Positions 1 to 64,000 of a DNA stretch of 64,000 bases are shown here, one piece after another. The notes below the pieces were generated by a model, which worked only from the letters and a program-made list of their open reading frames with translations, did no database searches and was not told where the DNA came from. Made by a program: the position numbers and the translations under genes. The stretch is from Caldimonas brevitalea. Lineage in GTDB: Bacteria > Pseudomonadota > Gammaproteobacteria > Burkholderiales > Burkholderiaceae_C. Where the stretch lies: assembly GCF_001017435.1 (NCBI RefSeq), contig NZ_CP011371.1, positions 186,001-250,000 on the forward strand, read 5' to 3'. The stretch's first letter is position 1. Each line of letters starts with the position of its first letter.

Positions 1-444
1 TTTGAGCGCTTGCGGAAAGGTGTTTCAAAGCGACGCACTTCACACCAGGCAATGACTCAGGCTGGCGTAAGGCTGCGGGCGCAGGGCGTGTTCGCATCGC
101 TGCAGGGGTTGCAAGCCCGGGATCTTGGATCACCGCTAGAAACGTACGCCGAGTTCGCGCGGTCCAGTGTTTGACCCTGCCAGCCAGGACGTCATCGCGC
201 TCGACGCTGCGTTTCTGCATATGGCGCACAGCGAGCGAAGTAGGCGCTGAGCACGCGACCGCTTAGGACAGAAAAGGCGGCGCCTGGCGGTAGCAGAATG
301 ACGGCTGAGGTCCCGATCAAACTTTGACGTCGCGGCGGAACGGCGCCCTGCTGCGCGAACGCCGGCTGTCAGGCTTGTCGCGACTCCTTGCTTGCTGAGG
401 ACCGCAAAATTACCATGGGGATGAGTTTCGAGAAAGGACCCCTC
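1..444. other. Leading non-coding stretch, no gene recognised
   Basis: I see no convincing gene here. The longest reading frame in this stretch runs on the minus strand antisense to the DUF433 gene and has an unremarkable, Arg/Ser-rich translation. The last 15 bases hold the ribosome-binding site of the next gene (AGAAAGGA at 431-438). Confidence 0.4.
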
Positions 445-678
445 ATGCTGGAGCTCGACCGCATCACTCAACAGCCCGAGGTCATGGGAGGAAAGGCGTG
501 CATTCGCGGAATGCGCGTCACGGTCAGTACGGTGGTAGGCCAGATTGGCGCCGGGTACACCGTAGACGAAGTGCTCGCTGACTACCCTTATCTCGAACGC
601 GAGGACATCATGCAGGCCCTGCGCTATGCAGCCTGGCGCGCGGAGGAACGCGAAGTCCAACTCGCCGGCGGTACATGA
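445..678 (+). CDS. DUF433 family antitoxin
   Basis: A 77-residue DUF433 protein with a small winged-helix-like fold. The family signature is visible: a conserved GGKACIRGMRVTV stretch, then TVDEVLADYPYLEREDIMQAL. DUF433 proteins are usually the antitoxin or DNA-binding partner of a DUF5615/PIN-like protein, and such a gene follows directly. I chose ATG 445 because AGAAAGGA lies 7 bases upstream. In-frame TTG 388 and ATG 415/421 have no such site and would add residues outside the family core. The stop overlaps the next start as ATGA (675-678), which implies translational coupling. The antitoxin role is inferred from family and context. Confidence 0.85.
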   Translation: MLELDRITQQPEVMGGKACIRGMRVTVSTVVGQIGAGYTVDEVLADYPYLEREDIMQALRYAAWRAEEREVQLAGGT

Positions 679-1049
679 AACTGCTGGTGGACATGAATCT
701 GTCTCCGCGGTGGGTAGGCCTCCTGGCCAGCGAGGGCTTCGACGCCTTGCATTGGTCCACCGTCGGCGCCAAGAACGCTTCGGATTCCGCCATCATGGCC
801 TACGCGCTGGCCAACGAGTTCGTCGTGCTGACGCACGATCTAGATTTCAGCGCGATCCTCGCCGCGAACAAAGGCCGCAAGCCAAGCGTCGTGCAAATCC
901 GGGCGGTCGACGTGAACCCTGACGTTATCGGTCGTCAAGTCCTCGTAGCGCTGCACCAGATGGAAGCAGAACTGACCGAAGGCGCGTTGCTGACCGTCGA
1001 CCCAAAGCGCACGAGGGTTCGGGTACTGCCTCTTCTGCGTAAGCAATAG
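675..1049 (+). CDS. DUF5615 PIN-like toxin
   Basis: A 124-residue protein of the DUF5615/Mut7-C-like PIN group, predicted to be a metal-dependent RNase toxin. It opens with MKLLVDMNLSPRW, and the Asp of LLVDMNLS is a likely acidic active-site residue. The central VVLTHDLDFSAIL carries the second acidic cluster typical of PIN folds. It overlaps the DUF433 gene by 4 bp, so the two form a toxin-antitoxin operon. Nuclease activity is inferred from family membership; the C-terminal Arg-rich end shows no further motif. Confidence 0.8.
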   Translation: MKLLVDMNLSPRWVGLLASEGFDALHWSTVGAKNASDSAIMAYALANEFVVLTHDLDFSAILAANKGRKPSVVQIRAVDVNPDVIGRQVLVALHQMEAELTEGALLTVDPKRTRVRVLPLLRKQ

Positions 1050-1164
1050 GGCCATCGCGAAGCTGGGTTGGCGGTTGCGGCGCTGTCGATCTTGCAGGCT
1101 GATTGCCGGATTCCGCAGGGCTCTCGCGCCCGTTGCGCCTCGTTGCCTGCTTGTTCAACCGGTC

Positions 1165-1303
1165 CCGATTCAACGCCCCTGTTCGCGGCGTTTCTGGATT
1201 GCGCCCGCAGCAAATCGAAGTATTCGGCGTCAGCCGGGCCGCTGGGCGCAGAGGCCGCCCCTTCGAGCAGCAGCGCTCGCAGCAAGGCGCGACCCTTGTC
1301 GCG
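1165..1303 (-). pseudogene. ParD-like antitoxin C-terminal remnant
   Basis: The minus strand here reads RRDKGRALLRALLLEGAAS and continues PSGPADAEYFDLLRAQ. This closely resembles the C-terminal half of ParD-family antitoxins, where a LRALLLEG helix is followed by D-x-x-YFD-x-LR. The ribbon-helix-helix N-terminus is absent. The frame opens upstream at an ATG (1414) without a ribosome-binding site and continues past the expected end into noise antisense to the DUF5615 gene, so I read it as a degraded remnant. The call rests on motif resemblance alone. Confidence 0.35.
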
Positions 1304-1756
1304 CCTTGCGAGGTCATCCGGCGCAGGACAGGTCGAGCTGTTCCAGTCTGAGTCCCTCTGCTCCACGCCAACGTCGTTCAGATGTTCAGCATCAGCGATG
1401 GGCAGGATAGGCATGAAGGTACGCCGTGTCGTGACCGAAGGAGGGCTTGCGGCAGGCCTGCGCGCAGCTGCTGTAGCCACGTCCCCGTTCACACCCTGAC
1501 GGCTGCCCGTCCGGCACCCTACCATGGGAAACGACTTTCCGGTCCTGTTGCCTGCCGCAGTGCAACTTGTGCGTCGGCACCTCACCCAGCGAGACCGCGG
1601 CGTCATTTGTTGCCGGGCAGCTGTAGAGGAGGCCAGAGCGATCCCGTTCGTATCCGGCTGATCTGCAAGTATCGTGCTCGTGATACTTGGCGATACTTGG
1701 GAACGGCCGAGAGAAGCCCAAGCTTCGCGAACCCATCCGACGCCCCGCTACCCCCC
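1304..1756. other. Intergenic stretch with no recognisable gene
   Basis: Several overlapping frames are open here, but all translate to low-similarity Arg/Pro-rich sequence, as expected by chance in GC-rich DNA. A short direct duplication of gatacttgg occurs near 1681-1700. There is no T-rich terminator downstream of uvrA. With the ParD-like remnant beside it, this may be a decayed accessory segment. Confidence 0.35.
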
Positions 1757-4960
<3,204 letters not shown>

Positions 4961-5097
4961 GGCAATGGATCAATCAGCCGGAAGGAGGAAAGGACAACCC
5001 ACCATCATAGTGGGCCAAGGTTTCGCCGCCGGGGCCGCGCCAGAAGACCCGCCCAACGCGCTTGCCGAGCCACGGCGGCGCGCCTTACGATGGCGCC

Positions 5098-5526
5098 ATG
5101 TTCTTCCCACGTCTCGACCCTCTTCATCCTCCACGGCGCCGCGCGCGCCGTGCCGCGCTGGCCCTGGCGGTGCTGCTCGTCGGCTGCGGTGGCGGTGTCT
5201 GGGTCGGCGTCGGTGACGACGACTTCGACGACGAAGCGCCCGACGTCGAGCTGGTCGCCAGCCCCGACCCGGCCACCTCCGGCGGCCAGCTCGAGCTGCG
5301 CGCCGCGGCGAGCGACGACAGCGGTTTCGTCGAGTCGGTCGAGTTCTACCGCGTCGAGGGCGACGAGCTCGAGTCGCTGGGCCGCGATGACGAAGCGCCG
5401 TTCCGGCTGCAGGTGAGGGCACCGACGGTGTCGCGTTCCACCGTCGTCGAATACGTGGCGCGCGCCCAGGACGACGACGGCCACCGCAGCGACAGCCCGG
5501 TGCTGGCCATCACGGTCAATCCCTGA
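5098..5526 (+). CDS. Small lipoprotein with an Ig-like domain
   Basis: A 142-residue predicted lipoprotein. The N-terminus has an Arg-rich start, a hydrophobic AALALAVLLVGC segment and a lipobox Cys (LLVGC). The mature part is acidic and contains a bacterial Ig/Big-like repeat: PDVELVASPDPATSGGQLELRAAAS, then VESVEFYRV and YVARAQDDDGHRSDSPVLAITVNP. Such domains often mediate surface contacts; no enzymatic motif is present. I chose ATG 5098 because it puts the lipobox at a normal distance; an in-frame ATG at 5062 would add a non-hydrophobic extension. It is divergent from uvrA and overlaps the convergent next gene by 11 bp. Confidence 0.7.
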   Translation: MFFPRLDPLHPPRRRARRAALALAVLLVGCGGGVWVGVGDDDFDDEAPDVELVASPDPATSGGQLELRAAASDDSGFVESVEFYRVEGDELESLGRDDEAPFRLQVRAPTVSRSTVVEYVARAQDDDGHRSDSPVLAITVNP

Positions 5527-5896
5527 GGCGCTCCGGATTCAGCTCCGTCAGCAAGATCTGTTTCTGTCGGTGCGCCCGTGAACGCCAGCGTGATTCGGTC
5601 GCCGGCACCTCCACCAGCACCTCTTCGGCGCCTTCGGCCATGTCCTGGATGGCACCGAACAGGCTGCCCGAGCCGAGCACGAACAGTTTGCGGATGCGTG
5701 TTTCCGGGTCGCAGCCATGCTCGCGCAACTGCGCCTGCGCCCACAGCTCGCGCTCGCGTTCAGACATCGGCGTGTCGACCATCGCGGCCACCGGCTGGGT
5801 GATCAGCGACGGCTCGAGCCGGCCCGTGTCGAGGTCGAACAGGCTGAACAAGGTGTGTCCGTCTTGAAACCGGACGGCGGCGATGAAACAAGTCAT
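5516..5896 (-). CDS. Conserved hypothetical protein
   Basis: A 126-residue cytosolic protein beginning MTCFIAAVRFQDGHTLFSLFDLDTG. It has no signal peptide or membrane segment. It is rich in charged residues and includes a MSERERELWAQAQLREHGCD helix, then a small alpha/beta-like stretch (RKLFVLGSGSLFGAIQDMAE) and an Arg/Lys-rich end. I do not recognise a named family. ATG 5896 is preferred because the upstream in-frame extension is Gly/Ser/Arg-rich non-coding-like sequence. Its 3' end overlaps the lipoprotein gene tail to tail. Confidence 0.55.
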   Translation of the reverse strand: MTCFIAAVRFQDGHTLFSLFDLDTGRLEPSLITQPVAAMVDTPMSERERELWAQAQLREHGCDPETRIRKLFVLGSGSLFGAIQDMAEGAEEVLVEVPATESRWRSRAHRQKQILLTELNPERLRD

Positions 5897-6223
5897 GGGC
5901 TTACTGCTACGGCCCGATCCGCGGGCTCCTGCACTGTGACACGGCCCGGGCGAACCGGTTCCACCCCCTAAAAGGGGGAGTGAGCGCCCACCGAAGCTGC
6001 GGCCCTGTCGCGCCGGCGACACGTACTTCTGTTGCATACAGCAGGGAAATCCCCAGCGAATCGACGCAACAAAGTATCGAAACTGCCTCGCCGCGGTATC
6101 GGCCGCGGGAGGGGGCACGGCCTACCTTATGCAGGCGTCGGCAGGGCCTTTCAGGTCGCGCCGCACCGCCGGCGGTGACGGCCCAACGACACACACAAAC
6201 AAGCAACGCAGGAGACCCACCCC
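5897..6223. other. Regulatory gap upstream of the polyol operon
   Basis: There is no gene in this 327-base stretch. It carries the palindrome CCCCCT-AAA-AGGGGG (5964-5978), which has no T-run, so it is not a standard terminator. It should also hold the promoter and AraC-regulator binding site for the downstream transporter operon, but I cannot place these reliably. The operon's ribosome-binding site (AGGAGA, about 6209) is clear. Confidence 0.4.
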
Positions 6224-7537
6224 ATGAAGCAGCTGAACCTCTGCCTGGCCTTGGCCGTCGCGGCGGCCGCGACCACGACATCGGCCGGTGCTGCCACCGA
6301 GCTGGTGGTGGCCACCGTGAACAACGGCCACATGATCGAGATGCAGAAGTTGAGCCGCCACTTCGAGCAGGCCCACCCCGACATCAAGCTCAAGTGGGTG
6401 ACCCTCGAAGAAGGTGTGCTGCGCCAGCGCGTGACGACCGACATCGCCACCAAGGGCGGCCAGTTCGACATCATGACCATCGGCATGTACGAGACGCCGA
6501 TCTGGGGCAAGAAGGGCTGGCTCAAGGAGCTGAAGCCCGACGCGAGCTACGACCTCGACGACCTGCTGCCCGCCATCCGCGCCGGCCTGTCGGTCGACGG
6601 CAAGCTCTACGCCGCGCCTTTCTATGGCGAAAGCTCGATGACGATGTACCGCGCCGACCTGGTCAAGAAGGCCGGCGCCACCATGCCCGAGCAGCCCAGC
6701 TGGGAGCAGCTGCGCGACATCGCCGCCAAGGTGCACGACCCGAAGGCCGGCGTCTACGGCATGTGCTTGCGCGGCAAGCCGGGCTGGGGCGACAACATGG
6801 CCTTCCTGTCGACCATGGTCAACACTTTCGGCGGCCAATGGTTCGACATGCAGTGGAAGCCGCAGCTGACCAGCAAGCCCTGGAAGGACGCGGTCGGCTT
6901 TTATGTCGACGTGCTGAAGAAATACGGCCCGCCCGGCGCCTCGGCCAACAGCTTCAACGAGAACCTGGCCCTGTTCAACGAGGGCAAGTGCGGCATGTGG
7001 ATCGACGCCACCATCGCCGCCTCGTTCGTCTCGGATGCCAAGCAGAGCAAGGTGGCCGACAAGGTGGCCTTCGCGCAGGCGCCCACCGCGGTCACGCCCA
7101 AGGGCGCCAACTGGCTGTGGGCCTGGGCGCTGGCGATACCGGCCAGCTCGCAAAAGGCCGAGGCGGCGCAGAAGTTCATCCACTGGGCCACGTCGAAAGA
7201 CTATGTGAAGCTGGTCGGCAAGGAAGTGGGCTGGGCCAACGTGCCCACCGGCACCCGCAAGTCCACCTATGCCATGCCGGAGTTCCAGCAAGCGGCGAAG
7301 TTTGCGCAGGCCGAGCTGAAGGCCATCAGCACCGCCAACCCGACCGACAGCACCTTGCCCAAATCGCCTTATGTGGGCGTGCAGTTTGCAGCCATCCCCG
7401 AGTTCCAGGCGATCGGCGTGGCGGTGGGCCAGCAGATGAGCGCGGCCTTGTCGGGCCGGGTGTCGGTCGACCAGGCGCTGACCGCCTCGCAAACGGCGGC
7501 AGAGCGTGAAATGCGCCGGGCGGGCTACTACAAATGA
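6224..7537 (+). CDS. smoE: Sugar-alcohol ABC transporter, substrate-binding protein
   Basis: A 437-residue periplasmic solute-binding protein (family 1, MalE-like) with a Sec signal peptide (MKQLNLCLALAVAAAATTTSAGA, cleaved near residue 24). The mature start, ATELVVATVNNGHMIEMQKL, and the later PTGTRKSTY and IPEFQAIG stretches resemble the SmoE/MtlE-type sorbitol/mannitol binders. It delivers substrate to the two permeases downstream. An AGGAGA ribosome-binding site precedes the ATG, and the stop overlaps the next start by 4 bp. Substrate type is inferred from the adjoining polyol dehydrogenases; the exact polyol cannot be told from sequence. Confidence 0.85.
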   Translation: MKQLNLCLALAVAAAATTTSAGAATELVVATVNNGHMIEMQKLSRHFEQAHPDIKLKWVTLEEGVLRQRVTTDIATKGGQFDIMTIGMYETPIWGKKGWLKELKPDASYDLDDLLPAIRAGLSVDGKLYAAPFYGESSMTMYRADLVKKAGATMPEQPSWEQLRDIAAKVHDPKAGVYGMCLRGKPGWGDNMAFLSTMVNTFGGQWFDMQWKPQLTSKPWKDAVGFYVDVLKKYGPPGASANSFNENLALFNEGKCGMWIDATIAASFVSDAKQSKVADKVAFAQAPTAVTPKGANWLWAWALAIPASSQKAEAAQKFIHWATSKDYVKLVGKEVGWANVPTGTRKSTYAMPEFQQAAKFAQAELKAISTANPTDSTLPKSPYVGVQFAAIPEFQAIGVAVGQQMSAALSGRVSVDQALTASQTAAEREMRRAGYYK

Positions 7538-8493
7538 GCGCACTCGCCACGGCCGACGCGGTGGCGGGCGAGGGCCACCGCCCGCTGCCGAGCCATCTGC
7601 CGGCCCAGGCGTCGCAGGCCCGGCGCCCTGCCGGCCACCGGCTGGTGCCGCGCTTGCTGCTGGCGCCGGCGGTCAGCACCTTGCTGCTGTGGATGATCGT
7701 GCCGCTGGCGATGACGCTGTACTTCTCCAGCGTCCGCTACAACCTGATGCAGCCCGGCGAGCACGCCTTCGTCGGGCTGGAGAACTTCGAGTACTTCGTC
7801 ACCGACCCCGGCTTCGGGCCGGCGGTGGCCAACACCCTGCTGCTGCTCGGCTCGGTGATCGCCGCCACCGTGGTGCTGGGCATCGGCCTGGCGCTGCTGG
7901 TGCACGAGCCCTTCCCGGGCCGCGGCATCGTGCGCGTGTTGCTGATCTCGCCCTTCTTCGTGATGCCCACGGTCAATGCGCTGCTGTGGAAGCACATGAT
8001 GATGAACCCGATCTACGGCGTGCTGGCACAGCTGTGGCGCTTCTTCGGTGCCACCCCGGTCGACTGGCTGACCGAACATCCGCTGTTCTCGGTCATCGTG
8101 ATGATCAGCTGGCAGTGGCTGCCGTTCGCCTGTTTGATCTTCATCACCTCGCTGCAGTCGCTCGACCGCGAGCAGCTCGAGGCCGCGCGCATGGACGGTG
8201 CCAATGCGCTGCAGCGCTGCTGGTATCTGGTGCTGCCGCATCTGGCGCGGCCCGTCGCGGTGGTCGTGATGATCGAAATGATCTTCCTGATGAGCGTGTT
8301 CGCCGAGATCTACACCACCACCGGTGGCGGCCCCGGCCATGCCAGCACCAACGTCGCCTTCTTGATCTACACGCAAGCGCTGCTCAGCTTCGACGTCGGC
8401 GTGGCCTCGGCCGGCGCCTTGTTCGCGGTGCTGCTCGCCAATGTGGCGGCGGTGTTCCTGATCCGCCTGATCGGCAAGAACCTGGACCGGTGA
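7534..8493 (+). CDS. smoF: Sugar-alcohol ABC transporter, permease 1
   Basis: A 319-residue inner-membrane permease of the MalF/SmoF type with six predicted membrane segments, starting with LLLAPAVSTLLLWMIVPLAMTLYF. The cytoplasmic EAA loop that docks the ATPase is seen as EQLEAARMDGANALQRCWYLVLPHL. The first 40 residues form a polar cytoplasmic tail. It is translationally coupled to the binding-protein gene by an ATGA overlap and sits 4 bp before the second permease, with which it should form a heterodimeric channel. Confidence 0.88.
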   Translation: MSALATADAVAGEGHRPLPSHLPAQASQARRPAGHRLVPRLLLAPAVSTLLLWMIVPLAMTLYFSSVRYNLMQPGEHAFVGLENFEYFVTDPGFGPAVANTLLLLGSVIAATVVLGIGLALLVHEPFPGRGIVRVLLISPFFVMPTVNALLWKHMMMNPIYGVLAQLWRFFGATPVDWLTEHPLFSVIVMISWQWLPFACLIFITSLQSLDREQLEAARMDGANALQRCWYLVLPHLARPVAVVVMIEMIFLMSVFAEIYTTTGGGPGHASTNVAFLIYTQALLSFDVGVASAGALFAVLLANVAAVFLIRLIGKNLDR

Positions 8494-8497
8494 CGCG

Positions 8498-9334
8498 ATG
8501 AGTGCCTACCGAACCAAACGACTGCCGCCGGCGCTGGTGGCCCGCACGCTGGGCGCCTGGGCCGCCGCGCTGGTGGTGTTCTTCCCGCTGCTGTGGCTGG
8601 GCCTGACGGCCTTCAAGACCGAGCTGCAAGCCATTGCGGTGCCGCCGCAGCTGGTGTTCGAGCCCACGCTGGAGAACTTCACCGAGGTGCAGGCGCGCAG
8701 CGACTACCTGAAGCACGCGGGCAACTCGGCCGTGACCAGCATCGTCTCGACCTTGCTGGGCCTGGCCATCGCCGCGCCCGCCGCCTACTCGATGGCCTTC
8801 TTCCGCACCCGCCGCACGCGCGACCTGCTGATGTGGATGCTGTCGACCAAGATGATGCCCGCCGTCGGCGCGCTGGTGCCGATCTATGTGCTGGCGCAAA
8901 CCGCCGGCCTGCTCGACACGCTCAGCGGCCTGACCATCGTCTTCACGCTGTCCAACCTGCCGCTGTTGGTGTGGATGCTGTATTCGTGCTTCAAGGACAT
9001 CCCGCCCGACATCCTGGAAGCCGCCCGGATGGACGGCGCCACCTTGTGGCGCGAGTTCCGCCATGTGGTGCTGCCGCTGTCGGCCGGCGGTTTCGCATCG
9101 TCCGGGCTGCTGTGCCTGGTGTTGGCCTGGAACGAAGCCTTCTGGTCGCTCAACCTCAGCTCGGCGCAGGCCGGCACGCTGGCCACGCTGATCGCGTCGT
9201 ATTCGAGCCCCGAAGGGCTGTTCTGGGCCAAGTTGTCGGCCGCGTCGCTGCTGGCCATCGCGCCCATCGTCGTGTTCGGCTGGTTCAGCCAGAAGCAGCT
9301 GGTGCAGGGCCTCACGTTCGGCGCCGTCAAGTAG
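8498..9334 (+). CDS. smoG: Sugar-alcohol ABC transporter, permease 2
   Basis: A 278-residue MalG/SmoG-type permease and partner of the preceding gene. It has six predicted membrane segments, from LGAWAAALVVFFPLLWLGLTAF near the N-terminus to a final segment around LLAIAPIVVFGWFSQKQLV. The EAA loop reads ILEAARMDGATLWREFRHVVLP. The typical short C-terminal QKQLVQGLTFGAVK is present. A 23 bp gap separates it from the ATPase gene. Confidence 0.88.
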   Translation: MSAYRTKRLPPALVARTLGAWAAALVVFFPLLWLGLTAFKTELQAIAVPPQLVFEPTLENFTEVQARSDYLKHAGNSAVTSIVSTLLGLAIAAPAAYSMAFFRTRRTRDLLMWMLSTKMMPAVGALVPIYVLAQTAGLLDTLSGLTIVFTLSNLPLLVWMLYSCFKDIPPDILEAARMDGATLWREFRHVVLPLSAGGFASSGLLCLVLAWNEAFWSLNLSSAQAGTLATLIASYSSPEGLFWAKLSAASLLAIAPIVVFGWFSQKQLVQGLTFGAVK

Positions 9335-9357
9335 CGACCCACCAGGAGCCAACCCCC

Positions 9358-10398
9358 ATGTCCTTTCTGCAACTGCGCGGTGTCGAGAAATGGTTCGGCG
9401 CGCAGCACGCCATCCGCGGCATCGACCTCGACATCGAGCCCGGCGAGTTCGTCGTCTTCGTCGGGCCGTCCGGCTGCGGCAAGTCGACCCTGCTGCGCCT
9501 GATCGCCGGGCTCGAAGGCATCGACGCCGGCAGCCTGCACCTGGACGGCCGCGACATCACCACGCTGCCGTCGGCCAAGCGTGACCTGGCGATGGTGTTC
9601 CAGTCGTACGCCCTCTATCCGCACATGACGGTGTTCGACAACATGTGCTTTGCCCTCAAGCTGGCCGGCGCCGACAAGGCCACGATGCGCCGCAAGGTCG
9701 AACGTGCCGCCGAGATCCTCAACCTCACGCATTTGCTGCAGCGCACGCCGCGCGAGCTGTCGGGCGGGCAGCGCCAGCGGGTGGCGATCGGGCGCGCCAT
9801 CGTGCGCTCGCCCAAGGTGTTTCTGTTCGACGAGCCGCTGTCCAATCTCGATGCCGCCTTGCGCGGCCAGACCCGTGTCGAGATCGCCAAGCTGCACCGC
9901 GAACTGGGCGCCACCACCATCTACGTCACGCACGATCAGGTCGAGGCGATGACGCTGGCCGACCGTGTGGTGGTGCTGCGTGACGGCGCGATCGAGCAGG
10001 TCGGTGCGCCGCTCGCCTTGTACGACCGGCCCGCCAACCAGTTCGTCGCGCAGTTCATCGGCATGCCGCAGATGAATGTGCTGCCGGCGGCGGCGCTGTC
10101 GCAACTGCAGGTGATCGGTGGCGCGCAGGCGCCCAGCGACGGTTACGTGGGCATTCGGCCGGAGGCGGTGGCGGTGCGCTCGCGCGGTCAAGCGCCGATC
10201 GAGGCCCAGGTCGAGCTGGTCGAAGCGCTGGGGGCCGACACGCTGATCCACACGGCCGCTGCAGGCGGGCTGCAGTTCGTCGCACGTCAAAGCGAGCGGA
10301 GCCCGCTGCGGCCCGGCGATGCGGTCGCGGTGGCGCTCGACCCCGGCGCCCTGCACTTCTTCGACCGCGAGGGCCGCGCCTTGCGGGCCACCGCCTGA
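9358..10398 (+). CDS. smoK: Sugar-alcohol ABC transporter, ATP-binding protein
   Basis: A 346-residue MalK/SmoK-family ATPase that energises import. The nucleotide-binding domain has Walker A GPSGCGKSTLLRL, a Q-loop in VFQSYALYPHMTV, signature LSGGQRQRVAIGRAIV, Walker B VFLFDEPLSNLDA and the switch His in TIYVTHDQVEAM. The C-terminal third is a TOBE/MalK-type regulatory domain (GYVGIRPEAVAV). ATG 9358 follows an AGGAGCC site and gives the family-typical N-terminus SFLQLRGVEKWFG. It is cotranscribed with the permeases upstream and the dehydrogenases downstream. Confidence 0.9.
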   Translation: MSFLQLRGVEKWFGAQHAIRGIDLDIEPGEFVVFVGPSGCGKSTLLRLIAGLEGIDAGSLHLDGRDITTLPSAKRDLAMVFQSYALYPHMTVFDNMCFALKLAGADKATMRRKVERAAEILNLTHLLQRTPRELSGGQRQRVAIGRAIVRSPKVFLFDEPLSNLDAALRGQTRVEIAKLHRELGATTIYVTHDQVEAMTLADRVVVLRDGAIEQVGAPLALYDRPANQFVAQFIGMPQMNVLPAAALSQLQVIGGAQAPSDGYVGIRPEAVAVRSRGQAPIEAQVELVEALGADTLIHTAAAGGLQFVARQSERSPLRPGDAVAVALDPGALHFFDREGRALRATA

Positions 10399-10415
10399 CC
10401 CTGCACACCTGCTTC

Positions 10416-11840
10416 ATGACCTTCACACCTGCTCAAGCGTCCCTGGAACCGGAGCCGCTGGTGATGCTGCACCTCGGCCTCGGCGCCTTCCACCGCGCCC
10501 ACCAGGCGGACTACCTGCAAGACCTGGCCGATGCCGGCGACCGCCAGTGGATGCTGGCCGGCGGCAACCTGCGCGCCGACCCGACGGCCACGCTGGAGGC
10601 ACTGCGCCAGCAGGGCGGCCGCTATACGCTGGAGACCGTCACGCCCGATGGCGAGCGGCGCTACCGCCAGCTCGACGTGATCCGCCAAGTGCTGCCCTAC
10701 GAACCCTCGCTGGCCGGGCTGATCACGCTGGGTGCCCAGCTTCGCACCCGCATCGTGTCGTTCACCGTGACCGAGGCCGGCTACTATCTCGACCCCGCCG
10801 GTGGCCTGGACGAACAAGCGCCCGAACTCGCGTCCGACTTGCAAGGACTCACTCGCTGCACCATCTACGGTGCAGCGGCCGCCGTGCTGCAAGAGCGCAT
10901 GCGCCGCGGCAGCGGGCCGGTCACACTGCTGAACTGCGACAACCTGCGTCACAACGGTGATCGGTTCCGGGCCGGGTTGATGGCCTTCCTCGAGCGCCGC
11001 GGCCAGCATGCGTTGCGCGACTGGGCCGAGGCCAACGTCTGCACTCCCAACAGCATGGTCGACCGCATCACACCCCGGCCGGGGCCCGAGGTGCGCGAGC
11101 GCGTGAGGGCCGCCACTGGCGTCGACGACGCCGCGGCGGTGATGGCCGAAGATTTCCGCCAGTGGGTCATCGAAGACCGGTTTTGCCACGGCCGCCCCGG
11201 TTGGAAGTGGGTGGGCGTGGAGATGGTCGACTCGGTGCGGCCCTACGAGGAGGCCAAGATCCGCATCCTCAACGCCACCCACAGTTGCATCGCCTGGGCC
11301 GGCACCTTGCTGGGCTATCGCTACATCCACGAGGGCACGCGCGACCCGCGGGTGCGCCAGCTGGCGCATGCCTACGTCACCGAAGACGTGCTGCCCTGCC
11401 TCGACCGACCCGGCCGCCGCAGCCCGCTCGACCTGGCCGCCTATCGCGACACCGTGCTCGACCGCTTCGGCAATGCGGCGTTGTGCGATACCCACCAGCG
11501 CGTGGCGATGGACGGGTATTCCAAGATCCCCGGATTCATCGCCCCCACGCTGCGCGAGCGACTGGCAGCGGGGCAGCCGGCGCACGCGGTGGCGCGGCTG
11601 CCGGCGCTGTTCCTCGCCTTTTTGCAGCTGTGGCACCGCGGCATGCTGCCGTGGGACTACCAAGACCAGGCGATGGACCCGGCGGCGGCCCACGCCGTCT
11701 GCAGCAGTGCCGACCCGGTGGCGGCCTTGTGTGGCGACCGCCAGCTGTGGGGCGACCTGGCGGGCCAACCCGCCCTGGTCGACGCGCTGCGCCAGGGCCT
11801 GCGCGACATCTCATTCATGACCGGAGCCTTGCTTGACTGA
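10416..11840 (+). CDS. Mannitol dehydrogenase family (D-arabinitol 4-dehydrogenase-like)
   Basis: A 474-residue long-chain polyol dehydrogenase that oxidises a hexitol or pentitol to a ketose with NAD+. The nucleotide-binding start is HLGLGAFHRAHQADYL. The family's catalytic Lys-Asn-His set is visible in AKIRILNATHSCIAW, and the C-terminal half has GYSKIPGFIAPTLRERL. DalD-type D-arabinitol 4-dehydrogenases and MtlK-type mannitol 2-dehydrogenases share all these features, so I leave the symbol blank. It lies 17 bp after the transporter ATPase and overlaps the next start by 8 bp, which ties import to first oxidation. No pentulose or fructose kinase follows in this operon. Confidence 0.82.
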   Translation: MTFTPAQASLEPEPLVMLHLGLGAFHRAHQADYLQDLADAGDRQWMLAGGNLRADPTATLEALRQQGGRYTLETVTPDGERRYRQLDVIRQVLPYEPSLAGLITLGAQLRTRIVSFTVTEAGYYLDPAGGLDEQAPELASDLQGLTRCTIYGAAAAVLQERMRRGSGPVTLLNCDNLRHNGDRFRAGLMAFLERRGQHALRDWAEANVCTPNSMVDRITPRPGPEVRERVRAATGVDDAAAVMAEDFRQWVIEDRFCHGRPGWKWVGVEMVDSVRPYEEAKIRILNATHSCIAWAGTLLGYRYIHEGTRDPRVRQLAHAYVTEDVLPCLDRPGRRSPLDLAAYRDTVLDRFGNAALCDTHQRVAMDGYSKIPGFIAPTLRERLAAGQPAHAVARLPALFLAFLQLWHRGMLPWDYQDQAMDPAAAHAVCSSADPVAALCGDRQLWGDLAGQPALVDALRQGLRDISFMTGALLD

Positions 11841-12630
11841 CCCCTCGACCTTGAGACTGCAGCGCCACCACGCCCTGTTGACCGGCGCAGGCGGCGGCAT
11901 CGGCCTGGCGGTGGCGGAGGCCTATTTGCGCGAAGGCGCGCGCTGCACGGTGGCCGACCTCGCGGAGACCCCGGGAGCCGCGGTGCTCGACCTGCTGGAG
12001 CGCCATCCACAGCAGCTGCACTACCGGCGCGCCGACGTGACCCGCCGCGATGACATCGAGCAGCTGCTGGTGGCGGCCGAGGCGCGCTTCGGCACCGTCA
12101 CGCTGCTGTTCAACAATGCCGCCGTGTTCGACCTTGCGCCGCTGCTCGACTCGGACGAGGCGATGTACCAGCGCTTGTTCGACGTCAACGTCAAGGGCAT
12201 GTTCTTCACGATGCAGACGATGCTGCGGCGGCTGGTGGCCGCGGGCTTGCCGGGCAGCGTGGTCAACCTGGCGTCCCAGGCCGGCCGGCGCGGCGAGGCG
12301 CTGGTCTCGCACTATTGCGCGACCAAGGCCGCGGTGATCAGCTACACGCAATCGGCAGCACTCGCGATGGCGCCCCACGGCATCCGCGTCAACGCGATCG
12401 CACCCGGCGTGGTGGACACGCCGATGTGGAGCCAGGTCGATGCCTTGTTCGCGCGTCACGAAGGCCTGCAGCCGGGCGAGAAGAAGGCCGCGGTGGGCCG
12501 CGCGGTGCCGTTGGGCCGCATGGGGCGCCCGGACGACATCGCCGGCGCCGCGGTTTTCCTTGCCAGCGACGAGGCCGCCTCCATCACCGCGCAGACGCTC
12601 AACGTCGATGGCGGTAATGTGATGAGTTGA
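11833..12630 (+). CDS. SDR polyol dehydrogenase (sorbitol/L-iditol 2-dehydrogenase-like)
   Basis: A 265-residue classical short-chain dehydrogenase. The NAD-binding TGAGGGIG motif lies near residue 17, NNAA near 94, catalytic Ser in VVNLASQAGRRG, and YxxxK as YCATK; the PGVVDTPMW segment follows. Within this operon it most resembles SmoS-type sorbitol dehydrogenases, oxidising a polyol to fructose or a similar ketose. The start appears to be TTG 11833, inside the end of the preceding gene (TTGACTGA), which suggests translational coupling. An alternative TTG lies 18 bases downstream. Substrate assignment is inference. Confidence 0.75.
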   Translation: MTDPSTLRLQRHHALLTGAGGGIGLAVAEAYLREGARCTVADLAETPGAAVLDLLERHPQQLHYRRADVTRRDDIEQLLVAAEARFGTVTLLFNNAAVFDLAPLLDSDEAMYQRLFDVNVKGMFFTMQTMLRRLVAAGLPGSVVNLASQAGRRGEALVSHYCATKAAVISYTQSAALAMAPHGIRVNAIAPGVVDTPMWSQVDALFARHEGLQPGEKKAAVGRAVPLGRMGRPDDIAGAAVFLASDEAASITAQTLNVDGGNVMS

Positions 12631-12660
12631 GACAACAGCAGAACCTGTATTCGATGTACT

Positions 12661-12681
12661 CGGCCGCCGAGCTGGCGGCCG
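12661..12681. repeat. Perfect hairpin between the SDR and AraC genes
   Basis: CGGCCGCC and GGCGGCCG form an 8 bp perfect stem around a 5-base loop. It lies 18 bases before the AraC-type start codon. No T-run follows, so it could be a Rho-type stop, an attenuator or an operator. A GAAGGA ribosome-binding site follows it directly. Confidence 0.5.
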
Positions 12682-12699
12682 TTGAAGGACAAGCCCGCC

Positions 12700-13623
12700 A
12701 TGGCCCTCGCCCGCCCCCGCACCCCTGAGCTGGAACACGAGTGTGTCCGTTCGCCCACGCTGGGCTACGAGCCGCAGGGCAGCTACGGCTGCGTGCGCTA
12801 CCTCGAGCACGGCTACCCCAACCCGCTGGTGCGCTGGCACTACCACGAGGAGTACGAGCTGCACCTGATCGTCGCCACCCGGGGCAAGGTGTTCGTCGGT
12901 GACTACATCGGCCAGTTCGAGCCCGGCCATCTGGTGCTGACCGGCCCCCGGTTGCCGCACAACTGGATCTCTACCGACACGCCGCCCGAAGGCGTGCCGC
13001 TGCGCGACATGGTGCTGCAGTTCCCCGACACGCCGCTGCGCGAGGCGGCCGAGGGTATCGCCGAGCTGCGCGAGGCCTTGCCGCTGCTGGAGCGGGCGCG
13101 CCACGGCATCGAGTTCTTCGGCATCAGTGAACGGGCGCGGATGCACTACGAGCGCATCCAGCACACCCAGGGGCTGCGACGGTTCGCCGAATTCGTCGAG
13201 CTGCTGGGCGAGCTGGCCGCCTGCGTGGACTACCGCTTGCTGTCGACGGTGCAGCTGCAGAGCTACGACGACGACGTGGCACTGGCGCGCATCAGCGGCA
13301 TCGTCGACTACATCACCGAGCACAGCGCGGCGCAGTTCTCGATGGCGGAGCTGGGGCGCCGTGCGGGCATGACCGAGAGCCAGTTCTCGCGCTATTTCCG
13401 CAAGGCGACCGGCAACACGTTCACCGACTTCGTCAACCGGCTGCGCATCAACCGCGCGTGCCAGCTGTTGATGGAATCAGACCGCTACATCACCAACATC
13501 TGCTATGACGTCGGGTTCAACAACGTGGCCAACTTCAACCGGCGCTTTCTGCAGATCAAGGGGATGACGCCGAAAGAGTTTCGGCGCCAGGCGGAGGCAA
13601 GGTTCGGGGCGTCGCGGGGCTGA
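12700..13623 (+). CDS. AraC-family transcriptional regulator
   Basis: A 307-residue regulator with an N-terminal cupin-like sensor (VRWHYHEEYELHLIVATRGKV near residues 36-56) and a C-terminal double helix-turn-helix. The second motif is complete: ITNICYDVGFNNVANFNRRFLQIKGMTPKEFRR. The first covers FSMAELGRRAGMTESQFSRYFRKATG. Its position at the end of the polyol operon suggests that it controls that operon in response to a sugar alcohol. I chose ATG 12700, which has GAAGGA 9 bases upstream; an in-frame TTG at 12682 lies within the hairpin region. Confidence 0.87.
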   Translation: MALARPRTPELEHECVRSPTLGYEPQGSYGCVRYLEHGYPNPLVRWHYHEEYELHLIVATRGKVFVGDYIGQFEPGHLVLTGPRLPHNWISTDTPPEGVPLRDMVLQFPDTPLREAAEGIAELREALPLLERARHGIEFFGISERARMHYERIQHTQGLRRFAEFVELLGELAACVDYRLLSTVQLQSYDDDVALARISGIVDYITEHSAAQFSMAELGRRAGMTESQFSRYFRKATGNTFTDFVNRLRINRACQLLMESDRYITNICYDVGFNNVANFNRRFLQIKGMTPKEFRRQAEARFGASRG

Positions 13624-13695
13624 GGGGTTGCGGGGATGCAAGGTCGGGTCAGCGCCTGCCACCGAGGCCCCCGGCCCTGAACCGCAAGGCGTGGG

Positions 13696-14139
13696 TCACA
13701 GCGAACAGTCGCACGCCCCGACGTCTGCACATGAGCTGGCGGCATCACAGGCGCCGCTCGGGTCGGGCAGATCGCAGCTCCCGCAGTCCCCGCAGTCCCG
13801 GCTGTCTCGCTGTCGTGCGTGCTGCCTTTGTTGTGAACGCTGCGTGCGCTCGCCTTTTGCCTTGGTGGGACGACGGAAAGCCGATGCGTTGGCAGCGGCC
13901 GCCCGGATCAGATGACATGCCCTGCGGCAGCGCTCGAACTGCCGGGGCATGGCCGCGAACAGTGCCGTGAGGCCGAGGCGGCGCACGATCTTCCTGGCGT
14001 ACTGCGAACAGGAGGCGCCGCCACTGTGGACACGATGGGCGCAGCGGAACCCCTTGTAGGGCGACACGTACCGTTGATAAAGGCCGATGGCGGAATCCGC
14101 GATGGCATCGAGGGCGGTGCTTCTTGACAGCGAGATCAC
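13696..14139 (-). CDS. YidD-like protein with a Cys-rich tail
   Basis: A 147-residue protein whose N-terminal half matches the YidD membrane-protein-insertion efficiency factor family. It reads IGLYQRYVSPYKGFRCAHRV and then ASCSQYARKIVRRLGL, corresponding to the family's LYQRYISP...CR...CSQYA motif. YidD proteins are normally about 70-90 residues and lie between rnpA and yidC. This one is not in that context and carries an extra tail with many Cys pairs (DCGDCGSCDLPD, CDAASSCADVGACDC). It is probably a paralog with a separate role, perhaps metal or disulfide linked. It is convergent with the AraC gene. Confidence 0.7.
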   Translation of the reverse strand: MISLSRSTALDAIADSAIGLYQRYVSPYKGFRCAHRVHSGGASCSQYARKIVRRLGLTALFAAMPRQFERCRRACHLIRAAAANASAFRRPTKAKGERTQRSQQRQHARQRDSRDCGDCGSCDLPDPSGACDAASSCADVGACDCSL

Positions 14140-14384
14140 AGCAAGCGAGGGAGCGGTAACAGAGTTGCAGTGTGCCTCATTTTCATGGCGTTGCGAGCCG
14201 CCTTAAGCACCCCTCCGGGGAGCCTGCCACGCCTAGTACAACGGAACATCAAGCGGCGCTTTTCGGAAATCCAGGGTATGACACATGAAGTGTGCATACA
14301 CTGATGGACCATTCCACATCGTTGTGAACCTTGCGGCGTAGACGCCGCTCCCCGTCTTCCGCGTCTGACGTAAGGATCTCCATC

Positions 14385-14654
14385 ATGGGCACCGCTGCCA
14401 CCACGATCAAAGTCCGTGCTTCTGTCGAAGAGCGAGAACTGGTGGACCGAGCGGCCACAGCTCAAGGCAAAACGCGCACCGACTTCATTCTCCAAGCCTC
14501 CGTCGAGGCTGCCGGGCGGGTACTGTTAGACCGGGTGTTCTCCGAGATCGATGAAGAGCGCATCAAAGCTTTGGATACGGTCATGAGCCAACCCGTCGGG
14601 AACAACGAAGCGGTTCGGCGACTGCTGGTCAAGAATTCTCCATGGGATCGGTAA
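14385..14654 (+). CDS. DUF1778 (TacA-type) antitoxin, orphan
   Basis: An 89-residue DUF1778 protein. The N-terminal ribbon-helix-helix reads TIKVRASVEERELVDRAATA and continues GKTRTDFILQASVEAA. The C-terminal toxin-binding tail includes VFSEIDEERIKALDTVMSQP. TacA antitoxins normally precede and overlap a GNAT acetyltransferase toxin (TacT). Here only about 115 bases separate it from the convergent recQ gene, so no room remains for one. In those bases one frame (KEQRASRALLDACQARELGM) stays open briefly without a recognisable domain. The start has a TAAGGA site upstream. Solitary antitoxins can be decayed modules or anti-addiction elements. Confidence 0.82.
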   Translation: MGTAATTIKVRASVEERELVDRAATAQGKTRTDFILQASVEAAGRVLLDRVFSEIDEERIKALDTVMSQPVGNNEAVRRLLVKNSPWDR

Positions 14655-14769
14655 GGAGCAGCGGGCTTCCCGCGCCCTGCTAGATGCCTGCCAAGCACGA
14701 GAGCTCGGTATGTTCCTGCCAGAACGAGACGCTGGGCCATTAGCTCCAAAAAGGGCGCGCTGGCCGATC

Positions 14770-16680
<1,911 letters not shown>

Positions 16681-16805
16681 GGAGGGCAGGCGGCGCGCAG
16701 GCGCGAAGCCCGCATCCTAACGTCCCCGGCGGCCCGGCACGCTCCGACCGGCCGACGAGCAGGGTTGGTTCGCTGGGTGACAATAGCCGTTTGACCGACG
16801 CCGAG

Positions 16806-18011
16806 ATGAGTGAGCCGTCCCCTTTGCGCATGACACCCGACGAACGCCGAGCCAGCGGCTGGCTCGCGGCCCTGTTTGCCTTGCGCATGTTGGGACTGTT
16901 CTTGATCCTGCCGGTGTTCTCGCTGCACGCCCGCACGCTGGCGGGCGGCGAGCAGCTGGGGCTGGTGGGGTTGGCGATCGGCATCTACGGCCTCACCCAG
17001 GCGGTGTTGCAACTGCCCTACGGCTGGGCCTCCGACCGTTACGGGCGCAAACGGGTGATCGCCATCGGCCTGCTGGTGTTCGCAGCCGGCTCGTTTGTCG
17101 CAGCGGCGGCCGACAGCCTGATCGGCGTCGTGCTGGGCCGGGCCTTGCAAGGCGCCGGGGCGATCTCGGCCGCGATCACCGCGCTGATCGCCGACAGCAC
17201 GCGCGACGAGGTGCGCACCAAGGCAATGGCGATGGTCGGCGGCTCGATCGGCCTGAGCTTCGCACTGTCGCTGGCGCTCGCGCCGACGCTGTACGGTTGG
17301 GTGGGCATGGGCGGCCTGTTCTCATTCACAGGCGCGCTGGCGCTGGGCGGCTGTTGGGTGGTGTGGAAGCTGGTGCCCACCGTGCCCCGGCATCCTGCCG
17401 GCGCCGCCCGCGCCTCGTGGCGCGACGTGCTGCTGCACCCCGAGCTGATGCGCCTGAGCCTGGGTGTGTTCCTGTTGCATGCCGTGCAGATGGCGATGTT
17501 CGTCGTGGTGCCGATCGCGCTGGTCGACCACGCCGGCGTGCCGCTCAGCCAGCATGGTTGGCTCTATATCGGCGTGGTGGTGCTGTCGTTTGCCGTGATG
17601 CTGCCGGCGATGTTGTGGAGCGAACGGCGCCAGCGCCTGCGCCCCGTGTTCCTCGGCGCCGTCGCGTTGCTGGCGGTCAGCGAAGCTGCGCTGGCCTGGT
17701 ATTGGCGCTCGCCGGCTGGCCTGATCGCGCTGCTGGTGGCGTTTTTCGTCAGTTTCAATTTGCTCGAGGCCAACATGCCGTCGCTGGTGTCGCGCGTCGC
17801 GCCGCCCGCGGCGAAGGGGCTGGCGCTGGGCGTGTTCAACACCTGCCAGTCCCTGGGCCTGTTCGCCGGCGGTTTGCTGGGCGGGCGGGTGGCGGGCGTT
17901 TGGGGCTCGGCCGCGGTGTTCCAGGTGTGTGCCGCGCTGGCGCTGCTGTGGCTGGTGGTGGCTTGGCCGATGCGACCGCCGGCACGCCAGCGTGCCAAGG
18001 CCCAAGCGTAG
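16806..18011 (+). CDS. MFS transporter
   Basis: A 401-residue major facilitator with about 12 membrane segments. The MFS loop 2-3 signature is seen as GWASDRYGRKRVIAIGL, with a drug:H+ antiporter-like GRALQGAGAISAAITALIAD in segment 5. Substrate is unknown; the family includes YajR-like exporters. I chose ATG 16806, which gives the normal short N-terminus MSEPSPLRMTPDERRASG. It lies 115 bp upstream of ssb, a pairing common in Burkholderiales. Confidence 0.87.
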   Translation: MSEPSPLRMTPDERRASGWLAALFALRMLGLFLILPVFSLHARTLAGGEQLGLVGLAIGIYGLTQAVLQLPYGWASDRYGRKRVIAIGLLVFAAGSFVAAAADSLIGVVLGRALQGAGAISAAITALIADSTRDEVRTKAMAMVGGSIGLSFALSLALAPTLYGWVGMGGLFSFTGALALGGCWVVWKLVPTVPRHPAGAARASWRDVLLHPELMRLSLGVFLLHAVQMAMFVVVPIALVDHAGVPLSQHGWLYIGVVVLSFAVMLPAMLWSERRQRLRPVFLGAVALLAVSEAALAWYWRSPAGLIALLVAFFVSFNLLEANMPSLVSRVAPPAAKGLALGVFNTCQSLGLFAGGLLGGRVAGVWGSAAVFQVCAALALLWLVVAWPMRPPARQRAKAQA

Positions 18012-18126
18012 CGAGTGCTCACGACCAGGCGCCCCGGACCGGGCTGTGGCCACCCTGTCAGTGTGCAGCCGGGGGCATCGGAGATAATGGCCGATCCGCT
18101 GAACGAACCATCCTAGGAGCCGAGCC

Positions 18127-18645
18127 ATGGCCTCTGTCAACAAAGTCATCCTGATCGGCAATTGCGGCCGTGACCCCGAAGTGCGCTACACCCCGACCGG
18201 CACGGCCATCTGCAACGTCTCGGTCGCCACCTCGAGCCGTCGCAAGGACCGTTCGTCGGGTGAAAGCATCGAAGACACGCAATGGCACCGCGTGACCTTC
18301 TATGAACGCCTGGCCGAAATCGCCGGTGAGTACCTGAAGAAGGGTCGCCCGGTCTACATCGAAGGCCGTTTGAAGTACGGCAAGTACACCGACAAGGACG
18401 GCATCGAACGCAACACCGTCGACATCATCGCCGAGCAGATGCAATTGCTGGGCGGCCGCGAAGGCATGGGCGGCGGCGACGACATGGGGGGCGGTGGTGG
18501 CGGTTATTCGCGCGACCGCGAGGAAGGCGGCGGAGGCGGCCGCAGCGAGCGCTCGGCGCCGGCACCGCGTTCGGCCCCCGCGCCGCGTCCTGCGCCCAAG
18601 GCCGCGACCGGCTTCGACGACATGGACGACGATATTCCGTTCTAA
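18127..18645 (+). CDS. ssb: Single-stranded DNA-binding protein
   Basis: A 172-residue SSB that coats single-stranded DNA in replication, repair and recombination. The OB fold occupies about residues 1-110 ([21 protein letters not shown], then [20 protein letters not shown]). It is followed by a Gly/Arg/Pro-rich linker and the conserved acidic tip DMDDDIPF that recruits partner proteins, including RecQ in E. coli. It has a strong AGGAG site and a terminator just downstream. Confidence 0.97.
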
Positions 18646-18670
18646 ACCCTGCTTCGTCGCTCGTGAACAA

Positions 18671-18708
18671 ATGGCCCTGGCGCCCTGCGCTGAGGGCCAT
18701 TTTCTTTA
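18671..18708 (+). terminator. Rho-independent terminator after ssb
   Basis: ATGGCCCT (18671-18678) and AGGGCCAT (18693-18700) form an 8 bp stem, followed directly by TTTCTTTATTT. It lies 25 bases after the ssb stop. Confidence 0.8.
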
Positions 18709-19162
18709 TTTGGAGCGCTCAAACCGGTCCCGAGGTCGGCTCCCCCTCCGCCCCATCACCTTTCGTTCGCAGGTGAGCTTTTTTCACCGTCGTGCAAGAG
18801 TTTCGGCAAGCAGGTCGGGAGCATCTGCATTGGACGAATGCGATGAGCGCCGACCCACGGCTGGCCGGGAAGCGCGCGACGGGTTCGTTCATCGCGTCTG
18901 CCTGCCTGGGCGCCGTCGGTGCCGTGCGCGTCCCGCCAGCGAACCGAGCGACGACAGCGGACGGCCAAACGTTCGTGTTCCACGGCGTCCATCGATTTAT
19001 CGAGCTTGAGCCCCATGCAATGGCGGCTACGCTGGTACTTGCATCTCGCGACGCTTGTCGGCCTTGGCCTCCCCGCCCCACAGAGGCACACCAGGCAGTG
19101 CCAGGCGAGCCAGGACAGCGAGGCTCGGAGTGATTGGAATCTTGAGCACGAAAGGCCCGAAC
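18709..19162. other. Intergenic stretch with no supported gene
   Basis: Frames open on both strands for over 100 codons here, for example plus-strand 18792-19133 and minus-strand 18719-19081. I see no ribosome-binding site at a suitable distance, no domain motif and no membrane or signal pattern that would favour one strand. It may hold a decayed gene; I assign none. Confidence 0.35.
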
Positions 19163-19753
19163 ATGCCCGCCCTCATCTCGAGACCGCGTCGACGTGGCGT
19201 TGCCGAAACATCACAAGAGACCGCTGGCTGCCGTCAGCGCCGCGACGCTGCCCTCCGTCGTCTGCGGCCGGGCAAGTCGCTGGAGAACCTCCGAAGAGCC
19301 GTGGCATGGTTACCGCTGGTGATCCTCATGCCGGCCTGCGGACCTGACCTGAGCAAGGTCGGGCAGGACAAGGCGTCGGACCCGGTGACAATCAAGGCGC
19401 TTTCCACTCTCACTGACAGGAAGTGGCGCTTGGAGCGATTCCAGGCAGGCGACGGCACGACCCTCGCTTCCACGGATACCCTCATCTACACCGTTCGCTT
19501 CGCGCCCGAGGGGCGCTATGTCGTGCGCTTCGACTGCAACCAGGGAACTGGGACCTGGAAGTCGCCACGCCCGAACGCCCTGCAGTTTGAAGAATTCATC
19601 CTCACGTCCGCACTGTGCAAGGAGCCGGGTCTGCACGACCGGTTGGTGCGGGACTGGTCGCTGATTCGGTCATTCCGCGTCGATGGCGACCACCTGTTGT
19701 TGTCGCTCGACGCCGACGCAGGCGTCTACGAATTCCGCGAAGAGCCCCGTTGA
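19163..19753 (+). CDS. META-domain protein, probable lipoprotein
   Basis: A protein of up to 196 residues with a META (HslJ-like) domain in its C-terminal two thirds. WRLERFQAGDGTT, YVVRFDCNQGTGTW and FILTSALCKEPGLHDRLV match the family's WxL, CNxxxG and TxxxC elements. META domains occur in small envelope proteins linked to stress or drug tolerance. A hydrophobic stretch AWLPLVILMPAC gives a plausible lipobox. From ATG 19163 (GAAAGG 7 bases upstream) this stretch sits unusually deep, at about residues 47-58. GTG 19301 would give a compact lipoprotein signal but has a weaker site. The start is uncertain. Confidence 0.65.
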   Translation: MPALISRPRRRGVAETSQETAGCRQRRDAALRRLRPGKSLENLRRAVAWLPLVILMPACGPDLSKVGQDKASDPVTIKALSTLTDRKWRLERFQAGDGTTLASTDTLIYTVRFAPEGRYVVRFDCNQGTGTWKSPRPNALQFEEFILTSALCKEPGLHDRLVRDWSLIRSFRVDGDHLLLSLDADAGVYEFREEPR

Positions 19754-19783
19754 GCGTGGCGCTTCCGGCCGTGCATCTTCACC

Positions 19784-20473
19784 TCACACCTTCACTCGCC
19801 CCAACACCGCCGTGACGATCCGGTCGCACCGGGCTCCGGCGAAACTGAACACGTCCTGCTCGGCCAGATCGATCTCCTGCGCCAGCGCCTCGCGCAACAG
19901 ACTGCGGGCACGGAAGTAGCGCGAGCGCACCGTGGCCTCCGGGATGTCGAGTGCCTGAGCCGTCTCCTCGACGCTCATCTCCTCCACGCCCCGCAGCATG
20001 AAGACGGTGCGAAAGGCCTGGGGCAGTTCGTCGAGCTTGCGCTCGAGCAGCGCCCGAAGCTCCGCCCGGGCAAGGGCTTCGTTCGGTAGCTCGGTGGACG
20101 TTCGGCTCACGAGATGCGGCTCGACTTCAGGTTCCCCGTCGCTGCTGACGATGTGCACGATCTGGTCGCGCCTCGATTGTTTCCTCAGCCGCCCGAGACA
20201 CTCGTTGAGCACCAGACGTGACAACCAGGTGGACACCGAAGACTGCCCACGGAAGGCCGCGATCGAGCGGTACGCCGAAAGGTAGGCCTCCTGCAGCGCG
20301 TCTTCGGCTTCGGCAGCGTCGTGCAAGGTGGCGCGCGCCAGCCGGTACAGGCGCCGGTTGTGGCGGCGCATCAGCTGCTCGAAGGCTATGCAGTCGCCGT
20401 GGGCCACGCGCTGTGCCAGTGCGTGGTCGTCATCCGGAAGGGGGGCTGACGTTGGCTGGGCAGGAACTCGCAC
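19784..20473 (-). CDS. ECF-type RNA polymerase sigma factor
   Basis: A 229-residue extracytoplasmic-function sigma factor. Region 2 covers AFEQLMRRHNRRLYRLARATL and AEDALQEAYLSAYRSIAAFR with the typical W in STWLSRLVLNECLGRLR. Region 4 is LPQAFRTVFMLRGVEEMSVEETAQALDIPEATVRSRYFRARSLL. It is the third gene of a probable operon (DUF4142, cupredoxin, sigma), 6 bp after the cupredoxin stop. An ECF-like promoter upstream of the first gene suggests autoregulation. No anti-sigma gene is visible nearby, which is uncommon for this class. Confidence 0.9.
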   Translation of the reverse strand: MRVPAQPTSAPLPDDDHALAQRVAHGDCIAFEQLMRRHNRRLYRLARATLHDAAEAEDALQEAYLSAYRSIAAFRGQSSVSTWLSRLVLNECLGRLRKQSRRDQIVHIVSSDGEPEVEPHLVSRTSTELPNEALARAELRALLERKLDELPQAFRTVFMLRGVEEMSVEETAQALDIPEATVRSRYFRARSLLREALAQEIDLAEQDVFSFAGARCDRIVTAVLGRVKV

Positions 20474-20479
20474 GTGTTG

Positions 20480-20818
20480 TTACTCCACGATCAGCTTGGC
20501 TTTCATGGTGGGGTGCAGGGTGCACACGTAGTCGTAGCTTCCCCGCTTCGGCGTGGTGGCCCAGGACTGTCCCGGCGCGACGGAGCCGGAGTCGAACCCT
20601 TTCGGCACGGTCGCAGTATGAGGGACGACGTCCTTGTTGACCCACACCACCTTGTCGCCTTGCTTCACCGTCACGCTGGGCGGCGAGAACTGCATGCCCT
20701 CCATCGTGACGGTGTGCGTCGCGCCGAAAGCGGTCGCCGCGATGGACAGGCCCGCCGTGACCAAGGCGCGCCCGCCCCAGTGGCGGGCGCGCGATTTCTG
20801 AAGAGCCGCCTCAACCAC
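20480..20818 (-). CDS. Secreted cupredoxin (plastocyanin-like)
   Basis: A periplasmic blue-copper-like protein of about 112 residues. The signal peptide contains ALVTAGLSIAATAFGA. The cupredoxin domain has VTMEGMQFSPPSVTVKQGDKVVWVN, and the four copper ligands are visible: His in VVPHTATV and Cys, His and Met in YVCTLHPTMKAKL. It probably carries electrons or buffers copper. I prefer GTG 20818, which overlaps the DUF4142 stop (GTGGTTGA) and has GGGGAAGA just upstream. ATG 20854 would add 12 residues and lengthen the overlap. Confidence 0.8.
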   Translation of the reverse strand: MVEAALQKSRARHWGGRALVTAGLSIAATAFGATHTVTMEGMQFSPPSVTVKQGDKVVWVNKDVVPHTATVPKGFDSGSVAPGQSWATTPKRGSYDYVCTLHPTMKAKLIVE

Positions 20819-21347
20819 CGCTCTTCCCCAGCTGGGCTTGCAATTGCTTTGCATGTTCCAGATGGTGCACGAAGGCCGGGCGCACCTTGACCAGCAGCGC
20901 CTTCAGCTCCTCGTTCTGCGCGCTGGGGATCAGCGCCGTGTCCACCGCCTCCAGCACCGACTGGTGATACGCGACCTCATGGTCCACATAGGCCTTGTCG
21001 AACCGTGCGCCTTCGAGCTTGCGCAGCTTGGCCAGGTTCTCGTCGCCGCCCTTCTTCAGGCCCTGCGCCGTTGTGTTGTCCTCGGGCGTGACCTTGAGCT
21101 TCTGCACCAGGTCGGTTGCCGCCTTGTTCACGCCGGTGTGGTCGGTGACCATCAGCTTCGCAAAGTCCTTCACTTCCTTCGAGCGGCTCTTTCCCTCGGC
21201 GAGTTTGCCCGCATCGATGTCGACCTGGTTGGCGGTCACCACGATCGCGGCGATCTGCGCGTCGTTGAAAGCGGCACTTTGAGCCTGGGCGCCCAGTGCC
21301 AACGAGGCGGCCACTGCCAGACCGGCGAGCTTGAATAGAGAGGTCAT
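20811..21347 (-). CDS. DUF4142 periplasmic protein
   Basis: A 178-residue secreted protein with a clear signal peptide (LAGLAVAASLALGAQAQ) and an all-helical DUF4142 domain: FNDAQIAAIVVTANQVDIDAGKLAEGKS, FAKLMVTDHTGVNKAATDL and FDKAYVDHEVAYHQSVLEAVDTALIP. The DUF4142 fold is a ferritin-like four-helix bundle, and the conserved His residues (TDHTG, DHEVAYH, FVHHLEHA) could bind metal. It is the first gene of the ECF operon, has an ECF-type promoter upstream and is coupled to the cupredoxin. The function of DUF4142 is not settled. Confidence 0.87.
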   Translation of the reverse strand: MTSLFKLAGLAVAASLALGAQAQSAAFNDAQIAAIVVTANQVDIDAGKLAEGKSRSKEVKDFAKLMVTDHTGVNKAATDLVQKLKVTPEDNTTAQGLKKGGDENLAKLRKLEGARFDKAYVDHEVAYHQSVLEAVDTALIPSAQNEELKALLVKVRPAFVHHLEHAKQLQAQLGKSGG

Positions 21348-21420
21348 CTTTGTCTGCTCCTGTTATGCGCGTCCGACCAGCGGCGGCGCAACATGCGCCG
21401 TCGTCCTGATCTTGCGGGGA

Positions 21421-21448
21421 TAGACGTCGCCAGGTGCGTTTGCGTTCC
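21421..21448 (-). promoter_or_regulatory. Candidate ECF sigma promoter
   Basis: On the minus strand, GGAAC and CGTCTA are separated by 17 bases, about 70 bases upstream of the DUF4142 start. This matches the general RpoE/ECF pattern (GGAAC in the -35, GTC/CGTCT in the -10). As the operon encodes an ECF sigma factor, this is a likely autoregulated promoter. Confidence 0.55.
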
Positions 21449-21525
21449 CACGTATCTCGTCACGTGTCGGGCACCTGGTTTGCAGCGCGGCGGTCGGCTC
21501 TACGACAAAGAAAGGAGAAGCCATC

Positions 21526-23025
21526 ATGACCACCACCTCCGTTTGGCACGGGACCGCGCCGCCCACCCAGTGGCCTGCCCTGGACGAAGACCTGCAGGTC
21601 GATGTCGCCGTGGTCGGCGGCGGCATCACCGGTGTGACCACGGCGCTGCTGCTCGCACGCACCGGCAAGCGGGTGGCGCTGCTGGAGGCCCGACGGGTCG
21701 GCAGCGCCGACACCGGCGGCTCGACCGGCAACCTCTATGCGACGGTCAGCGGGGGTGTCCACGCCTTGCGCGAGAAGTGGGGCGCCGAGGTCGCGCGGGA
21801 GGTGGTGGCCTCGCGCGCCGACACGGTGGACTTCATCGAGCAGCTAGCGACCCAGGCTGCCCGGGACGCTGCGGCCTTCCGTCGTTGCGGCATGTACGTC
21901 TACGCCGGCTCGGCAGAGGCCGAGGCGCAGGTGCACAGCGAATACGAGGCCGTCATCGAAGCCGGGTTGTATGCCCAGCTGATCGACATGCTGCCGCCCG
22001 GACCGCCTGCGGCGCACGGCAAGGTGCTGCGGATCGACAGGCAGGCGCAGTTCCATCCGATGTCGTATGTGCAAGCGCTGGCTGAGCAGTTGGTCGCCAG
22101 CGGAGGCCGTTTGTTCGAGCACAGTGCCGCGCTGGAAGTGAACACATCGACGAACCAGGTGCGCACCGAACGTGGCAGCGTCACCGCCGCGGAGATCGTG
22201 CTCGCGACACATTCGCCGAGCGGCTTTCACCTGGTGCAGGCGGGCATGGTGCCGCACCGTGAGTACGGCATCGCAGGGCCGGCACCGGGCGGCGCGTTTC
22301 CGCCCGGCATCTTCTGGGCGCAGGGCCCGGAGCGGCTGTCGGTGCGCAGCCTGGACACACCTCAAGGTCCGTTGCTGATCTGCGTTGGTGAGGATCACAA
22401 GGTCGGACAGCACGACGCACCCGAGGCCTTGGCGAGCCTTGCGGCCGCCGCACGGCGACGTGTGCAACTTTCCGAGGTTGCGTTCCAATGGTCGGCACAG
22501 AATTTCCAGTCGCCCGACAATCTGCCCTACATCGGGAAGGACACCTCGGGTTGCTACATCGCCACCGGCTTCGCGACCGACGGGTTGGTGTACGGGACCC
22601 TGGCCGCGCGCATCATCGCGGCCCAAATCCTCGGGCGAGAGCACCGCTGGAGCGACCTCTACAAGGCCACGCGGTTCACGCCGGTGAAGTCGGCCCGCAC
22701 CTTCGGCGAAGAGACCGTGGCGGTCGTCAAGGTGGTGGTGCAGGACTACCTGACGCGACGTCAGCACGAGGAGCTGGCGAGCCTGCAGCCCGGCCACGCG
22801 GCCATCGTGGACCTGCAGGGCGAGCGGCTGGCGGCCTATCGGGACCTGCAGGGCGAGCTGTCCGTCGTGTCGCCAGTTTGTACACACCTGAAGTGCATGG
22901 TGCACTGGAACCCGGTGGAGACGAGCTGGGATTGCCCCTGCCACGGCAGCCGCTTCGCGCCCGACGGCAGCGTGCTGCAAGGGCCGGCCATCGAGCCGCT
23001 GAAGCGCAAACAGGTGACGGCGTAG
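21526..23025 (+). CDS. FAD-dependent oxidoreductase with C-terminal Rieske domain
   Basis: A 499-residue fusion. Residues 1 to about 390 form a DAO/GlcD-like FAD oxidase: a dinucleotide motif VAVVGGGITGVTTALLLAR near residue 28, and a late YIATGFATDGLVYGTLAAR. The last 100 residues form a Rieske domain with both cluster half-motifs visible (CTHLKC and CPCHGSRF). Such fusions pass electrons between flavin and a 2Fe-2S cluster; the substrate is unknown. It has an AAGGAGA site and is divergent from the DUF4142 gene, so the two share a 178 bp regulatory gap. Confidence 0.88.
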   Translation: MTTTSVWHGTAPPTQWPALDEDLQVDVAVVGGGITGVTTALLLARTGKRVALLEARRVGSADTGGSTGNLYATVSGGVHALREKWGAEVAREVVASRADTVDFIEQLATQAARDAAAFRRCGMYVYAGSAEAEAQVHSEYEAVIEAGLYAQLIDMLPPGPPAAHGKVLRIDRQAQFHPMSYVQALAEQLVASGGRLFEHSAALEVNTSTNQVRTERGSVTAAEIVLATHSPSGFHLVQAGMVPHREYGIAGPAPGGAFPPGIFWAQGPERLSVRSLDTPQGPLLICVGEDHKVGQHDAPEALASLAAAARRRVQLSEVAFQWSAQNFQSPDNLPYIGKDTSGCYIATGFATDGLVYGTLAARIIAAQILGREHRWSDLYKATRFTPVKSARTFGEETVAVVKVVVQDYLTRRQHEELASLQPGHAAIVDLQGERLAAYRDLQGELSVVSPVCTHLKCMVHWNPVETSWDCPCHGSRFAPDGSVLQGPAIEPLKRKQVTA

Positions 23026-23042
23026 CGCCATACCCGGGCAGG

Positions 23043-23993
23043 TCAGGCGGGTGCCTTTTCCCCTGCTCGGGTCACCCAGCCTGCCGACGCGACGATGAGC
23101 AGGCCGCCGATCCAGCCCTGCAACGCCATCTGCTCGCCCATCCACAGGACGGCGATCAGTGCGCCCCACAGGGGCTCGCTGCCCATCAGCAAGGCCACGC
23201 GCGAGGGACTGGTGCGCGACGCCGCGTCGTTCTGCACGAAGAATGCAAACAAGGTGCACAGCAACACCAGGAAGGCCATGGCGGACCAGAACGACACGCT
23301 GCGCGGCAGCGATGGCCACGCGGTGCTGCCGTGGACGGCCAGCATCAGGATCGCCGAACCCAGCGTCATCACGCCCATCTGCACCGCGGTCACCGTGAGC
23401 GCGGGCAGCATGTGGCGTTGGCCGTACCGGCGCGTGAGGCAGACCATGACGCCGCGCAGGAACGCGGCGAGGACCATCAGGCCGTCGCCCCAGGCGAGAC
23501 GGGCCGATCCGCCTTCGTGCTGAAACGCCAGCAACCCCGCACCCAGTAGCGACAGCGCTGCAGCCGCCATCACCGCGAGGCTGGGCCGGGTCTTGAGCAG
23601 CCACCACTCGCACAGCGGCGTGAAGGCCACGCACAGGCTGATCAGAAAGGCCGCGTTGGAGGCGGTGGTCAGCGACACGCCGAAGGTCTCGCAGACGAAG
23701 ATGGCCAGCAGGTTGGCGCCCAGCATCGAAGCACCGGCCAGTGCCGCTGGCCAGGACGTTGTCGCGAGGCCGCGCAGGGCGGGCAGCAACAACAGGAACG
23801 TCAGGCCAAAGCGAAGCACCAGGAACTGCAGCACCGGCATCTGGCTGGTGGCGATCTTGGCAGCGCTGTAGCTGCCACCCCAGATCACCGCCACCAGAAG
23901 CAGCCACCACTCGACCGGTCCGAGCCGTGGCCATGTGCGGCGTGGCGCTCGCACCGCTCCCCCCGGACCTCGCGGCGTGGAGGTGGTGCTCAT
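23043..23993 (-). CDS. EamA/DMT-family transporter
   Basis: A 316-residue inner-membrane exporter with about ten membrane segments in two EamA repeats. The first starts WWLLLVAVIWGGSYSAAKIA and the second LAWGDGLMVLAAFLRGVMVC; the closing repeat has LLMGSEPLWGALIAVLWMGE. Family members export amino acids or metabolites. I chose ATG 23993. A 6-codon reading frame starting 17 bases upstream, with an AGAAGGA site, ends on this start (ATATGA), so initiation may be by coupling. It is divergent from the LysR-type gene, which probably controls it. Confidence 0.85.
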   Translation of the reverse strand: MSTTSTPRGPGGAVRAPRRTWPRLGPVEWWLLLVAVIWGGSYSAAKIATSQMPVLQFLVLRFGLTFLLLLPALRGLATTSWPAALAGASMLGANLLAIFVCETFGVSLTTASNAAFLISLCVAFTPLCEWWLLKTRPSLAVMAAAALSLLGAGLLAFQHEGGSARLAWGDGLMVLAAFLRGVMVCLTRRYGQRHMLPALTVTAVQMGVMTLGSAILMLAVHGSTAWPSLPRSVSFWSAMAFLVLLCTLFAFFVQNDAASRTSPSRVALLMGSEPLWGALIAVLWMGEQMALQGWIGGLLIVASAGWVTRAGEKAPA

Positions 23994-24107
23994 ATCTTGC
24001 GCGTGGGCATGACCCGTCCTTCTGAATGTCGTGAAGTTGTTGGTCGCGATTGTTCTGCCGGTCGCAGCGCTTGAATAGACTCGGCGCCAGAACAGGAGCT
24101 GTGCACG

Positions 24108-25046
24108 GTGAGAACAGATGACTTTCTGGAGGTGATGCACGAACTGGTGGCCTTTGTCCGCGTGGTGGAGTCCGGCAGTTTCTCGGCCGCGGCAAGGCGT
24201 CACGGGCAGACGCCGTCGGCCGTCAGCCGGCAGGTCGCTAGGCTGGAGCAGGCCATGGGTGTTTGCCTGTTGCAGCGCACCACCCGCCAGCTGCGTTTGA
24301 CCGAAGCCGGCCTGGAGGTTCTGGAGCGCGGTCGCGAGATGGTGGCTGCGGCGCAGGCCAGCCTGCAGGTGGCCGAAGGGCATGTCGGCACGCCCAAGGG
24401 CCTGGTGCGCATCAGTGCGCCCAAGGCGTTTTCGCGCCACGTGCTGCAGCCCGCGCTGCTCGACTTCCTGCAGCGTTTCCCCGAGGTGGATGTGCACATG
24501 CTGGTGGTCGACCGGTCTGTGGACCCGCTCCGTGAGGGGGTGGACCTGGTGATCCGGCTGACCGACGATCCGCCGCAGGGCATGGTGGCGAGGGCGCTGA
24601 TGCCGGTACGCCAACTGGTGCTGGCCAGCCCGACCTATCTGTCTTCCCACCCGCCGGTCTCCGCGCCGGAGGACCTGATGGCCCACAGCTGCCTGGCGAT
24701 CGGCGAACAGGAGCGCGACAGCCGCTGGCGTTTTGTGCGCGGCGACGACGAGGTCGAGGTGGCCGTCGCCGGCCGCTACACCGTCAACCACAGCGAGATG
24801 CGGCTGGCGGCGGTGGAGGCCGGCCTGGGCGTGGGTTGTGTGCCCGACTTCGTGGCCGAGGATGCGCTGAAGGCCGGGCGCGTGGTTCGTTTGCTGCCCG
24901 AGTGGGCCTTCGACACCAACTATCAGGGCCTCGCGCACTTGTTGTATTCAGCGTCCCGCTACACGGCGCCCAAGGTGCGGGCGTTGATCGATCACCTTGT
25001 GGCGACGCTGAGTCGGCCGGGGAGTCGGAGGGGGGAACCCGGCTGA
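24108..25046 (+). CDS. LysR-family transcriptional regulator
   Basis: A 312-residue LysR-type regulator. The winged helix-turn-helix occupies about residues 10-70 (FVRVVESGSFSAAARRHGQTPSAVSRQVARLE), followed by a linker helix and a periplasmic-binding-protein-like effector domain (GLVRISAPKAFSRHVLQPALLDFL). The start is GTG 24108, with AGGAG 9 bases upstream. The divergent EamA exporter, 114 bp away, is the likely target. No clear T-N11-A box could be picked with confidence. Confidence 0.9.
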   Translation: MRTDDFLEVMHELVAFVRVVESGSFSAAARRHGQTPSAVSRQVARLEQAMGVCLLQRTTRQLRLTEAGLEVLERGREMVAAAQASLQVAEGHVGTPKGLVRISAPKAFSRHVLQPALLDFLQRFPEVDVHMLVVDRSVDPLREGVDLVIRLTDDPPQGMVARALMPVRQLVLASPTYLSSHPPVSAPEDLMAHSCLAIGEQERDSRWRFVRGDDEVEVAVAGRYTVNHSEMRLAAVEAGLGVGCVPDFVAEDALKAGRVVRLLPEWAFDTNYQGLAHLLYSASRYTAPKVRALIDHLVATLSRPGSRRGEPG

Positions 25047-25233
25047 GTTCCTGGGAGCGCGGTCAGCATCGACACTTGCGGCAGCCGCTTGTGACCGGCT
25101 GGCTTCTCTTCCGGGCGTGGCCGGCTGTCGGGATACCGGTCGAAACCAGTTTGATCACCGCGACGCAGATGGCATGAGCGGCGCCACGACCGTCTGAATG
25201 CGCGCCTGAAAGCCGACAGATGGCCGGAAAAAG

Positions 25234-25286
25234 TGGCCAAGACCGATATTTTGCACCTATTGGACAAGACCAGTAATATTGCGACC
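25234..25286 (+). promoter_or_regulatory. hipBA promoter built on two direct repeats
   Basis: TTGCAC (25251-25256), a 17-base spacer and TAATAT (25274-25279) form a near-consensus sigma-70 promoter. Only 7 bases separate the -10 from ATG 25287, so transcription would start at or next to the start codon (leaderless mRNA). Two imperfect direct repeats cover it: TGGCCAAGACC (from 25234) followed by GATATTTTGCACC, and TGGACAAGACC (from 25261) followed by AGTAATATTGCGACC. They are good candidates for HipB operator sites. Confidence 0.6.
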
Positions 25287-25790
25287 ATGGACCATCCTGT
25301 TCGGCTTCCGGAGCAACTCGGTCAGCAGATCCGCGCGCTCCGGAAAATGCGGGGGCTGAGTCAAGCTCAGCTTGGCCGGTTGATCGGCGTCGGGCAGGCG
25401 CGCGCGGCCGAGATCGAGGCCAAGGCGGCCAGCGTCAGCGCCGAACAGCTCATGCGAGTGCTGCAGGCGCTCGGCGCGGAGTTGGTCATCCGCGCCGACA
25501 CGTCGGTGCCCGTCCAGCAGGTCGGCACCTCGACGCGCAAGCGCCCTCCCACGGGCACAGAGCAACAACTGTTGGCGAGCCTCGCGAAGCTGCTTGGGGT
25601 CTCCCCCCGCAAGCTGGCGCAAGCGATGAGCGAGGTCGCCGGGACGGGTCTCGAACAAGGCTGGCGTGACGAAGTGGTGGCACCAGCTGGGCCGACCGCG
25701 CGTACCGGGCAGGCCGCGCCGGCTCAACCCGAACCGGCCCCTTTGGTGCGTCCCCTGACACCATCAGATCCGCACAAGGGCAGCTGGTGA
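25287..25790 (+). CDS. hipB: HipB-like antitoxin (XRE helix-turn-helix)
   Basis: A 167-residue protein with an N-terminal XRE/Cro helix-turn-helix: LGQQIRALRKMRGLSQAQLGRLIGVGQARAAEIE, near residues 9-45, followed by SAEQLMRVLQALGAEL. The C-terminal half is a Pro/Ala-rich tail longer than in classical HipB (about 88 residues). It should neutralise HipA and repress the operon. ATG 25287 is preferred: it lies immediately after a strong promoter, and the upstream in-frame GTG 25233 would be outside the transcript. The stop overlaps hipA as GTGA. Confidence 0.87.
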   Translation: MDHPVRLPEQLGQQIRALRKMRGLSQAQLGRLIGVGQARAAEIEAKAASVSAEQLMRVLQALGAELVIRADTSVPVQQVGTSTRKRPPTGTEQQLLASLAKLLGVSPRKLAQAMSEVAGTGLEQGWRDEVVAPAGPTARTGQAAPAQPEPAPLVRPLTPSDPHKGSW

Positions 25791-27109
25791 GTGAGCTGGC
25801 CGTCTGGATGAATGGGGAGCAGGTCGCGACCTGGACCGAGCACCGCGGCGCCCACCGTCTGCATTACCAGCCGTCCTGGCTGGCATCACCGCGGTGCCGT
25901 TCGCTGTCGTTGTCGCTGCCGATCACGCCCAGCCTCGAGATCGCCGGACCGGCCGTCAAGCACTACTTCGACAACCTGCTGCCCGACAACAAGGACATCC
26001 GCGAGCGGGCCCGGAGGCGCTATGGCGCGAAGAGTACGGAGGTCTTCGACCTGCTCACCGCGCTCGGGCGCGACTGCGTCGGCGCGGCGCAGCTCCTGCC
26101 GCTCGACGCAACACCTGACGGATACGACCAGGTGCGATGCCGGCCGTTGACCGAGGAGGACGTAGAGCGGCGCCTTGTGGCGGTCACCTCGGACCGGCCC
26201 GAGGCGGTGGACGAGATGCAAGGGGAGTTCCGAATCTCACTGGCGGGTGCACAGGAGAAGACGGCATTCTTGTGGCATGAAGGGCAGTGGTGTTTGCCGC
26301 TCGGTGCTACGCCTACGACCCACATCATGAAGCTGCCTCTGGGGATCATCGGCGGGATGCGGCGAGCCGATCGACTCGAGTCGATCGAGAACGAATGGCT
26401 GTGTCTGCACCTGATGCAGGCCCTCGGCTTTCGCGTCGCGCAGACCGAGATGGCGAGGTTCGGAGATCAAAAAGTCCTGGTGGTGGAGCGGTTCGACCGT
26501 GGCAGGGTCGACGGCCGCGGCATCGCTCGATGGCCTCAGGAGGACTTCTGCCAGGCGATGGGCCTGCCGCCGTCGCAGAAGTACGAAAACGAAGGCGGGC
26601 CGGGGCTGGACCGCTGCCTCACGCTGCTACGCGGCGGGGCTGACCCTTGGAACGACCGGGCGGTGTTTCTGCTCGGTCAGCTGGTGTTTTGGATGCTGGG
26701 TGCCACCGACGGCCACGCCAAGAACTTTTCGGTCTTCCTGCACGCGGGCGACACCTATGCATTGACGCCGTTCTACGACGTGCTCTCGATCTATCCGATG
26801 GTCGGCAAGGGTGTCGGCGAGGTGCCGCCGCAAGGCGTGCGCATGGCGATGGGGGTGAAGTCCCGCAACAAGCACTGGTACCAGCACGAGATCCAGCCCC
26901 GACATTGGGCCAGCCTGGCAAAGAAGGCTGGCCTGCCCTCGCTGCTGGGGCAGATGGTGGCCCTGGCACATGCGGTTCCGGTTGCGATCGCCCATGTTGA
27001 GAGCGAACTACCCGCCGACTTCCCTGCCAGGATTTGGGACACGATCACGTTGGGGCTGCGCAAGCAGGCGCAGCACTTCCTGGCAGGTCTCGAGGCCGAC
27101 GAAGGCTGA
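25787..27109 (+). CDS. hipA: HipA-type Ser/Thr kinase toxin
   Basis: A 440-residue HipA kinase. E. coli HipA phosphorylates glutamyl-tRNA synthetase and induces persistence. The N-terminal subdomain includes GPAVKHYFDNLLPDN; the nucleotide loop is RISLAGAQEKTAFLW near residue 150. The catalytic loop is GATDGHAKNFSVFLH and the metal-binding Asp lies in PFYDVLSIYP. The N-terminal region is complete, so this is not the split HipT/HipS type. It begins at GTG 25787, overlapping hipB by 4 bp. Confidence 0.93.
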   Translation: MSELAVWMNGEQVATWTEHRGAHRLHYQPSWLASPRCRSLSLSLPITPSLEIAGPAVKHYFDNLLPDNKDIRERARRRYGAKSTEVFDLLTALGRDCVGAAQLLPLDATPDGYDQVRCRPLTEEDVERRLVAVTSDRPEAVDEMQGEFRISLAGAQEKTAFLWHEGQWCLPLGATPTTHIMKLPLGIIGGMRRADRLESIENEWLCLHLMQALGFRVAQTEMARFGDQKVLVVERFDRGRVDGRGIARWPQEDFCQAMGLPPSQKYENEGGPGLDRCLTLLRGGADPWNDRAVFLLGQLVFWMLGATDGHAKNFSVFLHAGDTYALTPFYDVLSIYPMVGKGVGEVPPQGVRMAMGVKSRNKHWYQHEIQPRHWASLAKKAGLPSLLGQMVALAHAVPVAIAHVESELPADFPARIWDTITLGLRKQAQHFLAGLEADEG

Positions 27110-27366
27110 CGGTGAGCGTTTGCGAGCCCGTGAACTCGGTACTGCCGGGGCTCTGGCCGCAGTCGAGTTGTCCCTTGATCTCCAAGGGAAAGCGGGTCAG
27201 GTCGGCGACGTCGCCCGATCTTTCTTCCAGGACCGCCGCCCGAAAGTCCTTCCAGTAGCGCTGCGCTGATTCCGGGCGGCGAGGTGGCCGCACTGCACGC
27301 GACCGCCGTGACAAGCAAGCTCGCACCACGTCGAGGAGGCGGTGCCGGCCGTTCCCGGTAGTTCAT
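27110..27366 (-). pseudogene. Frameshifted, truncated secreted-protein remnant
   Basis: On the minus strand an ATG (27366) opens a signal-peptide-like sequence, GASLLVTAVACSAATSPPG. About 26 codons in, the coding sense moves to another frame that reads ESAQRYWKDFRAAVLEERSG and then DVADLTRFPLEIKGQLD. The latter resembles a common small periplasmic family with a W-x-x-FR-x-AV...LTRFP pattern. The sequence then runs into the 3' end of hipA with no stop at a sensible place. This looks like a gene broken by a frameshift and cut off where the hipBA module begins. Family resemblance is from memory of the motif only. Confidence 0.4.
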
Positions 27367-27664
27367 AGAAATGACGTTTGGATTGGATGGAAAGGGACGC
27401 GTCAGGATGGCCCGCCGAACCGAACGGCCCGGAAAGCCCCAAAACAGCAGGGCAAGCGGCCCTGCCGAGCTAGTCAGCAATGGGTCGGAGGAGGAGAAAC
27501 ATCGGTGAGAACTTGCGCCGCCGCGGGCCCCCCAGACACCCGTGGCCGCGCCTGGTCACGGCCCAACGCGGCGCCCCAACGGTTTCCAAGTGAAGTGTCA
27601 GTTGCGCTCCCCGCAGGCACGAAGGCTGCATGTAGACCGTACTTCCCACCACGCGCGCTCCTCC

Positions 27665-28660
27665 ATGGACCTAGACAGCACCTACCCCCGGATGGTCGGC
27701 GACATCGGCGGCACCAATGCCCGCTTCGGCTGGCTCGAGCGGCCGGGGGACGGGTTGCGGAGCGTGCGCAGCTACCTGGCCGCCGACCACCCGACCTTGC
27801 TCGACGCGATGCGCCGCTACCTGGCCGAGGAGGCCAAGCCGGCGCCGCGCTGGTGCGCGATCGGCATTGCCAATCCGGTGGTGGGCGACCACGTGAAGAT
27901 GACCAACCACCATTGGTCGTTCTCGATTTCGGCGGTGCAGCGCGAGCTGGGCTTGGCGCGCTTCCTGGTCATCAACGATTTCACCGCGCTGGCGCTCGCG
28001 CTGCCCGGGCTGAGCCCGCAGGAATTGCAGCAAATCGGCGGCGGGGAAGCGGTCCCCGGCGCGCCGCGGGCGCTGATCGGCCCCGGCACCGGGCTCGGTG
28101 TCTCAGGGCTGCTGCCCGCCGGTGCGGGGCACGGGCTGGTGCCGCTCGATGGCGAAGGCGGGCATGTCACGCTGGCGCCGGCCGACGACTTCGAGTCGGA
28201 GGTGCTCGGCGTGCTGCGGCGGCGCTACGGTCATGTGTCGGCCGAGCGGGCCGTGTCGGGCCCGGGCCTGGTCAACCTGTACCAGGCGGTGTGCAGCCTG
28301 CAAGGCGCCGAGGCGGCGCCGCTCAGTGCGGCCGCCATCAGCGAAGCCGCCCTGAATGGGCGCGATGCTCACTGCGTGACCGCGCTGGAACTGTTCTGTT
28401 CTTTCCTCGGCAACGTCGCAGGCAATCTGGCCCTGACCTTGGGCGCGCGCGGCGGCGTGTTCGTCGGTGGCGGCATCGTGCCCAGGTTGGGCCCCTGGTT
28501 CTGGCGTTCCAGGTTCCGCGACCGTTTCGAGGACAAAGGCCGTTTTCGTGACTACCTGCGCCACATACCGGCCTTCGTCGTCGAAGCACGTGACCCGGCG
28601 CTGAGCGGTGCGGCCTACGCCCTCGAGGTGCTGCCGGTGCGGTCTTGCGCGGACGCCTGA
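27665..28660 (+). CDS. glk: Glucokinase
   Basis: A 331-residue Glk-type hexokinase that converts glucose to glucose 6-phosphate. The phosphate-1 motif is MVGDIGGTNARFGW near residue 10; the sugar-binding ELL/ND region is FLVINDFTALALALPGL; ALIGPGTGLGVSGL, LDGEGGHVTLAP and GGVFVGGGIVPRLG follow. ATG 27665 gives the family-typical short N-terminus. About 300 bases upstream hold no gene that I can support. It is monocistronic, followed by a 140 bp gap before the TerC-family gene. Confidence 0.93.
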   Translation: MDLDSTYPRMVGDIGGTNARFGWLERPGDGLRSVRSYLAADHPTLLDAMRRYLAEEAKPAPRWCAIGIANPVVGDHVKMTNHHWSFSISAVQRELGLARFLVINDFTALALALPGLSPQELQQIGGGEAVPGAPRALIGPGTGLGVSGLLPAGAGHGLVPLDGEGGHVTLAPADDFESEVLGVLRRRYGHVSAERAVSGPGLVNLYQAVCSLQGAEAAPLSAAAISEAALNGRDAHCVTALELFCSFLGNVAGNLALTLGARGGVFVGGGIVPRLGPWFWRSRFRDRFEDKGRFRDYLRHIPAFVVEARDPALSGAAYALEVLPVRSCADA

Positions 28661-28800
28661 CGTGAGGGCCGCAGTGGCAAGGGCTACGACAACGCCAGCC
28701 AGGGCGGGCAGGACCGCGACGGGCCGGCTCCCACGTCGGCCCGCTCGACGTAAGGGCCGCCCAGTCATTGCAGCGACAACTTGTTCAAGGGAGTGAATGG

Positions 28801-29532
<732 letters not shown>

Positions 29533-29690
29533 AGCGGGACGACGGCTCGACGAGCAACACCGATGGCCAGGCAGAGCACCGGCACCAGCCGCCGCTCTCA
29601 CTTGCTGGAGTTGCATTTTGTGATGTGAAGGCGAGCCGGGTGGGCCATCCTCGCCCCTTTCGTGTGTATCGGGTTCGAAAGGAGAGATCG

Positions 29691-30356
29691 ATGCGGCAGT
29701 TGTGGCAATCGGCAGGGCTCGGCCTTGTCCTGGCGCTGGCGCTGGCCGGCTGCGGCGGCGGTGGGGGAGGCGATGGGGGTGAGGGCGGCGACGCGGCCGG
29801 CGCTCCCGAGAGTTCGTCGACCGAAACGACGGGCGCGCCCCCAGTGAACAACAACCCGGCCGAGACCGGCGACCCGGCGCCGGCAGCCGGGCCCGCCGCG
29901 CCAGCGGCAGCCGCCGACATCACCTGCGGCCTGCCCAACTTCCGCGCCGATGCCTTGCGGCTGATCAACCAGAGGCGCGCCGCCGGCGCCACCTGCGGGT
30001 CCAACGGATACTTCCCGCCGACCACGGCGTTGGCCTGGAACGACCGCCTCACCGCGGCAGCCTACGGGCACAGCCGCGAGATGGCCACGTACAACTACTT
30101 CTCGCACAGGAGCCGCGACGGCCGCACGATGTCCGACCGGGTCACCGCGGCCGGCTACACCTGGTCGGCCGTCGGCGAGAACATCGCGGCCGGTCAGCAG
30201 ACCGTGGCGGCGGCGGTGGACAGCTGGATGAAGAGCGCCGGCCATTGCGCCAGCATCATGAGCGCGCGCTACCGCGACATGGGGTTGGCCTGCGCTTCGT
30301 CGTCGAGCAGCGACTATGGGCGCTACTGGACGTTCGACGTGGCCCGTCCGCGCTGA
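29691..30356 (+). CDS. CAP (SCP/PR-1)-domain lipoprotein
   Basis: A 221-residue lipoprotein. The signal peptide LGLVLALALAGC ends in a lipobox Cys, followed by a Gly/Asp then Ala/Pro-rich linker to about residue 78. The CAP domain covers the rest: ADALRLINQRRAAGATCGSNG, LTAAAYGHSREMATYNYFSHRSRDG, GENIAAGQ and AGHCASIMSARYRDMGLAC. The canonical CAP pocket His residues (GHS and SHR) are present. Extra Cys residues may form disulfides. A strong AAGGAGAG site precedes the ATG. The role of bacterial CAP proteins is mostly unknown. Confidence 0.88.
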   Translation: MRQLWQSAGLGLVLALALAGCGGGGGGDGGEGGDAAGAPESSSTETTGAPPVNNNPAETGDPAPAAGPAAPAAAADITCGLPNFRADALRLINQRRAAGATCGSNGYFPPTTALAWNDRLTAAAYGHSREMATYNYFSHRSRDGRTMSDRVTAAGYTWSAVGENIAAGQQTVAAAVDSWMKSAGHCASIMSARYRDMGLACASSSSSDYGRYWTFDVARPR

Positions 30357-30434
30357 TGAGGACCCGGCGCGGACCCACGGCGGTGCTTCGGGTGGCCTCG
30401 CCCCCGCGCCGGCGGGGCACAGCGCGGCTGGCCC

Positions 30435-31532
30435 TCAGGTCGACGCCGTGATCACACCGCCGCCCAGACACACGTCGCCGTCGTAGACCACCGCCGACTG
30501 CCCGGGCGTCACCGCCCATTGCGCTTGCGCGAAGTCCAGGCCGACCGACTCGCCGGCGCCGCGGCGCACCTCGCACGCCGCGTCACTCTGGCGGTAGCGC
30601 GTCTTGGCGGCCGCCGGGCCCGGCTCGGGCGGCCGGCCCGCCACCCAGCTGGTGTCGTCGGCCGCCAGGCTGCGCGACAGCAGCCACGGGTGGTCGTGGC
30701 CCTGCACCACCCACAGCGTGTTGCTCGCCATGTCCTTGCGGGCCACGAACCACGGCTCGTGGTCGCCGCCGCCGCGCGGCGCGCCCTTGTCCTTCAGTCC
30801 GCCGATGCCGATGCCCTTGCGTTGTCCCAGCGTGTAAAAGCTGAGGCCGACGTGTTCGCCGATGACCCGTCCGCGGTCGTCCTTGATGGGGCCGGGCTGG
30901 TTGGCCAGGTAGCGGTTCAAAAACTCCCGGAACGGCCGTTCGCCGATGAAACAGATGCCGGTCGAGTCCTTCTTCTTGGCGTTGGGCAGGCCGATCTGGT
31001 CGGCGATGCGGCGCACCTCGGTCTTGTGCAGCTCGCCCACCGGAAACAAGGTGCGCGACAGCTGCGCCTGGTTCAGCCGGTGCAGGAAGTAGCTCTGGTC
31101 CTTGGCCGGGTCCAGCCCCTTGAGCAGCTGGAATTCGCCGTCGCGCTCACGCACCCGGGCATAGTGGCCGGTCGCGATCTTCTCGGCGCCCAGGCGCATC
31201 GCGTGGTCGAGAAACGCCTTGAACTTGATCTCGGCGTTGCACAGGATGTCCGGGTTGGGTGTGCGGCCGGCCTGGTATTCGCGCAAGAATTCGGCGAACA
31301 CCCGGTCCTTGTATTCGGCCGCGAAATTGACGTGCTCGATGTCGATGCCCAACACGTCGGCCACCGAGGCCGCGTCGAGCCAGTCCTGGCGTGACGAGCA
31401 GTATTCGCTGTCGTCGTCGTCGTCCCAGTTCTTCATGAAGATGCCGACCACGTCGTGGCCCTGCTGCTTGAGCAGATAGGCCGAGACGGCCGAGTCCACG
31501 CCTCCGCTGAGGCCCACCACCACGCGTGTCAT
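30435..31532 (-). CDS. mnmA: tRNA-specific 2-thiouridylase MnmA
   Basis: A 365-residue enzyme that thiolates U34 in Lys, Glu and Gln tRNAs. The PP-loop is [18 protein letters not shown] at the N-terminus. The two catalytic Cys residues are in [12 protein letters not shown] and [13 protein letters not shown]. It has the inserted [20 protein letters not shown] stretch typical of proteobacterial MnmA. Its start overlaps the Nudix gene stop by 4 bp (ATGA). The same pair, nudJ-mnmA, is found in E. coli. Confidence 0.97.
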
Positions 31533-32023
31533 GGCCGTTTGATCTCGGGCGTGTAGACCGTCGGGTCGGTCGTCAACAGGTCGAGCGGAAAGCGGCGCCC
31601 GGCCAGATGGTCGTCCAGGCAGCGCAGCACCAGCGGGCTGCGAAGGCGGTCGGCGGCAGCGCGGATTTCGTCGGGCGTCATCCACACGGTGCGCACGATG
31701 CCCTCGTCCAGCACCCACCCGGGTTGGGGGTCGCTGACGTCGCCGGTGAACGCGAACCGCACATACGTGACATCTTCACCAGTGGTCGGACGGTGGAAGC
31801 GCGATAGATACACTCCCAGCACGTGAGTGGGCGTGAACACACAACCTGTTTCTTCGAGCGCCTCGCGGGCCACCCCCTGCTCAGGGGACTCGCCGGGGTC
31901 GAGGTGGCCGGCTGGATTGTTGAGCTTCAAGCCCTCCGACGTCTGCTCTTCCACCAGCAAATAGCGTCCGTCGCGCTCGATGATGGCCGCGACGGTGACA
32001 CTGGGTTTCCAACGTTCTTCCAT
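31529..32023 (-). CDS. Nudix hydrolase (NudJ-like)
   Basis: A 164-residue Nudix hydrolase. The Nudix box is [20 protein letters not shown] followed by TG, near residues 38-60. NudJ hydrolyses thiamine-pyrophosphate-type and nucleotide substrates; its position directly upstream of mnmA with overlapping coding ends matches the E. coli nudJ-mnmA arrangement. I chose ATG 32023, which starts the conserved [22 protein letters not shown]; upstream in-frame sequence is not family-like. Confidence 0.88.
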
Positions 32024-32215
32024 GGTGGGCAGTTTATCGTTGCAGCCCGGCGCACCACCCGGCCGCGGCAAAGCCCGTCGAGCCGTCCGGTCGGATACCG
32101 GAGCTGTCAATGAACTGAAAGTTGAAACTCAGTTACCCTGACGGCCAGGTAAGGTTGTGTAAGCTGCCGACCAGTTCACATCCGAACATCGAAATTCCAG
32201 AACCAGGAGGGCTTC

Positions 32216-33331
32216 ATGCTGATAGGCGTACCGCTCGAGACCGTGGCGGGGGAGACCCGCGTGGCTGTCACGCCCGAGACGGCGAAAAAACTGATCGCCA
32301 TGGGGCACACGCTGCGCGTCCAGTCCGGCGCGGGCGTGCCGGCCTCGGCTACCGACGAGGCCTATGTGGCCGTCGGTGCCGAGATCACCGACCAGGCGGG
32401 CGCCTACGCGTGCGACCTGGTGCTCAAGGTGCGGGCACCGCAGACCGGCGAACTGTCGCTGGCCCGCGCGGGCAGTGTGCTGGTCGGCATGCTCAACCCG
32501 TTCGACGCCGAAGGCCTGCAGCGGCTGGCGGCGGCCGGGTTGACCAGCTTCGCCCTCGAGGCCGCGCCGCGCACGACGCGCGCGCAGAGCATGGACGTGC
32601 TGAGCTCGCAGGCCAATATCGCCGGCTACAAGGCCGTCATCATCGCGGCCGACCGCTACCAGCGCTTTTTCCCGATGCTGATGACCGCGGCCGGTACCGT
32701 CAAAGCCGCGCGCGTGGTGATCCTGGGGGTCGGCGTGGCCGGCTTGCAGGCGATCGCGACGGCCAAGCGCCTCGGCGCGGTGATCGAAGCCTCCGACGTG
32801 CGCCCCTCCGTCAAGGAGCAGGTCGAGTCGCTCGGCGCGAAGTTCATCGACGTGCCCTACGAGACGCAGGAAGAACGCGAGGCGGCCGAAGGTGTCGGCG
32901 GCTATGCGCGGCCGATGCCGCCGAGCTGGCTCGAGCGGCAGAAGGCGGAAGTGGCCAAGCGCGTGGCGCTGGCCGACATCGTGATCACCACCGCGCTGAT
33001 CCCCGGCCGTCCCGCACCGCAGCTGGTGACCGAAGAGATGGTGCGCAGCATGAAGCCGGGCTCGGTGATCGTCGACCTGGCGGCCTCGCAAGGCGGCAAC
33101 TGCGCCCTCACCGAGGCCGGCCGCACCGTGACCAAGCATGGCGTCACGCTGGTCGGCGAAACCAATCTTCCCGCGCTGGTGGCCGCCGATGCCTCGGCCC
33201 TCTATGCGCGCAACGTGCTCGACTTCTTGAAGCTCATCCTCACCAAGGAAGGCGGCCTCAAGATCGACCTCGAAGACGACATTGTGGCCGCGTGCCGCGT
33301 AACCCAAGACGGTCAGGTGACCCGCAAATGA
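32216..33331 (+). CDS. pntAA: NAD(P) transhydrogenase subunit alpha 1
   Basis: A 371-residue NAD(H)-binding domain I of the proton-translocating transhydrogenase. It is related to alanine dehydrogenase: [27 protein letters not shown] at the N-terminus and a Rossmann motif [23 protein letters not shown] in the middle. The separate AA/AB/B organisation follows the Rhodospirillum rubrum type rather than the fused E. coli PntA. It has an AGGAGG site. The stop overlaps the panD start (ATGA). Confidence 0.95.
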
Positions 33332-33690
33332 ACCGATACATGCTCCGCGCGAAGCTGCACCGCGCAACCGTGACCGAAGCCGACCTGCACTACGAGGGCT
33401 CCTGCGGCATCGACGAAGACCTGATGGACGCGGCCGACATGCGCGAGTACGAGCAGATCCAGCTCTACAACGTCAACAACGGCGAGCGCTTCTCGACCTA
33501 CATCATCAAGGCACCGCGCGGCTCCGGCGCGATCTCGCTGAACGGCGCCGCGGCGCGCAAGGCGCATGTCGGCGACCTGCTGATCATCTGCACCTATGCC
33601 CCGATGAGCGAAGACTACGCGCGCGACCACAAACCCAAGGTCGTGCTGCTCGACGAAGGCAACCGCGTCAAAGAGATCCGCAAGCTGTGA
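33328..33690 (+). CDS. panD: Aspartate 1-decarboxylase
   Basis: A 120-residue pyruvoyl enzyme making beta-alanine for pantothenate and CoA. The self-cleavage site is HYEGSCGID with Gly24-Ser25 at the canonical position. The N-terminus [20 protein letters not shown] and the core [20 protein letters not shown] and [11 protein letters not shown] match the family well, including usual length. It lies inside the transhydrogenase operon, overlapping pntAA by 4 bp and 82 bp before pntAB, an unusual place for panD. Confidence 0.96.
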
Positions 33691-33772
33691 CGTTCGCGTC
33701 GAGGCCGACGCGTGCTGCCACGCCGCGCCGGCTTCGCCCCCCCGTTGTTCCACATCTCAAGGAGAGCCCGGC

Positions 33773-34090
33773 ATGGACACCGTCAGCCCGGTCATCATCA
33801 ACCTGATCATCTTCGTGCTCGCGATCTACGTGGGCTACCACGTTGTCTGGACCGTGACCCCCGCACTGCACACGCCGCTGATGGCGGTGACCAACGCGAT
33901 CTCGGCGATCGTGATCGTCGGCGCCATGCTGGCGGCGGCGCTCACCGAAACCGTGCTCGGCAAGAGCATGGGCCTGCTGGCGGTGGCGCTGGCCGCGGTC
34001 AACGTTTTCGGCGGCTTTCTCGTGACGCGGCGCATGCTCGAAATGTTCAGGAAAAAGGACAACAAGAAGTCCGCAACGGGAGGCAAGTAA
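33773..34090 (+). CDS. pntAB: NAD(P) transhydrogenase subunit alpha 2
   Basis: A 105-residue membrane subunit with three to four segments (VIINLIIFVLAIYVGYHVVW, NAISAIVIVGAMLAAAL, GLLAVALAAVNVFGGFLV). It forms part of the proton channel with PntB. A HTPLMAVTNAISA motif typical of the family is present. The gene directly abuts pntB and has an AAGGAGAG site. Confidence 0.93.
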   Translation: MDTVSPVIINLIIFVLAIYVGYHVVWTVTPALHTPLMAVTNAISAIVIVGAMLAAALTETVLGKSMGLLAVALAAVNVFGGFLVTRRMLEMFRKKDNKKSATGGK

Positions 34091-35521
34091 ATGGCACTGA
34101 GCGCGAACCTCGTGACGCTGCTGTACCTGGTGGCGTCGGTCTGCTTCATCCAGGCCTTGAAGGGGTTGTCGCACCCCACCACCTCGATCCGCGGCAACCT
34201 GTTCGGCATGGTGGGCATGGCGATCGCCGTCATCACCACCGCGGCGCTGATCGTGAAGCTGGCCGGCGGTGCCGGTGCCGGGCTGGCCTACGTGCTGATC
34301 GGCCTGCTGGTCGGCGGTGCCGCGGGCGCCGCGATGGCCAAGCGGGTCGAGATGACCAAGATGCCCGAGCTGGTCGCCTTTATGCACAGCATGATCGGCC
34401 TGGCCGCGGTGTTCATCGCCGTCGCGGCGGTGGCCGAACCCTGGGCCTTCGGCATCACCGGGCGTGACGAGCCGATCCCGGCGGGCAACCGGCTTGAGCT
34501 GTTCCTCGGTGCGGCCATCGGCGCGATCACCTTCAGCGGTTCGGTGATCGCCTTCGGCAAGCTGAGTGGCAAGTACAAGTTCCGGCTGTTCCAGGGGGCG
34601 CCGGTGGTATTCCCCGGCCAGCACTTGTTGAATCTCGTGCTGGGCCTCGCAACGCTGGGTTTGGGCATCGCCTACATGCTGACCGGTGACTGGGGCGCCT
34701 TCCTCCTGATGCTGGCGCTGAGCTTCGTGCTTGGCGTGCTGATCATCATCCCGATCGGCGGTGCCGACATGCCGGTGGTGGTGTCGATGCTCAACAGCTA
34801 TTCGGGTTGGGCCGCAGCGGGCATCGGCTTCTCGCTGAGCAACGGCATGCTGATCGTCGCCGGCTCGCTGGTGGGCTCGTCGGGTGCCATCCTGAGCTAC
34901 ATCATGTGCAAGGCGATGAACCGGTCGTTCTTCAACGTGATCCTGGGCGGCTTCGGTGGCGACACCGCGGCGGCGACCGGCGGCGCGCAGCAGCAGCGCA
35001 ACGTCAAGAGCGGCAGCGCCGACGATGCCGCGTTCATCCTCGGCAATGCCGAGACCGTCGTGATCGTGCCGGGCTACGGCCTGGCCGTCGCACGTGCCCA
35101 GCACGCGGTCAAGGAATTGGCCGAGAAGCTCACCCACAAGGGCGTGACGGTGAAGTACGCCATCCACCCGGTGGCCGGGCGCATGCCGGGCCACATGAAC
35201 GTGCTGCTGGCCGAGGCCGAAGTGCCTTACGACCAGGTGTTCGAGATGGAAGACATCAACGGCGAGTTCGGCCAGGTCGACGTGGCGATCGTGCTGGGCG
35301 CCAACGACGTGGTGAACCCGGCCGCGCAGGTCAAGGGCAGCCCGATCTACGGCATGCCCATCCTCGAGGCCTACAAGGCCAAGACGGTGATCGTCAACAA
35401 GCGTTCGATGGCGGCCGGCTACGCCGGCCTCGACAACGAGCTGTTCTACATGGACAAGACCATGATGGTCTTCGGCGACGCCAAGAAGGTGGTCGAAGAC
35501 ATGGTCAAGGCTGTCGAGTGA
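34091..35521 (+). CDS. pntB: NAD(P) transhydrogenase subunit beta
   Basis: A 476-residue subunit. The first 260 residues carry about eight or nine membrane segments with GAITFSGSVIAFGKLSGKY. The C-terminal soluble domain III binds NADP(H): VVIVPGYGLAVARAQHAVKEL, YAIHPVAGRMPGHMNVLLAEA and VAIVLGANDVVNPAA. It starts one base after the pntAB stop. The complex makes NADPH from NADH using the proton gradient. A strong hairpin follows the stop. Confidence 0.96.
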   Translation: MALSANLVTLLYLVASVCFIQALKGLSHPTTSIRGNLFGMVGMAIAVITTAALIVKLAGGAGAGLAYVLIGLLVGGAAGAAMAKRVEMTKMPELVAFMHSMIGLAAVFIAVAAVAEPWAFGITGRDEPIPAGNRLELFLGAAIGAITFSGSVIAFGKLSGKYKFRLFQGAPVVFPGQHLLNLVLGLATLGLGIAYMLTGDWGAFLLMLALSFVLGVLIIIPIGGADMPVVVSMLNSYSGWAAAGIGFSLSNGMLIVAGSLVGSSGAILSYIMCKAMNRSFFNVILGGFGGDTAAATGGAQQQRNVKSGSADDAAFILGNAETVVIVPGYGLAVARAQHAVKELAEKLTHKGVTVKYAIHPVAGRMPGHMNVLLAEAEVPYDQVFEMEDINGEFGQVDVAIVLGANDVVNPAAQVKGSPIYGMPILEAYKAKTVIVNKRSMAAGYAGLDNELFYMDKTMMVFGDAKKVVEDMVKAVE

Positions 35522-35524
35522 ACC

Positions 35525-35548
35525 GCAGGGCGCCGGTCGGCGCCCTGC
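35525..35548 (+). terminator. Hairpin after pntB
   Basis: GCAGGGCGCC and GGCGCCCTGC form a perfect 10 bp stem with a 4-base loop, 3 bases after the pntB stop. No T-run follows, so it may protect the mRNA end or act with Rho. Confidence 0.5.
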
Positions 35549-35593
35549 CGCATTGACGCGCAGGCGCACCCGCGCTGCGCCGTGCCGGCCGAC

Positions 35594-36412
35594 TCAGGCC
35601 GGCGCCGGCCCCGGCGCGCGCCCTGTCGCCCGGGCCTCCAGCCGCACCACCGGCAGTGGCGGCATCGACACGCGCCAGCGCAGTTTGGTCCACCAGGTCT
35701 GCGGGTGTGTCTTGCAGTAGAAGGGGCGGCGCTCGCGCAAGTCGCGCGCGCCAGGCTCGTCGCGCAAGGCCGTCGGGTCGAGGTGCAGCAGCGCCAACCC
35801 GGGCGGCAGGTGAAGCTGCGACAGCTGCTCGAACTGCTCTTCATGGAAGGCCTGGCTCGACGCGTCGAGCATCACCGCCACGCTGATGACGCCGCCCGGT
35901 GCGACGATGAAGCCCAGCCAGCAGCGGCGCACGTCCGCGCGGCCCGCGCAATACGCATAGACCGCCCGCGCGAACGGGGCGATCGACGGCAGCGCGGGTT
36001 CCTTGTCGCTGTCGTTCAGCGTCGTCGACGACAACAACAGTGCCGTGCGCAGGTTGCAGAGCTCTCCGTACGGCACGATCACGATGCGCTCACCATCGCT
36101 GAGCACCGCATCGAACTTCTGTTGCCGCGTCCACGACAGCAACAGCGCGCCGGTGCACGCGATCAGCGGGCCTCCTGGAAAGGCCGGGTCGCGGGCGGGC
36201 GCCTGTTGGTCCACGTAGCTGGTCAGCCCCAGCCGGGCGCCGCCGTCGTAAGGCGTGAACGCCACACGGGTGGGCACGCCGCCGTCGACCGTCTGGCCTG
36301 GGTGCCCGCACACCCACAGCGGATGGGCCGCTAGCGTGGTGGCGAACCGCAACCGCCGCGCGTGTGTCTTGTCGTCCTGCGACGCGGCATCGAGCAGCGG
36401 GTGAGATGCCAT
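35594..36412 (-). CDS. Hypothetical protein, possibly SseB-like
   Basis: A 272-residue cytosolic protein with no signal peptide or membrane segment. The N-terminal half has beta-rich stretches (GVPTRVAFTPYDGGARLGL, IVIVPYGELCNLRTALLLS). The C-terminal half reads FARAVYAYCAGRADVRRCWL, then GGVISVAVMLDASSQAF, HEEQFEQLSQL and LALLHLDP. The second part resembles the C-terminal domain of SseB-type proteins, a weak likeness from pattern only. It is convergent with pntB and followed upstream by a non-coding stretch of about 220 bases. Confidence 0.6.
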   Translation of the reverse strand: MASHPLLDAASQDDKTHARRLRFATTLAAHPLWVCGHPGQTVDGGVPTRVAFTPYDGGARLGLTSYVDQQAPARDPAFPGGPLIACTGALLLSWTRQQKFDAVLSDGERIVIVPYGELCNLRTALLLSSTTLNDSDKEPALPSIAPFARAVYAYCAGRADVRRCWLGFIVAPGGVISVAVMLDASSQAFHEEQFEQLSQLHLPPGLALLHLDPTALRDEPGARDLRERRPFYCKTHPQTWWTKLRWRVSMPPLPVVRLEARATGRAPGPAPA

Positions 36413-36638
36413 CGCGATTCCTCCTGTCGCGGCGGGGCCGCCTTGTGTGAGCGTCTGGTGTGAGCGTCTGGTCCACGTCGCCGGTGCGGTGGCTGAACGT
36501 CTGCCGAAGTGGTCAGCCGCGGGCCCGCGCGGGCGGGCATGCCGGCGTTGTGGGCACGCATGATGGCGGCGTCGCCGGGCGCGGGCAACCCCTCAAGAGG
36601 GCGTTCGTGGGGCTTATGCCCAGCTGTGGGAGCGGCGC

Positions 36639-36661
36639 AAAAAAAGCAGCCGAAGCTGCTT
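36639..36661 (-). terminator. Rho-independent terminator on the minus strand
   Basis: Read on the minus strand: AAGCAGC, the stable tetraloop TTCG, GCTGCTT, then a run of T. It lies about 80 bases after the stop of the Ser/Pro-rich secreted protein gene. Confidence 0.8.
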
Positions 36662-36690
36662 GGGGTCCTGACAAGTGAAACTGCCAGGGG

Positions 36691-36727
36691 GCAGAACTTG
36701 CAGGGCGGTCCCTGCTGCAAGTTCTGC
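36691..36727. repeat. 13 bp perfect inverted repeat in the 3' UTR
   Basis: GCAGAACTTGCAG (36691-36703) and CTGCAAGTTCTGC (36715-36727) pair perfectly around an 11-base loop. It lies between the stop codon at 36739 and the terminator at 36639-36661, giving a transcript end with two stable hairpins. Confidence 0.6.
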
Positions 36728-36738
36728 TGGAGGGGCGA

Positions 36739-37164
36739 TCAGCGGGGCGCCGTCGTCGTGCCGGGGGCCGTCTGAATGGCGCCGCCCGCCGGTGCATTCA
36801 GTTGATCCGAGCCGGTGGCGTCGCCCGAAGGCGCCATCGGCGAGGTCTGAGGCGCCGCCGGGGTCGACGGCGACGACATCGTGCCGCTGCTGCCGGCCGG
36901 CGCATCGAGCCGGCTGCCTGACGTGCTGGGCACGTTGCTGTAGCTGGCCTCCGGCGCGGTCCTTTCGCCGTCGGCCGCATGCGTGCCGCGGCTGAGCGGC
37001 GAGTTGGGCTCGACCGAGCCGCTGTTGGAACCCGGGCCGCGCGACGACAGGGCCTCGCCTTGCGGGCCGGTCGGTGTGGCGAACTGGGCGCTTGCCAAGC
37101 CGGTGGCAGCCGCCAGGGTCAAGGCCACGGTGGTGCCGATCAGGGATTGCTTCTTGATGCTCAT
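36739..37164 (-). CDS. Secreted low-complexity protein
   Basis: A 141-residue protein with a Sec signal peptide (SLIGTTVALTLAAATGLASAQ, cleaved near residue 27). The mature part is Ser/Pro/Gly/Ala/Thr-rich and probably disordered (for example SPSTPAAPQTSPMAPSGDA). I see no domain. It has an AAGGAGTG site 4 bases from the ATG and an elaborate 3' end, so it is likely expressed well. The family is unknown. Confidence 0.65.
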   Translation of the reverse strand: MSIKKQSLIGTTVALTLAAATGLASAQFATPTGPQGEALSSRGPGSNSGSVEPNSPLSRGTHAADGERTAPEASYSNVPSTSGSRLDAPAGSSGTMSSPSTPAAPQTSPMAPSGDATGSDQLNAPAGGAIQTAPGTTTAPR

Positions 37165-37575
37165 GGTTCACTCCTTCTCTTGATGCAGAGCCGCAGGGGC
37201 GGGGAGGCCCGCGACCGCTGGGCGGCCGCAGGCAGGTTCATCGACGATCTTGGACGCAACCCGCATGCCCACCATCTCTGCCTGCGACTTCTGCAACGGG
37301 CTTGATGTAGGCGACATGCCGACGCGTGTCGGACAGCCCGGCGCTCCTGGCCCCGCGCGGCAACCGGGCGGCAAGAGGTCGTGTAGGCGTGCGCTCCCCT
37401 GGTTTTCGCGCAATGCGTACCATTGCTCACTTTTCACCGGTGGCAGGTCGCTGCGAACACGAATGGCATTTCGTCAAGGATGGCAGCGCCCTATCGCACA
37501 ACCGACCTCGAAACACCTGATGCGGGATGTGTCAGGTTTGAGTCAGAATCCCGCGTTCTGACGGAGAACGATTAG
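37165..37575. other. Intergenic region upstream of fadD
   Basis: There is no supported gene in these 411 bases; the open frames are short and unrelated to known domains. Near the fadD end, GCGGGAT (37522-37528) and ATCCCGC (37548-37554) form an inverted repeat 21 bases before the fadD start. It could be an operator or a leader hairpin. Confidence 0.4.
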
Positions 37576-39246
37576 ATGGACAAGGTTTGGCTGAAGCAGT
37601 ACCCAGAGGGTGTCCCACAGGAGATCAACCCCGACCAATACGCCTCGTTGGTCGCGCTGCTCGAAGAGAGCTTCGAGAAGTACCGCGAGCGGGCGGCCTA
37701 CAAGTTCATGGGCAAGGCCGTGACGTTCGGCCAGCTCGACGACTTGTCGCGGGCCTTCGCTGCCTACCTGCAGTCGCAAGGGCTGGAAAAAGGCGACCGC
37801 GTCGCCGTCATGATGCCCAACGTGCCGCAATACCCGATCGCGGTCGCCGGCATCCTGCGGGCCGGCCTGGTGGTGGTGAACGTCAATCCGCTGTACACCC
37901 CGCGTGAGCTCGAGCATCAGCTGAAAGACGCGGGCGCCAAGGCCATCGTCATCATCGAGAACTTCGCCAAGACGCTGCAGGAATGCCAGGCCCAGACGCC
38001 CACCCGCAAGGTGGTGCTGACGTCGATGGGCGATCTGCTCGGCTTCCCGAAGGGGGCCATCGTCAACTATGTGGTGCGCAAGGTGAAGAAGATGGTGCCG
38101 GCTTTCAGCCTGCCCGGTGCCGTGCGCTTCAAGGACGCCATCGCGCAGGGCCGCACGGCGCCGTTCAAGCGCCCCGAGATCAAGCGCGACGACATCGCGG
38201 TGCTGCAATACACCGGCGGCACCACCGGTGTCAGCAAGGGGGCCGTGCTGTTGCATCGCAACGTGATCGCCAACGTGCTGCAGTCCGAAGCCTGGAACGC
38301 ACCGGCCATGAAGAAGGTGCCGGCCGGCGAGCAGGTCGTCACCATCTGCGTGCTGCCGCTCTATCACATCTTTGCGTTCACCGTGAACATGATGTTGAGC
38401 CTGCGCATTGGCGGCTGCAACGTGCTGATCCCCAACCCGCGCGACATGTCAGCCGTGCTGAAGGAGCTGTCGCAGCACCGGTTCCACAGCTTCCCGGCGG
38501 TCAACACGATGTTCAACGCGCTGGCTCACCATCCTGATTTCAACAGCGTCGACTGGAGCAGCCTGAGCCTCAGCGTGGGCGGTGGCATGGCGGTGCAACA
38601 GGCGACCGCCAAGCTGTGGCTCGAGAAGACCGGCAGCCCGATCTGCGAGGGCTACGGGCTCAGCGAATGTTCGCCTTCGGTGAGCTGCAACCCGACCGAC
38701 AGCAAGGCCTACACCGGCAGCATCGGCGTGCCGCTGCCGTCCACCGAGTTCAAGCTGCTCGACGACGAAGGCCAGGAAGTGCCGTTTGGCACGCCCGGCG
38801 AGATCTGCGTGCGCGGGCCGCAGGTGATGGCGGGCTACTGGCAGCGACCCGACGAGACCGCCAAGGTGATGACGGCCGACGGCTTCTTCCGCACCGGCGA
38901 CATCGGCACCGTCGACGAGCGCGGCTTCTTCCGCATCGTCGACCGCAAGAAGGACATGATCCTGGTCTCGGGCTTCAACGTCTATCCCAACGAAGTGGAA
39001 GACGTGGTGGCCCAGATGGAAGGTGTGCTCGAGTGTGCCGCCGTGGGTGTGCCCGACGAGAGGTCGGGCGAGGCCGTCAAGCTGGTGCTGGTGAAGCGCC
39101 AGCCGCAGCTGACCGAGGCCGACGTGCGAGCCTATTGCGAGCAGCACCTCACTGGCTACAAGCGGCCGCGCATCATCGAGTTCCGCAACGAGCTGCCGAA
39201 GACCCCGGTCGGCAAGATCCTGCGCCGCGAGCTTCGCGGCGGATAA
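37576..39246 (+). CDS. fadD: Long-chain fatty-acid-CoA ligase
   Basis: A 556-residue adenylate-forming enzyme close in length to E. coli FadD (561). The P-loop is LQYTGGTTGVSKGAVLLH near residue 215, GYGLSECSPSVSCNP is the A5 motif, the FadD signature is DGFFRTGDIGTVDERGFFRIVDRKKD, and the catalytic Lys is in TPVGKILRREL. It activates fatty acids for beta-oxidation. It is monocistronic, with a perfect terminator after it. Confidence 0.95.
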   Translation: MDKVWLKQYPEGVPQEINPDQYASLVALLEESFEKYRERAAYKFMGKAVTFGQLDDLSRAFAAYLQSQGLEKGDRVAVMMPNVPQYPIAVAGILRAGLVVVNVNPLYTPRELEHQLKDAGAKAIVIIENFAKTLQECQAQTPTRKVVLTSMGDLLGFPKGAIVNYVVRKVKKMVPAFSLPGAVRFKDAIAQGRTAPFKRPEIKRDDIAVLQYTGGTTGVSKGAVLLHRNVIANVLQSEAWNAPAMKKVPAGEQVVTICVLPLYHIFAFTVNMMLSLRIGGCNVLIPNPRDMSAVLKELSQHRFHSFPAVNTMFNALAHHPDFNSVDWSSLSLSVGGGMAVQQATAKLWLEKTGSPICEGYGLSECSPSVSCNPTDSKAYTGSIGVPLPSTEFKLLDDEGQEVPFGTPGEICVRGPQVMAGYWQRPDETAKVMTADGFFRTGDIGTVDERGFFRIVDRKKDMILVSGFNVYPNEVEDVVAQMEGVLECAAVGVPDERSGEAVKLVLVKRQPQLTEADVRAYCEQHLTGYKRPRIIEFRNELPKTPVGKILRRELRGG

Positions 39247-39290
39247 GCGCAGGCGAGGCCCCGGCGGCCGAAGATCGCACACCGAGCATA

Positions 39291-39326
39291 CGGCCCGATG
39301 GCAACATCGGGCCGTTGTTCTTTTTG
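39291..39326 (+). terminator. Rho-independent terminator after fadD
   Basis: CGGCCCGATG, loop GCAA, CATCGGGCCG: a perfect 10 bp stem followed by TTGTTCTTTTTG. It lies about 45 bases after the fadD stop. Confidence 0.9.
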
Positions 39327-39350
39327 TCGTCTTCCCGCAAAGGAGAGCCC

Positions 39351-40103
39351 ATGTCACGCATTGCCATCATGGCGGCCATGCACGAAGAGTTGCACACCCT
39401 GCTGGCGCTGATGCCTGACGAGCAGCGTCACCTGCTCGGCGGGCGCGAGTTCTGGGTGGGCCGGCTGCAGGGCCGTGAGGTGGTGGTGGTGCTGTCACGC
39501 ATCGGCAAGGTCGCCGCCGCGACCACCGCGACCCTGCTCGCGACGCACTTCGACGTGCGCGAGCTGCTGTTCACGGGCGTCGCTGGCGGCCTGGGCGAGG
39601 GCGTGCGGGTCGGCGACGTGGTGGTGGCGGATCTGCTGCTGCAGCACGACCTCGATGCGTCACCGCTGTTCCCGCGCTACGAAGTGCCCTTGTACGGGCG
39701 TTCGCGCTTTGCCACCGACGCGCGCCTCAACCGGGCGTTGCAGGAGGCGGCCGAGGTCGTGCTCGGCGCGTCAGCGACCCATCTCGGTGAGGCCGCCGTC
39801 CAGGCCTTCGGCCTCGGCAAGGCTCGCGTGCACGGGGGACTGGTGATCAGCGGCGATCAATTCGTCGCGTCAGCTGCACAGAGCGGGGCGTTGCGCGCCG
39901 CATTGCCCGATGCACTGGCGGTCGAGATGGAAGGCGCTGCAGTGGCGCAGGTGTGTCACGACCTGGGCGTGCCCTGCGCGGTGGTGCGCACCATTTCGGA
40001 TCGCGCCGACGATACCGCCGAGCGCGACTTCGGTGCGTTCGTGCGCGAGGTCGCCAGCCACTACAGCAGCGCCATCGTGCTGCGCTATCTGCAGGGCGGC
40101 TGA
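39351..40103 (+). CDS. mtnN: 5'-methylthioadenosine/S-adenosylhomocysteine nucleosidase
   Basis: A 250-residue MTA/SAH nucleosidase that recycles by-products of SAM-dependent reactions, including the MTA released by AHL synthases such as the one encoded next. Family features: IAIMAAMHEELHTLL with the acid/base Glu, LFTGVAGGLGEGVRVGDVVVA, VISGDQFVAS, VEMEGAAVAQVC and the catalytic Asp in RTISDRAD. Start ATG 39351 follows AAGGAGAG. The neighbourhood with luxI may be coincidence, but it is chemically sensible. Confidence 0.93.
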   Translation: MSRIAIMAAMHEELHTLLALMPDEQRHLLGGREFWVGRLQGREVVVVLSRIGKVAAATTATLLATHFDVRELLFTGVAGGLGEGVRVGDVVVADLLLQHDLDASPLFPRYEVPLYGRSRFATDARLNRALQEAAEVVLGASATHLGEAAVQAFGLGKARVHGGLVISGDQFVASAAQSGALRAALPDALAVEMEGAAVAQVCHDLGVPCAVVRTISDRADDTAERDFGAFVREVASHYSSAIVLRYLQGG

Positions 40104-40560
40104 GACAGACCGCTGCGCTGCATCAGCGGCGGTCTGCTTCGCGCGCGCCGCCTCTTCGACCGGCGTCGCAGCTGTCGCCCCGGTGCGCACCGCACGTCCA
40201 ACCGCCTCTTCTTCTTTCCTCTCATCGCGACGTTCGCACCCCCCCTCTCTTAGGGGTGCGGTGCTCGCACGCGATCACGCGATCGGGCTGCAGGCCGCGA
40301 TCTGCTGCGGTTTGTGCATGTGTACATGACGCTGGGCTGACAGCGCGCTAACAGAAATGATAGGAGACGCGAGGGGTCTCGCTCCCTACGATGCAACGCA
40401 TGGCAGACGACAACCGCGACATACCACAGGCTGCCCGGCGCAAGAACTTTTGCGCTCGCGTCCGCTGATCCTGAGAACACGTCACCGCCGGTCTTCTTGA
40501 TGAAGTCCATGCCCCAGTGCGTCTGCTCGGCCCTGCACCCCTTCAAGACCCTGGACACAC
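40104..40560. other. Regulatory region upstream of the luxI cluster
   Basis: No gene is supported in 457 bases. An inverted repeat GCACCCC/GGGGTGC (40236-40259) lacks a T-run. I looked for a lux box (CTG-N10-CAG type) and found nothing convincing. The nearest is CTGACAG...CTAACAG around 40338-40355, with the wrong spacing. The promoter of the biosynthetic operon must lie here. Confidence 0.35.
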
Positions 40561-41238
40561 ATGCAAGAAATTTCTTTCGAACACCGGATCGCCAAACGAT
40601 CCCAGCTTCCGGCCGCCGACGTCGATGCGATGCTCCGCCTGCGGGCACGTGTTTTCCATCAACGCCTCGGCTGGGATGTCGACGTGCGCAACGGCCGCGA
40701 GGAGGACTGGTACGACGCCGTCGACCCGTACTACCTGCTGATGAAAGGCGGTGACCGCCAACTCTACGGCTGCATGCGCTTGCTGCCGACGCTCGGGCCC
40801 AACATGTTGCGCGACGTGTTCCCGACGCTGCTGGGCGGTCGTCCTGCCCCAGCCGATCCCTTCACCTGGGAAATTTCGCGTTTTGCGACGGAGTTCCCGG
40901 CGCCGTCCGCCGACGCGGCGTGCAAGCAACGGCAACAAACGCTGCGTTACGAGGCCATCCGTGCCGCCATGCGCCGGCTGATCGACTTCGCCGACGCGCA
41001 TGGCATCGAACGTTACGTGATGGTCACCACGCCGGTCGTCCAGCGCATGCTCGACCAGCTGCAGGTGCCCGCGACCTGCTATGCCGCGCCGGTGCGCTTC
41101 GGGGTCGACGAGGCGGTCGCGCTGTCGGTGCAGGTGGGCGAGGCCACCCGCCGTGTGCTGGGCTGGTCGCCCTATCACAACGTGCCGGCGCTTGGCTCCG
41201 CCTGCGCAGCAGCCACGGACGTGGTTCCCTGCCTCTGA
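40561..41238 (+). CDS. luxI: LuxI-family acyl-homoserine-lactone synthase
   Basis: A 225-residue autoinducer synthase that joins SAM and an acyl donor to make an acyl-homoserine lactone. The eight invariant residues can be aligned: Arg28, Phe32, Trp38, Asp52, Asp55 and Arg73, then Glu104 and Arg107 in WEISRFAT. Spacing agrees with LuxI/TraI apart from a three-residue insertion before Asp52. It opens the 3-amino-4-hydroxybenzoate-type cluster, 24 bp before the DHQS II homolog, while its probable receptor lies 10 kb away on the other strand. The symbol is generic; acyl chain length cannot be told from sequence. Confidence 0.93.
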   Translation: MQEISFEHRIAKRSQLPAADVDAMLRLRARVFHQRLGWDVDVRNGREEDWYDAVDPYYLLMKGGDRQLYGCMRLLPTLGPNMLRDVFPTLLGGRPAPADPFTWEISRFATEFPAPSADAACKQRQQTLRYEAIRAAMRRLIDFADAHGIERYVMVTTPVVQRMLDQLQVPATCYAAPVRFGVDEAVALSVQVGEATRRVLGWSPYHNVPALGSACAAATDVVPCL

Positions 41239-41262
41239 CCCAGCCGGCCCTCCGCAAACGCC

Positions 41263-42558
41263 ATGGAACAGCTCCTCACCCCACACGTGGCCGCCCCTGA
41301 CGATGGGGGCGTCGTGGGCCAGGCCGGGGTCGTGATGGGCGACACGGCCGCGGCTCGGGGCGCAGCGCGGTCTCCCTTCACCACGGCGGTGCCGGGCACC
41401 CGCGCCGCGGTCATCTGGTATGACTCGCGGGCACTGACCCACGTCTGTGACGAGACGCGCCGCGCGATCGTGCAGCGCCTCGGGCAGGGCGGCTACAACG
41501 GCATCGTGTTGTATCCCGAAGGCCTGAGGGAGCTGGGTGAGGCAGTGTCCCCACGCCTGCAACGCGTGATCCAGGTCGACTCGCTGGCGCTGTGGGCGCA
41601 GCTGTCGGAGCAGATCGCGCCGCACGCGACCCAGGGCCGTATCGAGGCGGGTGTCGTCTCGAGCGGCGACCCGCGCGTGCTGGTGGCCGCAAAGGCGGCC
41701 GGCTTTCGCACCTGCTGGCGCGCGCATGTCGACAACGCACCGAGCCTGAAGGCGTCGTGCCGTGACGGCTTGCACTACGACCACCTGTTGGTGTCGTTCA
41801 AGGACGCCACCAACATTCCGCTCGAACACGTCATCGCCGAGTTGCACGGGACCCGCACGGTGCTGCTCAAAGAGGTACACGAAAACGTCGACGATGCGGT
41901 GATCGCATTGGGCGTGCTCGAACTCGGCAGCGACGGTGTGGCCGTCGGCTTCACGACGATGGCGCAGTTCGATGCGTTCGCTCGAAAGCTCGAGCGCCTG
42001 GCCTCACCGCGGACCGAGTTGCAGGTCGGCGTGACCGATCGCATCACGCACCTGGGCCTGGGCTATCGGGCCTGCATCGACACCACCCACTTGTTCAACG
42101 CCGACGAGGGCATCCTGGTGGGCTCCACCTCGAGCGGCGGCATCCTGTGCTGTCCCGAGGTGTTCCACCTGCCCTACATGGAGCTGCGGCCCTTCCGCAT
42201 CAACGCGGCCTCGGTGCACAGCTACGTGTTCCAGTCTCACAACCGCACCAGCTACATCAGCGAGCTGCGTGCGGGCAGCCAGCTGACGACGGTCAACGCT
42301 CGCGGTGAGACGCGACAGGTCTACGTCGGCCGCGTCAAGACCGAAATCCGGCCCTTGCTGCTGATCGAGGCGACCTTCCCGCAACAGCGCAAGGTCAACA
42401 TCATCATGCAGGACGACTGGCACGTCCGCGTGTTCTCGGACGAGGCCAAACCCCGCAACGTGACCGAGCTGAAGCCGGGCGACCCGGTGCTGGGCTTCGG
42501 CACCGAACCCGGTCGCCACGTCGGCGTGAAGGTCGACGAACACATCATCGAAGTCTGA
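41263..42558 (+). CDS. griH: 3-Dehydroquinate synthase II homolog (GriH-like)
   Basis: A 431-residue protein of the archaeal-type DHQS II family. The diagnostic C-terminal half is intact: RACIDTTHLFNADEGILVG, STSSGGILC (residues 288-296), RPFRINAASVHSYV (309-322), ISELRAGSQL, GRVKTEIRPLLLIEA and ELKPGDPVLGFG. In archaea the family makes dehydroquinate; in Streptomyces, GriH with GriI forms 3-amino-4-hydroxybenzoate. A GriI-like aldolase lies at 48681, which supports the second role. The first 40 residues are not family-like; ATG 41335 is an alternative start. The bacterial chromosome would be expected to have an ordinary aroB elsewhere. Confidence 0.85.
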   Translation: MEQLLTPHVAAPDDGGVVGQAGVVMGDTAAARGAARSPFTTAVPGTRAAVIWYDSRALTHVCDETRRAIVQRLGQGGYNGIVLYPEGLRELGEAVSPRLQRVIQVDSLALWAQLSEQIAPHATQGRIEAGVVSSGDPRVLVAAKAAGFRTCWRAHVDNAPSLKASCRDGLHYDHLLVSFKDATNIPLEHVIAELHGTRTVLLKEVHENVDDAVIALGVLELGSDGVAVGFTTMAQFDAFARKLERLASPRTELQVGVTDRITHLGLGYRACIDTTHLFNADEGILVGSTSSGGILCCPEVFHLPYMELRPFRINAASVHSYVFQSHNRTSYISELRAGSQLTTVNARGETRQVYVGRVKTEIRPLLLIEATFPQQRKVNIIMQDDWHVRVFSDEAKPRNVTELKPGDPVLGFGTEPGRHVGVKVDEHIIEV

Positions 42559-42624
42559 CCCCGTGGGCCGCTGCGGGGGAGGACCGGCCTCTGCAGCGAA
42601 CTGCATTTATTGAGGAGTGAAAAA

Positions 42625-43719
42625 GTGCATCAAGTTTTGATCAGCGGCGTCACCGGCTTCGTGGGCAGTGCCCTGGCAGCCAGTTTCCTCGCCCGTGGCA
42701 TGCGGGTCGCGGCGCTGTCGCGCAACGACCCCGACGGCATGCGGACCGTCAACGCGGTCATCGCGGCGGCGCAGGGACAAGGCCTCGACATCAGCGGCGC
42801 CCTCGAAAGCCATCTGCAAGTGCTCAACGTCGACTTTACCCAGCTCGACAGCACGCTAGAGCCGAGTGCGTTGGCCGACGTCACCGAGGTGTGGCACGTC
42901 GCGGCCGAGATGAGCTATTCGCCGCACAAGCTGGGCCGTTCGTTCGACACCAACGTCGGCAACACCACACGGTTGTACGAGCTGGTGAAGCAACACGCGC
43001 CTGCCTGCCGCCGCTTCTACTACGTCTCGACCGCCTACGTGGCGGGCATGGCGGGCGGCCCGGTGCGTGAGGAGCTGCACGCACGCCCGAGCATGGTCAA
43101 CACCTACCAGGTGACGAAGTGGAGTGCCGAACAGGCGCTGCACCTTGCCTACCTGCGTGAAGGGCTGCCCGTCACGGTGTTCCGGCCCACCGTGGTGGTG
43201 GGGCATCGCCACACCGGCTGGGCTCATCGCAATGGCTTCGGCTTCTACATGTTCCTCGACGCGATGACCGCCATCGCCAAGGCCGGTCACACCGAACTGG
43301 CCGTCGACCTGCTGCCGCAAACCCGGGTCGACCTCGTGTCGATCGACCAGCTGGTCGCCGATGCCGGCACCCTGACGCTGCGACAAGACGCGGGCCGCGA
43401 GCTGGAGGTGTTCCACTGCGGCGGCGGCTTGCGGGTGCCGATGGGCGAGCTGGTGCCGCTGTGGGGTGATGTGGCGGGCCTGCGGGCATCGATCGGCAAA
43501 CCGACCACGGCGCTGGAACAGCAGTTCGACCGCGCCGTGGCGCCGAACCAGCCGTTCGCGCGGACCGAGTGGCATTTCGAGCGGGCCAAGCTCGACGCGG
43601 CCACGCAGCGCTCGGTGCCGGTCACACCGCTGACGGCAGACGAGTTGCGCAGCATGTGTCGCTGGTATGCCGACGCCGCAGCGGTGGTCGAGCAGGACAC
43701 CGTGGCCGCGGCCGGCTGA
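42625..43719 (+). CDS. Extended SDR, thioester-reductase-like
   Basis: A 364-residue extended short-chain dehydrogenase of the thioester-reductase/male-sterility NAD(P)-binding group. The NADP motif is VLISGVTGFVGSALAASFLAR. WHVAAEMSYS, YYVSTAYVAGM and the catalytic Tyr/Lys in NTYQVTKWSAEQAL follow, then VFRPTVVVGHRHTGW. These enzymes reduce acyl thioesters (acyl-CoA or acyl carrier) to aldehydes. With a fatty-acyl-type ligase two genes downstream, it could reduce or modify the acyl chain of the product. I chose GTG 42625, with GAGGAG 8 bases upstream, over TTG 42610. Confidence 0.8.
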   Translation: MHQVLISGVTGFVGSALAASFLARGMRVAALSRNDPDGMRTVNAVIAAAQGQGLDISGALESHLQVLNVDFTQLDSTLEPSALADVTEVWHVAAEMSYSPHKLGRSFDTNVGNTTRLYELVKQHAPACRRFYYVSTAYVAGMAGGPVREELHARPSMVNTYQVTKWSAEQALHLAYLREGLPVTVFRPTVVVGHRHTGWAHRNGFGFYMFLDAMTAIAKAGHTELAVDLLPQTRVDLVSIDQLVADAGTLTLRQDAGRELEVFHCGGGLRVPMGELVPLWGDVAGLRASIGKPTTALEQQFDRAVAPNQPFARTEWHFERAKLDAATQRSVPVTPLTADELRSMCRWYADAAAVVEQDTVAAAG

Positions 43720-43729
43720 GGGGCCAGGC

Positions 43730-45157
43730 GTGGCGTCCCTGACCTCCGCCGGGGTCGCGCGTGCCGCCCCGCCACAGCGCCAGCCGCTCGACGCGCTGGC
43801 GGAGGTTTTCGTGCACCTGGGCCGCCTCGCCAACGTCAACACGAACCAGATCCTGATCGTGTCGGGCCGGCTCGACCCGGCGCTGCTCGAGCAGGCGGTG
43901 CGACGGGCCGTGGGGCAGATCCCGCTGCTGCGCTCGCTGCCGCTGGCGCGCCGGCCCGAGCTGCAAGAGCCCGTTGTGGGCCTGGCGCAGCGTTTCGTCA
44001 CGTGGCGCCAGCACGCCGGCGACTGCCATCTCGCCGACCCTTACCTGCGCCGCCTGTTGATGGACTTCAGCGACGAGCACCGACTCGACTGGCGCGCCCG
44101 CACGCCGCTGCAGCTGCTGCTGGTGACCGGCCGGGATGGCCGCAGTTCCTGCGTCTACCTGAACACCCACCATGGGGTCGCCGACGCGCGCAGCGACTTC
44201 CTGCTGCTGCGCCTCATCATCGACCACTATGCGCAGCTCTCGGGGGTGCCCGGCGCCGTTGCGTCGCGGCAGGTGCTGTCGTTCACGCCGCTGGCCCAGT
44301 TTCGCCCGCAGTGGGGCCGGCTCACGACCAAGGTGGGCCGCTGGTGGCGTGCCGGGCTCAGCATCGCGGCCGACCTGGTGCAGCGCGACATCGGCTTGCA
44401 ACGGCCCTTGCGCGGGCCGCGTTGGGAGGGCCGCTCGGCCGACCCGGCGATCGGGCGGCTCGATTTCTACCACGGCATGGTGCCGCCGCTGACCGCCACG
44501 CGCCTGGCGGCAGCGGCCCGGGCGGTCGGCGTGACCGTGAACACCTTGTGGTGCGCGGCGCTCGCCCGTGCCCTCGAACGCTCGGCGGCGGGCCGGCGCG
44601 GGATGCTGCGCATCACATGCGCCGTGAGCCTGCGGCGCCTGCTCGACGCGCGTTACGACCGCAGCTTTCGCAACTACCTCGTGCCGAGCAACGTGCGCAT
44701 CCCGACCGGGCAGTCCAGCGGCGAGTTGCTGCGGTGCGTACACCAGGCCGTCGAGGCGGCGCGTACCGACACGCGCGTCAGCACCGAGATCGGCCGGCTC
44801 GAAGCCCTGCAGCTGGTGCTGCGGCGTCCCGCCCTGAACGGGCTCGCCCGCACCCTGCTCAACCTGTGCCAGGGCACCAACGCCTGCTACTCCAACCCGG
44901 GCCGCATCGAGGAAGACTTCTCGAACTTCGGATCCACAGCGCATCGTACGCTGCAGTACATCGGCTTCGGCTGCCTGGTGCCGCCCTACGACTTCATCCT
45001 CTACACGCCGACCGTCAACGGGCGCATGCAGATCGACGTCGTGTATCGCTGCGCCGCCTTCCCGGACATCCGGCAAGACCTGGTGACACCGCTGCTGGCC
45101 GCCCTCGACCGGCTGCTCGACGACATTGAGTCTGTTGACCAAGGGGTGACCCCATGA
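43730..45157 (+). CDS. Stand-alone condensation-like acyltransferase
   Basis: A 475-residue protein of the condensation/CoA-dependent acyltransferase superfamily (NRPS C domain, PapA and wax-synthase relatives). The active-site motif is seen as NTHHGVADARS (His147-His148-x3-Asp152); the usual final Gly is Ala. N-terminal LANVNTNQILIVSGRLDPALL and C-terminal LVPPYDFILYTPTVNGRMQIDVVYR fit the fold. It carries no adenylation or carrier domain, so it probably joins an acyl thioester to a free amine or alcohol, such as the amino group of an aminohydroxybenzoate. GTG 43730 follows GAGGGG; ATG 43667 would overlap the previous gene. The next gene overlaps by ATGA. Confidence 0.72.
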   Translation: MASLTSAGVARAAPPQRQPLDALAEVFVHLGRLANVNTNQILIVSGRLDPALLEQAVRRAVGQIPLLRSLPLARRPELQEPVVGLAQRFVTWRQHAGDCHLADPYLRRLLMDFSDEHRLDWRARTPLQLLLVTGRDGRSSCVYLNTHHGVADARSDFLLLRLIIDHYAQLSGVPGAVASRQVLSFTPLAQFRPQWGRLTTKVGRWWRAGLSIAADLVQRDIGLQRPLRGPRWEGRSADPAIGRLDFYHGMVPPLTATRLAAAARAVGVTVNTLWCAALARALERSAAGRRGMLRITCAVSLRRLLDARYDRSFRNYLVPSNVRIPTGQSSGELLRCVHQAVEAARTDTRVSTEIGRLEALQLVLRRPALNGLARTLLNLCQGTNACYSNPGRIEEDFSNFGSTAHRTLQYIGFGCLVPPYDFILYTPTVNGRMQIDVVYRCAAFPDIRQDLVTPLLAALDRLLDDIESVDQGVTP

Positions 45158-46953
45158 CTGCTTTGCTGTTGGTGCCTGTCGCTGTCGTGCTGGCCTACCT
45201 CGTGTTTGCCGTCGTGCGCCTGGGCCTGCCGCGACGGCTCGCACTGCTCGCCTTCTGGAACGGCCGGGTCGAGCACACGCTCGAGGAAGCCGAGCGACGC
45301 CACGGACAACGCACCTTGTTCCAACTGGCCCAGCCGCTTGCCTGGGTCGGCGACCTCACCTGGAGTGCCCGTCGTACCCGTGAAGTCGTCGAGCGCCTGT
45401 CTGCCAGCTGGCACCACCTGGGGGTGCGCAAAGGCGACCGGGTGGCGGTCTACAAGCGCAACGACTTCGACCACTTCCTGTTTTCGCTTGCCGCCGTTCG
45501 GATCGGCGCCATTGCGGTGCCGATGAACGTCAACGTGGCGGGCGAGACCGCCGCGCGTTTCATGGAACGCATGGGCGTGCGCCTGCTGATCACCGACACC
45601 CAAGGCTACCTGCGGGTGCATGCCGATGGTGTCTCGCCGCCACACACCGTGCGGTGGGTGGTGCTGAGCGACGCGCGGGCGCTCGACGGCAACCCGGCCG
45701 GCCCGCTGCGCGTGCACCGCCTGGCCGACCTGCTGAAAAGAGACCTGCCGGCCATGCCGGTATGCCCGCGCGGCGCCGGTGACCCCCTCTACATCGTGCA
45801 CACCTCGGGCACGACCGACCTGCCCAAGGGGGTGATCGTGACGTCCGAGGGCATGGCGCAGTCGCTGCGCTCCTTCGTGCTGTTCAACCCGGTGTCACGC
45901 GCCGACCTGGCGTGCCTGGCCCTGCCGCTCAACCACCAGGTGTCGCACCTCTATCTGCACGGCATCCTGTTGATGGGCCTGCGTTGTATCGTCAACAGCG
46001 AGCTGGCGGCGCCGCGTCTGATCCGGCAGATCGAGGAGCAGCGCCCGACCCTGTTCTTCGCCTTTCCCATCACCTACACCCGGCTGATCGCAGCCGGAGC
46101 GCTCGAGCGGGGGCTCGACAGCGTGCGCATCTGGGGCACCACGGCCGATGCCAGCCACGAGGTGCAGCAGCGGGCCTTCGTGACCCGCGGGTCCTTCTTC
46201 AGACGCCTGGGCATTCCTGTCGCCGGAGCGTTGTTCCTCGACGGACTCGGCTCGAGCGAGGTCGGCATTGCAGCGCTGCTGCGCATCACGACACCGTGGA
46301 CCCGCCGCTTCGGCCGACGCATCGGCCGCCGGGCGCCACTCGGTCCCCGCATCCGCGTTGCCGATGTCGAAGGGCGGCCGGTGCCGCGTGGAGAAGTCGG
46401 CCGCTTGATGATCAAGGGCAAGAGCCTGTTCGGCGGTTACTGGAACGCCCACGACGCGCTCTATGCCACCACCCGCGACGGCTGGTGGTTCACCGGCGAC
46501 CTGGTGCTCGAAGGTGACGACGGCGAGCTGGTGCATCTCGACCACGAGGTCGACGTGATGCACACCGCCACCGGCCCGGTCTATACGTTGCCGATCGAAG
46601 AAGTGGTGCTGAAGCACCCGGGGGTGCTGGACACCTGCGTGTTCGGCGTGCGCCAGGACCCCGAGGGACCTGAGCTGCCCGCGGCGGTGGTCGCGCTGCG
46701 CACCGACGCTGCCCCGGTCGCAGCGTCGGTGCTGCGGCGCACCCTCAACGCGACGCTGGGTGCCGACCAGCAGCTGCGGCATGTGTGGGTGATCGACTGG
46801 GAGGAGTTTCCCATCGGCGCCACGGGCAAGACCCTCAAGCGCAAGCTGCGTGAGCGCTACAACGCACAACTACAAGGCTGGGTTGCCACCTTGGCCGATA
46901 CGCCATGCGAACCCTTACTGTCCCAGGTCGGCGGCAGCCTGCAGCCGGCCTGA
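45154..46953 (+). CDS. Membrane-anchored acyl-CoA synthetase-like enzyme
   Basis: A 599-residue adenylate-forming ligase with an N-terminal hydrophobic anchor (LLLVPVAVVLAYLVFAVVRLGL, residues 4-25). The P-loop is YIVHTSGTTDLPKGVIVT near residue 212; DGLGSSEVGIA is the A5 motif and WWFTGDLVLEGDDGELVH the A7; the catalytic Lys lies in GATGKTLKRKLRERY. Its layout resembles fatty-acyl-CoA synthetases of the FATP/very-long-chain type. In this cluster it probably activates the acyl chain used by the condensation-like enzyme, whose gene it overlaps by 4 bp. Confidence 0.82.
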   Translation: MTALLLVPVAVVLAYLVFAVVRLGLPRRLALLAFWNGRVEHTLEEAERRHGQRTLFQLAQPLAWVGDLTWSARRTREVVERLSASWHHLGVRKGDRVAVYKRNDFDHFLFSLAAVRIGAIAVPMNVNVAGETAARFMERMGVRLLITDTQGYLRVHADGVSPPHTVRWVVLSDARALDGNPAGPLRVHRLADLLKRDLPAMPVCPRGAGDPLYIVHTSGTTDLPKGVIVTSEGMAQSLRSFVLFNPVSRADLACLALPLNHQVSHLYLHGILLMGLRCIVNSELAAPRLIRQIEEQRPTLFFAFPITYTRLIAAGALERGLDSVRIWGTTADASHEVQQRAFVTRGSFFRRLGIPVAGALFLDGLGSSEVGIAALLRITTPWTRRFGRRIGRRAPLGPRIRVADVEGRPVPRGEVGRLMIKGKSLFGGYWNAHDALYATTRDGWWFTGDLVLEGDDGELVHLDHEVDVMHTATGPVYTLPIEEVVLKHPGVLDTCVFGVRQDPEGPELPAAVVALRTDAAPVAASVLRRTLNATLGADQQLRHVWVIDWEEFPIGATGKTLKRKLRERYNAQLQGWVATLADTPCEPLLSQVGGSLQPA

Positions 46954-47138
46954 CGCGCCGGCCGCCGGCACGGCACGCGGCAGGTGTAGCGCGGCGAGGG
47001 CGCTGCGGCCGCACCCGTGCGAACGCCTGTTCGAGCCGCTTCAACGCGGCGCGACAGACACACGAAGGGCCGGCGAGCCCGAGCGCGAGGGTCCAGCCAC
47101 GCAATGCCAGAAGTGAACCGAAAAGAAGGGGGACCACC

Positions 47139-47873
47139 ATGAACCTGATTGAATTCGTCTCGGTCCGTAAGTCGTATTGGCTCGGCGAGACCGAAGTGAC
47201 GGCGCTCGACGGTGTCGACTTCACCGTGCAGCGCGGCGACTTCGTGGCCATCACCGGGCCGAGCGGCAGCGGCAAGACGACCATGCTCAACCTCCTCGGA
47301 TGCCTCGACACACCGAGTGCCGGCGAGGTGCGGGTGCTGGGTCAGGCGGTCAGTTCGCTGGACGAGCGAGAACTCGACCAGCTGCGCAGCCGCAGCGTGG
47401 GGCTGGTCCTGCAGCCCTTCGACCTGGTGCCGGTGCTCACCGCCTTCGAGAACGTCGCCTTGCCGCTGCACCTGCACCGTCTGTCGCGCACGCAGATGCA
47501 GCAGCGCACCCAGGAAGCCTTGCGCTCGGTCGGCCTGGAACGGCATGCGGGCTTTCGGCCCGACCAGCTGTCGGGCGGCCAACGCCAGCGGGTCGCGTTT
47601 GCGCGGGCGCTGGTAACCCGGCCCGATCTGATCCTCGCCGACGAGCCGACGGCCAGGTTGGACAGCACCAACGCGCTGGCGCTGGTCGAACTGATGAAGC
47701 AGCTCAACGCCCAAAGCGGCGTGACCTTCGTGTTCTCGACCCACGACGACCGCCTGCTGCGACACGTGACGCGCATCGTGGACCTGCGCGACGGCAAGCT
47801 GTCGGTGACGCGCGGCGCGCGGCCCGACGACGGCGTTGCCTCGGGGCGGTACCGCCTGCTGGAGGTGGTGTGA
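47139..47873 (+). CDS. ABC transporter ATP-binding protein (MacB/LolD type)
   Basis: A 244-residue ATPase. Walker A is GPSGSGKTTMLNLLGCLDTPSAGEV, the signature LSGGQRQRVAFARALV, Walker B LILADEPTARLDSTNA and the switch His in FVFSTHDDRLL. This MacB/LolD-like form usually drives FtsX-type permeases, and one follows directly, its ATG sharing the last base of this stop. The pair probably exports or mechanotransmits the cluster product. No periplasmic adaptor gene is present. Confidence 0.88.
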   Translation: MNLIEFVSVRKSYWLGETEVTALDGVDFTVQRGDFVAITGPSGSGKTTMLNLLGCLDTPSAGEVRVLGQAVSSLDERELDQLRSRSVGLVLQPFDLVPVLTAFENVALPLHLHRLSRTQMQQRTQEALRSVGLERHAGFRPDQLSGGQRQRVAFARALVTRPDLILADEPTARLDSTNALALVELMKQLNAQSGVTFVFSTHDDRLLRHVTRIVDLRDGKLSVTRGARPDDGVASGRYRLLEVV

Positions 47874-48664
47874 TGTGGCCGGTCGCTCTCCGCAACCTCT
47901 GTCGCGACCGGCGCCGCACGCTGGCCACCACGATGGCCTTGGCCGTGTGGCTGCTCGCGATGCTGCTGCTCCTGGGCTACATGCGCTTCTTCGAGGGTGC
48001 GCTGGCGGACGCGGTGACCGACCGAGACGCCCATGCGCATTGCATAAAGTTGTTCCAGGCCGGGTTTGCCTTCACCGGCGTGCTGGTGTTCGTGATCGCC
48101 TCGACCATCGTCCGGCACGCGGTGGCGATGAATGTCTTCGACCGGGTGCGCGAGATCGGCATGTTGCGCGCCATGGGCTTCAGTCGCCACGCCATTGCCG
48201 GCCTGTTCGTCAAAGAGAGCCTGCTGACGACGTTGATGGCCGCACTCCTCGCCATGGCATCGGGCTACCTCGTGACCTGCGCAATCGGCTATGCCGGCCT
48301 GCGCATCCAGCTGCCATGGCGTGCCGAGCCGGTGACGGTGGCTCTCGATCTGCCGCTGCCGTGGGCGCTGGGCAGCGTCACGCTGGTGATGCTGGGCATC
48401 GCCGCGGTCGCGTGTGCCACGGCGCGGCGCCGTGTCGGGGCCGCGGTGCGCGCCGCGCGCGGCGCTGCGCCGTTGACGCGCTTGCTGTCGGCGGTCGCGT
48501 GGATGCTGATGGGCACCGCGGTGACGGCGGTGCAGGCCGACGAGACCAGCGTCGCGCACCACAACGCCACGCTGCATGCTGCGCAAGGCGAATGCCTCGC
48601 GGCGCACCCCCTGCGTGCCACCGGCAGCCCCTCCGAGCGCTCGTGCTCGGTTCTGTTGATCTGA
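47873..48664 (+). CDS. FtsX-type permease lacking the periplasmic domain
   Basis: A 263-residue membrane protein with four segments: LATTMALAVWLLAMLLLLGYM, AGFAFTGVLVFVIASTIVRHA, a third around LLTTLMAALLAMASGYLV and a fourth around SVTLVMLGIAAVACATA. FtsX hallmarks are clear: MNVFDRVREIGMLRAMGFSR and FVKESLL. In LolC/MacB-like permeases about 200 periplasmic residues separate segments 1 and 2; here only about 25 remain. The C-terminus carries an odd extra part with a hydrophobic stretch and two Cys (GTAVTAVQADETS...GECLAAHP). It is read with the preceding ATPase. Confidence 0.78.
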   Translation: MWPVALRNLCRDRRRTLATTMALAVWLLAMLLLLGYMRFFEGALADAVTDRDAHAHCIKLFQAGFAFTGVLVFVIASTIVRHAVAMNVFDRVREIGMLRAMGFSRHAIAGLFVKESLLTTLMAALLAMASGYLVTCAIGYAGLRIQLPWRAEPVTVALDLPLPWALGSVTLVMLGIAAVACATARRRVGAAVRAARGAAPLTRLLSAVAWMLMGTAVTAVQADETSVAHHNATLHAAQGECLAAHPLRATGSPSERSCSVLLI

Positions 48665-48680
48665 AACCGGGGACCGACAC

Positions 48681-49493
48681 ATGACCGAAATGGCACGCAA
48701 GAGGCGCTGGGAGCGCTTCGTGGACCGCGCGTCGGGCAAGGCGCTGATCGTTCCGATGGACCATGGCCTCACGTTCGGGCCCATTCCCGGGCTCAACCGC
48801 ACCGACGACGTGTTGCGCTGGCTGACGCCCGAGGTGGTGACCGGCGTGGTGCTGCACAAGGGTTACGCCGAGCGCCTCGGTGGTGTGCCGGGCTGCGGCC
48901 TGATGATCCACCTCAACGGCGCGCTGGGCTGGGGCGATACGCCGGATGTGAAGCACCGGGTCACCAGCGTCGAGGCGGCGTTACGCCTGGGCGCCGACGC
49001 CGTCTCGGTGCAAACCGATTTCTTGCCGGCGACCGCTTCGCACAACCTGCGCCTGGTCGGCGAGGTGGTCGACGAAGCGCACGCCTATGGTGTGCCGGTG
49101 CTGGCCATGGTCTACGACAAGTCGCCGGTCGTCGAAGGGGCTTTGGGCCGGCTGCGCCATGTCATGCGGGCGATGGTCGAGCTGGGCATCGATGTGCTCA
49201 AGGTGACCGCGCCAGCCGACCTGTCGAACATTCCCGAGCTGATCGACGGCATCCAGCCGCACACTCCAGTGCTGTTCGCCGGCGGTGCGCTGGTCGAAGA
49301 GCAAGCGCTGATGGAGTTGGGCAGTGCGGTGGTGCGCTACGGCGCCGGCGGCATGTGCGTCGGGCGCAACGTATTCCAGCGCGCCAACCCGCGCGCCACG
49401 ATGGAACGTTTGCTGCAACTGTTGCGCGCCGGCATGCCCGCGCTCGACTTCAAGCGGCTCGCGTCGATCGGCCCGGCGGAAATGGTCCGCTGA
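48681..49493 (+). CDS. griI: DhnA-type class I aldolase (GriI / ADH synthase-like)
   Basis: A 270-residue TIM-barrel aldolase of the DhnA/2-amino-3,7-dideoxyheptulosonate synthase family. Features: ALIVPMDHGLTFGPIPGL near residue 21, VLAMVYDKSPVVEG (the family's Tyr is Tyr145), the Schiff-base Lys174 in DVLKVTAPAD, and PVLFAGGALVEE. GriI condenses aspartate semialdehyde with dihydroxyacetone phosphate; its C7 product is cyclised by GriH to 3-amino-4-hydroxybenzoate. Archaeal homologs have Y-P-R-G where this one has Y-D-K-S. The matching griH-like gene lies 6 kb upstream in the same orientation. Confidence 0.83.
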   Translation: MTEMARKRRWERFVDRASGKALIVPMDHGLTFGPIPGLNRTDDVLRWLTPEVVTGVVLHKGYAERLGGVPGCGLMIHLNGALGWGDTPDVKHRVTSVEAALRLGADAVSVQTDFLPATASHNLRLVGEVVDEAHAYGVPVLAMVYDKSPVVEGALGRLRHVMRAMVELGIDVLKVTAPADLSNIPELIDGIQPHTPVLFAGGALVEEQALMELGSAVVRYGAGGMCVGRNVFQRANPRATMERLLQLLRAGMPALDFKRLASIGPAEMVR

Positions 49494-49548
49494 GCGGGCA
49501 CCTGGCCGCGCCGTCTGCCGTGAACGAAAACAAGAGAGGCTAACCGTG

Positions 49549-51090
49549 ATGCATCTCGACCCGAGTCCCGGCTGTGTCGACCTGCTGGTCGACCGCCATG
49601 TGCGTGCCGGCCTGGCCGGCCGGGTGGCGCTGATCGAGGGCGGTGCCAGCGGCCGGCGCACCGTGCGCTACGGCGAACTGCAGCGGCTGAGCGTGGCGGC
49701 CGCGCGGGAACTCGACATCCGCCTGGCCGGCAGCCGCCGCCAGCAGCGTGTGGCCCTGGTGGGGTCGGCCACACTGGAAACGGTGGTGTACTGGTTGGGC
49801 GCCATGCGGGCGGGCCATCTGCCCTTCTTGGTTCATCCCGATCTCCCGGCGTCGCAATACGACATGTTGTGGCGCGATTTCGACCCGCGGCTGGTGCTTG
49901 CCGACCGCACCTCTCGGGTCGCGGCCGCCGAGCCGATGACCCCGGTGGAGCAGTTGGCGGACGGCGCGCAACCGACCTCCCCCCACTTGCCGGTGAGCGA
50001 CCTCGCGGCCAGCTTCGACCTGCGCCCGGCTTTGGTGTTGGCAACGTCGGGCTCGACCGGGCGGCTCAAGCTGTGTGTCCATGCCCACCGCTCGTTCTGG
50101 GAGTTCGAGCGCACGGTGACACGCCGGATGTGGGGCATCACCCGAGAAGATCGGGTGCTGGCGAGCATCGGCCCGTTTTTCTCGTTCGGCCTGCAAGGTC
50201 TGCATGCGCCGCTCAGTGTTGGCGCCACCGCGGTGATGGTGCCCCAGTGGCAGCAGCACACCGAATTTCTCGACGCCATCGAAGCCGAGGCCGTCAGCGT
50301 GTTCCTGGCGGTGCCGACGCTTTATCACCTGCTCACGGTACGCGCGCGGCGCCCCTATCGTTTCGACGCGCTGCGGCTCGCCATGTCGGCCGGCGAACGT
50401 TTGCCGCCGGTGGTGCGTCAGCGCTGGGAAGGCTGGTCGGGTACCCGCATGCTCGACTCGATCGGCGCCACCGAAACCTTCGCGCCCTATTTGTCCGAGA
50501 CCGTTTTCGGGCCGCCCGGCCTGCAGCCAGTGGACGGCTTCCGCTACACCGAGATGCCGCATGCGGCAAGTGAAGACGTACCTTCCGGCACCTTTGCGCT
50601 CGGACTGCGCGAAGGATGCTTGATGCTGGGCTACCTCGACGCCGACGTGCCGGGCTCGATCGCGTCGCCGCCCACGCTGTTCGAGACGGGGGACCTGTTC
50701 GTGCGCGACGCGGCCGGCCTACGCTTCGTTTCGCGCGACAGCGAGCGCATCAAGGTGGCCGGCCATTGGGTCAGCCCGCAGGAGCTCGAAGCCTTCCTGT
50801 TGACCGACAAGCGTGTGCTGAAAGCGGCCGCGGTGCCCATCACCACGCCCGAAGGTCTGACACGGCTGCGAGCCTATCTGGTCACGGCGGGGGGCTGCGA
50901 GGACACGACGGTGGCTCACGACCTGATGAAGCGCATGCAACAGGAGCTGCACCCCAAGGCCTTGCGCCCCGATCGGATCGAATTCGTGGCCGACATCGCG
51001 ACCACGCCGAGCGGCAAGCTCAAGCGGCAGGAACTGGTGCACCTGATGCGGCAGGCCCCGTCCTCATCCGGCGTGCTGCTGGCGGGCTAG
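49549..51090 (+). CDS. Aryl/benzoate-CoA-ligase-like adenylating enzyme
   Basis: A 513-residue soluble adenylate-forming ligase. The P-loop is LATSGSTGRLKLCVHAH (residues 164-180), followed by SIGPFFSFGLQGLHAPLSVG, MLDSIGATETFAPY, DLFVRDAAGLRFVSRDSERIK and the catalytic Lys in TPSGKLKRQEL. The pattern is closer to benzoate- and hydroxybenzoate-CoA ligases than to fatty acid ligases. It could activate the carboxylate of the aminohydroxybenzoate made by the griH/griI pair. The start is ATG 49549 (GTG 49546 also possible) after AGAGAGG. It is the last gene of the plus-strand run. Confidence 0.82.
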   Translation: MHLDPSPGCVDLLVDRHVRAGLAGRVALIEGGASGRRTVRYGELQRLSVAAARELDIRLAGSRRQQRVALVGSATLETVVYWLGAMRAGHLPFLVHPDLPASQYDMLWRDFDPRLVLADRTSRVAAAEPMTPVEQLADGAQPTSPHLPVSDLAASFDLRPALVLATSGSTGRLKLCVHAHRSFWEFERTVTRRMWGITREDRVLASIGPFFSFGLQGLHAPLSVGATAVMVPQWQQHTEFLDAIEAEAVSVFLAVPTLYHLLTVRARRPYRFDALRLAMSAGERLPPVVRQRWEGWSGTRMLDSIGATETFAPYLSETVFGPPGLQPVDGFRYTEMPHAASEDVPSGTFALGLREGCLMLGYLDADVPGSIASPPTLFETGDLFVRDAAGLRFVSRDSERIKVAGHWVSPQELEAFLLTDKRVLKAAAVPITTPEGLTRLRAYLVTAGGCEDTTVAHDLMKRMQQELHPKALRPDRIEFVADIATTPSGKLKRQELVHLMRQAPSSSGVLLAG

Positions 51091-51177
51091 GGCCCGGCCA
51101 GGCACCGACGCGAGCCCTCCCACCGTAAGAACAGGCCCTGAACCATGGCAAGAACCAACGGACCGCCGACAGTCTGG

Positions 51178-51915
51178 TCAGACATGGATCAGGCCCAGCG
51201 ACAACGCGCGGGCCACGGCCTGGCGTCGGTTGGAGGCGCTCAACTTCTGGATCACGTTGCGCAGATGGAAGTTCACGGTGGCTTCCGAGCAGCTGAGGAT
51301 CTGCGAGGTCTCCCAGGAGGTCTTGCCTGCCGCCGCCCAGCGCAGGCATTCGCGCTCGCGCTCGGTCAGGTTCACCACCGGCGCCTCGCTGCCCCCCGAC
51401 TCTTGCGTGCGGCACAAGGCCTCGTAGGCATAAGCGGCCAGCAGGTGCACCGAGGGGGTCACAGCGGACAACCAAGCTTCGGTCTTGGAGTCGACATGCG
51501 CATCGCAGGCGACCGACATCATCATCTTCTGGCCGCTGTTGATGCCACGCAGTGCGGAGGCCACGCCGGTGGCGACGCCGTAGGCGGACGACTCCTCGAA
51601 CAGGTGCCGCGTCTGGGTTTCCTGAAAACGCTCCCGGTGCCATACCAGTGGCACCGGGGAGCTGGCGCAGTGCCGTATGACAGGGTCGTGGTGCCACCAC
51701 TGCGCGCGGTGGTATCGCTCGATCCAGGCCTCGGGGTAGGTGGTGGTGATGAGGTGCTCGGGGTCGGAACCGACCGCTGGTGCGTGCACCAGGATCAAGA
51801 ACGAATCGAATCCCATCGCGCCGATGTAGCGTTGGCAAAGCTCCTTCACCTGGTCGGTGCTGCCCGCGGTCAACAGGTCGGGCAGTACCCGGAGGACCTG
51901 TTCCTGAGATTGCAT
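51178..51915 (-). CDS. luxR: LuxR-family quorum-sensing regulator
   Basis: A 245-residue LuxR-type receptor. The autoinducer-binding domain keeps Trp64, Tyr68, Asp77, Pro78 and Trp92, equivalent to TraR Trp57, Tyr61, Asp70, Pro71 and Trp85 with the same spacing. The C-terminal GerE helix-turn-helix is LTERERECLRWAAAGKTSWE and EATVNFHLRNVIQKL. A near-perfect SD (AGGAGG) precedes ATG 51915. It is convergent with the biosynthetic operon and divergent from the diiron oxidase gene. It is the likely partner of the luxI product and may control both flanks. Confidence 0.92.
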   Translation of the reverse strand: MQSQEQVLRVLPDLLTAGSTDQVKELCQRYIGAMGFDSFLILVHAPAVGSDPEHLITTTYPEAWIERYHRAQWWHHDPVIRHCASSPVPLVWHRERFQETQTRHLFEESSAYGVATGVASALRGINSGQKMMMSVACDAHVDSKTEAWLSAVTPSVHLLAAYAYEALCRTQESGGSEAPVVNLTERERECLRWAAAGKTSWETSQILSCSEATVNFHLRNVIQKLSASNRRQAVARALSLGLIHV

Positions 51916-51974
51916 TGCAAGCCTCCTGTGAGTGCAGATGCGCTCGTGTCTGTCGCTGGAGTCATGAGGAGACC

Positions 51975-51988
51975 GACAGGTCCCTGTC
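51975..51988. promoter_or_regulatory. Dyad between luxR and the diiron oxidase gene
   Basis: GACAGG-TC-CCTGTC is a perfect 14-base dyad 60 bases upstream of luxR. It has lux-box-like half-site letters, but with the halves in inverted order compared with the classical lux box. It is a candidate binding site for LuxR or another regulator. Confidence 0.35.
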
Positions 51989-52183
51989 AATTGATGAAGA
52001 TATCCGACCCTACTCCCGGCTTGCTACTGTCGGTCTTACGGGGATATGCGTCAAACGGCGGTAAAGGTTGCATGAAACGGCGTGGCACTGCAACACGCCG
52101 TAAAGGGGGGGTCTACCAGGCACGACGTTTTCATTTCTGCCGCCCGCAAGGGCCCGATCTTTGATCCTCACCCGGAGTCATCC

Positions 52184-52891
52184 ATGAACCTGCAAATCGA
52201 AACCCTCGAAGCGACCAAGCTCGCATTGATCGAGCGGACACGCAAACATTCCTTTCTTGCACGCTGCCGAGCCGGCACCGTGACGCTGGACGAACTGAAG
52301 CTGATGCTGGTCCAGCAGGGCCTCTACAGCACCTACTTCACGCGCTACCTCTGCGCGATGATGGCCAATCTGCCCAGCAACCAGGAGGTGCTGGCGCTGG
52401 CGGAAAACCTGTTCGAGGAGCTCGGGCTGGCGCCTGACAGCCCGCGTCCGCACTATTTGATCTATCGCGACATGCTCGAGCACTTCGGCCTCACGCTCGA
52501 GAGAGCGCGTCCCTTGCCGGGCACACGCCAGCTGATCGACGCGATGTTCGCCAACTGCCGCGACCCCAACCCGGCCCGCGGCCTGGGGGCCCTGTGCCTT
52601 GGCGCCGAGGCCCTGGTGCCAGCGGTTTATTCGGACATCCTTGCGGGCTTCTCGGCGTGCGGTGCCCAACCGGAAGAACTGGAGTTCTTCCGCATCCATG
52701 TCGAGTGCGACGACGGCCATGCCGAGACCATCCGCGACATCATGGTGCAGCTCGCCGCCGGCGACAATGACCAGATCGACCAGATGCTCGAAGCTGGACG
52801 TCATCTGGTCGACGCCCGGCTCGCCTTCTTCAGCTCGATCGAGACCGCCCACCACCTGGCTTGGGTGGCGGCAGAGCCTGAGGCGGCATGA
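52184..52891 (+). CDS. Heme-oxygenase-like diiron oxidase (CADD/PqqC fold)
   Basis: A 235-residue all-helical protein of the HDO (iron-containing redox enzyme) family. The six metal ligands can be assigned: Glu78 or Glu79, His90, Glu142 (CLGAEALVPAVY), and His172, Asp176, His179 in FFRIHVECDDGHAETI. The last trio has the same spacing as His174/Asp178/His181 of Chlamydia CADD, and Glu142 has the same number. HDO enzymes include N-oxygenases (SznF, RohS) and CADD, a p-aminobenzoate synthase. Here the likely substrate is the aminohydroxybenzoate or its derivative. It is divergent from luxR. A CGGCGTG/CACGCCG hairpin (52078-52100) lies in its leader. Confidence 0.83.
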   Translation: MNLQIETLEATKLALIERTRKHSFLARCRAGTVTLDELKLMLVQQGLYSTYFTRYLCAMMANLPSNQEVLALAENLFEELGLAPDSPRPHYLIYRDMLEHFGLTLERARPLPGTRQLIDAMFANCRDPNPARGLGALCLGAEALVPAVYSDILAGFSACGAQPEELEFFRIHVECDDGHAETIRDIMVQLAAGDNDQIDQMLEAGRHLVDARLAFFSSIETAHHLAWVAAEPEAA

Positions 52892-52897
52892 AGGTGA

Positions 52898-53083
52898 GTC
52901 AATGAGCGTCGCACGGCCGCCCGAAGACGCTCGCACCGGAGTGCGCAGCACGGAGGTTGGTCAATCAGCGTCGCACGGCCGCCCGAAGACGCTCGCACCG
53001 GAGTGCGCAGCACGGAGGTTGGTCAATCAGCGTCGCACGGCCGCCCGAAGACGCTCGCACCGGAGTGCGCAGCACGGAGGTTG
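52898..53083 (+). repeat. Three tandem 62 bp direct repeats
   Basis: Three head-to-tail copies with a 62-base period start at 52898, 52960 and 53022. The copies are identical except for a few bases at the outer edges. Each holds two possible hairpins, CGCAC-CGGA-GTGCG and AGCGTC...GACGCT, and a GGAGGTTGGTC that looks like a ribosome-binding site. As 62 is not a multiple of 3, a reading frame through them changes frame each copy. The repeat fills the gap between the diiron oxidase stop and the class II aldolase start. Confidence 0.95.
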
Positions 53084-53087
53084 GTCC

Positions 53088-53183
53088 ATGACTGTGCAGC
53101 AATCACCAAGGGCGGCTTGCCCGCCTTGCAACCGGACCGCCCTGATGGCGGGCCCGAGGGAATGCCGATGGCAGACACACTGA
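53088..53183 (+). CDS. Possible 31-residue small protein
   Basis: ATG 53088 lies 8 bases after GGAGG at the end of the third 62 bp repeat. It opens a 31-codon frame: MTVQQSPRAACPPCNRTALM, then AGPRECRWQTH. It has a CPPC motif and overlaps the start of the aldolase-family gene. It may be a leader peptide coupling translation to that gene. Evidence is limited to the start signal and position. Confidence 0.25.
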   Translation: MTVQQSPRAACPPCNRTALMAGPRECRWQTH

Positions 53184-53962
53184 CGATGCAAAAAGACGAA
53201 CTGATCGAACGGGCCAAAGCGCAGATGCAGCAGCATCTGACAGCGCCGACGTGGTCGCTGCGGGAGAAAGTGGCGCTCACCTGTCGCATCCTGTTCGCGC
53301 AAGGCCACGACTCCGGGTTGGCCGGGCAGATCACCGCCCGCGCCGAGGTGCCCGGTCACTACTACACACAGCGACTCGGGCTGGGCTTCGACGAGATCAC
53401 CGCGTCCAATCTGCTGCTGGTCGACGAAGACCTGCAGGTGCTCGAAGGCGACGGCATGGCCAACCCGGCCAACCGCTTCCACAGCTGGATCTACCGTGCA
53501 CGGCCGGACGTGCGGTGTATCGTCCACACCCACCCGCTGCACATCAGTGCGTTGTCGATGCTCGAGAGGCCCCTGCAGGTGTCGCACATGGACACCTGCG
53601 TGCTGTTCGACGACATCGCCTTCCTCGCGCGTTGGCCGGGGGTGCCGGTGGGCAACAGCGAAGGCGAGATCATCTCGGGCGTGCTGGGCGACAAACGTGC
53701 GGCCTTGCTGGCCCACCATGGCCTGGTGGTGGCCTGCACCTCGGTCGAAGAAGCCTGTTTGCTCGCAATTCAATGTGAACGTGCTGCTCGCCTGCAGTTG
53801 CTGGCCGAGGCCGCCGGCACGGTGCAGCCCCTCGACCCGGAGCTGGCGCGCGAGGCGCACGACTGGGTGCTCCAGGAGAAACGCTCGCAGGCCGGCTTTG
53901 CCTACCATGCACGCCGCATCCTGCGCGAAACACCGGGTGGTGTCGAACATCCGCTGTCCTAG
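53168..53962 (+). CDS. Class II aldolase/adducin-family protein
   Basis: A 264-residue protein of the zinc-dependent class II aldolase/adducin fold. The metal site is visible as IVHTHPLHISALSML (three His) with a later His in ALLAHHGLVVA. The acidic SWIYRARPDV region and a typical N-terminal helix (REKVALTCRILFAQGHDSG) are present. The family includes sugar-phosphate aldolases, aromatic-acid decarboxylases and CloR-like oxygenases, so here it may act on an aromatic intermediate. ATG 53168 has GAGGGA 7 bases upstream; ATG 53162 is an alternative. It is probably cotranscribed with the diiron oxidase across the repeats. Confidence 0.8.
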   Translation: MADTLTMQKDELIERAKAQMQQHLTAPTWSLREKVALTCRILFAQGHDSGLAGQITARAEVPGHYYTQRLGLGFDEITASNLLLVDEDLQVLEGDGMANPANRFHSWIYRARPDVRCIVHTHPLHISALSMLERPLQVSHMDTCVLFDDIAFLARWPGVPVGNSEGEIISGVLGDKRAALLAHHGLVVACTSVEEACLLAIQCERAARLQLLAEAAGTVQPLDPELAREAHDWVLQEKRSQAGFAYHARRILRETPGGVEHPLS

Positions 53963-53988
53963 GATATGCGCCGGTGACGCAGCGGCAC

Positions 53989-54021
53989 ACGTGTGTGCGC
54001 GATGACATCGCGCACACACGT
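53989..54021. repeat. 33 bp perfect palindrome
   Basis: ACGTGTGTGCGCGATG and its exact reverse complement flank a single central A. It lies 26 bases after the aldolase-family stop. No T-run follows. It could be a transcription stop acting as a long hairpin, or a protein binding site. Confidence 0.85.
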
Positions 54022-54137
54022 CTCGCCCGGGTACCAGCCTTGCTCAAGGTTGCAAGCGCGCCTTGCATGGGTCACGTCGGGCACGATCGAGACAAGTGGG
54101 TGCGCAACGTGAACCCCTTGATCGAGGAGAGACAGGC

Positions 54138-55250
54138 ATGCGGGTGCACCGCGTTGTAGAGAGGCTCGAGGCGCTGGTGGCGCACACGGCCATGCGCTTG
54201 CCGGCGTCGCTGCTGTCGCGCCTGGCCGGCGAACCGGTGGTGGTGGACGGGCAGGCGCTCAACCCCCAGGTGCAGCTGATGTTGAAGCTGCGCACGCTGG
54301 GGGGCAAGAAGCCGTGGAGCGAGTTGTCGGTGGACAAGGCCCGGCGGCAATTCGAAGGCGAGGGCAACATGCTGGCACCGCGGCCTTCGCAGCCGGTGTC
54401 GTCATCCGATCTGCAGCTCGACACGGCGACCGGGCCGATGCGGGTGCGGCGGTACCGCCCGGCGACCTTGTCCGGGTCGGCACCCGCCCCGACGCTGGTG
54501 TACTACCACGGCGGCGGTTTTGTGCTGGGCTCGCTCGACTCTTATGACGGTGTGTGCCGATGCCTGGCCGCGGCAGCGCCGGTGCAGGTGCTCTCGGTGG
54601 ACTACCGGCTGGCGCCTGAACATCGTTTTCCGGCGGCCGTCGACGATTCGGTGGCCGCGCTGCGCGCCATTGCCGAGCAGGCGGCGGCACTGGGCGTCGA
54701 TCCGCAGCGCCTGGCCGTCGGCGGCGACAGTGCCGGGGCCAACCTTGCCACGGTGGTGGCGCTTGACACGCGGGGCGATGCGGTGCGGCCGAGCTTCCAG
54801 CTGCTGTGCTACCCCGTGGTGGACAACCAGATGCATTCGCCGTCGATCCTGCGCTACGCCCAGGGGTTCTTCCTGGAGCGACCGTCGATGGACTGGTGCA
54901 TCGACCACTACGCGCCGCGCGCCCAGCGCGGGGACAACCGCATGTCCCCGCTGCACGACGACTTGCGCGGCTCACCGCCGGCGTTCATCCAGATCGCTGG
55001 CTTCGATCCTTTGCGCGACGAGGGCGAGGCCTATGCCGCCAAGCTGCAGCAATCCGGGACGCCGGCGACGCTGCGCTGCTACCCGGGGCTGATCCATGGT
55101 TTTCTGAACCTCGCCGGTGGGGTGGACGAGGCGCGTGAGGCTTTCGAGGAGGCGGTGGAGGCGCTGCGGGTGGGGCTGAGCGCCGCGGCGTTCGCGGCCT
55201 CCACACCTGCGCCGTCGGATGTAAGGGCGGTTGCCTCGTCTCGCCGCTGA
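54138..55250 (+). CDS. Alpha/beta hydrolase, HSL (hormone-sensitive lipase) family
   Basis: A 370-residue carboxylesterase/lipase. The oxyanion-hole motif is YYHGGGFVLGS, the nucleophile elbow AVGGDSAGANLA, and the remaining triad residues lie in IAGFDPLRDEGEAY (Asp) and PGLIHGFLNLAG (His). No signal peptide is seen; the first 90 residues form a helical cap. It could cleave or tailor an ester or amide in the cluster, or be unrelated. A GAGGAGAGA site precedes ATG 54138. It is separated from the aldolase-family gene by the 33 bp palindrome. Confidence 0.87.
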   Translation: MRVHRVVERLEALVAHTAMRLPASLLSRLAGEPVVVDGQALNPQVQLMLKLRTLGGKKPWSELSVDKARRQFEGEGNMLAPRPSQPVSSSDLQLDTATGPMRVRRYRPATLSGSAPAPTLVYYHGGGFVLGSLDSYDGVCRCLAAAAPVQVLSVDYRLAPEHRFPAAVDDSVAALRAIAEQAAALGVDPQRLAVGGDSAGANLATVVALDTRGDAVRPSFQLLCYPVVDNQMHSPSILRYAQGFFLERPSMDWCIDHYAPRAQRGDNRMSPLHDDLRGSPPAFIQIAGFDPLRDEGEAYAAKLQQSGTPATLRCYPGLIHGFLNLAGGVDEAREAFEEAVEALRVGLSAAAFAASTPAPSDVRAVASSRR

Positions 55251-55311
55251 GGCATGCGCCTTGCGCTTCGTGCGTTGGGGGCGACGGGGCCCTCCCCGCA
55301 TGGCGGCAAGT

Positions 55312-56547
55312 TCAGGCCTGCGTGGCCGGGCTGCCCTCGCGCATGCTCCCGCTGACCAGGTCGAAGCGGAACAAACGGCATTCGATCGGCCCGTTCCACA
55401 TCGGCACCCGCCGGCTTTCCTTCAGGCGCATCTTCGACGGCAGCTTCATGTCGGGGCTCAACACCCAGGCGGTCCAGCCACCGAAGTGGCGTTTCCAGTG
55501 CGACGCGAGGCGGGGGAAAAAATCGTCCGGCGCGCCGGTCTGTTCGCGTCCGCGGTCGACGCTGCCGCGTGCCTCGATGCGCTCGCCATAGGGCGGGTTG
55601 ACCATCATCGTGCGTGCCAGCCCGTCCGGCAGCCGCGGCGCCGGGCGCTCGAGCGCATCGCCGCCGTGGAATTCGATCGCATGCGCGACCCCGGCGCGCT
55701 CGGCATTGCGGCGCGCGAAATCGACCATGCGGAAGGCCACGTCGCTTGCGTGGACCGGTACCGTCGGGGCGTGGACCCGGGCCTGCGCCTGCTGCTTGAG
55801 CGACTGCCACTGGGCGCGTGCGTCGGGCCCGGCGAACGGCGCGAGCGACTCGAATGCGAAGCGGCGCTTCAGGCCGGGGGCGATGCCACAGGCGATCTGC
55901 GCGGCTTCGATGGCGATCGTGCCCGAGCCGCAGCAGGGGTCGAGCAGCGCGCCGCCGGCGTCGGGGCCGCCTTGCCAGCCGGCGGCCGCCAGCATCGCGG
56001 CTCCCAGCGTCTCCTTCAGGGGCGCCTCGCCCTTGTCCTCGCGCCAGCCGCGCTTGAAGAGCGGCTCGCCGGAGGTGTCGGCATACAGGGTGGCATGGGT
56101 CTCGGTCAGGTGCAGCATGACGCGCAGCTGCGGCCGCTGCGTGTCGACATTGGGTCGGTCGCCGCTTTCCTCGCGCAGCACGTCGCACAGCGCGTCCTTG
56201 ATGCGCAGCGCCGCGAAGTTCAGGCTGCGCAATGGCGAGCGCTGCGCGGTGACGTCGATCTTGAAGGTCTGGCGCGGCGTGATCCAGGCCTGCCACGGCA
56301 CTTGCCGCGCCAGCGCGTAGAGGTCGTCCTCGAGGCGGTAGGGGCCGTGGGCCACCCGCACCAGCACGCGCTGCGCGAGGCGGCTTTCGAGGTTGAGGCG
56401 CATCACCGCGGCGGCGTCGCCTTGCATCGCGATGCCGCCGCGCTCCAGCGTGCCCGAGGTCTCGGGCCCGAGCACCGCCATCACCTCATCGGCCAGCAGG
56501 GCCTCGACACCGCCGGCACACGGCAGGAACAACTCGAAGGGTTTCAC
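55312..56547 (-). CDS. rlmL: THUMP-domain rRNA guanine-N2 methyltransferase (RlmL-like)
   Basis: A 411-residue SAM-dependent RNA methyltransferase. The N-terminal THUMP/ferredoxin-like region covers about residues 1-160 (FELFLPCAGGVEALLADEV). The Rossmann methyltransferase part has LLDPCCGSGTIAIEAAQIA and the catalytic NPPY in MMVNPPYGERIEA. E. coli RlmL is a longer fusion (RlmKL); this is the single-activity form. Its start overlaps the rpoN stop by ATGA, so it is coupled to sigma-54 production. Confidence 0.88.
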   Translation of the reverse strand: MKPFELFLPCAGGVEALLADEVMAVLGPETSGTLERGGIAMQGDAAAVMRLNLESRLAQRVLVRVAHGPYRLEDDLYALARQVPWQAWITPRQTFKIDVTAQRSPLRSLNFAALRIKDALCDVLREESGDRPNVDTQRPQLRVMLHLTETHATLYADTSGEPLFKRGWREDKGEAPLKETLGAAMLAAAGWQGGPDAGGALLDPCCGSGTIAIEAAQIACGIAPGLKRRFAFESLAPFAGPDARAQWQSLKQQAQARVHAPTVPVHASDVAFRMVDFARRNAERAGVAHAIEFHGGDALERPAPRLPDGLARTMMVNPPYGERIEARGSVDRGREQTGAPDDFFPRLASHWKRHFGGWTAWVLSPDMKLPSKMRLKESRRVPMWNGPIECRLFRFDLVSGSMREGSPATQA

Positions 56548-58058
56548 AGGCTCTTGCGCAGATTGGCGGGCGCGATCTTCAGCGCTTCGCGGTATTTGGC
56601 GACGGTGCGCCGTGCCACCTGGATGCCCTGCTCTTCGAGCATCAGGCTGAGCTGGCTGTCCGACAGCGGCTTCTTGGGATCTTCGGCCGCCACCAGCTGC
56701 TTGATCAGCGCCCGCACCGCGGTGCTGGACGCATTGCCGCCGGCTTCGGTGTTCAGCGAGGAGCCGAAGAAATACTTCAACTCGAAGGTGCCGAAGGGCG
56801 TGGACATGTACTTGGCGGTGGTCACGCGCGAGATGGTCGATTCGTGCAGGCCCAGCTCGTCGGCGATTTCACGCAGCACCAGCGGCTTCATCGCGATCTC
56901 GCCGTGGGTGAAGAAATTCTTCTGCCGCTCGACGATGGCCTGCGAGACGCGCTGGATGGTCTCGAAGCGCTGCTGGATGTTTTTCATGAACCAGCGCGCT
57001 TCCTGCAGCCGCGCACTCAAGGCCTGACCGCTGTCGCCGGAGCGCTGCTGCTTGATCGCCTGCGCGTAGAGGTCGTTGATGCGCAGCTTGGGCATCACGT
57101 CGGGGTTCAGCACCACCTTCCAGTTGCGGCCCGACTTCTGCACGATGACATCGGGCACGACGATGTTGGCTTCGGCCCGAACGAAAGGCCGGCCGGGCTT
57201 GGGCTCGAGCGAGACGATCAGGGTCTGCGCCTGCTTGATCAGCTCTTCGTCGGCCCCGGTCGCGGCCATCAGCTTCTTGATGTCGCGCTTGGCCAGCGCA
57301 TCGAGGCAGCTCTTGCAGATCATCAGCGCGATGATCTGGGCCTCGCTGCGCGGCAAGGCGCGCAGCTGCAGCGACAGGCATTCGCACAGGTTGCGCGCGC
57401 CGACGCCGGTCGGCTCCATGTTGTGCAGCCAGCGCAACGCGCACTGCAGCCGTTCGAGCAGTTCCTCGCGCTCTTCCTCGTCCTCGGCGAGGCGCTCGGC
57501 GATCTCCTCGAGCGGGTCGGCGAGGTAGCCGTCTTCGTCGAGCGACTCGATCAGCACCATCACCGCGGCCATGTCCGACGGCTCCAGGCGCATGCCGCGC
57601 AGCTGCTGGCGCAAATGGTCCTGCAGGCTGATACCGGGCGCGGCCCGGTCGATCGGGTCGAGGTCGTCGTCGTCGATCGCGCCGTTGCGGTTGCTGGGCG
57701 TTTCGCGGATGCCGTCGAAGTCGTCGCGTTCGGTGCCGTTCTCCCAGTCTTCGCGCTCGGTGGCGCCGAACTCGACGCTGTCGACGCTGGCCGCGGCGTC
57801 GGGCGCCTCGGCGCTGTCGTTGTGTTCAGCGTCGGCGGTCTGGGTCTGCTCGCGCGTCACGGGGCGCTCGGCCGCGGCCGCTGCAGCCGCCTCGGCCGAG
57901 TAGTCGTCATCGGGCTCGAGAAACGGGTTCTGCTCCAGCATCTGCTCGACCTCCTGGTGGAGTTCGAGCGTCGACAGCTGCAGCAAGCGGATCGATTGCT
58001 GCAGCTGGGGCGTCAGCGCCAGGTGCTGGGACAGGCGGACTTGCAGCGAGGGCTTCAT
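56544..58058 (-). CDS. rpoN: RNA polymerase sigma-54 factor
   Basis: A 504-residue sigma-54. Region I is the Gln/Leu-rich LALTPQLQQSIRLLQLSTLELHQEVEQMLE. An acidic linker (about residues 50-130) follows, then the core-binding region (DHLRQQLRGMRLEPSDMAAV) and the RpoN box ARRTVAKYREAL near the C-terminus. It directs nitrogen, motility and other enhancer-dependent promoters. ATG 58058 shares one base with the lptB stop (TGATG); GTG 58061 is an alternative. Confidence 0.96.
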   Translation of the reverse strand: MKPSLQVRLSQHLALTPQLQQSIRLLQLSTLELHQEVEQMLEQNPFLEPDDDYSAEAAAAAAAERPVTREQTQTADAEHNDSAEAPDAAASVDSVEFGATEREDWENGTERDDFDGIRETPSNRNGAIDDDDLDPIDRAAPGISLQDHLRQQLRGMRLEPSDMAAVMVLIESLDEDGYLADPLEEIAERLAEDEEEREELLERLQCALRWLHNMEPTGVGARNLCECLSLQLRALPRSEAQIIALMICKSCLDALAKRDIKKLMAATGADEELIKQAQTLIVSLEPKPGRPFVRAEANIVVPDVIVQKSGRNWKVVLNPDVMPKLRINDLYAQAIKQQRSGDSGQALSARLQEARWFMKNIQQRFETIQRVSQAIVERQKNFFTHGEIAMKPLVLREIADELGLHESTISRVTTAKYMSTPFGTFELKYFFGSSLNTEAGGNASSTAVRALIKQLVAAEDPKKPLSDSQLSLMLEEQGIQVARRTVAKYREALKIAPANLRKSL

Positions 58059-58831
58059 CACATCCGGAAGTGTTCGCCGAGGTAAACCTTGCGCACGTCG
58101 GCGTTTTCGACGATCTCGCTCGGCGTGCCCTGGGCGAGCACTTCTCCCTCACTGATGATGTAGGCGTGGTCGCATATGCCCAGCGTCTCACGCACGTTGT
58201 GGTCGGTGATCAACACGCCGATGCCACGTGCTTTCAGGAAATTGATGATGCGCTGGATCTCGATGACCGCGATCGGGTCGACGCCGGCAAACGGTTCGTC
58301 GAGCAGGATGAAGCGGGGCCGGGTGGCCAGCGCACGCGCGATTTCGACGCGTCGGCGCTCGCCGCCCGACAGGGCGGGCGCCGGTGTGTGGCGCAACTTC
58401 TCGATGCTGAGGTCGTGCAGCAGCGAGCCCAGGTACTGGTCGATCTGCTGCGAGGTGAGCGGCTTGCCTTTTTTGTCGTGCTGCAGCTCCAGCACGGCCC
58501 GGATGTTCTCTTCGACCGTGAGCTTGCGGAAGATCGAGGCTTCCTGCGGCAGGTAGCTCAGGCCGAGGCGGGAGCGTTCGTGGATGGGCCGACGTTCGAC
58601 GTTGCGGTCGTCCAGCTTGATCTCGCCGCCGTCGGCGCGTACCAGCCCGACGATCATGTAGAAGCTGGTGGTCTTGCCGGCGCCGTTAGGCCCCAGCAGG
58701 CCCACGACCTCGCCGCTTTCGACGGCCAGGTGGACGTTCTTGACCACCTGGCGGGCGCCGTAGGACTTTTGCAGCCCGCTTGCCTCGAGGCGGCTGCGGC
58801 GGGCTTCTCGTACCGGTGTGCCGCTGGTCAT
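58058..58831 (-). CDS. lptB: LPS export ABC transporter ATP-binding protein
   Basis: A 257-residue ATPase of the LptB2FG complex that moves lipopolysaccharide to the outer membrane. Walker A is [20 protein letters not shown]; the Q-loop is [18 protein letters not shown], the signature [15 protein letters not shown] and Walker [17 protein letters not shown]. It sits between lptA and rpoN with a 10 bp gap upstream and an overlap downstream. ATG 58831 begins the short family-like N-terminus; in-frame sequence further upstream is Pro/His-rich and overlaps lptA. Confidence 0.96.
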
Positions 58832-58841
58832 GGATGCACCC

Positions 58842-59477
58842 TCATGGGCCGTCCCTCGATGCCCCTGGGGCGGGTGCGGGAGCGGTCGCCGGTTGTGGTT
58901 TCGGCGACAAGACACCGCGTACCCGGCCGCCCGGCGTGCCCGTCGCGGTGCCGTCGACCGTGAACACCTCGGCGGCGTTGTTGTAGGTGATGACCTGGCC
59001 GGCCACTTCGTCGGCCACCGTGTCGCCGCGGTAGCGGCGGATCACGGCGCCGCCGGTCAGGCGCAGCAGATCGCTCTTGCCGTCGTATTCGATCCGCTCG
59101 GCTTCACCTTCGATGAATTCGTCGAGTGCGTCGCGCTTTTGGCGGAAATACGCGGGTTTGCCGCTGCCCAGGCCCAGCGCCGACTGGTAGCCGTCGGGCG
59201 TCTGGCGCACCTCGACGCGGGCGGCGCGCATCACCATGCTGCCTTTGGTGATTTGCACATTGCCGGTCAGCACGTTGGTCTGCTTGACGTCGTCATAACG
59301 CAGGTTGTCGGCGCTGAAGTTGAGCGGCTTGTTGCGATCGGCCTTTTCCGCCTGCGCGCCCGTGACACCGGCGGCCAGCGCGGCACACAGCAGCCACAGC
59401 GCGGGCCGTCGCGGCGCGCGCGCTACCGGTGCGAGGGAGGGAAACAGCGCCTTGCGGCGCGCAGAAATGGGGCTCAT
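58842..59477 (-). CDS. lptA: LPS transport periplasmic protein LptA
   Basis: A 211-residue periplasmic bridge protein of LPS transport with an OstA/LptA beta-jellyroll. It has a signal segment ([19 protein letters not shown]), then [39 protein letters not shown] and [26 protein letters not shown] Pro/Ala-rich C-terminal tail follows. I chose ATG 59477; the n-region is long (about 27 residues) with several Arg. The lptC gene usually found upstream is not here; dsbA is there instead. Confidence 0.9.
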
Positions 59478-59594
59478 GAAGGCATGAAACTTGCAGTACC
59501 GGCTCATTCTAGCCCGTGTTTGCCGATTTCCCGGCTGGCGATGAGGAGGTTTTGCACACTGGGGCCGATTGCCGGCCCCCAGCCTGGCTGAGCG

Positions 59595-59620
59595 GGGTGT
59601 CCGGTTGCGGCCGGACACCC
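59595..59620 (-). terminator. Hairpin after dsbA
   Basis: GGGTGTCCGG and CCGGACACCC pair as a perfect 10 bp stem with a 6-base loop, 13 bases past the dsbA stop. There is no T-run on the minus strand, so termination may be partial. Confidence 0.5.
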
Positions 59621-59632
59621 GCGGCGGCAAAT

Positions 59633-60307
59633 TTATTTGCCGGTGCGCGACACCTGGATCAGGTGGTCGGCGATGTCGAGCGAACGCTCGAGAGAGCGCG
59701 CCAGGGCGCCCGAGGTCCAGTAGCGGCCGTTGATGCCCAGCGCCGGAACGCCGTCGATGCGGTAACCCTCGGCCAGTTGCTTGGCCTGGCGGGTCTTGGT
59801 CTGCACGCCGAAGGAATTGTAGGCGTCGAGGAACGCAGCCCGGTCCACGCCGTTACGGGCCATGAAGTCGGCGATCGCTTCGGTCTGGTCGAGCGGGTTC
59901 TTGTCGGCATGCACGGCCTGGAATACGCGCTTGTGCAGCGCGTCGACCTTGCCCAGCGCTTCCAGCGCGTAGTAGATCTTCTGGTGGACGACAAACTCGT
60001 CCCGGAACGCGACCGGCACGCGCCGGAAGCTGACGTCGGCCGGCAGCTTCTTGACCCAGGCTTCGAGCAGGGGCTCGAAGCGGTAGCAATGCGGGCAGCC
60101 GTACCAGAAGAACTCGACCACCTCGATGCCCTTGGTCGCCGCCGTCGGCTGCGCCTGCTTCAGCACCACGTAGTCGGTGCCGGGCTTGGGCGTCTGGGCC
60201 TGCGCCGCTGCGGTGCCGAGGGTTGCGGCGGTGCCCGCCAGCAGGGGGGCCACGCTGGACCCGCCGACCCATGCGGCCAGGCCGCCCGTGAACTCACGAC
60301 GCTTCAT
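59633..60307 (-). CDS. dsbA: Thiol:disulfide interchange protein DsbA
   Basis: A 224-residue periplasmic oxidase that forms disulfides in secreted proteins. It begins MKRREFTGGLAAWVGGSSVA, a Tat-like or Sec signal with an RRxF-type start, cleaved near AAAQA. The active site is EFFWYGCPHCYRFEP; the cis-Pro loop is RIDGVPALGINGRY. It follows the SPOR-domain gene by 77 bp in the same direction. Confidence 0.94.
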   Translation of the reverse strand: MKRREFTGGLAAWVGGSSVAPLLAGTAATLGTAAAQAQTPKPGTDYVVLKQAQPTAATKGIEVVEFFWYGCPHCYRFEPLLEAWVKKLPADVSFRRVPVAFRDEFVVHQKIYYALEALGKVDALHKRVFQAVHADKNPLDQTEAIADFMARNGVDRAAFLDAYNSFGVQTKTRQAKQLAEGYRIDGVPALGINGRYWTSGALARSLERSLDIADHLIQVSRTGK

Positions 60308-60384
60308 CCAGTTTCCTTTCTTGTGTTCGGATGGGTGTCCCATGGAGTCGGGACACCGGACAAAGTTCTTTCCGACCGCCGGTT

Positions 60385-61029
60385 TTATCGCTGCACCCGC
60401 ACCAGGGCCGATTCAATGCCGTTGCCGGCCAGCTTTTCCTTGGCTGCGTCGGCCTCGGGCTGGGCCTCGTAAGGGCCCAGCCGCACGCGGTAGACGGTGC
60501 GGCCGGTCTGCTCGCGCTCGGTGATCCGGGCCGTGTAGCCCAGCATCGCCAACCGCGCGCGCTGCTGCTCGGCTTCTTCGACCCGAGCATAGGCACCCGC
60601 CTGCACGAAGTACACCGCACTTGCATCGCTGGCCTGGCCCGGCAGCTTGCCGGACAGGATGGCGGCCGGGTCACGCGTCGAGGCGGCCGGCGCCGAGGCC
60701 CCGGGGCGTGCGGGGTCGGCGGCGCGGGAGTTCTGCCGCAACCCCGGCGGCAGCGCGGCCGACGCGGAGGGCAGCGCGGGCTCGGCCGAGGCCGGGGGCG
60801 TGGTGGGCTGCGGCCGAGCAGGCGTTTTGCCCTGCAACGGCGTGTTGGGGTCCCAGTTGCGGTTGCGTTCGGCCTCGGCCGCGTCTTGTTCGGCCGTGCG
60901 CGAGGGCACCTTGTTGACGAAGGGCACCGGCACCTTGGTGACGTAGAGCGCCACGCCCAGGGCGAGCGCCAGCCCGACCAGCAGACCGACGATCAGGCCG
61001 AGGAAGAAGCCGCCACGTTGCTGTTTCAT
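60385..61029 (-). CDS. SPOR-domain membrane protein
   Basis: A 214-residue bitopic protein. A single N-terminal membrane segment (FFLGLIVGLLVGLALALGVALYV) is followed by a Pro/Ala-rich periplasmic linker and a C-terminal SPOR domain: YFVQAGAYARVEEAEQQRARLAMLGY and VYRVRLGPYEAQPEADAAKEKL. SPOR domains bind glycan strands stripped of stem peptides at the septum, so a cell-division role is likely. It lies between argS and dsbA, a common order in Burkholderiales. Confidence 0.9.
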   Translation of the reverse strand: MKQQRGGFFLGLIVGLLVGLALALGVALYVTKVPVPFVNKVPSRTAEQDAAEAERNRNWDPNTPLQGKTPARPQPTTPPASAEPALPSASAALPPGLRQNSRAADPARPGASAPAASTRDPAAILSGKLPGQASDASAVYFVQAGAYARVEEAEQQRARLAMLGYTARITEREQTGRTVYRVRLGPYEAQPEADAAKEKLAGNGIESALVRVQR

Positions 61030-61108
61030 GAGTTCTGGCTTTCTTTTCTTACTTACTTTCGAGGGGTGCTGCGCGAGGCGCTCGCGGTGTTGTCGCCCGC
61101 GATTGTGC

Positions 61109-62791
61109 TCACATCTTTTCCGGCGCGCTGACGCCCAGCACCGTCAGGCCGTTGCGCAACACCTGCATCGTGGCGGTCAGCAGGGCGAGTCGCGCGCGCG
61201 TCAGTTCGGGGTCGTCGACGAGGAAGCGTTGCGCACTGTAGTAGGTGTGAAAGGCCGAGGCGACGTCGCGCAGGTAGAAGGCCACGTCGTGCGGCGCCAG
61301 GTCGTGCGCCGCCCGGGCCAGCATCTCCGGGTATTCGGCCAGCTTCAGCATCAGCGCGGTTTCGCTGGGGGCGACCAGGTGCGCGAGGTCGGCGCTGCGC
61401 AGCGAGGCCAGGTCGCCGCCACGCTCGACGAACTGCTGGCGTACCGAGCAGATGCGGGCGTGCGCGTATTGCACGTAATAGACCGGGTTCTCGTCGTTCT
61501 GCTTCAGGGCCAGGTCGACGTCGAACACGAACTCGGTGTCGGCCTTGCGGCTGATCAGGAAGAAGCGCACCGCGTCGCGGCTGGTCCAGTCGATCAAATC
61601 GCGCAGCGTGACGTAGGAGCCGGCGCGCTTGGAGATCTTGACCTCCTCGCCGCCCTTCATCACGGTGACCATCTTGTGCAGCACGTAATCGGGGTAGCCC
61701 ACCGGAATGCCGACGCCGGCCGCCTGCAGCCCGGCGCGCACCCGCGCGATGGTGCCATGGTGGTCGCTGCCCTGGACGTTGATCACCTGCGTGTAGCCGC
61801 GCTCCCACTTCGAGATGTGGTAGGCCACGTCGGGCACGAAATAGGTGTAGGTGCCGTCGGACTTGCGCATCACGCGGTCCTTGTCGTCACCGTAGTCGGT
61901 GGTGCGCAGCCACAACGCGCCGTCCTGTTCGAAGGTCTTGCCGGCGTCGATCAGCTTTTGCACGGTCTGTTCGACGCGGCCGCTGGTGTAGAGGCTGGAC
62001 TCGAGGAAGTAATGGTCGAACTTGACGCCAAAAGCCTGCAGGTCGAGGTCTTGTTCGTGGCGCAGGTAGGCGACCGCGAACTGGCGGATGCCGTCGAGGT
62101 CTTCCGGGTCGCCCGACGCGGTGAACTCGCGGTCGTCGGCCTTGACGGTCTTGCCGGCGGCGAAGTCGGCCGCGATGTCGGCGATGTATTCGCCGTTGTA
62201 GGCCGCTTCGGGCCACTGCGGATCGCCCGGCTTCAAGCCCTTCAGGCGCAGCTGCGTGGAATTCGCCAGCGTGCCGATCTGCACGCCGGCATCGTTGTAA
62301 TAGAACTCGCGCGTGACCTCATAGCCCTGCGTCTCGAACAAATGGCACAAGGCGTCGCCGAGGGCCGCCTGGCGGCCGTGCCCGACGTGCAAGGGCCCGG
62401 TCGGATTGGCCGAGACGAACTCCACCATCACGCGGCGGCCCTTCGGCGCGGCGCGGCCGAAGCGGTCGCCGGCCTGCAGCACCTCAGCCACGACCTGCTG
62501 CTTGGCGGCGGCCTTCAGGCGCAGGTTGATGAAGCCCGGGCCGGCGATCTCCATCGCCTCGACCCAGCGCCGGAACGCGTCGTGCCGTTGTAGCGCCGCG
62601 ACCAGGGTTTGCGCCAATTCCCGCGGGTTCTTCTTCAGCGGTTTGGCGAGCTGCATCGCCGAGGTGCAGGCCAGGTCGCCGTGGGCTGCCTGCTTGGGCA
62701 GCTCGAAAGCGGCGACTGGCGTTTGTTCGGGCGCCAGGGCGGCCAGTTCGGCGGCCAGGGCCTCGAGAAGTTCGTGTTTGGCGCGGATCAT
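61109..62791 (-). CDS. argS: Arginine-tRNA ligase
   Basis: A 560-residue class I aminoacyl-tRNA synthetase. The N-terminal Add1 domain spans about residues 1-110. The HIGH motif appears as [17 protein letters not shown] and the KMSKS-equivalent as [14 protein letters not shown]. The C-terminal DALR anticodon-binding domain ends the protein ([14 protein letters not shown]). Length fits the family. Confidence 0.97.
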
Positions 62792-62890
62792 CCCGCGATT
62801 CTACTTTTCGGCTCCATGGCGCCGCCTGCCAACCACGGCCCGGCACTGTCACCGGGGGCAGCCCGCTTGCGGCGGGGGCGCGGCAATGAA

Positions 62891-64000
62891 ATGATGGTTG
62901 CCGGAACCCCGTCTCGCGTTTGCATGCCCGAAGTCTCTGCCGCCTCTCCTGAGTCCCTGCCGACCCGCATCGGCGAATACCGTGTCTTGCGCAAGCTCGG
63001 CGAGGGAGCAACCAGCGAGGTCTTTTTGTGCCGCGATGAGTTCCACGACCGTGACGTCGCGGTCAAACGGGTGCGCGAGAGCGCGGTGCGCGACCCGGTG
63101 GACGGACGCTACTACTCACGCTTCTTCGCCGCCGAGGCGGCCTTGGTGGGGCGGCTGCAACACCCGCACGTGGTGCAGATCTTCGACGCCGTGGACGGGC
63201 CTGCGGAGCAGTACCTGGTCATGGAGCATGTGCCCGGCTCCACCTTGCGCCGCTATTGCCGCGCCGACCAGCTGCTGCCGCTCGAGTTGATCGTCGAAAT
63301 CGGCTTCAAGTGTGCGATGGCGCTCGGCTATGTGTTCCGCCAGGGCCTGATCCACCGCGACATCAAGCCGGCCAACCTGCTGGCGGTCGAGTCGGGCGGG
63401 CACTTGACCGATGTGAAGGTGAGCGACTTCGGCAGCGCGCTCAACCTGGGCGCCGACATCACGCAGGTGCACCGCGTGGGCTCGCTGACCTACATGTCGC
63501 CCGAACAACTCGACGGCGCCGCGCTCAATGCGCAATCGGACATGTACGCCCTCGGCGCCGTGCTCTACCACCTTGTCACCGGGCACCCGCCGGTCGAGGG
63601 CGAGTCGCAGGCGGCGATGATCCAGGGCATCCTGTACGGCAGCGTGGTGCCGCCCAGCCAGCGGCGCCAGGGCGTCGAGCCGGCGGTCGACGAGGTCATC
63701 CTGCGCACCTTGCAGAAGCAGCCGGCCGACCGCTACGACAGCTGGGACAGCTTCGCCAATGCGCTGGCGGCGCTGATCACCAACCGCCAGGTGCCGCGCG
63801 GCAACCTGCAGGCGGTGCTCGACTCCGAGCGCTTCAACCTGCTGCGCGGGCTCGATTTCTTCAGCCGTTTCGACGACGTCGAGCTGTGGGAGGTGGTGCA
63901 CCAGGCGCGCTGGCAGCGGTTTCCCATCGGGCACAAACTGATGCGCCGCGGCGAGAAGGGCCGCGACTTCCACATCATTGCGCAGGGCGAGGTGGCCGTG
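62891..64000 (+). CDS. Ser/Thr protein kinase with cyclic-nucleotide-binding domain (partial)
   Basis: This protein runs off the window end; 370 codons are visible. The kinase domain covers about residues 27-290: Gly loop LRKLGEGATSEVFLC, Lys in DVAVKRVRE, catalytic loop LIHRDIKPANLLAVE, DFG as KVSDFGSALNLG, and SLTYMSPEQLDG. After it, DFFSRFDDVELWEVVHQARWQ and GEKGRDFHIIAQGEVAV begin a cyclic-nucleotide-binding domain. Such fusions link second-messenger sensing to phosphorylation. ATG 62891, 62894 and 62924 are in frame; none has a good ribosome-binding site, so the start is open. Confidence 0.87.
   Translation, partial: MMVAGTPSRVCMPEVSAASPESLPTRIGEYRVLRKLGEGATSEVFLCRDEFHDRDVAVKRVRESAVRDPVDGRYYSRFFAAEAALVGRLQHPHVVQIFDAVDGPAEQYLVMEHVPGSTLRRYCRADQLLPLELIVEIGFKCAMALGYVFRQGLIHRDIKPANLLAVESGGHLTDVKVSDFGSALNLGADITQVHRVGSLTYMSPEQLDGAALNAQSDMYALGAVLYHLVTGHPPVEGESQAAMIQGILYGSVVPPSQRRQGVEPAVDEVILRTLQKQPADRYDSWDSFANALAALITNRQVPRGNLQAVLDSERFNLLRGLDFFSRFDDVELWEVVHQARWQRFPIGHKLMRRGEKGRDFHIIAQGEVAV

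What the first reader, a model, noticed from the sequence alone, without database searches (positions are those of the whole stretch)
40561..55250. Quorum-sensing-flanked cluster for a 3-amino-4-hydroxybenzoate-derived metabolite
Seen: a LuxI synthase opens a run containing a DHQS II homolog, a thioester-reductase-like SDR, a condensation-like enzyme, two adenylating ligases, an ABC exporter pair and a DhnA-type aldolase. A LuxR gene follows on the other strand, then a diiron oxidase, a class II aldolase-family gene and a hydrolase. Known: GriI/GriH-type pairs make 3-amino-4-hydroxybenzoate in Streptomyces. Inference: the cluster makes an acylated and/or N-oxidised aminohydroxybenzoate, possibly a benzoxazole-like product, under acyl-homoserine-lactone control. 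I do not recall this gene set in a betaproteobacterium.
Basis: partly seen in the sequence, partly recalled or inferred. Interest (0 to 1): 0.88.

Follow-up and report, generated by a model that had tools for sequence, protein, structure and literature searches.

The report
Quorum-linked aminohydroxybenzoate ester gene cluster
A soil bacterium used as a laboratory host carries a set of genes that probably makes a fat-soluble ester of an unusual aromatic building block, shared with several distant bacteria, but its own copy has lost most of the export machinery beside it.

Summary
The genome's size (6,476,147 bp) equals that published for Schlegelella (Caldimonas) brevitalea DSM 7029. The DHQS-II protein groups with bacterial AHBA-synthase-like proteins, apart from 30 archaeal dehydroquinate synthases (100/100), and the genome has its own aroB. 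The same core block occurs in 16 of the 57 DHQS loci fetched (Chromobacterium, Paludibacterium, Microbulbifer, Pseudomonas, Paraburkholderia, Cupriavidus, two MAGs); LuxR (11 of 16), diiron oxidase (11), class II aldolase-like protein (9) and LuxI (5) are accessories. All 16 hold a full Lol-like exporter; the window copy keeps the ATPase and a remnant of one permease. Most likely product: a lipophilic alkyl ester of 3-amino-4-hydroxybenzoate, perhaps oxidised at nitrogen; Microbulbifer yields esters of this type (bulbiferates, parabens). Acyl-HSL control is supported by LuxI/LuxR profiles and a lux-box-like site shared with four Chromobacterium loci. Product, ester versus amide, and the roles of oxidase and aldolase-like protein are inference. 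New variant of a known kind.

The parts
40348..40363 (+). lux-box-like element CTAACAGAAATGATAG, 213 bp upstream of the luxI start
   Evidence: Same pattern 144-157 bp upstream of luxI frames in Chromobacterium loci L003, L005, L013 and in L004; not in Paludibacterium L006. Only exact match in the genome, but the backwards control pattern matched more often at up to 1 mismatch (18 against 3), and in the window at up to 2 mismatches 20 of 100 shuffles reach the count. The pattern was read from these sequences, so exact matches are by construction; shared position is the evidence.
40561..41238 (+). luxI, acyl-homoserine-lactone synthase
   Evidence: PF00765 97 bits, cut-off 24; best solved relative LasI 1ro5, E 4.5e-31. 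A recalled residue pattern that I tried did not match.
41263..42558 (+). DHQS II family protein, proposed 3-amino-4-hydroxybenzoate synthase (GriH role)
   Evidence: PF01959 291 bits; NCBIfam BagC_FevH 241 bits, below its cut-off of 750; tree places it away from 30 archaeal DHQS
42610..43719 (+). free-standing acyl-thioester reductase-like SDR
   Evidence: PF07993 E 2.3e-26; GxxGxxG and YxxxK motifs
43667..45157 (+). free-standing condensation/PapA-superfamily acyltransferase (the protein collection starts it 21 codons later)
45154..46953 (+). AMP-forming ligase 1, hydrophobic N-terminus, long-chain acyl-CoA ligase-like
   Evidence: PF00501 170 bits; best solved relative FadD 9xb8; NCBIfam tie between acyl-CoA ligase (199 bits) and a diazotase model (197 bits), both far below cut-off
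47139..47873 (+). ABC ATPase, LolD/MacB type
   Evidence: Walker A, signature and Walker B motifs; NCBIfam LolD 225 bits, below its cut-off of 308
47873..48664 (+). remnant of the FtsX1-LolA permease (263 aa; 664 aa in Chromobacterium haemolyticum)
   Evidence: Aligns to residues 2-57 and 271-428 of the Chromobacterium protein only
48681..49493 (+). DhnA-type aldolase, proposed GriI role
   Evidence: PF01791 82 bits; 67-71% to DhnA of Chromobacteriaceae and Microbulbifer clusters
49549..51090 (+). AMP-forming ligase 2, benzoate-CoA-ligase-like; proposed AHBA-activating enzyme
   Evidence: TIGR02262 191 bits (cut-off 375); best solved relative benzoate-CoA ligase 2v7b; in 16 of 16 related clusters
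51178..51990 (-). luxR, acyl-HSL-binding regulator
   Evidence: PF03472 94 bits + GerE 71 bits; in 11 of 16 related clusters
52184..52891 (+). [quoted passage not shown]
53168..53962 (+). class II aldolase/NovR-superfamily protein
   Evidence: NCBIfam PRK07090 443 bits, cut-off 261; solved relatives 8ix6, NovR 9ryg, TqaM 9m09
54063..55250 (+). hormone-sensitive-lipase-type esterase; accessory, edge of cluster
   Evidence: PF07859 249 bits; HGGG and GDSAG motifs; in the fetched stretch of 4 of 16 relatives

Best explanation
A biosynthetic cluster for a lipophilic ester of 3-amino-4-hydroxybenzoate (3,4-AHBA) under acyl-HSL control. Steps: (1) the DhnA-type aldolase and DHQS-II protein make 3,4-AHBA from aspartate semialdehyde and DHAP, as the Streptomyces pair does [supported by the DHQS tree and a separate aroB; chemistry inferred]; (2) ligase 2 activates the AHBA carboxylate [inferred from benzoate-CoA-ligase kinship]; (3) ligase 1 makes a fatty acyl-CoA and the SDR reduces it to the aldehyde or alcohol [inferred]; (4) the free-standing condensation enzyme joins the aryl donor and the fatty alcohol into an alkyl ester [fold and active-site motif shown; reaction inferred]; (5) the diiron oxidase, with the class II aldolase-like protein, tailors the AHBA part, most likely at the amine [family and conserved ligand pattern shown; reaction inferred]; (6) in relatives a Lol-like exporter carries the lipid-like product out [cargo inferred]. 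In this strain that exporter is broken at this locus, so the product would stay in the cell, leave another way, or no longer be made. LuxI/LuxR set the timing [inferred].
For: DHQS tree and separate aroB. DhnA in the fetched stretch of 52 of 57 DHQS loci. Core block in 16 of the 57, across six named genera and two MAGs. Condensation fold with HHxxxD. LolA-like domain and two FtsX permeases in relatives suggest a lipid-like cargo. Microbulbifer is the source of bulbiferates (3-acetamido-4-hydroxybenzoate esters) and alkyl parabens; the four Microbulbifer loci fetched, by their DHQS, all hold the cluster, and a strain recorded as A4B17 has the DHQS and HDO. luxI, luxR and a shared lux-box-like site.
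Against: No call measures a product. No gene of the cluster matches an N-acetyltransferase family. Sequence does not decide ester against amide. DhnA scores higher against 2-amino-3,7-dideoxyheptulosonate-synthase models (184 and 160 bits) than against BagB/FevI (102 bits), and the two actinobacterial rows fall outside its set in the DhnA tree. 24 of 30 archaeal DHQS loci also have DhnA, so pairing alone does not prove AHBA. HDO is absent from 5 of 16 core clusters. The broken exporter could mean that the pathway is decaying here.
Confidence: 0.5

Rival explanations
1. N-acyl route: ligase 1 makes a fatty acyl-CoA, the condensation enzyme N-acylates AHBA (or AHBA-CoA), and the SDR reduces the ligase-2-activated carboxyl to aldehyde or alcohol. 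The o-acylaminophenol may close to a benzoxazole.
For: Uses the same enzymes; the condensation superfamily holds amide-forming NRPS domains as well as acyltransferases such as PapA5 (their reactions recalled). The SDR matches thioester-reductase domains.
Against: No cyclase for a benzoxazole was recognised among the cluster's domains; the Microbulbifer metabolites of this ring type are carboxyl esters, although bulbiferates also carry an N-acetyl group.
Confidence: 0.25
2. Decaying relic (can be true together with any product): in DSM 7029 the loss of exporter parts has left the cluster non-functional or unexpressed.
For: Presumed OM protein, LolA-like domain, FtsX2 and about 210 aa of FtsX1 are missing here but present in 16 of 16 relatives.
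Against: The biosynthetic frames are open, and the motifs tested in SDR, condensation enzyme, both ligases, ATPase, HDO and esterase are present; the lux-box-like site is there. An exporter copy elsewhere in the genome was not looked for.
Confidence: 0.3
3. Diazo product: ligase 1 is a diazotase that turns the AHBA amine into a diazo group.
For: Second-best NCBIfam match is 3-aminoavenalumate diazotase AvaA6, 197 bits, next to the best (199 bits, acyl-CoA ligase subfamily).
Against: 197 bits is far below that model's cut-off of 975; no nitrite-forming gene pair was recognised among the cluster's domains; the hydrophobic N-terminus suits a lipid ligase.
Confidence: 0.05
4. DHQS II and DhnA serve ordinary aromatic amino acid synthesis.
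For: Family names; archaeal homologues with the same pairing in 24 of 30 loci.
Against: Tree split 100/100 from 30 archaeal enzymes; aroB over its cut-off elsewhere in the genome; DHQS embedded in this operon and not found in the 99 other relatives searched.
Confidence: 0.03

Closest known systems
Bagremycin/ferroverdin (bag/fev) cluster, Streptomyces
   Same: 3,4-AHBA made by a BagB/FevI + BagC/FevH pair and joined by its carboxyl to an alcohol; a nitroso form of the aromatic part is also made (PMC6692506, passages read).
   Different: There the alcohol is p-vinylphenol, joined by a ligase-family enzyme FevW, and copper oxidase FevF is proposed for the nitroso step. Here: reductase-like SDR, free-standing condensation enzyme, diiron HDO, Lol-like exporter genes, LuxI/LuxR.
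Grixazone (gri) and nitrosobenzamide (nsp) clusters, Streptomyces
   Same: GriI/GriH- and NspI/NspH-type AHBA synthesis (passages).
   Different: In the passages read: copper oxidases, copper chaperones and SARP regulators, and no counterpart of FevW; none of the lipid or exporter genes seen here is mentioned.
Bulbiferates and parabens of Microbulbifer
   Same: Alkyl esters of 4-hydroxybenzoate, with or without a 3-acetamido group, from a genus of which several genomes carry the whole cluster (PMC11285056 section 14).
   Different: No gene cluster is given for them in what I read; the link is by genus and chemistry only.
HDO enzymes CADD (pABA synthase), HrmI and RohS (N-oxygenases)
   Same: Same fold; the 3-His/3-carboxylate ligand set described for CADD is matched.
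   Different: 15-22% identity in the structural alignments; that none of them acts on AHBA is recalled, not searched.

Membership tests
3,4-AHBA synthase (GriH/FevH type DHQS II) | Groups with bacterial AHBA-type proteins, not archaeal DHQS | tested here: met
   89-row tree: 30 archaeal rows form one side at 100/100; the window lies with the 59 other rows, incl. Streptomyces L057 and Glycomyces L056. Those two rows are not themselves characterised AHBA synthases as far as any call shows.
3,4-AHBA synthase (GriH/FevH type DHQS II) | Over the NCBIfam BagC_FevH cut-off | tested here: not met
   241 bits, cut-off 750: not a BagC/FevH orthologue by that model; I call it AHBA-synthase-like only.
3,4-AHBA synthase (GriH/FevH type DHQS II) | Makes 3,4-AHBA | not testable with these tools
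   Needs an enzyme assay
GriI-type aldolase | DhnA-family aldolase in one cluster with the DHQS II gene | tested here: met
   52 of 57 loci in the fetched stretch; but also 24 of 30 archaeal loci, so not diagnostic
GriI-type aldolase | Groups with the actinobacterial rows (L056, L057) | tested here: not met
   A 47-row set without archaea (88/96) holds the window but not L056/L057; BagB_FevI 102 bits, cut-off 500
LuxI acyl-HSL synthase | PF00765 over cut-off | tested here: met
   97 bits, cut-off 24; LasI best solved relative
LuxR acyl-HSL receptor | Autoinducer-binding plus GerE domain | tested here: met
   94 and 71 bits
HDO (heme-oxygenase-like dimetal oxidase) | Fold and six metal ligands | tested here: met
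HDO N-oxygenase | Oxidises an amine nitrogen | not testable with these tools
   Needs assay
Condensation/PapA superfamily | Fold and HHxxxD motif | tested here: met
Lol/MacB-type exporter | ATPase plus complete permease | tested here: not met
   Permease truncated and second permease missing at this locus

The most novel reading that the evidence does not exclude
The diiron HDO, with its class II aldolase-like partner, replaces the copper oxidase of the Streptomyces pathways (NspF/FevF): proteobacteria make quorum-controlled, lipid-tailed nitrosophenol (or nitro/hydroxylamino) AHBA metabolites that bind metal, a membrane-targeted counterpart of ferroverdin, and HDO fused to AMP-ligases in other AHBA-type clusters does the same job.
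Probability: 0.2. Interest if true: 0.82.

Novelty: new variant of a known kind. Interest (0 to 1): 0.62.

Why it matters
It outlines a cluster family, shared by beta- and gammaproteobacteria and one deltaproteobacterial MAG, that joins a Streptomyces-type aromatic precursor pathway to what looks like a fatty-alcohol ester route, a Lol-like exporter and quorum sensing. It gives a concrete, testable candidate for the genes behind Microbulbifer bulbiferates and parabens, suggests a new chemistry for HDO enzymes (AHBA oxidation), and sits in a strain with published recombineering tools (PMC8302735), so the tests are practical.

Tried and rejected
Shikimate role of DHQS II/DhnA: rejected. LuxI as an AHBA N-acyltransferase: considered; not the first choice because 11 of 16 clusters lack it and its profile and LasI kinship are normal. 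Search for near-perfect palindromes: none upstream of luxI or between luxR and HDO in the window (129 such matches elsewhere in the window). A CT-N12-AG filter also gave nothing at those two places in the window; it found the site in four Chromobacterium loci and unrelated sequences in L078 and L109. The window site was then seen by eye against the Chromobacterium sequence and tested; the control (backwards pattern, 9 + 9 matches against 2 + 1) shows no enrichment. HDO survey of drawn genomes at E 1e-30: 1 of 274 and 1 of 369, each only the centre genome; the two draws overlap. Photorhabdus benzisoxazole cluster as the product of AHBA-HDO clusters: the word dehydroquinate does not occur in that paper's main text (PMC11481567, passages). 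The closest solved relatives of the class II aldolase-like protein (8ix6, 8il8, 8iqa) are named only 'Aldolase', so they gave no reaction.

Literature: searches were seen in full (0, 7, 5 and 0 papers); of 24, 38, 89, 94, 104 and 105 only the top of the listing (20 of 1,963; 15 of 97; 12 of 6,284; 10 of 186; 5 of 7; 15 of 18). Nothing seen there describes this cluster in proteobacteria; this covers only that open-licence library. Papers: PMC11285056 (passages and section 14), PMC6692506, PMC10587159, PMC11481567 and PMC13108848 (passages), PMC8302735 (passages and section 7).
Full report
Where it is. The window is part of a single-contig genome of 6,476,147 bp, the exact size given for wild-type Schlegelella brevitalea DSM 7029 in PMC8302735, Table 1 (section 7 read); NCBI places Caldimonas brevitalea in Sphaerotilaceae, Burkholderiales (that the two names are one species is recalled). 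Identity rests on this size match. If the coordinates agree, the region (226,561-241,250) is in none of the deletions listed in that table.

The genes. All genes of the finding are present, most with third-position G+C typical of coding frames. Order: luxI, DHQS II, SDR, condensation enzyme, ligase 1, ABC ATPase, permease remnant, DhnA, ligase 2, luxR (opposite strand), HDO, class II aldolase-like, esterase; then an rlmL-type and an rpoN gene on the minus strand. The motifs tested are present in SDR, condensation enzyme, both ligases, ATPase, HDO and esterase; a recalled LuxI pattern did not match, and DHQS, DhnA and LuxR were not tested that way.

AHBA rather than shikimate. The DHQS II protein has its best curated matches to a bacterial DHQS II subfamily (294 bits) and BagC/FevH (241 bits), both below cut-off; archaeal-type models score 221 or less. 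In an 89-row tree the 30 archaeal enzymes used (of 41 matches in 40 genomes) form one side at 100/100, and the window lies with the other rows, in a 12-row set with Chromobacterium, Paludibacterium, Microbulbifer and Pseudomonas (100/100). The genome has an aroB (389 bits, cut-off 305). DhnA is in the fetched stretch of 52 of 57 DHQS loci (profile built partly from the same loci). Against: 24 of 30 archaeal loci show the same pairing, and DhnA itself is not tied to GriI by tree or model. The DHQS was found in 1 of 100 genomes, the window's own; 8 of 8 other genomes of its genus lack it, which suggests acquisition (inference).

A conserved cluster family. One scan of one genome per species, through two short peptide patterns, gave 57 loci, so the census is not complete. 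Sixteen of them have the SDR and condensation genes beside DHQS; these 16 also have ligase 1, the presumed OM protein, ABC, FtsX1-LolA, FtsX2, DhnA and ligase 2, each in 16 of 16: five Chromobacteriaceae, four Microbulbifer, one Pseudomonas, one gammaproteobacterial MAG, two Paraburkholderia, two Cupriavidus, one deltaproteobacterial MAG. Accessories: luxR 11 of 16, HDO 11, class II aldolase-like 9, luxI 5, esterase 4. No LuxI-family match was found anywhere in the four Microbulbifer, the Pseudomonas or the gammaproteobacterial MAG genomes (7 of 16 genomes have one), so their LuxR looks like a solo.

The exporter. In Chromobacterium haemolyticum the permease is an FtsX-LolA-like fusion of 664 aa followed by a second FtsX permease and preceded by a Pfam-silent protein with, by eye, a signal-peptide-like start, which I presume to be an outer-membrane protein. 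LolA-like domains suggest a lipid-like cargo. In the window only residues matching 2-57 and 271-428 of the fusion remain, in one open frame of 263 aa; the OM protein and LolA-like domain have no match, and FtsX2 only cross-matches the FtsX1 remnant (E 1e-4). A relocated copy elsewhere in the genome was not looked for.

Quorum control. LuxI and LuxR match their families. A 16-bp lux-box-like sequence 213 bp upstream of luxI recurs upstream of luxI in four Chromobacterium loci, not in Paludibacterium. It is the only exact match in the genome, but the control pattern matched 18 times at up to one mismatch against 3 for the pattern, and in the window 2 matches (one site, both strands) stand against 0.83 expected, reached by 20 of 100 shuffles. 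Shared position, not statistics, carries the argument.

Product. Ester versus amide is undecided by sequence. I favour the ester because a fatty-acyl ligase plus reductase can give an alcohol, enzymes of this superfamily include ester formers (recalled), and Microbulbifer produces alkyl esters of 4-hydroxybenzoate and of its 3-acetamido derivative (PMC11285056 section 14); a strain recorded as A4B17 has DHQS and HDO of this family, and is presumably the paraben producer A4B-17. In Streptomyces, bagremycin and the ferroverdin monomer likewise join 3,4-AHBA or its nitroso form to p-vinylphenol (PMC6692506, passages). No product was measured.

Noticed in passing
L108:3171-10234 (Paludibacterium purpuratum, G103 contig C14): A second, divergent AHBA-type cluster: DHQS (34%), DhnA (33%), a NAD(P)-binding protein, an MFS transporter, an AMP-ligase-HDO frame (801 aa) and the class II aldolase-like gene (70%).
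   Followed up: partly
L033:9704-17773; long HDO frames also in L019, L020, L022, L028, L032, L038, L040, L053: Burkholderia, Photorhabdus, Pseudomonas and Trinickia loci with DHQS, DhnA and an HDO frame of 808-1050 aa; in L033 Pfam shows HDO + AMP-ligase, followed by a methyltransferase, an aromatic-ring hydroxylase and a cupin protein. Product not known to me.
   Followed up: partly
L014:6908-15639 (Pseudoduganella rivuli): AMP-ligase, MFS transporter, DHQS, DhnA, a protein with a weak AMP-ligase match, a PLP enzyme, HDO and class II aldolase-like gene in a row.
   Followed up: partly
L117 and L118 (Euryarchaeota MAG, G759): The MAG holds a DHQS of 462 bits that groups with archaea and a second of 332 bits, apparently the L050 gene, that groups with bacterial rows; contamination not excluded.
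   Followed up: no
Own genome G000:C1:129695-130201 (L093): A second luxI-family gene (96 bits) outside the window.
   Followed up: no
Own genome G000:C1:694575-694590 (L115): Lux-box-like site CTATCAGTTTTGATAG, palindromic by eye; possible further target of a LuxR protein.
   Followed up: no
window 37576-39246: AMP-binding ligase (329 bits) upstream of the cluster; not part of the block compared here.
   Followed up: no
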